Source: Aphrocallistes beatrix
Lineage: Eukaryota > Porifera > Hexactinellida > Sceptrulophora > Aphrocallistidae
Length of the DNA stretch: 64,000 nucleotides
Direction: 5' to 3'
Assembly (NCBI GenBank): GCA_963281255.1
Contig: OY725495.1
Coordinates: 1,488,001 to 1,552,000 of the forward strand
The first letter of the stretch is position 1. Each line of letters starts with the position of its first letter. Shown here one piece after another: positions 1-64,000 of this stretch. The notes under the pieces are model-generated. The model saw only the letters and a list, made by a program, of their open reading frames with translations, did no database searches and was not told where the DNA came from. The position numbers and the translations under genes were made by a program.

Positions 1-612
1 ATAACTAATAAAAGTTCGTTGTCCTTTGCTAGACCAAATATCTGTTGTTATCGAATATACAGCAACATCATTTTCATCGAGAGACTGTTTTATCTTGTAT
101 TGTACTTGTCTATTCAAGTTGGGGATCAGTTTTTGTCTATTTTTTTTTTCTGATGGAACAAAAAACCTTTTATTTAAATGAGAAATCATTTTCTGGAACT
201 GATCATTGCTAACCGTTGAATATGGCAATAAACCGTCACACAGCCACTGTACCAATAGTTTTTGACCCAAAAATATGTTCAGGTCTATCTAAATTCCATC
301 TAGTGGAACGGTCATTAGTTTCTGGTGACTTCAATTGTATTGTAGAGAGTGAGTACACCTTTTTTATGCTCTTTTTCAACTATCTTTGCTTGTTTGTCGC
401 AATTTGCTCATCTCTGCACTATCATAGTCTATTTTGTGCCAATTTTGTAAATGAATCCAAAGAGCTATAGTCGAGAAGCCTTTTCTCTGAGCTCCATCTT
501 TTCCACGGACCTTGTTATTTTTGCAATCGTCAGCCTTACAAATAGCAATAGCTTGATTATTAGGATCCACAGTGAAATAGGACCATACACTCGATCTGGG
601 ACGCTTACTCAT
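1..612 (-). pseudogene. hAT transposase, N-terminal part (BED zinc finger), cut by window edge
   Basis: Read on the minus strand from an ATG at 612. The first segment (612-376) has a BED-type zinc finger: an aromatic SSVWSYF start, a CKADDC pair and a later HLQNWH pair. After a frame change, about 250 down to 1 reads DGLLPYSTVSNDQFQ and then ITTDIWSS, the typical hAT order of a PFS-like motif followed by TTDxWTS near the first catalytic aspartate. hAT transposases cut and paste DNA and give 8-bp target duplications; the BED finger binds the element ends. The frame breaks between the two parts mark it as decayed. The catalytic C-terminus and dimerisation domain would lie beyond position 1. Confidence 0.75.
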
Positions 613-625
613 GATCAATTGTATA

Positions 626-2205
626 CGTAGGATTTAACTCGAAGAGGAACAGGAAGCGAAACAAGATCTCTTTAAAAGTAGCGGAGTGTGATTAATTAAA
701 TTCAATAGAAATTACACCATAAATAGTTTCTTTGTATAATACTATATTCATATTGGTAAGAAGCCAGCTGCTGATTAACAGTGAAAATATGATTGGCATA
801 ATCTGATTGGAGAATGGTGAATAATGAGCTTTATTCTTACAATCTTTTAGAAACTTTTCAAATTCATTCATAAATCGATAATCTAACTAATGCACAGACA
901 GATTTTTGAAATTTTGAAAATTGTTAAAAATTCACACCAAAACACCTGAGGTATTTTATTTTTAGTAATTTTGACACAATTTTTTTAATAGTTCTCTTTT
1001 TATTCCTAATATCAAAATTCTGTCTGTTCATTATGTTCTACTCTTTGAGATCTATCAGAAACCGTTGAGTTTTCGTCCCTAGGTTGAATTTTCAAAAAGT
1101 TATCAACTTTATAATTGCTGAAAAAAAAGTCCCAGAAAATAGGTTTTAATAAATATTTATATATGCCCCTCAATATCCATCCGTATATAACTGCTTTAGA
1201 ATATAAAATAGCATACAAATATCCATATTCGACAACTTATAGCAGTACTAAACTTCAAAATATGGTATATGAAAAATTTTTGCCGTCAAAAGTGTGAATA
1301 AGTGGTCATTGATGGCTGGGCCCCCCAAAATAGCCACATTGAATAGTGTCCGCTGGAATCCCAGATCAATAACTTTTTTTGACCGTGTCAAATCATTATT
1401 TGAATCCTCAATTCGTGTTCCTCATTGAATTTCCAGCAATTTGATATGTATATTGACCTTAGTTAGAGAATCTTTTGGATGTCCGTGCATAGCAACGGTC
1501 AGGAATTTTTTCACATTCCTGGTCGTTGCTAGGGACCCGCAGTCAAAAAATTTCTCCGAATGTGTCCAATATATATATCAAATTGTTGGAAATTTAATGC
1601 TGACCATGAATTTAGCATCAAAATTGTGATCTGACATTGTTTAAAGAAGTTATTGATATGAGACAAAAATGTGTCCTTCTTTGGGCGACACCAGGTGGTT
1701 CAAGTGGCTCTAAGTGGAAAAATATTGGCTTTGAAATTCTGAAAATCGAAATTGAGGTTTAGAACCCCTTTAGGTATCTAAAAATGGTTAAAAAGGTCTT
1801 TTGGTTGATTTTTGATAAAGTATAATATTGGTAATGGCAAGTAGTTATTTATTATTGATCTAGTGAATATAAACTATATTTCTTCTTTTTGAGCAAAATT
1901 GAGGCCACTAATGTCAATATTAAGAGCAAATAAGATTGATTAACCCACTCCTGTAAGACATAGCTTCTATCTACTATGTAGTTGTACTGCCTGGAATGTC
2001 TGCTGGTGAGTCTTACAATATCTGTGGTGAAATCTTTGTTTTAACTTTGAATTCTATTATGAAATTCAATGTTTTATGTATGCAATCTATAATTATTCTA
2101 CACTAGTCAATATCAAAGGAAGAGCTATCAAAGAGCATAAGTTGTATCTCATGAATTCATAATATTATATTGAACAAAACATATAGACGACAAGTGCCAT
2201 TGTAT
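626..2205. other. No recognisable gene (AT-rich, unclassified)
   Basis: No ORF here shows a recognisable domain, and the short frames at 1012-1297 and 1441-1629 overlap on opposite strands without motifs. No terminal repeats were identified. It is probably old repeat or intergenic DNA. Confidence 0.5.
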
Positions 2206-2213
2206 ATTGTAAC

Positions 2214-2833
2214 ATGAAAACCTCTCTAAGACAAAATATAAACACTGGATATGAGAAGAACAATAAATTGAACTCTATCGACGTTAAAATTTCTGCGTCA
2301 TTTGGTGTTACGAAAATAATTGGTGTCATTAATGGTTATGGTAAGTCTGCGTCCTCCCGTGTATATAAATTGCTACTGAGTGCTTGCATTAACAATACCA
2401 AACCAAAATGGACAAATCCCGCAAACAAATTGGACCAGAGAAGAAGAGTGAGTCTCATTAATGAAATTGAGTCAGCAGGTGAGATTTTGAGAGGGTCAGG
2501 AAATTCTGCTGACAAAAACAAAAGGAGGAAACAAATCTGGAGACTTTACAGCCAAACTCAACTCAGTGCATGGCATGGCAGAGCTGTAGAGGATATCAGG
2601 AAAAAAAGTCTCCAGAAATTGAAATCCCGACAACGTATAAGGCATCAAAGAAAAGTCGGGAGAGAAGGCGAACTGTTGATGAGCAAGATGATTCGATCGA
2701 GCTCTTGAAGGCTGCAGACTTACTTCCATTACAGCAGGAAGTTTTGTTCCAACAGATGGCTGTATTCTCAGCTGCAGTTAATAGAAGAACAGAGGGACTA
2801 TTATCGATTGAAACGCTGGGAAAATCATTGTAA
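2214..2833 (+). pseudogene. Myb/SANT-like DNA-binding protein relic, Harbinger-associated type
   Basis: Two overlapping frames (2214-2708 and 2570-2833) make one product with a frameshift near 2640. The first part carries KRRKQIW and then AVEDIRKKSLQKLKSR, matching the helix-2/helix-3 pattern of Myb/SANT-like (zeste-type) domains (IWxxIAxxxN, then xVEDIRKKWxxLKS). The second frame ends with DLLPLQQEVLFQQMAVF, like the C-terminal leucine/glutamine helix of these proteins. A relic at 15381-16130 ends almost the same way (DLIPLQQEVLYQQIAVL). Such proteins accompany PIF/Harbinger transposases and bind their ends. A palindromic CTTAAG array lies downstream. No transposase partner is visible. Confidence 0.6.
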
Positions 2834-3169
2834 ATAGGAAAATAGGATCAAAGTGATTATTATCAGTCATGTGAATCAATATATAAAGCCTGTCTCTATG
2901 ATTGGCATATTATAATGAGTCTATGATTATATGATCAAAGAATGTATGTTTGTTTATTCATACAAATCCAAGAAGAATTTGCCACGAATATAGCATGTGA
3001 TACATGTTGCGATGTACACACAATAAGAGAAATGTTTTAAAAATATTTTATTTGAATCTAATATCAATCAAGATAGATTCAATGTTCGACAGAAGTAAGT
3101 TTGAACAACATTTATGGAGTAATTAGTGAAAATCGAATCAATTACAATACTTAAGACACCTCCCTTGGT

Positions 3170-3325
3170 TGCTTAAAGTTCGGTCTTAAGTTCGGTCTTA
3201 AGACCGAACTTAAATATTAGTGAATACCAATCTTAGTGAATACGACTTAAGATCGAACTTAAGACTTAAGCACTAAGATCGATCTTAAGATCGATCTTAA
3301 GTTCTTAGTGAATACGGCCGCTGGC
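3170..3325. repeat. CTTAAG/AAGTTCG palindrome array, probable Harbinger-like terminus
   Basis: Many overlapping copies of CTTAAGTTCG-type words and their complements form a self-complementary block, ending in GTGAATACGGCCGCTGG. Similar blocks occur at 16202-16345, beside the second Myb/SANT-like relic, and at 43378-43500. I infer that these are subterminal arrays of one element family. Confidence 0.55.
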
Positions 3326-3329
3326 TATT

Positions 3330-4430
3330 AGGGATAAAACCTAAAATGACACAGTAGCCTCCTTTCGAATAAAAAATGCCACTTTCACACTCAATTGGAC
3401 AGTATTTCAAGCCTAAAATAAAAACTTTTGCTCTCCTTCCGATCTTAGGTCTTATTCATACTTAGCAGGTTTTAGGCCTTATTCCTACTTGGAATAATTC
3501 AGGTCTTATTCGTACTTCAATTGTTGGCCCTATTCTTACTTCAATTTTAGGTCTTATTTCGATTCCCCAAATATTCTGTATTATTTTAAATTAGTGTTAT
3601 TGCAATTACTTATACTCAACATTTTGTTTATTTTAAGCAAACTATTACTAATTCTCAATCATACTGTAAATAAACCATACTGTAAATTATGCTTTGCGTT
3701 TAAGATATGAACAGATCGAAGTCAACCTTTCACTGTAAGGCACATATATCTTTAGTATTTAAGGATTATATCTAATTATTTCAAAATTTATCTACTTTAA
3801 CTAAACGGAAATCTCTGAATAGCACTCTTTCTTTTTCTCCTTGAAGTTGATTCAGCTAATAGTTAGCGGGGCGAATAGTGTTTCGAGATCATTTAAATCC
3901 CCTCGATTCACCATAGCGAGGTTCCAGGAAGGTTCATATCCGACGAAACTTAACTGACAACTATAATTGAAAATTTTCTTAGGAATGCATCTTTACACTT
4001 GACTCGAATAGTACTCGAATGTGGATTTTCATTTTTATCGTCAAGCTTTTATTGGTTGATATTAAGACCCGAGATCAGCACCTACCATGTCACTTTGACC
4101 ATATGGTCCTTTGCTAAGGACTGCAGGCGTTTCTATTCTCGGCTCCTGGAACTTGAGTCCTTTGTGTTAATGATATATCGTAATCCTATGGTAGACATAT
4201 GGATTGTATTATTGCTATATAGGAAGTCGTATATTAGGGGCACATTGTTGTTACCTGTAGATCGAGTATTTGAGAATGTAAGTAATGTGGTTTTATACCA
4301 TAATTATCCATATATGATCATAATATCTTTTTGTAAAATTTTTCTGCGAGTTACTCGTAAAAGATGTTTATTTTTGATATTTATTCAATGAAACGATGAC
4401 ACACATATTTTTGATAATCAGTCTACTTCA
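3330..4430. other. No recognisable gene; short internal TTATTCxTACTT repeats
   Basis: At 3440-3560 a motif like TTAGGTCTTATTCATACTT recurs about five times as a degenerate tandem repeat. The frame at 3999-4391 has no recognisable domain. Nothing else was identified. Confidence 0.4.
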
Positions 4431-4514
4431 CAGAAAGTTTAGGAGTAACTCTGGTTTTTGACTTATAATTATGGGAAAGAAACAGGTTGAAGATGGGCAT
4501 AGGCGTAACTACTC

Positions 4515-4950
4515 TATTCAGACAAAAGTATTTGAAATTCTTATTATTTTCCATCATAATTCATTATAAATTCATGAGTGAAATGTAATCAAACTGTTTC
4601 AGATATTATAATTTCGATTTCAAATTCATATTCTACACATTTGAATTACTCAGGTTAGATGCCTTCTATTGATTTATTCATTTCCAAAGTTAAGATTCAT
4701 CAAACTGTGCCACTCCTCGTCATCATGTCTAATGGCAATGGGAGTGAAAAGTGGCACAAAGTTACATAGTTTGATAATAATTCAAATTAATAATAAATAT
4801 AGCAATAGAAGGTTTCAAACCTGACTAATTCGAATGTGTAGAATATGAATTTGAAATCGAAATTACAGTATATGTTACTGTTTGATTACATATCTCTCCA
4901 CGAATAGAGTTATGATGGAAAATAGAAAGGATTTCTAAGCTAACCTAACA
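4515..4950. mobile_element. Foldback MITE, Tc1/mariner-type (approximate limits)
   Basis: Two arms of about 130-170 bp are inverted copies. The left contains CAAATTCATATTCTACACAT and a CTTCTATTG end; the right contains ATGTGTAGAATATGAATTTG after GCAATAGAAGG. The left outer part has GACAAAAGTATTTGAAA, which recurs at the ends of elements at 17683, 27465 and 43760, so this belongs to the same Tc1-type family. No coding capacity. Outer limits are uncertain. Confidence 0.6.
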
Positions 4951-5564
4951 AGTTTTGTACGAGACGAACCAGTATAAAAATTCTCAAAGTGTTTTTCGAC
5001 TGTCGATTTTACAAAAAATGTCATATTTAATTTTAGTAATATCGATTGCACAAGTCGATGGGTATTTCAGAGAGCCTCTTCTCAACAATTCTACAGTCTA
5101 AACTGGTCTCCAATATCATCGTTAACTTGCATGGATTTTTCAGCCGTAAGAAAGTCTCTACACACTGAACAGGCATTTGATTTATTGAGGTATGAAAAAA
5201 CTGCATTACCTGCCACAAATGTTAGGCATTCAACTTGGGAAATACCTATTTCTGGAAGGGTGATCTGTTCTAAATTTGTGAAAAAAAATTCTAATTCAAA
5301 ATTTGAGTCCTCGCCATCATCAGTAACAGTAGAAAATGTATTCAAATATTCCATGAGAGTTGGTTTATGAATAGTATCAGATTTAGTTTTGATGTCAAAT
5401 AATTTTATTATGTTAGAGAGTAGTAATCTACTTTCGGATTCTAGGATTTGGCTATAAGAGATTTGATATTGGGAACCTGACATTTGTCTATATAAACCAA
5501 AATGGTGTTCTAAAGGATCGTTTTGTATCGTTGATGTCAACAGGTACTGGAAACCATATTTGGT

Positions 5565-6560
5565 ACACCATTCGTAATTTGAGGAACGAAGTCATTCTTT
5601 GCGCCTGAAGATATTAGTATTTAATTATGTACTATAGTGTAGTGCGCGTAAATTCTGAAATTTTTATCGCGGGGAAAATTCGTTTTCTAAAGATATTGAC
5701 ATTTTATCTCTTGGTTGATTATTTGCTCTCTTCAGACTATTCTATGTCGCTCTAGTAGACAAAATTTATCGATCAGAACAGGAATAAGGAGTTCTAGTTT
5801 CTGGAAGTATTTTAAAATAAAGTAATTATCATTGATATAAAATATATTTGATTTTCAATTAATAAAATGTTAACTTCCTAAATTTATCTTGTTTGCATTT
5901 TCTAATATCGTCAAACTTGCTTTTCCAGTTTAGGTTCCGCCATGATATTGCTTATGGGGTCCAACTAGTAGTTCAATCCATTCCAACTGCAAATACCGAT
6001 AATTTAATTCTCTTAGAAGCTTTTTTGCGAATTTATCAATAGGTTTTTCCCGATAACCAAGTTGTGTGTGAACTGCGGCGATAGGGAAGGCCCGATTAGG
6101 AGCAACGAATTGTATTATTGGATGTGCTGCCACGCCATAACAATTTTTTGCATTTGCTATCAGATCCATATTCTTTGATTAGCATTTCTGCATCGCATTA
6201 TAATGCAACCAAGTCCTGGCATATCTTCTTGTTCACTAGTCCAGCAGTAAGTACAACGATTATATGGATACTTTGTTGCACCTCCTAATAAACCAGTAAC
6301 CATATTCATAACCTTTAAATCAGAGGTGAATACATGTTTCGGATCTGTTAAGTCTAAAAATGCGAAAAGACCAAGAATCTGTCTTAGATTTGAACGGGTG
6401 CCAGGAGCGTTGGTGACTGCTGCTAATAAACACCCTTTGAAATAGTCTGACTGACGGGAGCTAATAATCAACCAAGAGATAAAAATTTTAGAATTTACGC
6501 TCACTACACTATAGTACATTATTAAATACTAATGTCTTCGGTTCCTCAAATTACGAATGG
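5565..6560 (-). mobile_element. Inverted-repeat-bounded segment inside the P-like gene, with unknown ORFs
   Basis: The ends (about 5565-5745 and 6445-6560) are inverted copies sharing CCATTCGTAATTTGAGGAAC, ACTATAGTGTAGTG and TCTCTTGGTTGATTATT; the left arm carries about 45 extra bases. Inside, minus-strand frames 6519-6160 and 6169-5930 encode KHVFTSDLKVMNMV and a CTYCW cysteine pair. The phrase FTSDLKxxNxxxGL followed by CxYC also occurs, as I recall, in repeated uncharacterised invertebrate proteins. It may be a nested element or an inverted duplication. The function is unknown. Confidence 0.45.
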
Positions 6561-6984
6561 TGGGTATAAAGCATCTACAAGTAAGGGCAGTGCATTACAT
6601 GTGTGTTTCAGACTTGTGAATGTCTGAGGCGACAGTTTTCCTTTAACAGTGTATAGGTTTTTCCAGCAGTCTAACCAGTTAACTACATTTCTTAGGAACA
6701 AAATTCTAGAGTCGTTTGGAGACAGAGGTCTAGAAAAGTCGTCATTAGTAAAGCATATACTTTTCCCGACCCAATTCACATTATACATTCTCCAAATGTC
6801 ATTAATTAACATCTGAAAATCAACAGTTTGGCTTTTACTTATACTTTTCCTCTCAATATTGAGAGCTAATAGGTCAGCTGTAGAGGATATAACTTCAGGT
6901 AGCAGTGTTTTGTGATTTGGGAAAAGAAGTTTATATAACCTGAGATTCAGTGGTAATTGTCGTTACAGATAGCATCTACATATA

Positions 6985-8295
6985 CAGTGTGTTAAGAAAT
7001 TGTTTTCCTCTTATACATTTGAGAATTTAGAAGCAAAAATTATAAGAAACACTCTATTCACTTTCCAATATACTCACCCTTTAACTCGATACATTTTCTA
7101 ATACGACTAGGCATACTAGCAATGAGCTTGTCCAAAATCTCAGGGGTTATCTCGCTCCAAGCTTGAATCAGCTGTTTCTGAAGCGATTCTAGATTCGATG
7201 GACGTTCCATTGAATATAGCCTTCTCTGTAAAATTGCCCAGAGATTTTCGATTGGGCTTAAATCAGGCGAATTCGCAGGCCAGATCCCCTTCTCCCAGAA
7301 TTTTTTGGAAGTGTGGGCTGGAGCCCCATCTTGCTGGAAAATCACTTCAGACATGTCTGACAACATCTTTATCTCAAATACATTGCCTGTAACTCTCTTC
7401 CGACGCATTGCAGAGGCTAAAGTTTTCTTTAGGATCTCATCTATGTAGTACTCGGTGTTAACAGTTTGACATGGGGGCATGAAATGGAGTTCTGATAACG
7501 CCCGATGTGACATAGCCCCCCACACTTGCAATTTTCCTGGAAATTTGACTCTTTCAAAATGAGGGACCTTCTCTCTACAATCTGACCATATTCGATCATT
7601 TTGGCGGTTACGGGGGTGAAATAGTTCAAAAGGTGACTCGTCTGAGAATATAACTCGCTGCCACTCATTAACTGACCACTTTTTCCTCTCCTGGCCGAAT
7701 TTCAATCGAGCAATTCTTTGATTTTCGGTCAATCTTGGTTGAATCCGAGGTTTGTAAGGCTTCAATTTGAGACTTTTCAGTAGATAACTATGAATGGTAA
7801 CATGGGACACCGGAAAACCTTTAGACTTTAATATCTGGGAAAGTTTACGTGTGGATATTTGCCTTTTACCAACATTTTTCGCTAGTACAATTTTTGGATT
7901 CTTCCGATCACCGTTTTCCTCCCGCGACCGATCCTGTTTTTAAGAGAATCCCCCTTCTTATAACGTAACCACCATCCACGAATGGTTCTCACAGTGACTC
8001 CAATATCATTTGCTACCTGTCTCTGAGTCATTCCACCTTTTAGCATGCCTACAGCACGATTCCGCATTGCGAAACTGACTTCTTTGACCATCTAGCTAAA
8101 ACGTTTCTATCAAAAAAGTGAGAAAATTTGTCACTGAAAAAGTAAAACACATTTTATAATTATGTACTTTTTAATATTCACACATTCAAATACACAGATT
8201 CTTAATTCTAGGACTAGTAAACATGTGTAATTAAAGCACAGAATATGGTCGAACAGTATGTTCAAAATAGAGGAAAACAATTTCTTAACACACTG
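6985..8295 (-). mobile_element. Complete Tc1-like element with terminal inverted repeats
   Basis: The ends are inverted copies of CAGTGTGTTAAGAAATTGTT and both are flanked by TA, the standard Tc1/mariner target duplication. The length is 1311 bp. It carries one transposase gene on the minus strand, described separately. It sits inside the P-like transposase gene: joining the flanks at the TA restores a P-type reading frame. It must therefore be younger than that gene. Confidence 0.9.
7058..8091 (-). pseudogene. Tc1-like transposase, one frameshift and a 33-bp catalytic deletion
   Basis: The start is an ATG at 8091, followed by a paired-like helix-turn-helix (RQVANDIGVTVRTIRGWW) and a GRGRK hook. 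Near 7915 the frame shifts; the rest (to 7058) is open, with KNPKIVLAKNVGKRQIST leading to the catalytic domain. Catalytic landmarks are VIFSDESPFEL (first D), VIFQQDGAPAHTSKK (second D) and NSPDLSPIENLW (E). Only 26 residues separate the second D from the E. The related relic at 32600-33647 has 37, and exactly 11 residues are missing between the histidine motif and FW. The protein should therefore be inactive. The element could still be moved in trans through its intact ends. Confidence 0.9.
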
Positions 8296-9185
8296 TAGAT
8301 TACAACTCTCAATGTCCGAAATTGTCTTAATAACAATAGTGCAGCAGCAGAGCTAGAACCAAGAGGGACTTGTAGATAACATTAGTTCACCATTAGTTCA
8401 CCAAAAAATATAGACCATTAGTTCACCAAGACTTGTAGATAACATTAGTTCAATGGCACTTTGCAACTCAGTATTAGCATTCTCAACGTGTTTTTCAACA
8501 TTGGGTTGGCGTTGGTTGGGTTTGGAATTTTGACTATTAACTGAGAATGTTTCAATTTCTACAAACATTGTCTCAATCTGGCGGATGTCATTAATTTTGT
8601 TGAGGGATAAATGTATTTGGCGCTTGTGTTGATCAAAACCATTAATCAATAAACATTGGTCTATTACGTGTGAACGTTAAATAGAAGGTTAGTTATCTGA
8701 TGATTTTCTGAAAAAACAAGGTGTCTGTGTCGGGTTTGTGGACGACCCAACTATTAGATAGATCGATGCAAATCACCCTATCAACAATATCATTAAGAAT
8801 ACTGATTGAGAACTTATCTATGGTAGATATTGCCCGCTATGCTCAGATTGATTGCAGTTTGAACCATCGTCAGCTCTCTATCATCTATCGAAATTCTTTT
8901 TGTCTTCTCTGTTGTGTTTGTCAAGTAGTTGGGACAGTTCGGAAATATAGTTGGTGCAGCACTCTTTGTCAGGGACAATCGGTCTCGTGGTGTCACAACT
9001 ATCTTCTCTCATTCAAAATATTGGATTGTCCTATCAATGAATTCCTCTTTGAAGTGGAGTATACAAACCTAAGAAATGATTCGATGATTTTGAATGCGAA
9101 TTAATGAATAGTTTAAAATAAGAATATAAAAGTACTTTCTTTCAGATTTTTGTTGTTCTGGTAATCTTCTCTGGGTCTGGGAATG

Positions 9186-9437
9186 GCTCTAAACCTAATT
9201 TGACTAATTCATTGAAAGATGATGAAGAATTATGAATTATTCAACTAATGAATTATTCAAAATTTCAAACATTAGTACAGATTATATACCCAAAAGTGGT
9301 TAAAAGGTTGTTCATGTTATATACCTCTAACATTGCTCAGTCCCTAATCGAAATATCAAATAATTTTTTCATTATTTTAGTTTCAAATTTTGAGTAATTC
9401 ATTGATAATTCATGAATTAGTCAACTTAGCTCTAAAC
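9186..9437. mobile_element. Small MITE with GCTCTAAACC-type inverted ends
   Basis: The left end GGCTCTAAACCTAATTTGAC mirrors the right end GTCAACTTAGCTCTAAACC. The interior includes CTCTAACATTGCTCAGTCCC, which recurs at 40390-40410 (minus) and near 41830. The inverted pair at 40315-41955 is therefore a related or expanded member. Non-coding. Confidence 0.6.
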
Positions 9438-9478
9438 CATTTTTCATTAACTTCATCATCCTTGGGAAAAAGATACTT

Positions 9479-10264
9479 TAATTAAACAATGGAGGCTGCC
9501 AGCTCGGGTCCTGGAACTTCATTGTGTACCTCTTGATATATTGTAATCCGCTAAGTTAAGAAAAACTTGGGGAATGTATTACGTATTGTTAAATAGAAAA
9601 TCATATTTTGTAGTCCATCGGTCATGTTTCCCTACCTCAACTATGTTTGGAATGTGCGTTATGTGGTTTTCACACCTTCTTTCATAGATATAAGGTACAT
9701 TTTAGCTATATCATATTCTAACCAGTTTTAACCACATTTTAAGGCCTTGTTAATGTTAAATTTTCAGAGAAAAGATGAGGATGGATTGATTCGAAAGAAT
9801 TAAAATTTACAATGGAATGTTGTTATATTTTCAGGATTGCTGTGGAAACGTATTTTGAACATTTGAACCTTTGTCTTGAAAATCCTCATGGTAGACATTC
9901 AAATTTGACTTTTTTTTATAGGCAATGGGCTATTCCTTTTGCTCATAATACATTTTTCAAGCATTAAATCCGAACGTTATTAACCCGTGCTCATCTTGAT
10001 TTTCTCTCTCTCGCTTTATAATGTGATGTGTTAAAACTGATTAGAATATGATATAGCTAAAATGTACCTTATATCTGTGAAAAGCATGTGTGGAAACCAC
10101 ATAACGCACATTTCACACATGGTTGAGCAATGACAGATGGACTACAAAATTTAATTTCTTATTGAACATTAATATATTTCCCATGTCAAACCTCAGCGGA
10201 TTACGAAATATCAAGAAGCCTGAATGGATTCCAGGATCTGAACTGGCAGCCTCCAGTCCTTAAT
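9479..10264. mobile_element. Foldback element with about 250-bp inverted arms
   Basis: The arms at 9482-9740 and 10030-10262 are inverted copies (GGAGGCTGCCAG at the outer ends, GTAGTCCATC and ATAAGGTACATTTTAGCTAT inside). TTAATTAA lies beside both ends and may be the target duplication. The centre contains GGAAACGTATTTTGAACA, resembling the core of the palindromes at 24.9-27.4 kb and 46.1-47.1 kb. No gene. Confidence 0.7.
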
Positions 10265-10424
10265 TAATGAAGACTATGCATCAAAAAATATGTTCACTTA
10301 TATCTCATCATATTCCGAGATATAAATCTTAATAGAAATTAGAGACTGATTTTTTGCTGAACATCACATGATATGATCATATTACGGTTAACATATATTG
10401 TCGAGAGCAATAATGACTCATAAT

Positions 10425-10840
10425 CAGGGATTCCAGAACTGGCAAAAAAAGTTGTGCGAATTTTTTTTACAAACCGTTTACTTGCTACTTTATTTTTCCT
10501 CCATTTTAGATTTAGTTTTACTCACTCACTACTTTTCTTTTACTTGCTACTTATTTTTTGACCGGCATTTAGTTGGCGTGAGAAGAAGAAATTATTGATT
10601 GTGCAGTCTAAGACCGAAACGAGGGCGCATCGAGCGATTTGCAGAAATATTTGAGCATTTCAGAATCAGAATTTTCTTAATTTAACCATGTCCATTTCAT
10701 CAGGGTGTCCGGGAAATTTACCTGCTCCTTTTCTTTTGCTCGCCATCCAGAATATTTACTTACTACCTTTTATTTCCTCCAAAAAAATAAAAAGGTAGTG
10801 AGTAGCAAGTAAATCCCTGCTCATAATCCTTACTATTAAA
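10425..10840. mobile_element. MITE-like repeat with AGGGATT ends
   Basis: The left part has CAGGGATTCCAG and TTACTTGCTACTT; the right end has GTAGTGAGTAGCAAGTAAATCCC in inverse. The inner part (GAGGGCGCATCGAGCGATTTG) recurs in opposite orientation near 14040-14090, so a second diverged copy lies at about 13860-14170. Non-coding. Confidence 0.5.
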
Positions 10841-10868
10841 CCTCGATTAATGTTTGTGTTTATATATA

Positions 10869-11328
10869 TCTGTAACGAATTGATTGAAGAAACTACCAGC
10901 CACAGAAGCCGATTTTGGGAATGTGGGAGTTTTTTGACTATGGCCCCATTAAGATCTAACCTCAGAAGAAAATGTCGACTCATCATGGAATTATGATGTC
11001 ATTGTCACCTCTTTATAATTAGAAATTTCAGTTATTCTACTTTAACTAAGCCATTTTAGGCAATAGAAAGCTGAAATTTTAAGAGACTGTATTTATTAAT
11101 ATATCTCGAATATTTTAAAACTTATATCAAAAAATGATGACTTATGACATGACGTCATCATTACACATCAAAAATTTAAAAACTGACAAATTTGATGATT
11201 TTTCAAGTGATTTCGATTTTCACAGTAGTCCGACATATTTAGAGCTGTTAATTAATCAATGTGTACCCAGATGCCCAAAGGGCGCCTCCGGCATACACAA
11301 AGTGTTCGCCAGCCGCGTTGCGCGCTTG
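10869..11328 (+). mobile_element. Helitron-like non-autonomous element, diverged full copy
   Basis: It begins TCTGTAACGAATTGATTGAA after a TA run and ends in CGCGCTTG followed by T. It contains the family's landmark words CATCATGGAATTATGA, GATGACTTATGACATGACG and AATTAATCAATGT, then the GC-rich terminal module. No ORF is shared with other copies. It is preceded by TTACTATTAAACCTCG, found next to several copies. Confidence 0.75.
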
Positions 11329-11908
11329 TTATTGATAAATTTGAGTTATAATCAAATGATCTCAAATAGTAATCTAAGGTCTAGATAGAATATACTCAAA
11401 ATGACAAAATCACAAATTGCTGTGTGTTCTTGATGATTTAGCCTATTTTGGAAATTGAAGAATTTATTGTAATTCACCATCTAGTATCCCATCTTCACAA
11501 AATTGCAAGTTATTTTCTTTTAACATATGACTGGTGTGGCATCCGGATCAACTCTCATTTAGCACTGTGCGCCTGAGCTATTATATAAAATCATAGATCC
11601 TTTATATTTTTATTGAGAGCAGCACAAAAATGTTGCAACTACAAAATGGCCACAAACTACTTAAAAATAACATTAGCAACACTATCATTCAGTGTTGTTT
11701 AAACTGCTGACTAATCAGGATGATGACCTAATTGTTACTTTCCATTATTTGTGATGTACTATGTAGATAAATATATCGTGACATCGTTATTGGCAGTAAC
11801 GAAAATATATGGTGACACATTGCCTCTAAATTTCCTAAATTAATACTTTGCCGGTTTTTTTTAGATTCCTTATTTTTTCTTTCTTTATTAAATATATTAT
11901 TCCTTTAG

Positions 11909-11980
11909 GCATATGAATACATCTGACAAGTGCCGTGCTCTATCTTCAATGGCTGACATTCTCACTTATCAAAATTTAAG
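11909..11980 (+). CDS. HTT: Huntingtin, exon corresponding to vertebrate exon 2
   Basis: A 72-bp open segment with acceptor TTCCTTTAG and donor AAG|GTAGGC. It reads DKCRALSSMADILTYQNL, which aligns without gaps to the end of human exon 2 (DRVNHCLTICENIVAQSVR); identity is low but the helical pattern is kept. The phases fit: one base completes a codon from exon 1, and two bases carry into the exon at 18944, as in vertebrate HTT. Exon 1, with any glutamine tract, was not found upstream; it may be outside the window or too short to recognise. Support comes mainly from phase and from the downstream exons. Confidence 0.6.
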
Positions 11981-12028
11981 GTAGGCTAATAATTATGAAG
12001 AATAAGTTTGATGTTACTACTATAATTA

Positions 12029-12791
12029 CCCGGTGAGGCATAAGTTCTACACCAAGCTTCATTAGACATAAAATTTCTTATACTCAAACAATCTCAGTTA
12101 TTATGGTCTTTAGAGATTGTAATTCGAATATTCTCAATGATTTTAAAAGAGTTTTCGAGTCTAAGACCTGGAACTGTGTTTTGTGGAGAAAAAATATGTC
12201 CTGGCAGGCAGCAAAGAACGAGAATCAGGGCCCACTGCTTTTCAAATTATCTTTCTAGAGTCTTCACTTCAAATTCTAGGACAAATTAGCTCTCACATTT
12301 TCCTCGAACACTCTAAATTTGTAGAAATATAGGATGTTTAGATCAGTGTATATTGAGAACCATTTGGATCAGATTTTTTGGTGATGCAAAAAAAGTGCTA
12401 TTTTGGGTGATTTTGCAAAATGTACCTAATTTGAACTCGTGAAATAATAACTTTATCTCGTTTCTGATAATGAATTCAATGGATTTGTGAAATATTTCCA
12501 TGGTCAATGAAAGGTATCTCGTGCTAAATCGTCATGGAACGTCGATTATAGAGACATTTGTTACAGAAGCAGTGGGCCCTGATTCTCGTTTATCGCTGCC
12601 TGCCAGGACACATTTTTCTCTACAAAACTCAACATACAAAACACAGTTCCAGGTCTTACACTCGAAAAGTCTTTTAAAATCATTGAGTATATTCGAATTA
12701 CAATCTCTAAAGACCATAATAACTGAGATTGTTTGAGTATAAGAAATTTTATGCCTAATGAAGCTTGGTGCAGAACGTATGCCTCACCCTG
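12029..12791. mobile_element. Long-TIR MITE of the CAGGGTG family, copy 1
   Basis: The ends CCCGGTGAGGCATAAGTTCT and its near complement CATGCCTCACCCTG flank arms of about 200 bp containing GTTATTATGGTCTTTAGAGA and TAATTCGAATATTCTCAAT. The interior contains CATGGAACGTCGATTATAGA, shared with the other copies. Four further copies and fragments lie in this window, mostly flanked by TA, which suggests Tc1/mariner mobilisation. ORFs across it are shadows. Confidence 0.8.
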
Positions 12792-12794
12792 TAG

Positions 12795-13153
12795 AAAAAT
12801 CCCAAAATGCTTCCAAGGGTTATTAATGAGTGCAGATTCACGATTAACTTGCACCCAGATAGAGGAAGAACTTGGCCTTTCATTGCCTTCATTGAAATGA
12901 TTTTACACTCATATATGACTTGCATGTAAGTTTTAAAGTCCGCTGGGTCTCACATCTATTAACATTTGTTCAAAATGAGAAACGGATGGGCTTTTGTCGA
13001 TCTATGCTTAAGAAATTCGACGAAGGGCATTCAAAACGTGTTTATGTCATCTGCACTGTGAATAATCATGAATTTATCAATATGATCCTAAAACTAAACA
13101 CCAATCCTGCATCTGTGTCTATAAATCAAAAAAATTCCGATAGGTTAGATTGA
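12795..13153 (+). pseudogene. Mariner transposase relic (N-terminal half)
   Basis: One frame reads DSRLTCTQIEEELGLSLPS, matching the second helix-turn-helix of mariner transposases (DPRxTxxQIxEELGI). The next frame (12920-13153) reads RWVSHLLTFVQNEKR and MLKKFDEGHSKRVYVICT, the linker that precedes the first catalytic GDETW motif, which is missing here. The MITE at 12029-12791 directly abuts it. Frameshifted and truncated, with no terminal repeats visible. Confidence 0.7.
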
Positions 13154-13226
13154 TTAATCCAGGCACCCACAGGGTGACTCTGTGGACACATAGTGTCCGC
13201 AAGCCGCGCAGTGCAAGCAAGCGATG
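13150..13226 (+). repeat. GC-rich terminal hairpin module, solo copy
   Basis: The sequence runs from GATTGATTAATCCAGG through GTGGACACATAGTGTCCGC to GCAGTGCAAGCAAGCG, the same succession of short palindromes that ends the Helitron-like elements. No matching body lies upstream, so this is a solo or truncated 3' end. Confidence 0.65.
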
Positions 13227-13273
13227 TTTTTAATTAAAATTGCATCAACATTATATTCGGATCAAAACGCACC

Positions 13274-13513
13274 TCAACCAAAGATCAAGAATCGTAGGGC
13301 AAGTACTATCCCTTTACAATGCATCACACCGCTCCCCACACTGAGAAAGATATGATAATGAACGCGAGTAGCAGAATAAAATACAAAAGAAATTCCCATT
13401 GTCCATACATACTCAGTAACATTTCCAAAGAAAAATACACAAAATGACAGAAGAACAAAACCGGCACTGATACTAACAGCTAAAAATGTAATATACATCC
13501 ACATTAACTTCAT
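13274..13513 (-). CDS. Small hydrophobic ORF, antisense within an HTT intron
   Basis: A 79-residue frame on the minus strand with an ATG at 13513. Residues 5-30 (YITFLAVSISAGFVLLSFCV) and about 36-48 are strongly hydrophobic, so a membrane protein or signal anchor is plausible. Upstream on the same strand lie a TATA-like TATAAATAG near 13600 and a GAAAGT/ACTTTC direct repeat near 13550-13595. I do not recognise the family. It could be a first exon, since the frame ends without a domain, or chance. The promoter-like layout is the main support. Confidence 0.3.
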   Translation of the reverse strand: MKLMWMYITFLAVSISAGFVLLSFCVFFFGNVTEYVWTMGISFVFYSATRVHYHIFLSVGSGVMHCKGIVLALRFLIFG

Positions 13514-14288
13514 TTTTTAATCCTCACAGGACATGGAATGTTGAAATGAAAGTGAAAGTTAATTGAAAATGAACTGAAAGTGAAAGTGAAAGTGGGGTCA
13601 TTTCTATTTATACCTTTGACCCCAATGTCTTCTAAGGGTAAAAACACTTTTCAGCCTCTTCTTACCGCACTATATAAATCTGAAATTCTCCACTTACCTC
13701 CCATCGTACCATTAGAATCAACTTAGAAGTCTCCTGTTTCACTTCTTTGCTTATATCGCTCAGTATCAACACCAGTAATAACCAATGATAGCACAGTTTA
13801 ATTAAGTTTTCAACACCAGGCAGTTTTGTGCAAAATCTTTATATTTTTATAATTATCGCTTTTAGCAAACTGTCCGCTCTTACACGACGTTTGCAGAAAA
13901 GAATGAAACCTGTAGTAACTAATTTTCTGGATGACAGAAGAAAAGAGTAGCATGTAAATTTTGAACATTTCACCATTCATTCTGCGCTTAATATGTGTAT
14001 ATTATATCTGAAAATGGATAACATTAAGAATTCTGATTACGAAATGCTCAATATTTGCACAAATTCGCTTGATGCACACTCGTTTCAGTATTTCACTAAT
14101 GGTAATTGGCCACCACACCCAACCAAATGCCAGTCAAAAAACAGGTAGCAAGTAGAAAATGAACCTTGGTTAGTCTAGATTTCTATTTCAATCTTTTCTG
14201 CTATAGACTTAGCAAACATCTGCCTCTTTTATTTCCGTTCCTTTGTTTGTTCCTGCGATATCTGTATTTCTAGGGGGAAAGTTTAGAT

Positions 14289-14900
14289 CAGTGATTCCCA
14301 ACGGGGGCTCTACCGCCCCTCAGGGGGCGTTTTCTTGCCTCAGGGGTGTTGTGGGGAGCGTTGAGAAGGGGGCACTGAATGATAATTTTTTGTTATACAT
14401 GTTGATATCATTGTAACATTGTTGTGTTACTCAATTACAAGTTCCCCACAAGAAAAGCTTATTATTCATAGATCAGAATATGTCCAATGTATTATGTCTC
14501 AGTTTTGGATCAACAGTTACTGATGGCTTCTTAGCAAGGAATTATAAAAAGGGATTATACAATGTCATTTCAATAATAAAACCCTGAATAGTATACACTT
14601 TTAAATTATATTTGACAATCTATAATGCTGCTTGCATACATCGTAGTGTCTATAGCCCAATAACAACGAGCTCCGTGCCGTACATCGTCAGCATTTGATC
14701 GCCAAGCACTTAACAGTTGATCCCAGTCAACAGTTCCAACTTAGACTAATACTTAGAATTTCAGATGAACATATGATAGAGCATCGTCAATTCATCATTT
14801 TATTATGTTCTGAATCAATAAATAATGAAGTATGGGGGGGCCTTCTGAAAGTTTCAAGCACTTTAGGGGGCGTTACAAAGAGAAAGGATTGGAAGCACTG
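14289..14900. mobile_element. hAT MITE with imperfect 8-bp duplication
   Basis: The ends are CAGTGATTCCCAACGGGGG and GGATTGGAAGCACTG, typical hAT termini. The flanks GTTTAGAT and GTTTTGAT match at 7 of 8 positions, as expected for an old hAT target duplication. The 612-bp interior has no transposase; the frame 14695-14907 runs out through the right end and is a shadow. Confidence 0.8.
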
Positions 14901-15239
14901 GTTTTGATCATCTACCTGGGTCCTTCTGACTGATAATCTTGATATTTTGTGCTTTCTAGACAATAGTCTTGACGATTGGTGATGTGAATCGCAAGTTGTC
15001 TGTTCTCCCTGATGTTTCTTGGAGTTCGAGCACTTATATAAAATTTCTCCTAATTGATCACTACTTGTTCACGGAGACCTCAGTTTTCATAGTACGTACA
15101 CAAAACGACTTTGTTCTTCTGTCATGAGTCTTGACTTTTCTTCCTAGTGGTGTAGTCATTAGTAAAAACAAAATAGCATAGTTTCAGCTTCAAATGAGTT
15201 GAAGGACAACACGATTGACCAATCGAGTGGGGGCGTTAT

Positions 15240-15345
15240 TCTCTTTGTTATTGTTATATTATGTTATCGTTATGTTATCGTATGTTATCGTTATTGTATT
15301 TGTTATTTTGTATTTGTTATTGTATTTGTTAGTGCTACATCTGCA
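15240..15345. repeat. Simple repeat, TTATGTTATCG / TATTTGTTAT
   Basis: Irregular tandem copies of short TTATCG- and TATTTGTTAT-type words. No other feature. Confidence 0.7.
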
Positions 15346-15380
15346 GCTGTTAACGATTTAATAGTTTTTCCTTTCTCAGT

Positions 15381-16130
15381 TTATAATTTGCGCTTTGCAA
15401 ATAATTTCAGCTGGGCTCCGAGAACCGCAATTTGTTGATATAGTACTTCCTGTTGTAGAGGGATTAAATCGGATGTTGTCAAACTTGGGTGAAGCTTCAC
15501 TGTTCCGTTTTCGACTTCGACTTTTTTTCCTTCCCTCCAGCATAAGAAGTATTTACTTCCACACAGGAGATTCAAGGACCTCTTCACTGTCATTCCCAAG
15601 GGGTACTTGGAAGAGATCCACCGTGACTGAAATCCCCCTGAAAGATAGGTTACTCTCAAACATTTGCGATATGAAGAGAGAATGAGTGTCTCAATATCAT
15701 GCACGACACCAACAGAGTTAGATTCACTTCCAGTCCTATTAGTTTCCCTATGCCTAGCATCAACCTTTGACATTGCGGCTAGTTTCAAGTTGTTCTACTT
15801 TTTTACTTCTTCAGGCTCTCTATAAGTATTACTTGCATGCAGCGAATTTACTTTTCTTGCGATGTCAATCCACAGTGCCTTTTTTCTTTTTGCTTTCGGC
15901 GCTATTAATTTACCCCTTAATCGAATTACCAGCAATTTCAATGCATTCAATCGATGTGCATTCCTCTCCCTTCGTCCAATTTGTTTTGCACTTTGTCCAT
16001 TTCTTTGTCCGAGCTGTTTATGATATATTTTTTGGAATACTTTTGATGTATACATAAACCGTATAATTTTATTCGATTGATTTTGGTTAATTGTGTGAAA
16101 TGAATGTAATACATGTCTTTCAAATATCAT
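15381..16130 (-). pseudogene. Myb/SANT-like DNA-binding protein relic, second copy
   Basis: The minus-strand frames 16130-15795 and 15788-15381 belong together. The first has ALWIDIARKVNSLH followed by YREPEEVKK, the Myb/SANT-like pattern of an aromatic IWxxIAxxVN helix and a xxVxxKW helix. The second ends with DLIPLQQEVLYQQIAVLGAQ, matching the C-terminus of the copy at 2214-2833. The CTTAAG array at 16202-16345 sits just upstream of its start, consistent with an element terminus. Broken by at least one frame change. Likely the accessory gene of a Harbinger-like element. Confidence 0.6.
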
Positions 16131-16201
16131 ACTTCAAAGAAATTATGTGTTTACTTGTTACTAACTATTTAATCATGTGGTCAAGTAAATTGATAATCAA
16201 A

Positions 16202-16345
16202 GCTAGTACTAAGATCGAACTTAGTTAAGTATATACTTAAGTTCGAATTCAAATCTAAGTAAATACGAGTTAAGTTTCAAATAATTAAGTTTCAACTTAG
16301 TACTTAAGTTCGAACTTGGTGATTGACTTCTTAATGAATTGGCCC
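16202..16345. repeat. CTTAAGTTCG palindrome array, probable Harbinger-like terminus
   Basis: It contains AAGATCGAACTTAG, TACTTAAGTTCGAA and related inverted words, and ends in GAATTGGCCCC. It matches the style of the array at 3170-3325. Confidence 0.55.
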
Positions 16346-16569
16346 CAGAGTACTTCCCCTGGCCCACTCTGGATATTCAGGGATTTTATGAAGATGAAGA
16401 TATTTTTGTGCTCTATGCTATTGCTGAATAGTCACTTTCAACCTTGAATTTTCAAAAATTCAAACCTTTGTGGAACACCCTAATATATATCATGACTATT
16501 AACTCGATTAATGTAAATATTAAAAATTGTATTACTTGTGTTACTAATCCATTGTAAATTAGAATTAGT

Positions 16570-16850
16570 TGTAAAGCAATGGATATAACAACCTTGTATT
16601 AATATATTTGGGGGTGGTTTTATATCCGCTAGTAATAGTAATGGGCTAAAATCTACCTGTTTGGAGATATTGGTGAAATCAGTTGGTACCACCCTTCGTA
16701 CTTGTAATTATTAATGGCCCCAACTGGTTACCAATACCTCCGAACCGGTAGACTTTAGCCCATCAAAATGTATTATTGGTTGATATAAAACCATACCCAA
16801 ATATCTCACTACAAGGTTGTTAGACCCATTGCTTGCTTATATGGGAAGTA
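16570..16850. mobile_element. 280-bp foldback repeat
   Basis: The left arm (CAATGGATATAACAACCTTG ... AATGGGCTAAAATCTACC) and the right arm (GGTAGACTTTAGCCCAT ... CAAGGTTGTTAGACCCATTG) are inverted copies of about 110 bp. No coding content. Confidence 0.65.
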
Positions 16851-16924
16851 TTCTTTTTGCAATTATCCCTAAATCGGAAAAATCCTATTATAAATCTGCA
16901 CTTGGAGAAGCCTACGGGGGGTAA

Positions 16925-17090
16925 TCAATTTCAAAGTATAAAAGGGGGCAATGACGTCCATATTCCATGATGAGTTGGCATTTTCGTCTGAGGTCAGAAC
17001 TTAGTTGGAGCCATAGCCAAAACACTCAAAATTGCAAAAATCAGCTTTATTAGCCGGGCAGTTTCTTAAATCAATTCGTTACAGATATAC
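16925..17090 (-). mobile_element. Helitron-like element, 5' end fragment
   Basis: Contains CAATGACGTCCATATTCCATG and ends TCAATTCGTTACAGA, the complement of the family's TCTGTAACGAATTGA start. The 3' half is missing. Confidence 0.6.
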
Positions 17091-17682
17091 ACCAAGGGGA
17101 CAAAAGTATTTGAAAATTTCATTATTTTACATACAAATTGTACTAAAAATGGTTCTTTCATGAAGCGGAATACTTCTGAATGGTATGGGATATAGCTAAT
17201 CAGAATTCAGATTCGAATAATACGCATTCGAATTAGTCACAGTTGAATTTTTCTAACTACTCAGTCATTCCTAACAATTTTGTAATTATCAATAAGTGGC
17301 ATTTTCTGCCACATACAGAGACCTAATATCATTAGTTGGTTTTTAATTTGAAAGTTATTTTCTACTTCTTTTCAATATTTTTGTTTTGTTTTCTATTGTA
17401 TATTTTTTCATTTTTTGATGAAATATTTATCTTCTCATTATAGAATATTTTTATTTGTTCAATTACTTATTTGTATATATTATTTTTCTAGATTTTGTCG
17501 TTAGAACCAGGAGTCTCACTATCCTTAGGTGCTACTAGTTGAAAAATAGCAAAAGCTGGTTCTAGTTGCTCGTTGCCTTTCCTTCGAATCAATCCCTCCA
17601 GTGGGTATTGAGCTCGTATCTTGCTACAATAATGTGTATTTAGTAGTATTTTGCTTACGGATCACAATATTAACATTATATA

Positions 17683-18153
17683 CAGTCCCCGGACAAAAGT
17701 ATTCGACCACCACATAAACCGTCATACAAATAGTATTAAAGTAGGTCTATTCATAAAGGATTATGTTATCAAACTGTAAGGAATACTCTATTTTTTATTT
17801 CAAATTCGTAAACTACACATTCTAATTACTCATAATTGATAACCTCAGCTTAATTACTAACTCCTAAGTTAATAAATATCAACATTTGCTACTTAATGCT
17901 ACTTGTCCCAAGTCACAGCCATTATATATGATGGCGTTTAGTGACACAAAGTGGCATAGGTTCATAATTTAAGAATAGATAATTGAGTTGAAACTCTCAG
18001 TTATGTGTAATTAGAATGTGTAGATTACGATTTTGAAATAAAGAATAGAGTATTTTCTACTGTTTAAGGACATTTTCCTTTTTTAAAATATCTAATTCAA
18101 TACTATTTGTATGGATGTTTTCGTGGTGGTCGAATACTTTTGTCCGGGTAGTG
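17683..18153. mobile_element. Tc1-type MITE, CAGTCCCCGGACAAAAGTATTC ends
   Basis: The inverted ends GGACAAAAGTATTCGACCAC and GTGGTCGAATACTTTTGTCC are flanked by TA on both sides. The arms extend about 150 bp (TAATACTATTTGTATG; CTACACATTCTAATTAC). The interior holds TCACAGCCATTATATATGAT, also found in the half copy at 59800-60155. Non-coding, 471 bp. Confidence 0.85.
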
Positions 18154-18943
18154 TACTATATTATATTCTCTTTTGGAAAATTCCAAAACTGTTTTCGAGA
18201 TCAAAAAGGGTCTATATTATTATGATCATTGGGATCATTACCTTTCCGAAAAATTTCGAATGGCAAAAAGATTGTAGAATGCAATTATTTTCTTCAAATT
18301 ATAACAGAAAATACCATTAATGTTTGAGACCTTGATAAATTTGAGGATATCTGATGGCCGACGCCAATTTTTATGACCAGTTGGTGTCCTAAGGGGATTT
18401 GTCAGAAAGTGGGTATCTAGAGGAAACTCGAGTGCCCCAATTTTCCTCTATTTTGGTCAACTTTGCATCAGTGTTTCCTACTATGCTCGCTAATTAGCAC
18501 GCTTAACTTGTCGAATAACATGATTTTGTTGTTAAATAATTCAATTTACCCGAATAAACCGCACAAAAATTGCAAAATTAACCCGCTTTCAAATAATCCT
18601 GAGGGAAACATTGCCTTGCATCACTACCATGGATTCCATAAAGGTATAACAAGATAGTTTAGATATAGGCAGATTCCTATTTTTGTATTGTAGAACATCA
18701 TTTATTCTTTAGAAATAATTATTTGATGCAATAAAAAGACCAAGCTGTGGCTTATCCTTTGGGTGGAAATAGAGACATATATCGTGATATCATACCCTCA
18801 TTGCTCCTTCATAATATACGCTTATATTTTATCAATGAAGAATGTGTGTTAATTTACTACATTATTTTATTTCGTAGTACGTATGTGATATTATCATGTT
18901 TTATAAAGTTTAAGTATTGTCACATTGTTTATTATATTTATAG

Positions 18944-19073
18944 CTCGTTGCGTTTGACTTCACATTACCCGAATCTCCTTGCAACAGTTTTTGAGCGATT
19001 TTATAAGATGTGCAGTGATGACGATGATAATGTCAAAAATTCTTCAGAAGAGGCGCTTAATAAACTCATTAAG
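18944..19073 (+). CDS. HTT: Huntingtin, exon corresponding to vertebrate exon 3
   Basis: A 130-bp exon between acceptor TATATTTATAG and donor AAG|GTGATG. It encodes LLATVFERFYKMCSDDDDNV and then ALNKLIK. These align without gaps to human [20 protein letters not shown] and CLNKVIK in the first HEAT-like helices of huntingtin. It ends on a codon boundary at LIK, where human exon 3 also ends (VIK). It is 9 bp longer than the 121 bp I recall for human, at the 5' end. Huntingtin is a large cytosolic HEAT-repeat scaffold in vesicle transport, forming a complex with HAP40. The exon lies between introns of 6963 and 5389 bp. Confidence 0.9.
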
Positions 19074-19479
19074 GTGATGGATTTATTACTATTTATTATC
19101 TCGAAAATATAATTCCTGGAATATATGACTCATGCAAGTTCAAACACTTTTCCTCAAATTTTAAAAATCAAATATTCGAAACTATTGCTCTAAACCGCTA
19201 ATAAACTCTTAATTCGTTATTTTTGAATTAATTTGTAATTTAGCTTCATGTGGGGATAAGAATATGTTTACTTTGACCATATTATAACCATGTTTGCTAG
19301 ATTTCTTTATGTTTTAGAGGGTTGATACCAATTTCTAGCCTCAAAATTTATCAGATAAATCGAATATGTTTTTGCTATTTTATGCAATTCACAATGATAT
19401 TATTCCATTAATTTTCTCCACCCAATGTTGATTTGTGATATTTTATCTCGATTATAATTGTTCGATAACCATGGCCGGC

Positions 19480-19630
19480 GCCATGTTTTATCGGCAGTGG
19501 GTGTCCTAAGAGGGATTTCTCTGAAAGTGGGTGTCCATTTATGGAGGGTTATATATTGTACAATATGATAAAACAGGACGCAGTGGGCGTCTCGAAACCC
19601 AGGAAACCCCCTGTGGCGCCGGTCCTGATA
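19480..19630. repeat. Short inverted-ended repeat (GCCGGCGCC ... GGCGCCGG)
   Basis: Starts AACCATGGCCGGCGCCATG and ends TGGCGCCGGTCCTGATAACCAT, so the outer bases are inverted copies. The inner GTGGGTGTCCTAAG also occurs in altered form near 18380 (TTGGTGTCCTAAGG). A small non-coding repeat. Confidence 0.5.
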
Positions 19631-19862
19631 ACCATATAATTATGCCCAAATTCCCAGTCATTACTGGAGGTATAGTATGAAGGAACAAAAGGAACCCTCC
19701 ACTAGTCAGAGATTTACTGTCAAATGATACGAGTTACACTAGAATATGATGTTTTAAGAGGAATTTTAATAATATATAGTAGTAAAACTTTCATCTTCTT
19801 CTCCCCTTTCACGCCACCCAGATGGGAACTTTTCCCATTCTCATCACTATCAAACTGAGATA

Positions 19863-22010
19863 GAAATCCTCTAAAGTCTCAGCTATCCCAACCACTCCTG
19901 AACTACTCAAAACCCAAACCGAATTAGCCACAATGCTAATTAGATCCATTCCCTTCTCAATCCTTGCCTTCTACGACGACCTTCTCGCACCATACCTCTA
20001 TTATAATGCTGATCAGACCATCCCCCTAACACTGCTCTACAAAGAAGCTAATGGACGCTATAAAGAGCAACTCTATGCCTTTTGCCTAGCTTGCCTACTC
20101 TCCTACGACACCTAACATTCCACTACCCCTCCTAAAACATTCAAACTTCATATTTGAAGCCTTCGAAAGCCTAGCAGCCATTCACCTTGGAACTGCTACA
20201 GAGCAAGTCTCCATTGAGGAAGCTAGACTAAATGTCTACAGAGGAGCCCTCCTCCTACGCCTCCAAATTCCCCGTCTCCTACGAAATCCCCACTTCACTG
20301 AACAACCCGCAGTATATGCCCACGCTTTATGCTAATGTCGCCGCCGTTCAACCAATCAAACCCAGACTCACCACTCGCCCCCAAACTATCCAACCTGACG
20401 CTTACCCATGTAGCAGCAGATGCTTAGCCAATGCTCTTATTTTTACTACCACAGAGGAGGAATATACTTCCCAAATTGAGACCACCCTACGAAGTAAAGG
20501 TCTTGACGACTTTACTAAAGCACAAAGGACACTCGACCACTCAGAGCATCAAGCTTTCCCCTGCTCCAACTCCGCCAAAAAGAGGGACTTCTCACAACCT
20601 CTACCCCACGACCCCTCTCTGAAACCCAAAATACCCCAGTCCTCAAATCATACGCCGTTTGTACGTAGAAAATCCAGGAGCACCCTTCAAGCCTCCCCTT
20701 TCCTACCTCCTAGAAGTTCTGAGCTACTAAGCTATGAACCACCCCCAGTCTTCCTATCCTCTGGTTTTGACCCCGACCCTCCCCGCCACCTACAACGCCT
20801 CCAATATGGTCTGTCATACCAAACAGCATCGAAACCCCCAGACCAACAATTCCTATCATCCTTTATGGCCGCTCTCGATCTCCCGGCCAATACAGCCCAC
20901 TCACCGCCTTCCCATTATCCCGCTGGATCCGTAATATCCAGCGAGACCACAGAAATATCCTAACAAAGGTGCAGAGAGCCCTCAAGCACTTCGACCTAGT
21001 GATATCGACAGAGGTCATGGTCTACTTCTACTACATAGACAAGAACCAGTCCATGTATTACCAAACTCAAAGAGTCCTCCCTTCTACTATACGGAAGCCA
21101 TACACCTTCTTCGGAAGGAACTCTCCTACTTAGACCCTACCTGGAATCTAAAATGAACTTTATACTTTCAAATTCAAAACCCAAATGGTCCAGGGCGCAC
21201 CTGGTATCTTTGTAATTAATATAACTACTTCACAATTATCTGATTTCACACGCCTACGTCCACACTTGGAATCCTGATGGGTTACCTCTGCCCCCTGAAA
21301 TATCCAGAATGGCTACAGCCTACTTACTGAAGGACTATGTTCCTCCCCCAGGAGAAATGCTAACCCTTTACTTTGATGGCCTAGCCGCCAGGCCTGCACC
21401 ACCAGACCTTCTTGTCCCAAATACCCTTGAAAAAGGACCTGATAACTGAACCAAGGATATCTTATACGACCCATCCAATCACGCAATCGTCCCAATCCAA
21501 TTCACTAATCCTCCAATCACCCATCAAGGAAACAAATCCTTAAATTATATCAAGCCCCAACCCACCCCCCATCCTTACTAGCCACCCATCCCAGGGTAGG
21601 TTTGTCTAACTGCTTTCAAAGATACCTCCCACCCCTCCTTTGAGCTAGTCACTTCCCTTCGGACATCGTACCTGCGATTATCGATTTATTCTATTTCCCC
21701 ACTATTACCGAAATGAACCCGCCAAGACTCTTTCCCCAACCTATACTGCTACCCCAAACCCGCCCCACCAAGAGTCACCTCGCCCCAGTGAGCAAACTTC
21801 CATTTCACTTAATCCCCAATTCCCACATGCACCCCCCTTGAAGCCACAATTACACGTGTTTCCCCGGTACCTTCAAAGACCACTATTTCTCCACCTGTCG
21901 TAAAAGATGTAGCATCTGTGAGGCTAACGACCCGGTCTTCGAAACAAATCTCCAATTCCCATTCGAGCCATGCTGGAACTTAAAACGTTCTAGCTCCTTA
22001 TTCACTTCCA
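19863..22010 (+). pseudogene. C-rich, G-poor decayed coding block of unknown origin
   Basis: This block is clearly richer in C and poorer in G on the + strand than its AT-rich surroundings. It contains open stretches in shifting frames. 19933-20115 encodes a helical segment (FYDDLLAPYLYY), and 20171-20330 continues in another frame. 20232-20963 is a 243-codon proline/serine-rich frame, although a second frame across the same DNA also looks protein-like. 20934-21130 has TKVQRALKHFDLV. 21290-21540 has DYVPPPGEMLTLYFDGL. 21857-21990 has a cysteine-rich tail (two CxxC-like pairs around CRKRCSIC). I do not recognise the family. A structural gene of a retroelement or an integrated virus are possibilities; no long terminal repeats were seen. 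Confidence 0.45.
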
Positions 22011-22958
22011 AGAGAAACAATATTGATCATTTTTCACAACTCAATTGATTTAGATTTGTATAATGTAACCATAAACTAGAAAATCAATTAACAATACCTT
22101 GGAATTGTACAAACTAACTTTGAACATATTGAACTGTCTGTAATTTATATATCTATTTATGTATTACTTATTTAATTTTTTGACCATTGTGCTTGTATAT
22201 TTGAGATGGAGGGCCTTATTGTAATATGATGGCGTTGTAATTGATCGAATTTGGAGGTTTGCAATTGATCGAATTCGGTATAGTCCAGGACCACTGTGGA
22301 TCAACCGAGAAATTTGAGAAGTATGAACTTTTTTGGTGGTTTTGAGTTTTGGGGGTGCCTTTTGTCAAAATTAAGCCCATGTCATTTTGGCATGTTTGGA
22401 CCATTTTATTAATGCAAGCTTAAATATTTTAGTGGTGCCTGAAAATTCAGACAATTCCGCATTTAGGAAATCCTAATAAATGATCATGTAGAATGTTGAT
22501 TTTATTTTATTTTAACTCATAGAATGAATATAGGGGAGCAAAACAAGGGGTTACTAGGAGGTTTGAGGTTGGAATGTTGCAAATTCCTGCGTCGTCAAGG
22601 AAAATATTCAGCTTGGATATCGTCATGTGAACCCCAAATTTCTCCATATCTAAACCAGAATACGAATATCACTGGAATTTTCCAAACCGGAGCAAGACGG
22701 GGCCAAAGAAAAAAGTCCGGAGACCTTCCTATGATTTTGGCTTAGGTGGTCGACTGAAATCCAGGGCTGCAGAATCAAACTCGAGGCAAATGCCCCGGAT
22801 GTTCCCCCACCCCCTTGGACCGCCCCTGTTTACACTATTTCCCAAATTAATTGCAGTGAACTTTAACTTCATGTAATATATCAGAAATATGTTTAAGGAA
22901 GAGTATTACGACGTATAATTTCAGGATGGTTTCATTTACGCGCTTTCATCATATACAG

Positions 22959-23131
22959 CAGTGGTCTTCAAACTGGGTACGCGTACCCCTGGGGGTACGC
23001 GAGCTCTCTTTCAGACGAGTCTGTTAAGTATGTTATATCTCATTCAACCATAATTTCTCCTTACTTGGGGTACGCGTAAAGTTCAAAAAATAGCCAGGGG
23101 GTACGCTGGGAAAAAAGTTTGAAGACCACTG
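22959..23131. mobile_element. hAT MITE with perfect 8-bp target duplication
   Basis: The ends CAGTGGTCTTCAAACT and AGTTTGAAGACCACTG are inverted copies. The flanking ATATACAG (22951-22958 and 23132-23139) is an exact 8-bp duplication. Subterminal GGGTACGC words occur in both orientations. The 173-bp element sits three bases inside the end of the CAGGGTG-family MITE at 23137. Confidence 0.92.
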
Positions 23132-23136
23132 ATATA

Positions 23137-23861
23137 CAGGGTGGCTTTTAAGTTCTTTCCCAAGCTTGATTATGTATAAAATTTATACTCAAACAATCTT
23201 AGTTATTATGGTCTTCAGAGATTGTAATTAAAATATTATCAATGATTTTAAAAGATTTTTCGAGTCTAAGACTTAGAACTGTGTTTTGTGGGGAAAATAT
23301 GTGTCCTGGCGCGCAGCGAATTTCGAGAATCAGGGTCACTGCTTCTGTAAAAAATGTCTCTATAATCGATGTTCCATGACGATTTAGCACCAGATACCTT
23401 TCATTCACCATTAAAATATTCACACATCCATTGAATTCATTATCACAAACGAGATAAAGTTATTATTTCAAAATCACCCAAAATTACACTTTTTTTATAT
23501 CACCAAAAATCTGATCCAAATGGTTCTCAATATATACTGATCTAAACATCCTATATTTCTAAATATGTATAGTGTTCGAGGAAAATATGAGAGCTAATTT
23601 GTCCTAGAATTTGAAGACTCTAGAAATTAATTTGAAAAGCAGTGGGCCCTGATTCTCGAATTTCTCTTCGCGCCAGGACACATATTTTCTCCGCAAACTC
23701 ACCATGCAAAACACAGTTCCAGGTCTTAGACTCGAAAGATCTTTTAAAATCATTGAGAATATTTGAATTACAATCTCTAAAGACCATAATAACTAAGATT
23801 GTTTGAGTATAATAAATCTTATACCTAATCAAGCTTGGGAAAGAACTTTAAAGCCACCCTG
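23137..23861. mobile_element. Long-TIR MITE of the CAGGGTG family, copy 2
   Basis: The ends CAGGGTGGCTTTTAAGTTCT and AAGAACTTTAAAGCCACCCTG are inverted. The arms carry GTTATTATGGTCTTCAGAGA and its complement. ORFs across it are shadows. A hAT MITE has split its left end. Confidence 0.85.
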
Positions 23862-24462
23862 TATATACACTACTTATCTTGAGTTACTCTACCATACCAT
23901 GCGGTTAAACGGCTCCTTTTCTGGAATGCCTATTCGTTTTTTGTCGAAATTTAAAAAAACAACATTTAAAACATGTATTTATGAATTCGTTTCAGATTTA
24001 TGTTCCACCCTATAATATTCTGGTAATCCATGGTGTCTTTTTTTTCTTTTTTAGTCTGGTATAGTCAACCTTCCAAAAGTCACCACCATAGCCAGCACCA
24101 ATAGTAAATACCTCGGTTACGAGCGCTAATATATGATCCCTGATATTTTAATACTTCAATCTAAATAATATCAGCAATAATTTTTGATCAATTCACTAAT
24201 CAATATTATGTACAGAATATACATAAAGGAAGTTCAATATAGCGAGTTTCGACTGTACAATTATTTATTTTAGCAAAAAATAAGATTTAATATTGTGTAT
24301 AATCTGAAGGCAGCCTCATATCGATAATTCGAAAACATGGATAATTATATAGTTTTATATAAAATTTGTGTCACTGTAACTAAAAACTATCCAATTTTCC
24401 TTCCATCTTTATTTATGTAACCAAATTTTAAAATTATGTTATTAACATTTTCTTTACTTTAG

Positions 24463-24522
24463 GAGATGCTACCTTTTGACGGGAATAAAGTATTTTTTGA
24501 AATCCATAAAGAATTAAGGAAA
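24463..24522 (+). CDS. HTT: Huntingtin, exon corresponding to vertebrate exon 4
   Basis: Exactly 60 bp between acceptor TTTACTTTAG and a strong donor AAA|GTGAGT, in phase 0 at both sides. It encodes EMLPFDGNKVFFEIHKELRK, aligning residue for residue with human [20 protein letters not shown] (conserved L..E..KE..K). Human exon 4 is also 60 bp by my recollection. It is too short to appear as an ORF; it was found by expecting the continuation of the exon at 18944. The intron that follows is the largest here, 14835 bp. Confidence 0.92.
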
Positions 24523-24884
24523 GTGAGTGATTTTCTAATTTTAACCTAACTCAATGCATGTAAATGAATGATAATGCTAGTATGCTACTCTAAACTTGAA
24601 TTCTAATTGTTTGATGGAATGTTTCCAACGCAATTATAGCAATACAAAATTATGGAAATTGATCAAACGAGATTATCATGATTACTATATGACATTAATT
24701 ATGTAGATTTCATATATTCATTTGGTGCCTAACGAGTCACTTAATGGAGCTGCACTGTCAGTCTGTTTAACACCTCACCCAGATTGTGAACCCCCTGAGA
24801 AGATATTCGCATGGATTAAGGGAGTATATAAATCAATAAACTTTTAAAATTTTCGATATATATATATATCTACATATCCATCAA

Positions 24885-27425
24885 CCGATTTGTCTGAACT
24901 TTGCTGTGCGACAAGCCACTGATATGTCTTTACTTTTGTGAAAATTTCAGATCAATCGGTCATGTGTTTTTGACTTATGACGTAACAAATAACTCGAAAA
25001 ATATTCATCAAACTCTTTCATAAATTGCTATACTCATGTTTTACAATGGAGAATATGAAAACCATGAGTAAATTAAGTTTTGAGTTCCTTTTCTTTGTGA
25101 AAACTGGAGCTGAAACTGAAACCAACTCCGGAAGCAAACTGGAGCTATGACGTAACAAAAATGTATATTTTGGAAACAGTTTTATTTTTTAGTATTTTAA
25201 TGTCTATAGTCATAATTCATTGTATAAAAAAATTCATTTGGTTTCCATATGTTCTCTTTGAGTTATTCACATTTTTGTACGCTTTCTATATATAACTCAA
25301 AATTTTATCCCTTTTGTAAAAATATAAAATTGACTTGACAACTCTCAATTTCTACCATTTTGAAAATGCTTTTATGTCTTCCTCTATAATATCACTCATT
25401 CATACAACATTCTGCAATTGCTATGTGCAGTAGGAATTATAAGTCTGTTGTATATTTGACCGCAAACAGACTAAACAAAACAACAGTGCAATGTTGTTGT
25501 TGTTATGTAATAGGAATGCAATAAATGTCACTAATGAGTTGAACAGTTAATTTAGGAGGGCTAATATTTGGTGAACAATCCGATATTTAGTCCGACTATA
25601 GCACTCTGTACATAAGGCCTCCCATCTAAATCTCAAAAATGGACCAGGGATGCGGTCGAAGATGGTTGAACAAATACCTGATCTGCATAAAATCATCAAC
25701 GACGCAGAATAGAGCTTCGGAATGTATTACCAACATATATAAATATGGCGGCGAAGTATTCATATCCGTTGTTAAAATTTTGATTAGTCATCATATGATT
25801 GCACAATATGTTATATATTGAACAAATTTAGTGATTTTCAGAGATTGTTTAAGGACACTTCTAAGCGGTTGTTTTATTATAGTTTTTTCGTATAGAACCG
25901 AAATGTGAATGAGTTGATACGAAATTTTTTATGGAATGTTGCTACATTCTAGCGTTGCTATGGAAACGCATCTTGATCAGTTGAGGTCATATCTTTAAAA
26001 CCGCAATAACTAGCATTTAAATTTTATTTTATTTGATAGCCAATAGACTACTTCCTATTTAGCGATTATATAATTTCTACGGCTAAATTCAAATGGTTTA
26101 CGAATTATTAGAGAAATTACCAAATCTGACCAAAGTGATAAATTGTCTGATAACTCGTAAACCATTGAATTTAGACACAAAAATTATATAATCGCTAAAT
26201 AAGAAGTACTCTATTGGCTTTCAAATAAGATCAAATTTGAATGCTAGTTATTGCCGTTTTATAGATATGACCTCAACTGATCAAGATGCGTTTCCATAGC
26301 AACGCTGGAATGTAGCAACATCCCATAAAATTTTTTGCATCAACTCATTCACAGTTCGGTTCTATACGAAAAAACTATAATAAAACAACCGCTTAGAAGT
26401 GCCCTTAAACATGCTCTGAAAATCACTAAATTTGTTCTAAATATAACAAATTGTGCAATCATATGATGACTAATCGAAATTTTAACAACGGATATGAATA
26501 CTTTGGCACCATATTTATATATGATATTAGGCAAATCAGGTATTTGTTCAACCATCTTCGACCGCATCCCTGGTCCATTTTTGAGATTTAGATGGGAGGC
26601 CTTATGTACAGAGTGCTATGGTCGGGCTAAATATAAGATTGTTCACCAAATATTAGTCCTCCTAAATTAACTGTTCAACTCATTAGTGACATTTATTGCA
26701 TTCCTATTACATAGCAACAACAACATTGCACTGTTGTTTTGTTTAGTCTGTCTGCGGTCAAATATACAACAGACTTATAATTCCTACTCCACATATCAAT
26801 TGCAGAATGTTGTATGAATGAGTGATATTATAGAGGAAGACATAAAAGCATTTTCAAAATGGTAGAAATTGAGGGTTGTCAGGTCAATTTTATATTTTTA
26901 TAAAAGGGATAAAATTTTGAGTTATATATAGAAAGCGTACAAAAATGTGAATAACTCAAAGAGAACATATGGAAACCAAATGAATTTTTTTATACAATGA
27001 ATTATGACTATAGACATTAAAATACTAAAAAATAAAACTGTTTCCAAAATATTCATTTTTGTTACGTCATAGTTCCAGTTTGCTTCCGGAGTTGGTTTCA
27101 GTTTCAGTTCCAGTTTTCACAAAGAAAAGGAACTCAAAACTTAATTTACTCATGGTTTTCATATTCTCCATATGTAAAACATGAGTATTGCAATTTATGA
27201 AAGAGTTTGATGAATATTTTTCGAGTTATTCGAGTTTAATATGGGATGGTGATTTTACCATTGTGAAAATCCTTGGTCAAAAAGCAAAAAATCAAAATTT
27301 TGTGACGTCATAAGTCAAAAACCACATGACCGATTGATCCGAAAATTTTACAAATGTAAAGACATATCAGTGGCTTGTCGCTCAGCAAATTTCAGACAAA
27401 TCGGTTGATGGGGGTGAAATAACTG
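24885..27425. mobile_element. 2.5-kb near-perfect palindrome (foldback element)
   Basis: The arms 24885-26105 and 26125-27425 are inverted copies through almost their whole length; the turn lies near 26115. Landmarks in both arms: CATCAACCGATTTGTCTGAA (outer), GCTTCCGGAGTTGGTTTC, CCAGGGATGCGGTCGAAGATGG, and TAGCGATTATATAAT next to the centre. The right arm has extra bases near 27240-27310. The repeated ORFs are shadows. A related 1-kb palindrome lies at 46.09-47.13 kb. The outer ends lie in TA repeats, so no target duplication can be defined. Confidence 0.85.
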
Positions 27426-27464
27426 GTTGATTTGACATGGAGTTCCCCATATATATATATATAT

Positions 27465-27600
27465 ACACACTATGCGGACAAAAATATTTCAAAACTTGAT
27501 TCTTCCACATACAAATAATACTAAATCTGATTTCAGATTCGAATTCTGCACATTCGAATTAGTCATTGTTGAACATAACTATTAAATTACTCAATTCAAT
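27465..27600 (+). mobile_element. Tc1-type MITE end fragment
   Basis: Has CACTATGCGGACAAAAATAT followed by ACATACAAATAATACTAAAT and TTCGAATTCTGCACATTCG, matching (inverted) the fragment ending at 43765 and the style of the element at 17683. Only one end is present. Confidence 0.55.
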
Positions 27601-27859
27601 GAACAATCTTATCATCTGTTGGGTAGGCCTGCGGGATTAGAAGGAAGCCTGTGGAGGCTAGCAGCTGCTCCTAAGATGGCAAGTAGGTATGCAGAAGTGT
27701 GGCTGGGTGTAGTTAAATAATGGGTAGGCATGGCGGCCATGGCCGTCTCACTTTTGAGGAGCTTCGACTGTACTGTATATATATATACCGTAGAACTCGG
27801 ATAAGAAGTAGCCCTTCAAAAAGGAATTATTTTGTTTGTACTACATAGAAATATTTAAT

Positions 27860-28020
27860 ATCAAAACACTGAGATTTTTTTTTTTCTGTTTGTCCGAATT
27901 GATCGAAGAATTGGCAATTCGTAGAGATATGAAAATTGGCATGTGGGTGTCAAATGATGAATCTACGCTTAAGTTCGAGGATCAAAGCGAAATTTTCACA
28001 CCTCTGTTAAAAAAACGGAA
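27860..28020 (+). mobile_element. Helitron-like 5' end, second subtype
   Basis: It has a T-run, TGTTTGTCCGAATTGATCGA, then ATGAAAATTGGCATGTGGGT. The same order appears inverted at 56785-56960, and in shorter form (ACGAATTGATTGAAGAAAC ... TTGGCATGTGGGAG) in the 490-bp family. This suggests related 5' regions on different elements. Confidence 0.5.
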
Positions 28021-28155
28021 AAACAATTTTTCGCACCTTTTCTACATACAATGCTATATAGTATTTAGTATGGTTTTACTCTATCAATAGAACTCATTTA
28101 CGACACTATTGTAGGGTGTCATTGTTATTAATACTTCAAAGCAATAACATATATA

Positions 28156-28928
28156 CAGGGTGACCCATAAGTTCTGTTACAAGCTTCATTAGGTATAAAA
28201 TTTCTTGTACTCAAACGATCTTAGTTATTATGGTCCTTAGAGATTGTAATTCGAATATCCTCAATGATTTTAAAAGATTTTTCGATTCTATGACTTAGAA
28301 ATGTGTTTTGTATGGTGAGTTTTGAGAGAAAAAAAATGTGTCCTGGACCGCAGCGAAAATCGTGAATCAGGCCCCACTGCTTCTGTAAAAAATGTCTTCA
28401 TAATCGATGTCCCATGACGATTTAGCACCAGGTACCTTTCTTCGCCATAAAAAGATTTCATAAATCCACTGAATTCGTTATCAGAAACGAGAAAAAGTTA
28501 TTCAGTCGCAGTTCAAATTAGGTACATTTTGCAAAATTCCCCAAAATGGCACTTTTTTTCACATCACAGAAAAATATGATCCAAATAGTCTTCAAAATGC
28601 ACTGATCTGAACATCTTATATCTCTACAAATTTAGAGTTCGCGAGGGAAATGTGTGAGCTAATTTTTCCTAGAATTTGAAGACTCTGGGAAGATAACTTG
28701 AAAAGCAGTGGGGCCTGATTCACGATTTTCGCTGCGGTCCAGGACACATTTTTTTTTCTCAAAACTCACCATACAAAACACATTTCTAAGTCATAGAATC
28801 GAAAAATCTTTTAAAATCATTAAGGATATTCGAATTACAATCTCTAAGGACCATAATAACTAAGATCGTTTGAGTATAAGAAATTTTATACCTAATGAAG
28901 CTTGTAACAGAACTTATGGGTCACCCTG
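28156..28928. mobile_element. Long-TIR MITE of the CAGGGTG family, best copy
   Basis: It runs from CAGGGTGACCCATAAGTTCT to its complement at the right end, flanked by TA. The inverted arms are about 220 bp and nearly identical (GTTACAAGCTTCATTAGGTA; TTATGGTCCTTAGAGATTGT). The roughly 330-bp middle contains CATGACGATTTAGCACCAGG. 773 bp, non-coding. Confidence 0.9.
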
Positions 28929-29029
28929 TAGATGTCTCAATTATATTTTAGTGTCTAGCAATAAAAATGTTCTATACATATTTTACACCATTATATGCAT
29001 ATTTTAACACTATTTGAAGAATTTTAAAA

Positions 29030-29545
29030 ATTCGGTGGTGACAATGGTTGACATATGTTTTTTAGAGGTGTAGATTTCAAATATCATATTTTTAGATCTG
29101 TCCGATAAATTTTTTGTTAACTTTTGTTTACAATATATACATGAAGTATACAAATCTCAAAAATATGCTAGAAACTAGCTTTCAACTGTTAGCATAGACT
29201 TTTTATCGATCTCGAATATTATCTTATCAGGTCTATATGATAAATTAATTATTTACTTTTTTGTACAGTAGATACATAAAGTATGCAAATCTCACAAATA
29301 TTCTAGCAATTTGCTTTCAACGGTTCACACGGGGTTTTCAGGGGTGTAGATTTATAATATCATATTTTTGAGTAAATTTGATAATTGTTGTTTACTTTTG
29401 TTTACAACAGATGCATAAAGTAAACCAATCTCAAAATCTGCTGGATCCAAGCTTTCAAAGGTTGACATGGGGTTTTGGGGTGTAGAGTTCGAATATTGTA
29501 TTTTCGAATCTATGTGATTAATTACACAGGCCAACAAAAAAATAT
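29030..29545. repeat. Tandem repeat, unit about 135-138 bp
   Basis: Four or so diverged units, each with TTTGTTTACAAYAGATACATAAAGT-type words, a CTAGAAACTAGCTTTCAAC core and TGACATGGGGTTTT-GGGGTGTAGA. Core spacings are about 135 and 138 bp. Related units occur at 31690-31850, 35640-35960, 59380-59660 and 60320-60520, the last two attached to the GC-rich terminal module. Confidence 0.75.
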
Positions 29546-29758
29546 TTTTGTCTCTTGGCTCAGATTGTTGGAGCGTTTGGGGGTATCTCGGGGTTGCTGA
29601 ATCCGAAAATACTATTAGTTTTGCTGAATTGGCTCTACTTTTCTAGATATTACACAACCTTAAATTTTGAGATAATTTACAAATATATGCGATTTGTAGG
29701 TTTATTACAACATTTACATCTATTTGTTCACTCTATTTCCAGCATATTAGAACCTTTC

Positions 29759-31465
29759 ATGGATTCAAAGCGCATTAGACGTTGTTGCCTCAATGATCCT
29801 GATGTCTTTTGCTATATTTGTGGTGAATATATGACAAAGAAACATCGTTTTAATGTTAGAGATGTCACCAAAAAAGCTTATCAGGCTTACTTTGGTATGA
29901 AGTTAGGCGATCAGAATAAGTCATGGAGCCCTCACAAAGTGTGCAAGTATTGCACAGAAACCCTCCGCTTGTGGACACAAGGAAAAGCCAAATCCATGAA
30001 GTTTGGGATACCAATGGTTTGGCGAGAGCCCAAGAACCATCACGATGACTGTTACTTCTGCATGGTTAACATGTCTGGATGGAACCGAATGAAAAAGAAT
30101 TCGTGGCAATATCCTGACATAGATTCTGCAAGACGGCCAATTCCACACTGCAGCGAAATTCAGGTGCCTGTTTTTACATCTTTGCCTGATCTAGTTCCTG
30201 ATACTGCGTTTACTCAGGCTATTGATGAATCATCGGACAGCACTTACAGCAGCAATAGCTGTATTGAGTCCTTACAGATAAGTAAAGCGGAGCCTTTCAC
30301 ACAGGGGCAACTCAACGACTTAGTGAGAGACTTAGGCTTGTCAAAAGATGCTTCAGAGATCCTGGCTTCCCGTCTCAGTGAACACCATGTTCTCCACAGT
30401 GAAGCTATGATAACTTATTACCGACGCAGAGACGAAGAACTTATCCGCTATTTCAGTAAAGAAGGCGATTTCGTGTTTTGTAATAACATCCCAGGACTTC
30501 TCTCAGCGATGGGACTGTCCCAATACAATCCGAATGAGTGGCGTTTATTTATCGACAGCTCTAAACGGAGTTTAAAGTGTGTGTTGCTGCATAATGGTAA
30601 CAAGTTTGCCTGTGTTCCGATCGGCCATTCAGTAATCTTGAAAGAGCACTACGCAACTGTAAAGATGGTCCTACAAAAGCTGTGTTATGATGAACATAAC
30701 TGGATCGCGTGTGTGGACTTGAAAATGGTCAACATTCTGTTAGGACAGCAAAGTGGTTACATTAAATACCCATGCTTTCTTTGTTTGTGGGACAGCAGAG
30801 CGGATGAGGTGCACTGGGAAAAGAAGAACTGGCCCGTTCGTCAAGAGCTCGCCGTGGGGGAATAGAATATCGTTAACGAGCCACTAGTTAGCCGTGACCG
30901 TATCATCCTACCCCCACTACATATCAAGTTGGGACTGATGAAACAATTCGTAAAGGCATTGAACAAAGATGGTACCTGTTTCAGCTACCTCTGCTCAGTA
31001 TATCCTGCTCTGAGTAGCGAAAAACTTAAGGCAGGAATTTTTGATGGGCCACAAATCAGAAAACTGATAAAAGATGAAGATTTCGCCTCACACATGACTG
31101 GGGTAGAGGCTGCCGCGTGGTATTCCTTTGTCGATGTTGTAAAGGGATTTCTAGGCAACACCAAAGTAGCTAACTACCAGAATCTGGTCGAAGGCATGCT
31201 CAAGAACTTCCACAGTCTGGGAACCAGAATGAGCATAAAACTTCATTACCTCTATAGCCATTTAGAGAGATTCCCTGAAAATCTTGGTGATTTAAGCGAA
31301 GAACAGGGCGAGCGATTCCACCAAGACATCAGGACTATGGAGGAACGGTACCAAGGACGATGGGACGCTCACATGTTGTCAGATTACTGCTGGAGCCTTA
31401 TGCGTGATTGCGCCCAGGAACCTCACAAGAGGAAATCGTATAAGAGAACGTTCGTTCATGATTGA
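29759..31465 (+). pseudogene. Repeated-family zinc-binding protein, 568 codons with one internal TAG
   Basis: Translation from the ATG at 29759 stays in one frame to 31465 apart from a TAG at 30863-30865. The N-terminus has cysteine pairs (DVFCYICGEY, HKVCKYCTETL, DDCYFCMVNMSGW) suggesting zinc fingers. The middle has EWRLFIDSSKRSLKCVLLHN, VDLKMVNILLGQQSG and YPCFLCLWDSR. After the stop it continues PPLHIKLGLMKQFVKAL, GIFDGPQIRKLIK and EEQGERFHQDIRTMEERYQG. From memory this is a widespread, multicopy uncharacterised arthropod/cnidarian family, probably mobile. A lysine or glutamate codon becoming TAG is enough to explain the break. No transposase motif or terminal repeats were identified. It lies in the largest HTT intron. 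Confidence 0.75.
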
Positions 31466-31904
31466 TAAGTATTCAGATCATATTATATCTCAAATTATCT
31501 GCTTATTACGTACGTTCAATTCTAGTTATAAGGTAATACATACATACTATATACTATCAGTGAACACGATTCACGGATACTAAAAAACACATAATTTTAC
31601 AATATCACAAAAAGTAGAGCCAATTGACCAGAACTAGTGCCATTTTCGAACTCAGTGACCCCGATATACCCTAGAAATAGTCTCAACTTATCAGCCAAGA
31701 AAATGTTGTTGGCCAGTGTTATTTGCTTACTTTCGTTTGCAATAGATACATATAGTAAACAATTTCTAAAAACAGGCTAGAAACTATCTTCAAACGATTG
31801 ACATGGGGTTTTTAGGGGTGTAGTAGATTTCGAATTCTTTTTATTATGGAGCTAACTTTCTTCTTCACTTCTGAATTCATGATTCACCGTATATGGAGGA
31901 TGTT

Positions 31905-32195
31905 TTTGTTGACGCAGGGAAACTTTCCGCTTTTGTATAATTAGAAATTTCAGTTTTTCGACCATAATTCAGCCATTTTAAGTGATAGAAGGCTGAAATT
32001 TAATAGAATGTGTATGTTCATATATCACACATATGATGCAACTATCAACACAAAACGATGACTCATCACTGTTATCACGTCATCATTATGCAGTGATTTT
32101 TCGTGCGATATCGATTATAACAGTAGGACCGACGTATCTAGAGATGTTATCTCCCTTATAATTAACCAATGTGACTCCAGGCGCCACTTACTTCC
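31905..32195 (+). mobile_element. Helitron-like element fragment
   Basis: Carries the family words ATAATTAGAAATTTCAGTTT, GTGATAGAAGGCTGAAATTT, CGATGACTCATCACTG and CCTTATAATTAACCAATGTGA, then stops within the terminal module (CCAGGCGCC). The 5' end is missing. Confidence 0.65.
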
Positions 32196-32224
32196 TATTA
32201 GGTAATAATACTATTTAAACTACA

Positions 32225-32400
32225 ATTTAAACCTAAGTTGACTAATTTATCAATTAATGAATAATTCGAATAATTAAAATCAAAAGAAAATATCATGAAT
32301 TATATGAATGCTTTTTCGAATAATTCATATTTCCATGAATTATGAATTATTCGAATTATTCATTAATTTATTAATTTGTCAACTTGACTATAGAGTTAGT
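32225..32400. repeat. AT-rich foldback repeat of the TAAGTTGACTAATT type
   Basis: TTTAAACCTAAGTTGACTAA at the left is mirrored by TTTGTCAACTTGACTATAG at the right, with GAATAATTC words between. It resembles the MITE at 9186-9437. Confidence 0.45.
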
Positions 32401-32406
32401 TATGCT

Positions 32407-32470
32407 GTATTTTATACTGTATGTCCCATAATTATTGGCAGTGATTTCAAATTTGCCTCTATATTTTCCT
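32407..32470 (+). mobile_element. Solo end of the CAGTATGTCCCATAATTATTGG Tc1 family
   Basis: ACTGTATGTCCCATAATTAT followed by TGGCAGTGATTTCAAATT matches the ends of the element at 49707-51614. No matching second end lies nearby. Confidence 0.5.
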
Positions 32471-32599
32471 GGGGCTACTTTGATGATATACTTGTAGTAT
32501 ACTGTATGTCATGAAATTGATGATCCCTTGAATTTAACTTTATTACTTTTAACTAACTTACAAACTCATATAATTTACTTTCCTATGTATCCTTCTTCT

Positions 32600-33647
32600 A
32601 ATTGTAAACATGTCTTAACTATATTTAGCATTCTTGCTATTAAAGCTTCCAGGGTATCAGTTGATGTCTGAGACCAGTCCTCCTTGACGTTTTTATCAGG
32701 GTTTCTTCATTGGTTGCAGATTCCAGTTCTTGGAGCTTCTCCTTCACGATAGCTCAGAGATTTTCAATAGGCGACAAATCAGGACTATTGCCAGGTCATC
32801 TACCTTTGATCCAGAATGAAGGAATGTTACGTTGCAACCAATTTTGGGCCAGGCGGGAGTGATGAGCCGGGGCCCCATCTTGCTGGAAAACGGCTACAGA
32901 CATGTCTGGAAGCATTTTCCTTTTCAGAATAGAGCCATTTTCTTTCTTTCTGTTGAAGTCAGAATAAAGATACTTTTCCAGTATCTCTTCTACATCATAT
33001 TTCCCAGTTACTACTACCATTTGTCCTTTGGGAATTACATGAAGTTTCCTCAATGCTCGGTAGCTCATCATTCCCCAAACCTGTATTTTCAGAGGATGCT
33101 TCAAATATTCATTTGAATTCACATCTTCCCTCTTGGAAGCCCAGATTCGGTCTGTCTGCTTGTTTGGGAGAGAAAATAACTGAAATGGGGACTCATCTGA
33201 AAATAAAACAGCTTTCCACTCCTCTGCAGTCCAGTTTTTTCTCTCTTTACAAAGTTTTATCGGAATTTCCTTCTGTTTGAGGGTCAACCTGGGCACTGTC
33301 TGGGGTTTGTAGCAATTGAGTTTTAGATTTCCGCGCAACTACGTCCTAATTGTCTCATGGGAAACCTTTGGTACATGTTTCGATAATCTATTTGCTCATT
33401 CTCTGCATGATTGTCTTCTTTTCCCCTTGCTTTTCGAAATTTTAATTTTTTCCACTCTGGTCAGCTTCTTTTTTCTGCCACGACCGTTGCGATTCGCCAA
33501 ACTTTTCCCCTCTCTGTGCTGCCGCCACCATATTTTTATTGTGGCAATTCCAACATCCAACGAATCAGCCACCTCTGTTTGCGACATTCCAGCAGATAAT
33601 TGTCCAATAGCATGATTCCGGGTAGCCAAAGAGTGCTCTTTCACCAT
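32600..33647 (-). pseudogene. Tc1/mariner DD37E-type transposase with in-frame stops
   Basis: It starts at ATG 33647: helix-turn-helix QTEVADSLDVGIATIKIWW, then a GRGRKKK hook, and in the same frame to VLFSDESPFQLFSLPNKQTD (first D), VAVFQQDGAPAHHSRLAQNW (second D) and NSPDLSPIENL (E). Thirty-seven residues lie between the second D and the E, as in the ITmD37E group described in mosquitoes. Four stops break it (after SCRE, after TIRT, after IKGR, and after IENL); two of these are TGA where tryptophan would be expected. The C-terminus after 32760 is decayed. It is the closest relative here of the transposase at 7058-8091. Confidence 0.85.
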
Positions 33648-33650
33648 TTA

Positions 33651-34353
33651 CTTAGGGCGTTCAATATGTTCCAGGCCCAACTTTATATGTCAAAAAGTAA
33701 CAAAGACAAAGTATTTTCAATTCGTTTAATGAATTCGTTGCAGGATTATGCTTCGACTGGTATGTTGGTTGCTGTGATTATTAATATAATTACTATGGTT
33801 AGCACACACGATTATAGACCCGGTTTACGGTCCTTATAAACATTTCAATTTTGCCATTGAAAAGACTGGAAAACAATTTGTATGGATCAAATTCCTCAAA
33901 ATTGGTAAATAATATCGTTGAAATGTGAAATAATCAAGAAGGCATGGAGAAGATGCAAACGGGAGGTGTTCAGTTGAATATTTTGTGATAAAAAGATGTT
34001 ATACTAATTATGGTGGATTTTTTCCAATTTTTAGCTACTTAAAGTGGGACAAAAGTGTCAGTGAATTGCAAAAAAAAACATTATTCCCCCAGCTTAAAAT
34101 TAGAAGAGTTCAAAGAAGTCAATCTCTATGTTATTTGATTTGCAGAATTCAATGGAGAGATTAGTTTTAATCTAAGTTTGCTCAGAACTGAAATACAAAT
34201 ATTAAGCTAAAACTCTCCATTATCACAGTAAATCAAATTGCCAGTAGAAAGATAACCCTCTAACGAATAGAAAAAAATAATTTCAAATACACATTGTTTC
34301 AGTTGCCTTCCGAATTATAAAGTTGGGCCTGGAACATATTGAACGCCCTAAGT
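33651..34353. mobile_element. Mariner-type MITE, CTTAGGGCGTTC ends
   Basis: Inverted ends CTTAGGGCGTTCAATATGTT and AACATATTGAACGCCCTAAG with TA on both sides; 703 bp; no transposase. The first dozen bases match those of the mariner at 57545 (CTTAGGGCATTC). Its edge lies three bases upstream of the ATG of the DD37E relic, so it may have inserted there. Confidence 0.85.
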
Positions 34354-34639
34354 ATAACATCAAATCTCTAACTAAAAACAGATTTTTTTGCAACATTTCT
34401 CTAGTGATTCTTGTTGCGATTGTAGTGTAGGAAAATTTTATATTCCATTTTATAGATTCAAGTTAATGGTTCGATAACGAAATTGAGTTAAGATTGTTAT
34501 ATTGGAAAAATAATTGCAAAAATAAAAAAAATTGAAAGGGATCATCAATTTCTTGACATACTGTATGCTAATGTATAAGTAAAGTGAAGCAAAAGGAAAA
34601 TTTAATCTAAAACTTTGTTGAAAACAGGCACGATTCGCT

Positions 34640-35310
34640 TGATTGTGCTGCGTGGCTAGCGGACACTTTATGTCCACCGGAGGCGCCCTTTGGGCGCCTG
34701 GGCTCACATTGATTAATTATAAGTGAGATAATATCTCTAAATACGTCAGTCTTAGTGATATTATAATCAATATCACTCAAAAAAACACGAAATTTGTCAA
34801 TTTTTGAAATTTTTGAAGCGTAATAATGACATCGTAACAGAGTGATAAGTCATCACTTTTTATGATAGTTGAATCATATTTGAGGTATATAAATACAGTA
34901 CACCCTCGATAGTCCGAACCTCGCCAATCCGAACCCTCGCTAATTCGAACCCAAAATATAATTTTATTCGCCTCTATGCTATGAATAAACGTTTAGAAAC
35001 TTAAGTCTATCAATAAGATTGAGAAACCGTTAAATAAGCAATACTAGCGAAATAATGTCCATAATATTCTAACAATACAAATTTATTATAATTAATACCC
35101 TATTGAATTAGTGTTATTTCACTAATCGGAACAAATTTACCAATCCGATTCATTTTTTCGAACACAAGAACAGAGCTGTTCGGATTAGCGAAGGCGTCTG
35201 TATACACATTCTATTAAAATTTCAGCCTTCTATCACCTAAAATGGCTGAGTTATGGTCGAAAAACTAAAGAAATTTCTAATTATATAAAAGGTGACAATC
35301 GTGTTATTAA
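34640..35310 (-). mobile_element. Helitron-like element, minus orientation, split by a pogo-like MITE
   Basis: The terminal module (GCTAGCGGACACTTTATGTCC, GGCGCCCTTTGGGCGCC) lies at 34640-34712. The body follows to 34895 and resumes at 35201 with CACATTCTATTAAAATTTCA. The interruption is the element at 34896-35200. The 5' end is lost near 35310. Confidence 0.7.
34896..35200. mobile_element. Pogo/Tigger-like MITE
   Basis: The ends CAGTACACCCTCGATAGTCC and GGATTAGCGAAGGCGTCTG are inverted, flanked by TA. The pattern CAGTNNNCCTCGNNANTCCGAAC is typical of pogo-type elements. 305 bp, non-coding. It is nested in a Helitron-like copy. Confidence 0.8.
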
Positions 35311-35650
35311 CTGTCGCACAGATATCCTAGGAATTGACGTCAGGATATTTGATATCCTCCTCTTGTCGTTTGGTAAAATTTTCTTCGAGCAACCCGTACC
35401 CTGTCAGTGATCGAGACCTTTACCCTTTTTTATTAGCGCAAGAACCCGAAAAGCCGTCCTCTCTTGGACATGATTCCTGGAGGAAAAAATATCCTTGACA
35501 TTGGTAATTACAGCATTCTATTGAGTCTGGCCATAGATCAAATAACAAATTAGAAAATAGAGGTGTAAATATGTGTCTTAAAATAGGAAAATATTGAAAG
35601 TTATGCAGCGCTGATATCGAATATTTATAATCACAATCGTTAAGGGGCGT
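35310..35650 (-). pseudogene. Tc1-like transposase relic, N-terminal fragment
   Basis: The complement of this segment parallels 49860-50220: TTATTTGATCTATGGCC, CTGGAATTACCAATGTCAAG and CTCTTGTCGTTTGGT words match the 5' part of the Tc1 gene there. It is a decayed second copy, lacking the catalytic region. Confidence 0.6.
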
Positions 35651-35960
35651 ATTAAGTATGCTTCTAGTACATACTCAGTTTAATTATTTATTTACTTACA
35701 ATTGCTACAGAAGGTAAGAAAACCTCAAAAAGATGCTAGAGACTAATTTTCAAATGTTGTTTTGTGTTTTTTTTCTTTCTAAATTTCGAATATATTATTT
35801 TTTACTCGATGATAAATTATTTGTTTACTTGTTTACAATGAATAAAGTATGTAAATTTTTAATATTTTTTATGAATAACATATGCAAATTTTTAATATTT
35901 AATGGAAACTCGCTTTCAACCATTGTCCTTTTTATTATGCATGCATATTCTAAATATCAT
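35640..35960. repeat. Diverged units of the 135-bp repeat
   Basis: AGATGCTAGAGACTAATTTTC and AACTCGCTTTCAACCATTG are spaced as in the array at 29030. Strongly diverged. Confidence 0.4.
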
Positions 35961-36085
35961 ATTTTCTATCTTATACAGTCAACTCCGCTCAATCGGGACA
36001 ACCGCTTTATTTGGGAAAAACTCCAACAACAGAATGTTTATATACATATACACTAATACTAAAATTCATAGGTTAATTTGGGAAC

Positions 36086-36845
36086 AAAGCGACGCGGCTG
36101 GTGGACACTTTGTTCTGCTGGAGACGCCCTTTGGACTCCTGGGTCCACATTGATTAATTATAAAGTAGTTAACATCTCTAAATCATAGGCCTCGGAAATG
36201 GACCCACTGGCCCTTTGTGCCACCCGGCCCGAAGGCTCCGGGTTCGGCCCAATCGATTCCGGGGCCGCTACATTCACGGCATAAATAAATATCACACTCA
36301 CAATTCACTAACATAACTAAAACTCTATAGAAATCGACTATCCTTTCTGCTTTCTCCTGTCGTCCGTCATGATGTCAGTTGCTATGTTTAGTGGATACAG
36401 TAGTTAAACTGCATGCTACACGGTTCTAGGACTTTGGGAATGTATCGGGTAAGCTTGTACCCAGCCAGATAGGCCCTCTGGGCCTATCCGGCCCATAACC
36501 CAATGCCGGGGAGAGCCGGGCAACCCCTAAGGCCGCCCGGCCCATGCCGGGTGGCCGGGTGGGTCCGACGCCTATGCTCTAAATACTTCTGTCTTACTGT
36601 GTATAATTGTTATCACTCGAAGAATCACCAAATTTGTCAATTTTTAAATTTTGGTGCGTAATGATGACGTCATAACGGAATGATGAGTCATCATTTTTCG
36701 ATGAAGGTTGTATCATTTGTGAAGTATATTAATATCACATTTTTTCTTAAAACTTCAGCTTTCTATGATAGCACCTAAATGACTGAGTTATAGGCGAAAA
36801 ACTGAAATTTGTAATAATAAAAAGGTCACAATGACGTCTTAAGAG
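36086..36845 (-). mobile_element. Helitron-like element, minus orientation, split by a GC-rich element
   Basis: The degraded terminal module (GCTGGTGGACACTTTGTTC) and CACATTGATTAATTATAA lie at 36086-36183. The body continues at 36577 (TACTTCTGTCTTACTG) through GATGAGTCATCATTTTTCGA to about 36835. The break is an insertion with an 8-bp duplication. Confidence 0.7.
36184..36576. mobile_element. GC-rich 393-bp element with perfect 8-bp target duplication
   Basis: CTCTAAAT at 36176-36183 is repeated exactly at 36577-36584. The ends CATAGGCCTCGGA and TCCGACGCCTATG are inverted. Subterminal GCCACCCGGCCCG words are mirrored near the right end. The length and 8-bp duplication fit a hAT-type MITE, although the CATAGG ends are unusual. 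The GC content is far above that of the neighbourhood. No ORF. Confidence 0.85.
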
Positions 36846-37105
36846 ATTTCAGTTTTTCGACTATTATTCAGCCATTTTTAGTGATAGAAGGCTAAAATTT
36901 TAATATAATTTGCATATTACTATATCCTCAAATATGATGCGAATCTCATCACAAAATGGTTACTCATCACTCTATAATGACGTCATCACGGTTCGAAACT
37001 TATGATCATCCAATTTCAACCCAGGCGCCCAAAGGGCACCCCCAAGAGACACAAAATGCCCGCCTGCAACTCAGCGCAAACAAACGATGTGCATTTGTGC
37101 AATAT
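36846..37105 (+). mobile_element. Helitron-like element, 3' part
   Basis: Runs from GAGATTTCAGTTTTTCGACT through GGTTACTCATCACTCTATAA to a diverged terminal module (AGGCGCCCAAAGGGCACC). The 5' half is missing. It lies head to head with the copy ending at 36845. Confidence 0.65.
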
Positions 37106-37109
37106 AAGT

Positions 37110-39350
37110 ATCAATGCATGAATTGATTTTTCATTGTCATATTTTATTACTATATCATGACCTCTTCATTATGTTTATTAAATTTAGAATTAAATGATTT
37201 ATTGTTGTTTATGTCACTAATGAGTTTTGGAGATCTACTGAGCATCTTATAATATTCTGATTTCGAGTTTATAGCTAGGTATAGAATAATCCAGATTGGT
37301 TCGTGGATATCGTACTTTACCCAATTTCTCGATTAACATAATTAGTAGTCACCCTACAGTTTATTGCTTCCTTATGTTTCATATTGTCATCGTATCCGCG
37401 CTTGTTTACTTGCAAATTCTGTATCAAGATGCATAACATTGTATAAAGCATTACCTGCGATAGTTCTGCGTATATCTATTTCTGTGAACATCACGACACA
37501 GCGATAATGTTTCTACTAGTTTTCGTTTTTGTTGATTGACCTTATTTTATTCAAAAAGGGCATCTATTTCAACCAAATAGGTATCATTATATCAGTATCC
37601 AAGTGTTCTGTGACCATGCATTTTTTTGATACCGTTGTTAAGTTTTGATAAACCATTGAATGCACTTTTAGAATTTTGAAAAGCCTTTGGAGATCAAAGA
37701 TAGAACAAGGGAACCCTAATTTATACTCCATTAATGTGTCGTAAGATAATATTGGCAACCATACTTCTGCATAACATTCGTATCAACTATGGCATCTAGA
37801 CTGATGATGAAATAATGCATACTCCATCCGACCACCAAACCTAATTAACTATACCTCGGATCCATCAGAAAATGTCTTAGTATTGTTAGTAAGAGAGGAT
37901 TATATTTGAATATTTTATTAAATTGTATTATTTGTATGAACATTGGTTATCATTTAAAGTTGGATGCATAGTACTCGTTGCATAGATCAGAATTGCTCTG
38001 GAAGTGTATGGTTTTAACTTATTCAAGTTGATTCGACACATTAATTATAATTATTGTGCCGAATCAAATTGAACAATATTTAAGAATATAATGTATACTT
38101 AGTAGCAGTTATTTTCTACTCCTAATTAATCGATTAAGTTATACTGAATTCTACCCTATTAGTGGACTAGAACAGCTTGCATTTTTTAGTGTTTAGGATA
38201 TTTGGGTTTTGGTTTAAAGTTGGAGGGGTAGTGCTCCTTACATAGGTCCGAGGTGCTTTGAAGTTTTTTTATTTAACTTCTGATCTAGAAAAGTAGTATT
38301 AAATGTGAATTGTTCATAATTTTCATTCAAACATTTGGAGTATTGTAGTGTCGTAGATCATCCTATTTCATGATAGCCACATAAGAATATATTTAGCGGA
38401 ATTTGCGGATTGTGCCATGTAGAGAATCGCTATATGTTTTTAACCTTAAATGCCCCCTTGGCTTAATAACTTTGACTCCAATTATTGCCAAAATACTCAA
38501 CCTCGAATCCTTGATTGCACCCTAATTCTAAGTGTATTTAAGAATCAGTACTATATCAGAATATCTCTTTACTCATTAAGTCCTCCTTCCTCTACTGCAA
38601 TTTATCCTCTACAAGATGACTTTTTTCAATTTTAAAAAAAATAAGTTTACGGTAGTTACCATTCGAATGAGAATTAAATTTATCCAAAACTCACACTTTT
38701 TGATTTTGAAGAATCATGACTGCCTAAAGGGCATTTTAATAATTTGAAGCCAGTCATTTTCATTTTGCAATTGAAGAAGCTTCTTTTTAATGTTGCATTT
38801 TTTGCTATATGAGTACCTTTTGATTTATTCTGCCATCCATAATTCAAGATTGGGAATTTTGTTCAAAACGTAAATTCAAAGTAATCTATTTTAGTTAAAA
38901 ATTAATTCTAATGGCTGCTTTGTCATGGTTTTTGTGTTAAATGCTTATTTCTACTCATTCTCATTCTCGTCTGAGAGTAAGCTTCTTTTGCGTTTTTTTC
39001 ACTTCTAACCTTGGTTTACTTATACTTTAATTATCTCTTTAAAACTACAATGTTCCCTTTTGTCCTCAGAAATTTTAATCTTGGGTTATTAGTGAAAATG
39101 TTTTATTTTAAAGATGATTTAATTAATATATTATGAATTTTTCTCTCCATAGCAACATTTTCTTTAGCTTTATGTACTATATATCGTAATCCTGTGTGAC
39201 TTTTGTGAACATTAAAATTTCACCAATTCTCCACAAATATTTATAATATAATTATTTATATACTTTTACTAAAGTATTGTCTCTGAATATTTTCTATCTA
39301 TCAAAGTTAAAATATTCAATAATCCCATTATACATTATTCAATTTCATTC
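37110..39350. other. HTT intron DNA, no recognisable gene
   Basis: No ORF with a domain, no terminal repeats and no RNA gene recognised in this stretch. A GAATCAA-type inverted word near 38030-38065 (TTGATTCGACACATTAATTA) is a short hairpin only. Confidence 0.5.
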
Positions 39351-39357
39351 TCTATAG

Positions 39358-39437
39358 AATGGTAAGATGCGTTCATTACGTGCTGCATTACGAAGATATT
39401 CTGAAATTGCTCAATCTCTTCAGCTTCAGTTCCTAAG
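39358..39437 (+). CDS. HTT: Huntingtin, exon corresponding to vertebrate exon 5
   Basis: Exactly 80 bp between acceptor TCTCTATAG and donor AAG|GTAATC. It encodes NGKMRSLRAALRRYSEIAQ, almost identical in pattern to human NGAPRSLRAALWRFAELAH; this is the strongest single match in the window (RSLRAAL conserved). It begins in phase 0 and leaves two bases (AG) that combine with the A at 45256 to make arginine. Human exon 5 is 80 bp by recollection, with the same phase. The segment encodes a HEAT-repeat helix pair. Confidence 0.95.
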
Positions 39438-41154
39438 GTAATCTTTTTATGTCGAGTTAATTTGATTAATGCAAGACAATTCTTTTTTTGAGAATAATGT
39501 TAGCGTTACGTTTGTTTTTATAGTTATCAATATTAAGTTATCTAAGACATAATCCATTGTATGCTCAACGCCATTAGTTGAGTATATATTGATATCTTAT
39601 TTTTTAAACCTTCACTTTGTGTCATCTTTCACTCTCTTCCACTATTTTCAATATGTCCAAATTCCTTTTTCTTGCTTTTTTTAAAAAAAATTTCATCTAT
39701 ACATTTACTTCACTTCTTTTAATTTCCCATATTTAGCAATGTAAATTTATAATCTAATAATTTTAATGAATAAATATATATTTTATCTCCCTGATTACTA
39801 ATTATGAATTTATAGCTGTTATAGTCGAGTCAATCTGTGGTTGGAGTTGAAACTAATTGTAACAGAATTTATTTGAGTGATAAATTAACGAGGGAAGTTA
39901 CTTAAGTAACATACTTAAAATCCCTTTAGTGGAACATCCCTAAAATACCACTTTAAGTGCCACATTTGGACACATTTTGAAGGTGCTAAAATGCAAATAA
40001 ATTCTACATTTATAAACTATTCCAATTTGTATTGCGATATTCGTAATCTGTGTGAAGTTTCCCTTTGTTTAAGTGGTCACTTGACTATTTTTGGAAATTA
40101 TATTCACTTGCAGCACAGGAATTTAACGACATTCCATCTCAAATATTGTCCTAACACAACATCGAGTGACCCCCTGTTCAATTACACTCCGCTAGGTGGG
40201 TATAGTTATGCATATATCGACCCTCTAAACTGTATTTTTACACGATTTTCGAGATTTATTTATTACATAGCTAATAATTATTTAGGGTATACGAATATGC
40301 TATGCTAAGTTAATGAATTATCAATTATCAAAGAATTACTTAAAATTTGTAACTGAAATAATGAACAAAATCTTTGATATTTCGCTTAGGGACTGAGCAA
40401 TGTTAGAGCATAGCATTCTATATACTAAAGCAATGGCAGTCACCAAAAAATTAGTACCATGGATTGGTTAAATACTTCAATCCTAAAACTGCTAATTAAA
40501 TAACTGTTATTATCAACTATACTATGATTATCTCAAATTTTGAGTTCATGTTTGTTTAAATATTCATTTTGAAAATATTATGTAACCACAATATTTATAT
40601 TTACTTCACATACAACAATAGTGTATTACAGTAATGTATTGTTTTGCTGCATATTATTTCTATTACTCATTTATAATAACTCACTTATTATTTGGACGAT
40701 GTCTTGTGTCGCGCCTGTCTCTACTTCCAATTACAGAGGAGTAGAACACTTCATGAAGTTTTTCAATTTCCCAAAATATAGTGCTCTTCGTCAAAATGGT
40801 ATCGAGCCAGTCCAAGACCTGTGAATACTACCAAAACAACAAGATTCTAAGGGTGAGTTATTTCTTAAGTAATGTAATTATTCTAGAATCATGCATATAG
40901 GTACATACTCAAATTGAGAAAAACAATTGACTGAATTTAAAAAAACTAAGAAAAAGTGTTTACCTTCCCCATATTTAATGAATGCAATCCTCGTTACTAC
41001 AAAAACGTGGGCATAAAAACCTTTTTTAATCGGATAAGTGCAATTTATCTAAACGTGCTTCAAATTAACATCGAAAGCCTTCTGGTTGTCAGCTTGGAAG
41101 GGCAAAATGTAAGTTTGGCCCTTAAGGTTTCCATTAGTCAAGCCGACTGTTAGC

Positions 41155-41270
41155 TTATATCATGGAAAAGAACATCGTAGGCAAGAACCAAACTGTCGAG
41201 TTCTTGAAATTCATCAATGATATTTAGAAAATGTTCAATGTGAATTGGGTAGGGAAGAATAGTCGTTAAC
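41155..41270 (+). pseudogene. P-like transposase relic
   Basis: It reads NQTVEFLKFINDI, a stop, then KMFNVNWVGKN. This matches SQTVDFQMLINDIWRMYNVNWVGKS in the P-like gene at 5.1-9.0 kb, the stop replacing tryptophan. Only about 35 codons are recognisable. Confidence 0.65.
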
Positions 41271-41334
41271 GACGATCATAGGCGTAACGATTTTGATTTT
41301 TTCATGGTTAGCTGTGGTGGCGAGTTTTGTAAAT

Positions 41335-41541
41335 AAGTCAAGTCTGTCTCTCAAACTAAGTCAAGTCTGTCTCTCATGCTAAGTCAAGTCTATCTCTCAA
41401 GCTAAGTCAAGTATATCCCTCAAGCTAAGTCAAGTCTGTTCCTCAAGGTAAGTCAAGTCTGTCTCTCAAGGTAAGTCAAGTCTGTCCCTCAAGCTAAGTC
41501 AAGTCTGTCTCTCAAGCTAAGTCAAGTCTGTCTCTCAAGTC
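41335..41541 (+). repeat. Tandem repeat, nine units of 23 bp
   Basis: The unit AAGTCAAGTCTGTCTCTCA plus AGCT or a variant is repeated nine times with few changes. Two units carry AAGGT instead of AAGCT at the end. Non-coding, in an HTT intron. Confidence 0.92.
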
Positions 41542-42982
41542 TCATGAGACTTGATTACAATATTGAGCTCAATATTGTAATTAACTATTCTTTTGATATT
41601 TTGTATGTATTAAATATTAATTAATTCGACTATGTTCATTAAAAACCAAATAATATATCTCATTTCAATTGTTCTGATATAATAGTTAATTTGTCAGGGT
41701 CGGTGAATGCCTAAATTGATGGAAAATTGAAATATCTACAATATCAAAATTATTGGTTTTGAAGTATTTAACCAATCCATTGTACTCATTTTTTGGTGAC
41801 TGCCATTGTCTTAGTATATAGAATGTTATGGTTAGAGGTATATAACATGAGCAACCTTAAAACCACTTTGGGTATAGAATCTTTACCAATGTTTGATATT
41901 TCGAATAATTCATTAATTGAATAATTCATAATTCTTCATCATCTTTCAATGAATTAGTCAACTAAGAATTGCTATGTGGTAAATTAATACGAAAGATGCT
42001 ACCAAAGCGGCATAATAAACATCCGCAAAAGTCCCATTGGTAGAATATTCCTGAAGAACTCAAATTATTTGCATCTTCAACATCAGTTCAGATACTGACG
42101 AATTCATGTAGCTTTGTTCTTTACACACTCCACACGATGACGAGCATTCAAGATTGTGCTTCATACAGGTGCACCTCTGCGTTCTGCAGTCACATTTTCA
42201 GACATCCAGGAGGGATTATTGAGCTGGTGGCAGATTAGTAATTAAGTTTTACTATCTACCATAAAATGAAAACTCCATGCATTATTTGAATCGGATGAAT
42301 GCAAACTTTGTATACGTTTCGAAAAATTTTGAATACTTGATAAGTTTAATTATGGACAGGGTTAGAACTAATCGAAAGCCATAAGTACAAGTAGGTTTAA
42401 GTCTACTAAGATCAAAGCTTATATTCAGGATGACCATTATTAAGAATTGTGCATTTATGGATTCGATGTACAAGTTTTTATCATAACGCTCTTTAGAACT
42501 GATCGATCAATTGTTTACCACTTATATGATCTTTTCTTTTTAATTCTAGAATGGTCTTAGCTCTATCGTTGAACACTCAACCCTTTAAACCCCATGGGAA
42601 AAAATCTGGAATCTAGAGATTTGGGAGGCCACTCCACGTCGCTGCGGATTTTGGTGGGCCGTTTTTAATAAATTTTGTCTGATTTAGTTGCCGTTCTGTG
42701 AAATTGTAAGATGTGACTCCTTTGCACTAACAACTTGCTAGTTCTGGGCAAAAAATCCCATTTTAAACAGCAAATGTTATTCCATAAAGATATTTTTGAT
42801 CTATATTAAGGTCGTGAATAATATCTTCTTATAATTCTTTTAAATTACCTTGTATCGGGATGTTGTAGATGACAGGTAGTTGCTTAGGATCTATTTCCAA
42901 TAATTTTACGATTTCATTTTATATGCTTTTGGATATATATCCTTCAAAATATGTGAAAAGAGTAACTTGTTAAAATGTGATA

Positions 42983-43061
42983 CAGTAGAACTCGGATAAG
43001 AAGTACCCCTTCGGGAAGGAATTACAGTAGAACGAGGGTATGTTGTACCCGAGTTCTACTG
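42983..43061. mobile_element. 79-bp pogo-like MITE
   Basis: CAGTAGAACTCGGATAAGAA at the left and CCCGAGTTCTACTG at the right are inverted, with TA outside. The first part also occurs at 27787-27825. Too small to code. Confidence 0.65.
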
Positions 43062-43377
43062 TATCTATTAATTCTAGCGATAGTAGTTAAGTTGCCATTT
43101 CCCACTATAAAAGGATCTATGTATGATCCTGGTTCTCAAAGTACCGTTCTATGTTCTTCTTTATTGACATTGAACTATTTTCTTGCCAGTTGAGGTTTCG
43201 ACCAATTGTTGCACATATATCTTCTTTTCTTCAATCAAATACAATAGAAATAACTTCTGATTGTGTATTCCTACTTGAGATGCTATAGGTCGACATAACC
43301 TTGCTTTTGTTTTCAATTTTTCATGTTCTAAACTGTTCGTCAACACTACTACCTTCATATTTGGTAACACAGGGGCT

Positions 43378-43500
43378 TATTCTCTCAACTTAAACTTAAA
43401 ATTAGTAAGTCAAGATTAAATTAAAACTGCCTTGACTTAAGTTTTCTTAACTTTATTTAACTAAACTCAAAACTTAAGTTTTGCTTAACTTAAACTGCTC
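43378..43500. repeat. CTTAAACTTAAG-rich array, Harbinger-like terminus
   Basis: GGGGCTTATTCTCTCAACTT followed by repeated TTAACTTAAGTTTT words, in the same style as the arrays at 3170 and 16202 and with a GGGGC start. No associated gene was seen. Confidence 0.45.
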
Positions 43501-43619
43501 TACATATTATTCTTCGTAATGGCACTTACTCTCTTTTTCTTGAGGTTCATTCTTCTCAAAGTCTTGTTGCCAGATAATATTTCAAGATAGATTGAATCCT
43601 TAATCATCATTTAGTTATG

Positions 43620-43768
43620 TTCAACTATGACTGATTCGAATCTGAAATCAGATTTTTAGTATCCCTTTGGATTTGTCCGTATTGCCCTTCATGAAAAAAT
43701 CCGATTTAGTATTACTATTTGTATGGGAAAGAATCAAGTGTAGAAATACTTTTGTCCGCTTAGTGTAT
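43620..43768. mobile_element. Tc1-type MITE end fragment
   Basis: TGATTCGAATCTGAAATCAG, later TTACTATTTGTATGGGAAAG and ATACTTTTGTCCGCTTAGTG before TATA. It mirrors the fragment at 27465-27600. Confidence 0.55.
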
Positions 43769-44519
43769 ATATATTTATATATAAATACATATTGATCGGG
43801 TTTGAATAGTAATGATATAAAATTATAGCGTCAATAACATTTATTTTCTTTCATTTTTCGGGCATTTAAAATTATCCAAAGTTGATCTAGTTCTAGTAGG
43901 TCAATTTGGTCAAGTGATAATAAGAGGTTAAAATTTGGTGCATCCAAGATAGGTATATGGTTCAGAATGGTGACAAGATGGTCGCAGAGAAATTTATGTT
44001 TGGAAATATTAGTTTTTGGAAAGTTTTGTAAAGGACATTTGATCCAGTGAATTGGTTTTTGAAAAAATTGGTTCCGATGATATTTGGTCTTGAGAATAAT
44101 CAGCCTAACCCGATTTTGTGAACAAAATCATGATAAAATTTGTAAATTTGCAAATAATGCAACTTTAAATGCAATCCTATTCTAGAAATAACCAACCTAA
44201 AACACATGCTTTACCCTTTCTCAAAAAATGAACTTCCAGCGTTAACAATTACTTAATACTATTGAAGAATGTTTTAGTTCCATATGTTCATATTTAATAA
44301 ATCTCAAAAAACCCCGCATTGTTGGATTTGAGAGTTTAGGGCCAAATATGTAAATTTATCGAAAGTTCTCCCATTAAGCAACTTTTTTTAATTTTAAAAA
44401 TCAATCCACTTAATACACGGCTATGCACCGAAAAAGCCTGAAAAATAGAATACAATTTTTAACAGTCAAAATTTAATTACACTGATAAATCAAAACCGTA
44501 CACGTATTCCTTTGAAATG

Positions 44520-45130
44520 TATTATTACCGTATACAAATATCGTATCAGAGTATTCAATTAAGCTGTCGAAAGATGTTTCATCTTGTGATTGCGCAGTTG
44601 CTTCTTTTTAGAGCGAGAAAAGCTGCTGTCCTCGTCCATTTAAAACATAGTTATCTACATTTCTAATGCTTGATTTTTTATAGGGCGAAATAGGAAGACT
44701 TTAATCCCAAAAAATGAAAATCTTAACTGGAATGTTTCCACAGTTGCTTTGGAATAAAAAAACTGAAAGTTTGAGCAATAACTCAAAGTATAGATCGTAG
44801 ATACTAAGGAATTATCCCATTCAATACGCAAGGTATTACCTCCCATTCAATAGTAGTACTGTTTACGTATTCATTTTGATATTTTCTGAGTTTCCTAGGA
44901 TTTATATGTACTATAGAAAAGTACTATAGAAAAATTTTGTGAGATTAAAGCCATCGCATTTTTGTCTTATCAAAAAATCAAGCATTAAAAATGTGGATAG
45001 CGGTGTTTTAAATGGGCTAGAACAGCTGAATTTCTCGCTCTAAAAGAACCTATTGCGCAATCACAAGATGACATATCAACTTTTCGATAGCTTAATTGCA
45101 TACTCTGATATGATGTTTGTATATGGTAAT
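44520..45130. mobile_element. 600-bp foldback element
   Basis: The left arm (CAGAGTATTCAATTAAGCTG, TTGTGATTGCGCAGTTGC, CTAATGCTTGATTTTTTAT) is mirrored by the right arm (AAAAATCAAGCATTAAAAAT, GCGCAATCACAAGATGAC, GCATACTCTGATATGATG). The arms are about 150 bp. The ORF 44655-44846 (minus) overlaps the left arm and has no domain. Confidence 0.7.
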
Positions 45131-45255
45131 TAAACTTTGACTGTGTTAAAAATTACTCTCTATTTTTCAGGCCATGTCAACCCATTTTACTGAATGTAGC
45201 TTTAACTTGAGCTTCCTAATAAAAATATTTATAAATGAATGAAAATTTATTTTAG

Positions 45256-45322
45256 ACCTTATGCAAAAGATTTAGACGTTATTCTTGTCAGAATCTCCAA
45301 TAGGGATGAAGAAATAATTCAG
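45256..45322 (+). CDS. HTT: Huntingtin, exon matching the first half of vertebrate exon 6
   Basis: 67 bp between acceptor TTATTTTAG and donor CAG|GTGATA. After the split arginine it reads PYAKDLDVILVRISNRDEEI, aligning with human [20 protein letters not shown]. Human exon 6 (139 bp by recollection) continues with a helix through a point near ASFGNF; here a donor interrupts it at IIQ, a codon boundary. An extra intron therefore exists in this lineage. The remaining roughly 22-24 residues should lie between here and 53152. Confidence 0.85.
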
Positions 45323-45486
45323 GTGATAACTTTATTACGTATAATAATTCATTATCTAGATATCTGGATATTTGCCAACTTGTCTCAAGAATGTTGGTAT
45401 CAAATTTCCATAATATCCCTACCTAAATATGATCGTTCATCATAACTGAAACACATTCATTTTTTTCATAATTCCCTGATTAAAAG

Positions 45487-45528
45487 GTGGCTGAACTTTC
45501 TTCGCTACAAATGCTCTATTGGAATTTC
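45487..45528 (+). CDS. HTT: Candidate HTT small exon (second part of vertebrate exon 6)
   Basis: A 42-bp open segment after CCCTGATTAAAAG, with a GTAGTG donor, in phase 0 at both sides. It reads VAELSSLQMLYWNF, which could align with human ETLAAAVPKIMASF by hydrophobic spacing. The acceptor lacks a strong pyrimidine tract and the donor is weak, so this is a guess. The upstream intron would be only 164 bp. The true exon may instead be in the gap at 47732-47931. Confidence 0.25.
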
Positions 45529-46089
45529 GTAGTGATCCTTTTACCGAGTTATTGTTCTTCAAAATCAAATTTGTTTTTGTCATTTTGACACGCTCACTTT
45601 TTATCACTTTTTATTGTTGAAAATATTTATCTTAATATTTTTATTTTTATTTTCTAGGATTAGGCATCCAATTTAATTGATAGGCTACTGTTTTTCTTTT
45701 CACGATTTTCATACATGTGACCAAGTTTATACATTATTTAAAAAACTTATAACGCTATTTCAAATTAAATTATTATTATTATTTTTAAAATTTGTTCACT
45801 TATCAAGTAGAAAAATTATGATTAAGTTCATATTTCTTGCTGTTTTGGTGGAGACTTCGATATTTAGAATTTTGCTTTTCATTGTGTCCTAATTATTTTA
45901 TTTAAATCTCTTCATCACAATCTTTCTCTTATCTCAAAATTCCACTGTATAGAACAGCCAGCCAGTACTTTTTGATCCTCTGGATATTTGTTGTTGATTC
46001 ACAATACTCCTTTCGACTATTTTCTTAAATTTGTTGTCCGCATATTGAGTTTACCATTCTGAAACATATATCCATAGCCTACTCTAATA

Positions 46090-47135
46090 ATGCCTCACAG
46101 TAGACTGAAAATTATGGACTAGGGATGAAGTAGTAGCCGAATGGATTAATACACGATTAGCCTAAAATCGTTAACCATGCAAGATAGGCATTAATAATGT
46201 ATTACCAGCATATATAAACATGGTATCAAAGTACATATATCCGTTAGAAAAATTTCGATTAGTCATCATATCATTGCGCAACAGGTCATTCTATGGACAT
46301 TTTTGGCGATTTAGCTGTTTTAACCCTATTTCTAAATGGTATTGAGGTGTGATTTTTGTATTGAACCAAGATTAGTACGAGTTGATTTTAAAAATTTAGA
46401 ATTTTCAATGGAATCTTGTTACATTCCTGCGTTGCAATGGTAAAGCATTTTGGTCAGTTTGGGCCATTTCGTGCAAACTGTAGTAACTACTAGATCTTCA
46501 AATTTGATCATGTTTGATAGGCAATGGACTACTTCCTAATAGGTGATAATACAACTTGAACTTCTAAATTCAACGAGTTTTGAGTTATGGGTTGATTTTA
46601 AGAATGTGACCAAAACACTAAATTGTCGCATAACTCTATAGTCTGTGAATTTAGAATTTTAAATTGCATTATTACCTAATAGGAAGTAGCCAATTACCTA
46701 TCATATTCGATCAAATTTGAAGACCTAGTTCTTACAGCTTGCACGAAATGGCCCAAACTGACCAAAATGCTTGACCATAACAACGCAGGAATGTAACAAT
46801 ATTCCATTGAGAACTTCTAAATTTTTCAAATCAACTCGTACCAATCTTGGTTCAACACAAAAATCACACCTTAATACCATTTAGAAATAGGGTTAAAACA
46901 GCTTAGAAAATCGCTAAAATTGTCTTTAGAATGACCTGTTGCGCAATGATATGATGACTAATCGAAATTTTTCCAACGGATATATGCACTTTGATACCAT
47001 GTTTATATATGCTGGTAGTACATTTTTAATGCCCATCCTACATGGTTAACGGTTTTAGGCTATCGTGTATTAATCCATTCGGCTAATCACCGCATCCTTG
47101 GTTATTTTACTGTGAGACATTATTGGAGTAGGCTA
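46090..47135. mobile_element. 1.05-kb palindrome related to the 2.5-kb one
   Basis: The outer ends GCCTACTCTAATAATG and CATTATTGGAGTAGGC are inverted. Arms of about 480 bp share CCGAATGGATTAATACACGA, TTTCGATTAGTCATCATATC and CATTTCGTGCAA words. The core resembles the 24.9-27.4 kb palindrome (CGATTAGTCATCATAT, TTACATTCCTGCGTTGCAAT). GACTAGGGATGAAGTAGT also occurs at 62037-62055 as a separate fragment. Confidence 0.8.
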
Positions 47136-47731
47136 TGATATATCTAATATTGACACAAAGAACATTTTCCATGCTAATTTCTAAAACTCATACACAATAT
47201 ATAATAAGCACCAAGTAGTTCGAACCACTTGTTTTTAATAACGAATTCTAGGCTGAGATTTGGAAACAAATTAAGATATCCTTTTAAACTTATAACAGAC
47301 TGAGATCAAAATCAAAATTCTATGCAAAAGAATTATATCATTCTTTACTATTACCAATCAAATTAGTAACGAAGTGTCATTGAACAAATTGTCGTGTAAC
47401 ACAATATCTTGTAACGAAATGTCGTGTAAACTATTTCTGTGACGACTTGTCAGTATCCCGTCCCTTGAGTGGTCGTATTAGACAGATTTCACTGTACAGT
47501 TGTCGGAGTAGTGTATAATTGTCAAATTGCTTCAACCTTGCAGACATATCTCATCATGCAATATTGAGAGACAAAATCTTATTCTGTATACACCGAATCG
47601 GATGAATTAAAAAATAAGATTGCTAGTATTGCTAATCAGCTCTGAAAAACAAAAAGATCCGATCGTTTTTTCATTCATAAAATGTTAACATTGATTCGAT
47701 CAAATGTTTCTCTCTCAAATTCTGATCTTAA

Positions 47732-47931
47732 NNNNNNNNNNNNNNNNNNNNNNNNNNNNNNNNNNNNNNNNNNNNNNNNNNNNNNNNNNNNNNNNNNNNN
47801 NNNNNNNNNNNNNNNNNNNNNNNNNNNNNNNNNNNNNNNNNNNNNNNNNNNNNNNNNNNNNNNNNNNNNNNNNNNNNNNNNNNNNNNNNNNNNNNNNNNN
47901 NNNNNNNNNNNNNNNNNNNNNNNNNNNNNNN
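47732..47931. other. Assembly gap (200 N)
   Basis: A run of exactly 200 N, probably a fixed-size gap of unknown true length. It lies in the region where part of the missing HTT exon 6 could be. The reported frames crossing it are meaningless. Confidence 0.99.
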
Positions 47932-48064
47932 TGATTATTTTGAACGTTATGATTTACTATTATATATTATAGTCATAATTGAATTGACACTAGACAGACA
48001 ATTCCAAAAAACCGTATTTTGCACATTTTTGTTCATTTTATTCCAAGGTATATGATATGAGGTC

Positions 48065-48484
48065 ATGATGACAGGACGTTTACAATTTTTCCTCATGGAT
48101 ATTATTTTTTTTTTAATGTCAGAATATTTATTTCAATGTCTCAGGGGTCAGAGAGAAGCCAAAATTAGCAACTTTCCGATTGTGAAAAATGTTTCGAATT
48201 GTAGTGATAATATTGTGTGTGTTTCTGCATCCACTGTTTTCAATACAATTTATAGACCAAAGTTCGAATCGTCCATTATTTATAAGCTTGGAGCCTGTAG
48301 AATTGAGGAAACCACTACTCCGAATTATAAAATAGATTGCTCTAGTCGTCAACTTAGATCGAGTAAGATAAATCCATTATTTACTGTTAATTATATTGTA
48401 AGAGTCACAAGAGATAACGTTACTCATTGTTTACACAAACTTGATTGCTCCAAGGCTTACACGAAACCTATTCCACTAATATAA
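48065..48484 (+). CDS. Hypothetical small secreted cysteine-rich protein
   Basis: A 139-codon frame from ATG ATG at 48065; another in-frame ATG lies at 48095. The start is hydrophobic (FFLMDIIFFLMSEYLF), like a signal peptide ending near QCLRG. The rest carries six cysteines (NCSDNIVC, GACRIEE, KIDCSSR, THCLHKLDC), compatible with three disulfides, and ends IPLI. No family recognised. A frame this long is unlikely by chance in such AT-rich DNA. A TTTTTTTAATGTCAG acceptor-like sequence at about 48122 allows the alternative that this is an internal exon. It lies within HTT intronic DNA, downstream of the gap, which may hide its promoter. Confidence 0.45.
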   Translation: MMTGRLQFFLMDIIFFLMSEYLFQCLRGQREAKISNFPIVKNVSNCSDNIVCVSASTVFNTIYRPKFESSIIYKLGACRIEETTTPNYKIDCSSRQLRSSKINPLFTVNYIVRVTRDNVTHCLHKLDCSKAYTKPIPLI

Positions 48485-48696
48485 AAATAAATCAGCTTAA
48501 AATATTTCCTTGGGGATAAATAACATCAAAAATCAATTGCAACATCCTACCTATGCAGATTAAGTTTTCGTTTAGATAATCGAATGTAGATTAATAAGGC
48601 ACTTTGAGAACACTATTAACAGTCAACCACACTCAAAACATTATGTTCTCTTATATCCAGTGTTTTTATAGCTGACATTCATTATATTTTGAATAG

Positions 48697-48720
48697 GCTA
48701 CAAATTTTCAAGATTATTTG
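48697..48720 (+). CDS. HTT: Candidate HTT micro-exon (last part of vertebrate exon 6)
   Basis: 24 bp (ATNFQDYL) between TATATTTTGAATAG and a strong donor TTG|GTGAGT, in phase 0 on both sides. It would precede NLLHNW of the next exon, resembling human NFANDNEIK before VLLKAF. The splice sites are good, but a 24-bp exon cannot be proven from sequence alone. Confidence 0.35.
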
Positions 48721-49039
48721 GTGAGTGAATTGTTTACTGCATAGAATTGTTAGAACATTCCAGATTCGTAAAAAGATCAAGTAAAATATTAAAAATGAAT
48801 TTGGGAAATGAGAACGAACCCCTTTGGGATTGGGGGATTATCCCTGGGGACGCATCCGCTACCCCAGTGTCCCTCTTCGTGCCGCCACTTCTTGAAGATG
48901 TTGATTGTATCCACTTCAAGTGAAAAAGGCCTTGAAACGACGGACATATCGAATTGCAGAAAATCAAATCTGCCAAACTCTCTGAGAATTCGAAATGCAG
49001 ATCTTGTAGCTTAGAAGCATAGTTTTGATTTTAATAGAT

Positions 49040-49647
49040 TTTACGAGTCTAAGACCTAGAACTGCGTTTTGTATGGTGAGTTTTGTGGAGAAAATATGTG
49101 TCCTGGCGCGCAGCGAAATTCGAGAATCAGGGTCACTGCTTCTGTAAAAAATGTCTCTATAATCGATGTTCCATGACGATTTAGCACCAGATACTTTTCA
49201 TTCACCATTAAAATATTTCACAAATCCATTGAATTCATTATCACAAACGAGATAAAGTTATTATTTCAAAATCACCCAAAATCATTACCAAAAATCTGAT
49301 CCAAATAGTTCTCAATATATACTGATCTAAACATCCTATATTTCTGCAAATTTACAGTGTTCGAAGAAATTGAGAGTGCTATTTTGTCCTAGAATTTGAA
49401 GACTCTAGAAAGATAATTTGAAAAGCAGTGGGCCCTGATTCTCGAATTTCTCTTCGCGCCAGGACACATATTTTCTCCGCAGAACTCACCATGCAAAACA
49501 CAGTTCCAGGTCTTATACTCGAAAGATCTTTTAAAATCATTGAGAATATTTGAATTACAATCTTAAAGACCATAATAACTAAGATTGTTTGATTATAAGA
49601 AATTTTATACCTAATCAAGCTTGGGAAAGAACTTAAAAGCCACCCTG
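49040..49647. mobile_element. CAGGGTG-family MITE, left-truncated copy
   Basis: Starts inside the left arm (GAGTCTAAGACCTAGAACTG) and ends with the full right end AAGCCACCCTG followed by TA. It is closest to the copy at 23137 (GCGCGCAGCGAAATTCGAGA shared). Confidence 0.8.
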
Positions 49648-49956
49648 TATATATATACATCTTACTATTAAAACTCGATTAATGTTTGTGATATATACGA
49701 TGTATGCAGTATGTCCCATAATTATTGGTAGTACATCGAATTTTAAATTTTAATTGTTACTCAACCACTTTTTGACACACCAAATGTTTAATTCGTATTC
49801 TTAAACTGAGTATGGAAAAGAAGTATATTTTATACGCCCTTTAATTATTGTGATTAGAAATATTTGGTATCAGCGCTGCATAACTTTTAATATTTTTCTA
49901 TATTTGGACACATATTTACACCTTTATTTTCTGATCAACCCATTGTTATTTGATCT

Positions 49957-50925
49957 ATGGCTTGTTTACAAACACAACAAAAACGCCGATTAGAAGTTCA
50001 GACTCTCTACAATGCTGGAATTACCGATGCCAAGGATATTTCCTCCTGGATTCATGTCCCAGAGAGGGGTTTTCGGGTTCTTGCGCTAATTACAAAAGAT
50101 TAAAGGTCTTGATCACAGACAGGGTGCTGGTGTCCCGAGGAAAATTCCACCAAACGACAAGAGGTGTTTTTCAAATATACTGAAGTCAATTCATAGGATA
50201 TCTGTGCGACAGTTAGCAACACGATTGAAGTCGAATGTCGGGAAAAGTACGGTACATCGACACATAATGAGGGAAATTTCATCAAATCCCCGGCGATCCG
50301 AGTTCTAGCCCTAATCGATCTCCAGATCCAAAAGCTTATCAAATGATGTAAAGAAATGAAATGATTTGACTGGTCCAAAACATTATTTACGGACGAATGT
50401 TCAATCTGGCTTGACTCAGGAAAAGTTAAAGTGTGGACAAAGAAGGTTCAGCGGGTACAATTACCTTCCTACCGACACCCATCCAAAGTTCATGTTTAGG
50501 GTGGGATTTCTGTAATGAGGACTACCCCTTTGTGCATTTTTACCGAGAACTTTAATCAAGAACGGTATATTTCTACCCTCAACGGCAACCTAATAGAACA
50601 GGCTAAGGCGCTGTATGATAGTGAATGGACCCTGCAAGATGATAATAGCCCTATCCACACAGCAAAGGCGACAAAGGCATGGAGGACCGAATTTGTCCCC
50701 CTCAGGATCGATTAGCCCCCTAACAGCCCTGATCTTGCTCCAATTGAGAATCTCTGGGCAGTCCTTAAGAGTAGACTGATGATACGTGCGCCGAAAACAG
50801 TTGAGCAGTTAAGGACTGGGATTTTAGAGATTTGGCAATCGTTCGAACCAGAATTAATCCAACCTTTTTGCCTCTCAATGGACAATAGAAATGATCTCTG
50901 TCTGAAAAATAAGGGTAGAAAATGA
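49957..50925 (+). pseudogene. Tc1-like DD34E transposase, multiply broken
   Basis: The ATG at 49957 gives QQKRRLEVQTLYNAGITDAK, a helix-turn-helix start, with frame breaks after about 50090. Later frames show WTLQDDNSPIHTAKATKAW (second D) and, after a TAG in place of tryptophan, NSPDLAPIENLWAVLKSRL (E). Thirty-four residues separate D and E, the standard Tc1 spacing. It ends NKGRK at 50925. It is a different Tc1 lineage from the DD37E relatives at 7-8 and 33 kb. Inactive. Confidence 0.85.
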
Positions 50926-50989
50926 AGTATTGATTATTATCAAAAAACTTTAGATATAATTAATCATTTTGATTCACTTTACTTATATA

Positions 50990-51480
50990 CAAGCGCGCTT
51001 TGCATGCTTGCGCTGCGCGGCTGGCGGACACTTCGTGTCCGCCGGAGGCTCCCTTCGGTCGCCTGGAGGTGACATTGGTTAATTATAAGGGAGATATCAT
51101 CTCTAAATATGTCCATCTTAGATTTAAAATCGATTTCACGCGAAAAAACAAGTTATCAATTTTTAACATTTTGATGCGTAATAATGACGTCATAACAAAG
51201 TGATGAGTCATCATATTTGGATGAGAGTTGTACCATATGTGAAATATGTTAGTATACAGATTCTATTAAAATTTCAGCCTTCTATCTCCTATAATGGCTG
51301 AGTTATGCCCGAAAACTGTGTTGCTTAACTTTTAAAAATGTGACAATGACGTCATAATTCCATGATGAGTCGACATTTTCGTCTGAGCTCAGAACTTACT
51401 GGAACCATAGCCAAAATACTCCCACATGCCAAAAATCAGCATTCTACGCCCGGCAGTTTCTTCAATCAATTCGTTACAGA
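50990..51480 (-). mobile_element. Helitron-like element, full copy
   Basis: On the minus strand it starts TCTGTAACGAATTGATTGAA (51480) and ends AGCGCGCTTG (50990), lying between A and T. It contains the complete hairpin module with GCGGACACTTCGTGTCCGC. Inserted in the Tc1-like element at 49707-51614. Confidence 0.85.
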
Positions 51481-51636
51481 TATATATATATATATATAAA
51501 TAAATATACATTAATCGAGTTTTAATAGTAAGGATTAACATATAAATCATCAAGGTAGTCCCTGTGAAATATAGTAGCAATTTAAATCACTGCTAATAAT
51601 TTTGGGACATACTGTTTATATACGTATATATATATA

Positions 51637-52124
51637 TCTGTAACGAATTGATTGAAGAAACTGCCAGGCACAGAAAGCTGATTTGTGGCATGTGGGAGTC
51701 TTTTGGCTATGGCTCCAGTAAGTTCTGAGCTCAGACGAAAATGTCGATTCATCATGGATTATACGTCATTGTCACCTTTTTTATAATTAGAAATTTCAGT
51801 TTTTTGACCATAACTCAGCCATGTTAAGTGATAGAAGGCTGAAATTTTAAGAGAATGTGCATATTAATATACCTCACAAATTATGCAAATACCGTCAAAA
51901 AGTGATGACTCATCACTGTTATGAAGTCATCATTACGCATCAAAATTTCTAAATTGTTAAATTTTTTATTTTTCGTGCGACATCGTTTATAGCAGTAAGA
52001 CAGACGTATTTAGCGATGTTATCACCCTTCAATTAATCAATGTTACTCCAGGTGCCCACACCGCTCCTCGGGCGGACACAAATTGTCCGCTAGCCGCACA
52101 GCGCAAGCAAGTGTAGCGCGCTTG
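51637..52124 (+). mobile_element. Helitron-like element, full copy
   Basis: It begins TCTGTAACGAATTGATTGAA and ends AGCGCGCTTG before T. It contains GATGACTCATCACTG and the module with CGGACACAAATTGTCCG. It lies just outside the right end of the Tc1-like element. Any frames across it are by-products. Confidence 0.85.
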
Positions 52125-52429
52125 TACATAAATTAACATTGATCGAGTTTTTATATCAACCATATGGTTAATCTGTTCCCTTGTCCCTTGTTCGCTATTC
52201 CTAGTGACTGTTATGGCAAGCTCCACTGTTTTTATCAAATTTTGTTTTATTATGGTTAACTTTTGCTGTTAGAAATGCTGTTTTTAGCAAAAGATTTTCA
52301 CTCAGTTATTTTCATATCATCGAATGGTGAATCTTACTGTTACTGCTTGATTATTTCCAAAAGTGCTCGAGTTTGTTCGGTTAGTAGTTCTCGAAGGTAT
52401 CCATGTTTCCTAAATTATCATCATATATA

Positions 52430-53004
52430 CTTAGGGCGGTCAGAAAGTTCTAATCAGTGTTATCATACACTCTTATTGTACCTTATTAGATTGATATTGA
52501 AGCTTGAATTTACTTCTTAACACATTCACAAGTGATACCAATTTACAGAATCAAAATCTAGAGAAAACTCTTTGTATACCACGTCCTATATATTGTGTCG
52601 CTTGAGCCACCGTGTAAAATTATGGCCACAAACCACCCGTTCACCACTCGTCCTTCCCTAAAAAGTAGGCTCCATTATCAGATATTTGAATCTGAGAGAG
52701 TATCATTCCCATCAACTTCCTAAGATTGATTTGTATTTGAGCATTCGTATCGCTTAGTAATGCCCTTGTAATGTCGTTACTCTTGAGGGAAGGTCGGGTG
52801 GTTTGTGGCCATAATTTTACACGGTGGCTCAAGCGACACAATATATAGGACGTGGTATACAAAGAGTTTTCTCTAGATTTTGATTCTGTAAATTGGTATC
52901 ACTTGTGATTGTGTTAAGAAGTAAATTCAAGCTTCAATATCGATCCAATAAGGTACAATAAGAGTATATGATAGCACTGATTAGAACTTTCTGACCGCCC
53001 GAAG
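52430..53004. mobile_element. Mariner-type MITE with about 200-bp inverted arms
   Basis: CTTAGGGCGGTCAGAAAGTT and AACTTTCTGACCGCCCGAAG are inverted ends with TA outside. The arms share ATTTTGATTCTGTAAATTGG and ATATAGGACGTGGTATACA. 575 bp, non-coding. The CTTAGGGC start links it to the mariner at 57545. Confidence 0.88.
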
Positions 53005-53151
53005 TAATTGATTTTTAAATTTTTGTGACAACACAATTCGATATATTATCACCATTATTTATGACCTGTTTATTAATTCACCCATAAAAAAGAGTAATAA
53101 ATTCAATTTTAATTGAAATTCATACTTATTGATCTTAATTTTTCGATTTAG

Positions 53152-53293
53152 AATTTACTACATAATTGGACAAACCTTTTGAAAAGTTCATCTACAACTA
53201 CCAGACGAATGGCTTCATCATTGATTGTTTCATTAGTAACTAATTTGAAGAATGACTCGCAATATATGTCCATTTTACTTCAGATAGTCCTAG
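53152..53293 (+). CDS. HTT: Huntingtin, exon corresponding to vertebrate exon 7
   Basis: Exactly 142 bp between acceptor TTTTTCGATTTAG and donor TAG|GTATAT. It encodes NLLHNWTNLLKSSSTTTRR and then MSILLQIVL, aligning with human VLLKAFIANLKSSSPTIRR and YSWLLNVLL (KSSSxTxRR conserved). It begins on a codon boundary and leaves one base (G), as I recall for the 142-bp human exon 7. The open frame beyond 53293 is intron read-through. The next exon should finish the glycine codon of the LLG-type motif. Confidence 0.92.
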
Positions 53294-53473
53294 GTATATT
53301 GTTTATTTTTTTGGATGCTCTTTTATTGGTGAAAGTTATCTATACATTCATCCTATTATATAGAAGGATGTTAGGTACTCTTCAGTCTAATAATTGATAA
53401 TTACTAGTACAATATAATAATAATAATGATCCTCACTTTTAAAACTCGATTAATGTATATTTATTTATATATA

Positions 53474-54246
53474 CAGGGTGTCAATTAAGTTCTGTTACAT
53501 GCTTCATTAGATATAAAATTTCTTATACTCAAACGATTGAGTTATTATGGTCCTTAGAGATTGTAATTCGAATATTTTCAATGATTTTGAAAGATTTTCG
53601 ATTCTATGACTTAGAAACGTGTTTTGTGTGGTGAGTTTTGAGAAGAAAAAAATGTATCCTGGCACGCAGCGAAAATCGCGAATCAGGGCCCACTGCTTCT
53701 GTCAAAAATGTCTTCATAATTGATGTCCCATGACGATTTAGCACCAGGTACCTTTCATTCGCCATATAAATATTTTATAAATCCACTGAATTCGTTATCA
53801 GAAACGAGAAAAAGTTATTCGGTCGCAGTTCAAATTAGGTACATTTTGCAAAATTTCCCAAAATTGGATTTTTTTTTCAAATCACAAAAATATCTGATCC
53901 AAATGGTCCTCAAAATGCACTGATCTGAACATCTTATATTTCTACAAATTTAGAGTGTTCGAGGAAAATGTGTGAGCTAATTTTCTAGAATTTGAAGACA
54001 CTGTCTGTGAAGATAACTTGAAAAGCAGTGGGCCCTGATTCACGGTTTTCGCTGCGTTCCAGGACACAAATTTTTTTCTCAAAACTCACATACAAAACAC
54101 ATTTCTAAGTATTAGAATCGGAAAATCTTTTAAGATCATTGAAAATCTTCGAATTACAATCTCTAAGGACCATAATAACTAAGATCGTTGAGTATAAGAA
54201 ATTTTTTACCAAATGAAGCTTGTAACATAACTTAACTGACACCCTG
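53474..54246. mobile_element. CAGGGTG-family MITE, full copy
   Basis: CAGGGTGTCAATTAAGTTCT at the left and CTTAACTGACACCCTG at the right are inverted, flanked by TA. The interior matches the copy at 28156 (CATGACGATTTAGCACCAGG). Non-coding. Confidence 0.88.
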
Positions 54247-54260
54247 TATATATATATATA

Positions 54261-54585
54261 TCTGTCACGAATTGATTGAAGAAACTTCCGGGCACAGAAA
54301 GCTATTTTTTGGCATGTAGGAGTCTTTTGGCTATGGCTCCAGTAAGTTCTGAGTTCAGAGCAAAATGTCGACTCATCATGGAATTATGACGTCATTGTCA
54401 CATTTTAAAAAGTTAAGCCATACAGTTATTCGAGCATAACTCCGCCATTGTAGGAGATAGAAGACTGAAATTTTAATAGAATTGTATACTAACATACCTC
54501 ACATAATATGCAACTATCATAAAAAAATGATTACTCATCATTTTTTTATGACGTCATCATTACTCCTCTAAATTTTTAAAATTGA
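54261..54585 (+). mobile_element. Helitron-like element, 3'-truncated
   Basis: Starts TCTGTCACGAATTGATTGAA and proceeds through ATGACGTCATCATTAC, then stops before the terminal module, where TCCTTACTATTAAAACTCGA of the next copy begins. Confidence 0.75.
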
Positions 54586-54624
54586 TCATCCTTACTATTA
54601 AAACTCGATGATTGTATATATATA

Positions 54625-55125
54625 TCTGTAACGAATTGATTGAAGAAACTTCCGGGCGCAGAAGGCTGATTTTTGGCATGTGGGAGTCTTTTGGCTATGG
54701 CTCCAGTAAGTTCTGAGTTCAGAGCAAAATGTCGACTCATCATGGAATTATGACGTCATTGTCACATTTTTAAAAGTTAAGCAATACAGTTATTCGGGCA
54801 TAACTCAGCCATTATAGGAGATAGAAGGCTGAAATTTTAATAGAATCTGTATACTAACATACGTAACTCACATATGATGCGACTTTCATCAAAAAATGAT
54901 GACTCATCACTTTGTTATAACGTCATCATTACGCATCAAAAATTCTAAAATTGACAAATTTGGTGATTTTTCGAGTGAAATCGGTTTTAAAACACTAAGA
55001 TGGACATTTTAGAGACGTTATCTCCCTTATAATTAACCAATGTCACCTCCAGGCGACCCAAGGGAGCTTCCGGTGGACACGAAGTGTCCGCCAGCCGCGC
55101 AGCGCAAGTAAGCGAAGCGCGCTTG
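54625..55125 (+). mobile_element. Helitron-like element, full copy
   Basis: TCTGTAACGAATTGATTGAA to AGCGCGCTTG. The module has GGTGGACACGAAGTGTCCGCC. It is flanked by TATATATA on both sides and preceded by CTTACTATTAAAACTCGATG. Confidence 0.88.
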
Positions 55126-55179
55126 TATATATATAAATCCTTACTATTAAAACTCTATGATTGTATATATATATATATA

Positions 55180-55675
55180 TCTGTTACGAATTGATTGAAG
55201 AAACTGCCGGGCGCAGAAGGCTAATTTTTGGCATGTGGGGGTCTTTTGGCTATGGCTCCAGTAAGTTCTGAGCTCAGACGAAAATGTCGACTCATCATGG
55301 AATTATGACGTCATTGCCAGATTTTAAAAAGTTAAGCAACACAGTTATTCGGGCATCACTCAGCCATTATAGGAGATAGAAGGCTGAAATTTTAATAGAA
55401 TCTGTATTCTAACACGTTTCACATATGATGCAACTATCATCAAAAAGTAATGACTCCTCACTTTGCTATGCCATCATCATTACTCATCAAAATTTTGAAA
55501 ATTGGCAAATTTGGAGTTTTTTCGAGTGATAACGATTTTAAAACTAAGATGGACATATTTAGAGATGATATATCCCGTTTAATTAACCAATGTCACCTCC
55601 AGGCGATCGAAGGGAGCCTCCGGCGGACACGAAGTGTCTGCCAGCCGCGCAGCGCAAGCAAGCGAAGCGCGCTTG
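55180..55675 (+). mobile_element. Helitron-like element, full copy
   Basis: TCTGTTACGAATTGATTGAA to AGCGCGCTTG. The frames at 55450-55782 run through the GC-rich module and are not genes. It is followed by a short stray body fragment (TTTTTCGTGCGATATTGATT). Confidence 0.85.
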
Positions 55676-55710
55676 TTTTGGTAATTTTTCGTGCGATATT
55701 GATTACATGC

Positions 55711-56198
55711 ATGCTTGGCTTGCTTGCGCTGCGCGGCTGGCTGACACTTTGTGCGCGCCGGAGGCGCCCTGAGGGCGCCTGAGGTCGCATTGATTAATTA
55801 TAAGGGAGATAACATCCCTAAACACGCCTGTCCTACTGTTATAATCGATATCGCATGAAAAATCACCAAATTTGTCAATTTTTAAAATTTTGATGAGTAA
55901 TGATGACGTCATAACAGAGTGATAAGTCATCAATTTTTGATGATATTTGCATCATTTGTGCGATTCATTAATATACACATTCTATTAAAATTTCAGCCTT
56001 CTGTCTCTCATAATGGCTAAGTTATGCTTGAATAACTGTATTGCTTAACTTTTAAAATGTAACAATGACGTCATAACTCCATGATGAGTCGACATCTTGC
56101 TCTGAGCTCAGATTTTACTGGAGCCATAGCTAAAAGACTCCCACATGCCAAAAATTAGCTTTCTGTGCCCTACAGTTCTTCAATCAATTCGTAACAGA
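55711..56198 (-). mobile_element. Helitron-like element, full copy, tail to tail with the previous one
   Basis: The minus-strand start CTGTTACGAATTGATTGAAG lies at 56198. The end is altered (GCAAGCAAGCCAAGCATGC), so the last hairpin is degraded. The 3' ends of this copy and the one at 55180-55675 face each other. Confidence 0.82.
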
Positions 56199-56207
56199 CT
56201 GATATAT

Positions 56208-56288
56208 ATACAAGCGCGCTTCGCTTGCTTGCGCTGCGCGGCTTGCAGACACTGCGTATCCGCAGATTTACCCAGTGGGTGCTTGGGG
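56208..56288 (-). repeat. GC-rich terminal hairpin module, solo
   Basis: CAAGCGCGCTTCGCTTGCTT followed by GCTTGCAGACACTGCGTATC and CCCAGTGGGTGCTTGG. This version (AAGCCGCG, CACCCAC) matches the subfamily at 13150 and 59690, not the 490-bp family. No body follows. Confidence 0.6.
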
Positions 56289-56304
56289 ATATTGGGGATT
56301 TTAG

Positions 56305-56506
56305 AGGAACAATACGTCGCTTTCTTGTTTTATGCTAAGTACGCTAGATTGTCATTTGTCCACGGTTACATTAATGAAATCAGAACTGTAGCAGAAATTT
56401 TGTTTCGTGATAAATATAATTTACTTAGTATTAAGTCAACTATCCTGAATGAAGCTCAATTTGAATCCTCAAAGTTCACATTGCTTAAGATTATTATACT
56501 TAAATA
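56305..56506 (+). CDS. Unplaced ORF, possible HTT exon 8 candidate
   Basis: After GGGGATTTTAG an open frame of 67 codons reads EEQYVAFLFYAKYARLSFVH and ends FTLLKIIILK. The acceptor phase fits the one base left by the exon at 53293. The beginning could align with human [20 protein letters not shown] by hydrophobic pattern, but identity is low, the GLLVPV residues would be missing and no strong donor is visible. It may be unrelated sequence beside a Helitron-like end. Confidence 0.22.
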
Positions 56507-56784
56507 ATCAATTCCAGTCCATGTCGTTAAAAGTTATTTTATGATCGTGGTATATAACACACTTTAATTGTTATTAACAATCAAATTATAGACTCAAAAT
56601 AGCAGTATTCAATCATTTATATGAAATAGAATCGTGTGAATGGCATTATAAAAGGCTGATAATTGATTGGTTCACATAAACCAATGAATTTCAATAACAA
56701 ATAGTTCTTTTGATTGTATGCATAAGTGACTACTATTTTATTCCAATGTATTTGCATTATAAAATAATCGAATTTGATTGGTCA

Positions 56785-57000
56785 GCACATTTTGTCACCT
56801 TTCTCGGCGAGGTGTGAATATTTCGCTTAGATCTTCGAAGTTAATCCTAGTTTCAACATTTGACACCTACATGCCAATTTTCGTATCTCTACGACTTGCC
56901 AATTCTTCAATCAATTCGGACAAACAAAACAAAACAAAACAAAAACAAAAAAATCCTAGCATTTTAATATATAAGATATATATATATAGTATATATAGAT
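56785..57000 (-). mobile_element. Helitron-like 5' end, second subtype
   Basis: On the minus strand: AATATATTAAAATGCTAGG-like start, T/G-rich TTGTTTTGTTTTGTTTGTCC, then CGAATTGATTGAAGAATTGG and TTGGCATGTAGGTGTC, ending near CACCTCGCCGAGAAAGGTG. Related to 27860-28020. Confidence 0.5.
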
Positions 57001-57020
57001 TAATCGAGTTTTAATAGTAA

Positions 57021-57516
57021 CAAGCGCGCTTCGCTTGCTTGCGCTGCGCGGCTGGCGGACACTTTGTGTCCGCCGGATGCTCCCTTCGGTTGCCTGGAGG
57101 TGACATTGGCTAATTAAACGGGATATATCATCTCTAAATATGTCCATCTTAGTTTTAAAATCGATATCACTCGAAAAAACACCAAATTTGTCAATTTTTA
57201 AAATTTTGATGAGTAATGATGACGTCATAGCAAAATGATGAGTCATCATTTTTTGATGATAGTCGCATCATATGTGAGACGTGTTAGGATACAGATTTTA
57301 TTAAAATTTCAGCCTTCTATCTCCTATAATGGCGGAGTTATTCCCGAATAACTGTGTTGCTTAACTTTTAAAAATGTGACAATGACGTCATAATTGCATG
57401 ATGAGTCGACATTTTCGTCTGAGCCGTGAACTTACTGGAGCCATAGCCAAAAGACTCCCACATGCCAAAAATCAGCCTTCTGCGCCCGGCAGTTTATTCA
57501 ATCAATTCGTTACAGA
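57021..57516 (-). mobile_element. Helitron-like element, full copy
   Basis: The minus-strand start TCTGTAACGAATTGAATAAA lies at 57516 and the end AGCGCGCTTG at 57021, directly after TTAATCGAGTTTTAATAGTA. The module is complete (GCGGACACTTTGTGTCCGC). Confidence 0.87.
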
Positions 57517-57544
57517 TATGTATATATATATATATATATATATA

Positions 57545-58882
57545 CTTAGGGCATTCAATTAGTTCGTAACCCTCGCTTTTACTTATATTGTTTAACTACA
57601 TTTATCCCCTATTTGCTTCCAATTACATAGTTTATATATTCTTCTAGTAGGAACCATTTAGTTTGATAGAATCGATTGATTATTTTCCAAGTTATGCTTT
57701 CCTAAAGATTGGCTATAGTATGTAACCACAGAAGAATTTATGGCTTCAAAATCGAGCGAAATTTACTAGAGCAGAGAGCCTACATCAAAATTCGCTCATT
57801 ACTCAGCGATACTTCAAGGAATATCCACCAAGTTTTGGTTACCGTATTTGGGGAAGAGGCCTGTTCGGAATCGACGGTTAAGAAGTGGAGTCTTCGTTTT
57901 CGTGGAGGTAGGGAGTCGATTGAAGATGACCCTCGGATGGGACAACCCGTTACTGCTACTACCTCCAACAATATTGCTCTTGTAGCTGAAATGTGTGATT
58001 CTGATCCGCATATTATAGTAGAACAGTTAGCTGGCACCCTGGACTTGTCAACGGGAAGTGTTCATACTATTCTGACAAAGCATCTCGGTATGTCAAATGT
58101 TTGTTCACGTTGGGTTCCACATTTCCTAACACAGGCTCAAAAGAAGAACCAATTGAGAATGGCCAAAAACTTGCTTGAAAAATATGAGCATTGCGATGAG
58201 AGGCGATTATCTGAAATGTCTACCGGGGATGAAACTTGGATAAGATATTCAGAACCTCCACGCAAGCAACAGAATAAGGTATGGGTGGCAAAAGGGAGTG
58301 CTCCCCCAGGATTACCGAGACCCGATCGCTGGGCCCCCAAGGTTATGTACACGATATTTTTTGATGCGTATGGTCCAGTGTGCCAAATCTGTGCCCCAAA
58401 GGGGCAAACAATTACTGGCAACTTCTACGCAACAATTGTTCTTCCTGAGATCCAAAAACATTATTTTAAGCGTCGACCAGCCACCGGACTCAAAGGAATC
58501 AAACTTTTGCACGATAATGCCAGACCACACAAATCTAAGCAGGTGAAGGAAACAATTGCTTCTATGGGTCTTGAGGAGTTAGAACATCCACCATATAGTC
58601 CTGACCTAGCACCCTGCGACTTTTGGCTCTTCGATGGGCTCAAAAGACATAAAGCTGGATCAGTTTTTGAGGAAGATGTACAAATTGAAAGGGCAATTCG
58701 TCTGATTTCAGAGACATCCCCCAAGAGGAGTATAAAAATACTTTTTTTAAGTGGATTGAACGTTTAAAGCTAGTAATTGAGCAGAAGGGAGACTACTTTG
58801 AACATTTAATGTAGTTTTTGATGTTTAGGTTTCCTAATAATAAAAATAATTGCAGGGTTACGAACTAATTGAATGCCCTAAG
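57545..58882 (+). mobile_element. Mariner element, 1338 bp, nearly intact
   Basis: The ends CTTAGGGCATTCAATTAGTT and AACTAATTGAATGCCCTAAG are perfectly inverted for about 25 bases and flanked by TA. The length is typical of mariner. It carries one transposase gene with two small frame breaks. It is bounded by TATATA runs near Helitron-like copies. The cleanest transposon in the window, hence probably recent. Confidence 0.93.
57740..58814 (+). pseudogene. Mariner DD34D transposase with two frameshifts
   Basis: The natural ATG (57740, MASK...) is out of frame with the rest because of a one-base loss near 57750. From there to about 58710 one frame is open: helix-turn-helix FGEEACSESTVKKWSLRF, GRPV-type DPRMGQPV, then STGDETWIRY (first D), KLLHDNARPHKS (second D) and YSPDLAPCDFWLF (third D, 34 residues after the second). 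Near 58712 the frame shifts again and continues as EEYKNTFFKWIERLKLVIEQ to the normal end KGDYFEHLM at 58814. All catalytic residues are present, so only the two indels inactivate it. Mariner works in the nucleus by cut and paste at TA. Confidence 0.93.
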
Positions 58883-58933
58883 TATATATATATATATATA
58901 AATATACAATAATCGAGTTTTAATAGTAAGGAT

Positions 58934-59030
58934 GATAACAGTAGGACAGACGTATTTAGAGATGTTATTTCCCTTATAATTAATCAATGTAACCCCAGGA
59001 GCCCTTTGGTGCCAGGGGTTACATCTCCGA
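58934..59030 (+). repeat. Helitron-like fragment and module remnant
   Basis: ACAGTAGGACAGACGTATTT, then CTTATAATTAATCAATGTAA, ending in CCAGGAGCCCTTTGGTGCC. Preceded by TAATCGAGTTTTAATAGTAA. Confidence 0.55.
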
Positions 59031-59033
59031 TCT

Positions 59034-59310
59034 AAGGCCTGGAACTGTGTTTTGTATGATGATTTTTATGTGGAAAAAATGTGTCCTTGCACTTGCAAAA
59101 TCGAGCATCTTGGCGCACTGCTTTCCAAATGATCTTTCTAGAATCTAGAGTCTTCAAATTCTAGGAAAAATTGGCCCTCACATTTCCTTCGAACGCTCTA
59201 CATTTGTAGAAATATAAGTTGTTTATATCACTACATATTGAGAACCGTTTGGATCAGATTTTCGTAATGTGGAAAAAAGTTATTTTGCAAAATGTACCTA
59301 TAGTGCATGG
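59034..59310. mobile_element. CAGGGTG-family MITE, internal fragment
   Basis: AAGGCCTGGAACTGTGTTTT, GTGTCCTTGCACTTGC and AGAACCGTTTGGATCAGATT match the right half of the copies at 12029 and 28156. The termini are lost. Confidence 0.6.
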
Positions 59311-59374
59311 CAATAAAAAAAGATTATGTGCATATTTTCACACCTCTATGTACATATTTTCACACCATTTGATG

Positions 59375-59765
59375 AATTTTGAAAATAATGCTAGAGACTA
59401 GCTTCCAACGGATGACATGGGGTTTTTAGTGGTGTAGATTTCGAATATCACATTTTCGAGTAAATTTGATGATCTATTTTTTTATTTTTGTTTACAATAG
59501 ATACATAAAGTAAACAAATCTCAAAAATATGTCAGAAACTTGCTTTCAACGGTTGACATGGGGTTTTTAGTGCTGTAGATCACGAATATTATATTTTCGG
59601 ATTCATATGAGAAATTATTCGTTGATCTTTGTTTATAATATTTATATTGAAGTAAAAAAATTCCAAAATATGTTAGATTGAGTAACTCCAGGCCCCTGCA
59701 GGGCTACACTGCGGACACACAGTGTCCGCAAGCCGCGGCAGCGCAAACAAGCGAAGCGTGCTTGT
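59375..59765 (+). mobile_element. 135-bp repeat body ending in the GC-rich hairpin module
   Basis: About two tandem units (CTTCCAACGGATGACATGGG; CTTTCAACGGTTGACATGGG) run into AGATTGAGTAACTCCAGG and the module (GCGGACACACAGTGTCCGC, AAGCGAAGCGTGCTTG). This joins the tandem-repeat family to the Helitron-like 3' end. Confidence 0.7.
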
Positions 59766-59789
59766 TATATATTAAAACGCTATTATTTT

Positions 59790-60155
59790 TTTGTTTGTTT
59801 GTTTGTCCGAATCTACACATTCTTATTACTTATGATTGAGATCCTCAACTCGATTAGTAACTCTCAAAATTATGAATATCTACCTTTGATACTTATGATA
59901 CTTGTCCCGAGTCACAGCCATTATATATGATGGCGATTAGTGACACAAAGTGGCAGAGGTTGATAATTTTCTACATGAGAATTAGTATTTGTATTGAAAG
60001 TTTCAAAAATTAGTAATTCGGATGTGTAGTTTACGAATCTGAAATCAAAAATAGAATACCTTTCTGTTTGATTACATATTCCATTATGAATAGATCCACT
60101 TTAATACTATTTGTATGGAGGTTTTCGTGGTGGTCGAATACTTTTTCCGGGTAGT
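59790..60155. mobile_element. Right half of the CAGTCCCCGGACAAAAG Tc1-type MITE
   Basis: From CTACACATTCTTATTACTTA through TCACAGCCATTATATATGAT to GTGGTCGAATACTTTTTCCG and GTGTATA. It matches 17810-18153. The left end is replaced by TTTGTTTGTTTGTTTGTCCG, a Helitron-like 5' sequence. Confidence 0.65.
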
Positions 60156-60319
60156 GTATATATGACTACCCTATCACAATAGAAATCATTGTACACGACA
60201 CTACAATATATTGTCATTTGTATTAATACTTCAAAGCAAAAACTTTTATAGATGTCTAAAGATATTATACTGTATAGAAATAAAAAAGATTTTGTGTATA
60301 TTTTGCACCTTTATATACA

Positions 60320-60622
60320 TATTTGATGAATTTTAAAAATAGGCTAGAGACTATCTTCCAACGGTTGTTGATATGGGGTTTTCAGGGGTGTAGATTTTGT
60401 ATTTTATATTTTATTATTATATTTTTGGATTTATATTTTTATATTTAATCTTCGGATATATATGAGGAATTATTTGTTAACTCTTGGTTACAAAATTTAA
60501 TATAAAGTATACAAATTTCCCAAATTGACTAGATTGAGAAACTCCAGGCTCCCGCAGGGCGACTCTGCCTACACAAAGTTCCCGCAATCCGCGCACAGCG
60601 CAAGCAAGCGAAGTGTGCTTGT
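60320..60622 (+). mobile_element. 135-bp repeat body ending in the hairpin module, second copy
   Basis: One or two diverged units (CTTCCAACGGTTGTTGATAT) lead into TAGATTGAGAAACTCCAGGC and a degraded module, ending AAGCGAAGTGTGCTTG. Parallel in structure to 59375-59765. Confidence 0.65.
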
Positions 60623-60639
60623 ATTAATTATAACATATA

Positions 60640-61560
60640 AGATTATTAATGTTTTAACGATTAGACAAAATTATGTGATTTTCCAGATACATTAATGCAG
60701 ACTTTGTAAAAATAGATATGAATTATAATCTAATTGAAGTACACGCAAAGTGCGCGGGTTCATTTTTTCTCTCTTTGGTCATCTCTCTATTTATCGACAA
60801 GTGTCAATATTTATATTGGATGCAATTTCATTCTTTGCTCAGTATAACTTTGTCTTTTATTTTCCACGTCCTTGTTGATTAAAGTAGGTTCAATTTAAGA
60901 ATCTTAAAATCAGTTAAATATCAGCATAACATTGCGAAATACTCTTCCACTCTTTATAAAATGTTAATATATCACAAAATCGAATAATTTAACCTATTTA
61001 ATTAATGGGAGCTAGCGTGTGGAAATCTGAGTGCTATGCAATTTTAACCTGTAGATCGATATTTGTGGAAACTTAGGGAATCCCTTGATACAGATTAATA
61101 TTCGGAATATTCATGCAACAATTTCGAATTGAAATCATACATCTAAAAGTGCATCTCATGCTTTTAGATCTCTCCTTATTTGTTGTCTTCCATCCAAAAA
61201 TAACCAAATATAGTGATTTACCACTAGAATTAGCGACGATATAAAAGCTAGTATCCCTAATTGTACACGGAATCTAAATCTTTTCGGTATTTGGATTTTT
61301 AGCATGTTACTTAAGTTGCTTCCCTCATTTAATTCCCACTGAAATAAATTCTGTTGCAATTTGTTCCAACTCCTTTATTAATTGTATACTTTTTATATTC
61401 ATTACATAGGTTGATAGTGATGTCATATAATACCAATTTCTTTCCGAACTCATTAAGGCATTGCTTCTTGACTTAAAATTTATATCGCGGCATCCCGTGT
61501 TTAAAAATTAAAAACCAGTAGATATTTGATGATGCTTAAAATATTAGTAGTGATTGCTAT
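60640..61560. other. No confident gene; one minus-strand hydrophobic ORF
   Basis: The minus-strand frame 61359-61156 (67 codons) has a hydrophobic run LGILAFISSLILVVNHYIWL followed by a basic tail. It could be a membrane exon, but no splice partners or family were recognised. The rest shows nothing. Confidence 0.3.
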
Positions 61561-61564
61561 ATAA

Positions 61565-61997
61565 CAGGGTTTCTTAACTTTGTGCCTCGATACCCCATTG
61601 GGGTATCGAGATTCATTTTAAGGGTATCCAATCAGCTTGTAAAACTAAAATGTTCTATATTTGCTTGGTATTTTCAATTTTATTGAGCTTATATATTTCC
61701 TTTCGAAGTCATTATACAATAGCTTCAGTAATTGCTGCAAAGAAAAGAAAGTGAATGTACTCTCATTTCGAGTTTGATTTTTTGAAGTGCCACTGCAGTG
61801 TGCATACAACAAAGTCCCTCACACAATGGCAGAAAAATTAATCAAACCTTGTGCCATCAAAATGGTTGAATTGGTTTTGGAAAAGGATGCTGCCAGAAAA
61901 CTTCCCAACGTATCGCTCTAAAATGTGATTAGTTCCAGGGTTATAGAAATGTCCTCTGATGTGCTAGATCAAGTCATTATGTTCATCAAGGCATAGC
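61565..61997 (+). pseudogene. hAT (ZBED-like) transposase relic behind a hAT-type end
   Basis: CAGGGTTTCTTAACTTTGTG resembles a hAT terminus. From 61826 a frame reads MAEKLIKPCAIKMVELVLEK, a stop, then VIEMSSDVLDQVIMF. This is the conserved stretch of ZBED5/SCAND3-like transposases before their LDESTD motif, which is lost here. At least one stop; no second end seen. Confidence 0.6.
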
Positions 61998-62499
61998 CTA
62001 CTCAATATAAGGCCTGGTATCATCCTCAAAATTTTGGACTAGGGATGAAGTAGTGGATGGGAATTATTAGTAAACCACAACTATTTTGCATGAATCCTGC
62101 ATTGCAAATATATGCTCTACAAACTTTCAATTACACTTTTGTTTAATATTTGATTATTTATTCCATAAATATTTACCCTAACCCACTACAAAGCAGTTCT
62201 CTACACTTTTTTGACTTATAATTATATATTTTGATTTATTATTAGCTGCTTTACTATATATTCTTACGATATCCACTGTTCTCTTTCCGGATATTGAGTA
62301 AATATTCCACAGATCTAGTAAATTGTAAACATGTTCCAGTAGTCAGACGAGATTTTATATTTTAACAAATTGATGATTTTGAGAATATGAAGAAAAACAG
62401 TTGAAACGGAACAGCTCTTTCAAGAAGGCAGTGGGCCATTGATATGGGACCAGGGGGGAAGGGGGGTCAATCCTCTTCGATCCTGTAACGAGTTCACAC

Positions 62500-63225
62500 T
62501 CAGAAAATTTTAAGAAGTGTTCTAGAGTTTAGTAAAGTCTGCCTCTTGTGACGATGAATGAAACCTTCAAACATACCCTGGAAACGAATAATAGTAAACT
62601 CGTACCACATACCAACTCTTACCAAGTCAACAGAAAACCCTGCTTTTCGCTGTGTTCTTATAGACATCTCATCCAAAATACTATAGAAATCGTACATTTC
62701 ACTTTGGTAGTTGGTACGAGTTGACTGATTCCCTTGGAAACCACTGAAAGAATTTACTTTCCGAAGATTGTACCCTGTGAACTCATAGCAATTGATGATA
62801 TACTCTCTATGAGAAGATGACTATGATATCTTGTATATTTCAATTATCTATAAGCAAACAGGCTGATAAGAAGGGAAAATATCATAGTAAAACATGTGGC
62901 AAGGTCTCTAATACTTAATATAGCTAAAGGACTCTATTTCATATATAATTCTACTGAAATCATATTGAAGACTAGGGATTCTCAGTTTATATCTTGGTGA
63001 TAAGTTTGCAAAACTTTCCTCTTCTGTAGAAACAGTTCTGTCTAATACGGTGTGGGAAGAGTGAAGACATCGCAGCAATACAATAATCTCCGTTGAAAAG
63101 AAGTCTACATAACTTGGCGCGTACGAAAAGTACGATTTGAAAAAAATCGATGCTGGAGAAGCATTTAACAGACTACTTATAAAGTCGATTTTGTACTCGA
63201 AAGTAACGTTTTTAACGCAGGCTAC
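62500..63225 (-). CDS. Possible multi-exon gene, unrecognised
   Basis: On the minus strand, 63225-62911 is open for 105 codons without an ATG (ASPASIFFKSYFSYAPSYVD; PRYKLRIPSLQYDFSRIIYE). After about 90 bases, 62820-62623 is open (YEFTGYNLRKVNSFSGFQG; MYDFYSILDEMSIRTQRKAG). A candidate 45-bp intron (62622-62578, GTAAGAG ... TTCGTTTCCAG) then leads to GMFEGFIHRHKRQTLLNSR, ending at 62500. The intron length is a multiple of three, so retention would also keep the frame. The join between the first two parts is unresolved. The composition looks protein-coding, but no family was recognised. Confidence 0.35.
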
Positions 63226-63299
63226 TCACTTATCTAAAGGTTATCGTCTTGTACGAGTGTTAGATTGGCTTAGTATTCGGCTGAGTACACTTGAAGTGT

Positions 63300-64000
63300 T
63301 AATTTGATAACTTTCTCAATGTCCGATTTGGATAAATTTGTGTTTTTGGAAAGAGGAGTGACCGACGTTCATGAATATCTATTAAAATTTTTTTACCTTT
63401 TTAGTTGATAAAATTTTATAGCCGAACCGAGCACAGCCCCAAACAATAATTTAATAATTCCTATTGAAATTATAATTCAGGAGCTTGTGCCAATATTTCT
63501 GAATAACCGACGTTTATGCAGTTTAAATCTCAAAATAAAATTCCAAATTTCTTGAGAGTAATAAATTGGCAAAGTTGGCATTCAGTTAAGTTCGGACGTT
63601 TACCCCTCCTGCTAGTTGCCAGAGTGAGCATGCTTTAAGCTTTGATTTTTCGATATTTTCAAGATGTAATTCAGTTGGATGTATTAATACTTGATAGAAT
63701 AGACACAGACCTTATATGAGACGTGATTTGAATGCTGACTTCTGCCCACTTTCTCTACATTTTTATCTAGCTTTCAGAGTTGATACTCCATCAATGTATT
63801 ATTTATGACCTTATATCTTATTTTAATTAATAAGAGCATAGGGCTGCTAATCGATTTTTTGCAATATTCCATTTTTAATCCATCTATATTTGAGCATCTT
63901 CCCCAATTTTAAATCCTTAATTAAGAAATCGGAACTTTTTAAAGTATATCTAATTGCTAAATATATTTGTTTGCATTCGACCTCGAAATCATTTTAATTA
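63300..64000. other. No confident gene; short coding-like stretches
   Basis: On the + strand, MSDLDKFVFLERGVTDVHEY (from 63319) and, after TTTTATAG at 63420, NNNLIIPIEIIIQELVPIFL look protein-like but are short and end in stops. No domain or splice partners were identified. Confidence 0.3.

Follow-up and report, generated by a model that had tools for sequence, protein, structure and literature searches.

A probable huntingtin gene in a glass sponge, with 5' introns placed as in vertebrates and a span of at least 371 kb

The window, a 64,000-nucleotide stretch of DNA (C9:1488001-1552000 in an assembly of 28 contigs and 100.5 Mb), contains a series of short open segments that had been proposed to encode the N-terminal part of huntingtin. 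Are these segments the exons of an animal huntingtin gene, and has such a gene kept exon borders known from vertebrates while its introns expanded? The locus very likely represents the 5' portion of a glass sponge (Hexactinellida) huntingtin gene that is probably functional.

Huntingtin exons in the window

The window contains the following features of the predicted gene.

11909..11980, + strand: candidate huntingtin exon 2, unproven; 72 bp, with splice sites and a fitting phase
18944..19073, + strand: huntingtin exon 3; 130 bp
24463..24522, + strand: huntingtin exon 4; 60 bp, 4 of 20 residues identical to human
39358..39437, + strand: huntingtin exon 5; 80 bp, 13 of 26 residues identical to human
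45256..45322, + strand: huntingtin exon 6a, corresponding to the first half of human exon 6; 67 bp, 10 of 22 residues identical to human
47732..47931, no strand: stretch of 200 N within the intron expected to hold exon 6b
53152..53293, + strand: huntingtin exon 7; 142 bp, 17 of 47 residues identical to human

Exons 3, 4, 5, 6a, and 7 are flanked by AG and GT and remain open in one continuous frame; exon 4 is the weakest of these five supported exons in identity to human. Splicing in silico, which had been suggested along with the original prediction, joins them and the candidate exon 2 into a peptide of 183 residues. This peptide matches the Pfam profile Htt_N-HEAT_1 with 89.1 bits (E-value of 4.8e-25, cut-off of 31.2). 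In a search of PDB sequences, the nine best matches are huntingtin chains (E-values of 3.4e-18 to 3.7e-18), making huntingtin the nearest protein of known structure. Another HEAT-repeat protein is ruled out, as the next PDB protein has an E-value of 0.7 and only Htt_N-HEAT_1 passes the Pfam cut-off. Inclusion of exons 8 and 9, found beyond the window, brings the PDB match to huntingtin to 9.1e-29 and the alignment over exon 7 from 4.7 bits in the six-exon peptide to 42.9 bits. Single exons on their own would be weak evidence for huntingtin: exon 3 alone scores slightly higher with Vac14_Fab1_bd than with Htt_N-HEAT_1, both below the cut-off.

The exons were also ranked among all open AG...GT segments of matching length class and phase in the 264 kb read whole (C9:1488001-1752000, which includes one N run). 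Each came first: exon 3 among 670 candidates, exon 4 among 175, exon 5 among 141, exon 6a among 209, and exon 7 among 50. The narrowest win was that of exon 4, with a score of 28 versus 22. Splice signals were scored with generic weights based on the splice consensus, comparing 9 acceptors and 7 donors with all AG or GT dinucleotides up to 30 bp away. The proposed site ranked first for all acceptors of exons 3 to 9 and all donors of exons 3 to 8, with exon 8 in its longer form; the only exception was the acceptor for its shorter alternative.

Five of the six proposed exons are confirmed to the base as GT-AG-bordered huntingtin exons, and the remaining one, exon 2, has good splice sites but is not supported by sequence similarity. 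Its global score against human exon 2, presumably 84 bp long, is -13, and of the 172 candidates that precede exon 3, 145 fit better. Removing it leaves the Htt_N-HEAT_1 score at 89.8 bits, so what speaks for this exon is its splice signal (both sites first within 30 bp) and its phase. The exons had been described as absent from long open reading frames, which is correct apart from exon 3, located within an ORF of 125 amino acids.

Exon 6a corresponds to the first 67 bases of human exon 6 and ends at phase 0, a split that had escaped the original prediction. Searches for the other 24 codons (exon 6b) among candidates of several lengths and by an ungapped scan of positions 45323 to 53151 returned nothing credible; exon 6b may lie in the N gap, be too diverged, or be lost. 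Joining 6a directly to exon 7 preserves the frame. Exon 1, expected to encode the first 17 residues and the Q tract, did not stand out as an ATG frame in the stretch of the window that precedes exon 2 or in the 10 kb in front of the window. A trans-spliced leader, a feature reported for 4% of A. vastus long reads (PMC10282587), might take its place.

Comparison with human exon borders

The lengths of human exons 3 to 9 are taken here to be 121, 60, 80, 139, 142, 179, and 205 bp. The longer list to which these values belong matches PMC1636649 where that paper gives numbers, for exons 10 and 12. Exons 4, 5, and 7 of the sponge are exactly as long as their assumed human counterparts, as had been noted from the same assumed values, and the phases agree. 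Exon 3 is longer by 9 bp, and the extra bases lie at its start in the alignment, so intron 2/3 has the same phase in a different place and is excluded from the count of shared introns. The six consecutive introns 3/4 to 8/9, which we count as shared, agree in both position and phase with the vertebrate 5' introns, the human borders being those we assume.

The idea that exon-intron structure has been kept stands for the lengths and phases at the 5' end, though not for the whole gene. In comparison with vertebrate huntingtin, exon 6 is split in the sponge, and a central exon is longer than any vertebrate one: its huntingtin match covers 582 bp, whereas the largest vertebrate huntingtin exon is given as 341-392 bp (PMC1636649), which means that some vertebrate introns are absent there.

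Extent of the gene

The following features lie downstream of the window.

C9:1576002-1576189, + strand: huntingtin exon 8; 188 bp, or 182 bp with a second acceptor; borders at the presumed human positions
C9:1596173 (start), + strand: huntingtin exon 9; border at the presumed human position
C9:1612945-1613604, + strand: huntingtin stretch of the central exon, human residues about 697-883; PDB match to huntingtin, 1.9e-14

The frame of the central exon is open for 222 codons. Further stretches similar to huntingtin follow in order on the + strand at about 1681, 1710, 1730, and 1733 kb on C9, and the C-terminal HEAT region is found at about 1827 and 1878 kb. Profile searches give four matches to Htt_N-HEAT and two to Htt_C-HEAT (one of them above the cut-off), with profile positions rising along C9. 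The last match, on the + strand, reaches C9:1878056, which is 371,113 bp from exon 3. With the later exons in order on one strand, the huntingtin gene extends over at least 371 kb; about 121 kb of the segment 1752001-1878056 is outside the sequence that was read whole. Six-frame searches gave no match to Htt_bridge, a domain that short exons could hide, and nothing clear marks a 3' end in the 10 kb past the last match.

Profile matches across the assembly reveal no other copy of huntingtin. A candidate on C16 (35.9 bits) was dropped, as its frame, which we take to be SF3B1, also passes the HEAT_EZ cut-off. Searches for HAP40, the partner protein of huntingtin, via the SNAP family yield one strong locus on C15 and several weak ones, with the HAP40 identity assigned to none.

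Introns and transposons

Two features of the window illustrate the content of the introns.

24523..39357, + strand: largest intron between found exons within the window; 14,835 bp, 37% of it repeated within the 264 kb
57706..58767, + strand: mariner-type transposase frame in intron 7; Pfam Transposase_1, 8.8e-9

The claim of introns of up to 14.8 kb with transposons is thus borne out by both the size and the content of these introns, and still larger ones follow. Intron 7 (positions 53294-88001, counted from the window start) is 34.7 kb long and intron 8 is 20.0 kb; the seven introns measured range from 5.4 to 34.7 kb. Within the 264 kb, 42% of the sequence is repeated within itself, and the six exons tested contain no repeated bases. 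The same 264 kb encodes 14 open frames of at least 200 codons. One, at position 124945, is the huntingtin central exon; seven of the other 13 match Tc1/mariner transposases, THAP, or RING, and six have no Pfam match. The mariner found in the window has 45 matches on 16 contigs, and the two on C9 are both within the huntingtin span.

The host and its genome

Contig C28 is a mitochondrial genome of 17,996 bp, of which about 15 kb was read and the genes named by eye. It includes atp9, all recognised genes are on one strand, and there is a block of atp6-cox3-nad2-nad5-nad1-cob. AGA occurs at serine sites (AGR read as Ser) and ATA at isoleucine sites. UGG is avoided, with no TGG in cox1, cox2, nad5, nad2, or cob as far as it was read, and cox3 has a frame change at TGG, codon 140. 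In PMC2267718, these traits are stated to be marks of glass sponges, the cox3 one as in Aphrocallistes vastus. The mitochondrial contig thus apparently marks the host as a glass sponge.

Reported glass sponge introns are short, with a mean of 341 bp in O. minuta (PMC10280926) and 516 bp on one A. vastus scaffold (PMC10282587). Apart from huntingtin, the present assembly is compact too: among 78 myosin-head matches, six cover a complete head within one frame (1,224-2,398 codons), and the five FAT-domain matches all fall within frames of 1,538-3,789 codons. The span-to-coding ratio has a median of 1.25 and a maximum of 8.8 for 18 of 19 myosin loci (grouped by eye, leaving out a partial locus on C8 that forms one open frame) versus about 47 for huntingtin, whose coding length is based on human residues. 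Some myosin genes have many introns, and huntingtin stands apart only in intron size. C9 makes up 5.0% of the bases, but only 7 matches to kinase, WD40, and RRM domains out of 425 fall on it (4 of 130, 0 of 150, and 3 of 145), counted in a scored subset of candidates in which one gene may give several matches. It appears to be a gene-poor chromosome.

A predicted working gene and its alternatives

If the locus is a working gene, its pre-mRNA, read on the + strand, would be at least 371 kb long. The spliceosome would cut this transcript down to small exons, linked at sites that vertebrates use as well, and the huntingtin mRNA would encode a HEAT-repeat scaffold of the usual kind. As suggested by the repeat content, the introns may have grown, largely via transposons, on a gene-poor chromosome, while many other genes in the genome are intron-poor.

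The missing or unproven exons 1, 2, and 6b and the transposon-filled introns could also be expected of a decaying pseudogene whose exons still look intact. This is improbable, given that the splice sites are intact, exons 8 and 9 as well as the 222-codon central frame are open, and a second huntingtin copy was not found. For the six exons, which were chosen as open, 183 codons would be free of stops by chance with a probability of about 1.2e-5 at the stop rate of the introns. The matching exon lengths and phases might reflect chance or parallel gain rather than inheritance, as intron gain can favour certain sites and the human borders are those assumed here. That six consecutive introns agree in both position and phase is hardly expected from repeated independent gain, which makes such an origin very doubtful.

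The host was named from a single mitochondrial contig, and C9 might in principle belong to a different animal that inhabits the sponge and be uninformative about sponges. The mariner of the window has close copies on 16 contigs, and C9 encodes myosin and kinase domains in single frames just like other contigs, so a foreign source is extremely unlikely. There is hardly more to be said for an assembly error that united distant pieces to produce the large span: one 200-N run does separate exons 6a and 7, but from exon 7 onward about 199 kb is free of N and carries exons 7, 8, and 9 and further huntingtin exons, collinear on a single strand. A probably working glass sponge gene remains the preferred reading of the locus.

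Huntingtin genes of other organisms

The sponge gene shares ordered HEAT-repeat domains and GT-AG borders with the huntingtin genes of vertebrates, amphioxus, and Ciona, as described in the cited portions of PMC1636649 and PMC2206037. The same sources give 39 introns common to vertebrates and Ciona, in which the 5' part is least shared, and 51 shared by human and amphioxus. The demosponge Amphimedon has a huntingtin, an orthologue from another sponge (PMC7725122), and the Dictyostelium gene is reported to have four exons (PMC8004120). Literature searches found no comparison of huntingtin intron positions across non-chordate animals and, for huntingtin in Hexactinellida, nothing beyond work on spindle orientation.

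Introns shared between sponges and vertebrates are not rare, which limits the surprise. Still, the presence of six vertebrate-placed introns in an animal without nerves suggests that the 5' divisions of the gene are as old as animals, in which case the Huntington's disease gene would have had this intron pattern at its 5' end before sponges and vertebrates split. The authors of the amphioxus study proposed that 5' exons were acquired before vertebrates along with a refined N-terminal function, with a link to the nervous system (PMC2206037). The six introns count against a gain of 5' exons close to the emergence of vertebrates; if they are ancestral, vertebrates would not have gained their 5' exon pattern in connection with nervous systems. 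This conflict concerns the general statement and not the specific 5' introns that amphioxus lacks.

On balance, we lean toward the view that huntingtin kept at least six 5' introns of the ancestral animal even though the lineage made many other genes single-exon, and that these introns then swelled, placing it among the largest genes of a compact genome. In that case, huntingtin would be shielded from intron loss by some constraint or by its chromosomal setting. One speculative idea is that low germline expression might limit intron loss via reverse-transcribed mRNA. The locus would provide a test case of why a single gene of an intron-poor genome retains its introns and lets them grow.

In PMC2206037, the spans of huntingtin genes are given as 33 kb in Ciona, more than 50 kb in amphioxus, and 80-180 kb in vertebrates, compared with at least 371 kb in the sponge. 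Within chordates, the size of the gene is said to track genome size (PMC1636649, in the part cited). A gene above the range of 33-180 kb in a 100-Mb genome counts against this relationship as a general rule and would be an exception to the chordate-level link.

Small exons and introns far above the genome norm are also found in the Drosophila genes kl-3 and kl-5, a case of intron gigantism (PMC6508621). The introns of those Y-linked genes are megabase-sized and, by the title of that paper, contain satellite DNA, whereas the seven measured in sponge huntingtin, at 5.4-34.7 kb, fall short of the megabase size and contain DNA transposons.

Mobile elements and repeats

Features of the window
7058-7939, - strand: 293 codons of open frame for a Tc1-like transposase, on the 5' side of (upstream from) the huntingtin exons
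20232-20963: frame of 243 codons, within the stretch of higher GC in intron 3
29114-29504 and 59393-59677: tandem arrays with units of 135 and 141 bp
29522-31465, + strand: two frames next to each other in the largest intron, one with 447 codons and the other with 199
57706-58767: frame of the mariner element, with 353 codons

The mariner is found elsewhere in the genome in many nearly full-length copies with 92 to 98% identity and therefore probably represents a recent burst. Its copies are common on contigs C2 and C4. Matches to kinase, WD40, and RRM domains are few on C9, which carries the window, and many on C1, C7, and C11; genes appear to be unevenly spread among the contigs.

The adjoining frames in the largest intron, neither of which has a match in Pfam, look like the gene of a mobile element. 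The start of this pair is rich in cysteine. A frame at 32796-33338 (- strand), also without a Pfam match, resembles the Tc1-like transposase frame. The consensus sequences of the 135- and 141-bp tandem units have words in common.

Within intron 3, GC content is raised to 0.415 at positions 20001-24000, with C in strong excess (GC skew, -0.236). The 243-codon frame found there has no match in Pfam.

Mitochondrial cox3

In the cox3 gene of the mitochondrial contig C28, within the stretch 5980-15000, the frame changes at a TGG at codon 140, the same site at which PMC2267718 reports programmed frameshifting in A. vastus.
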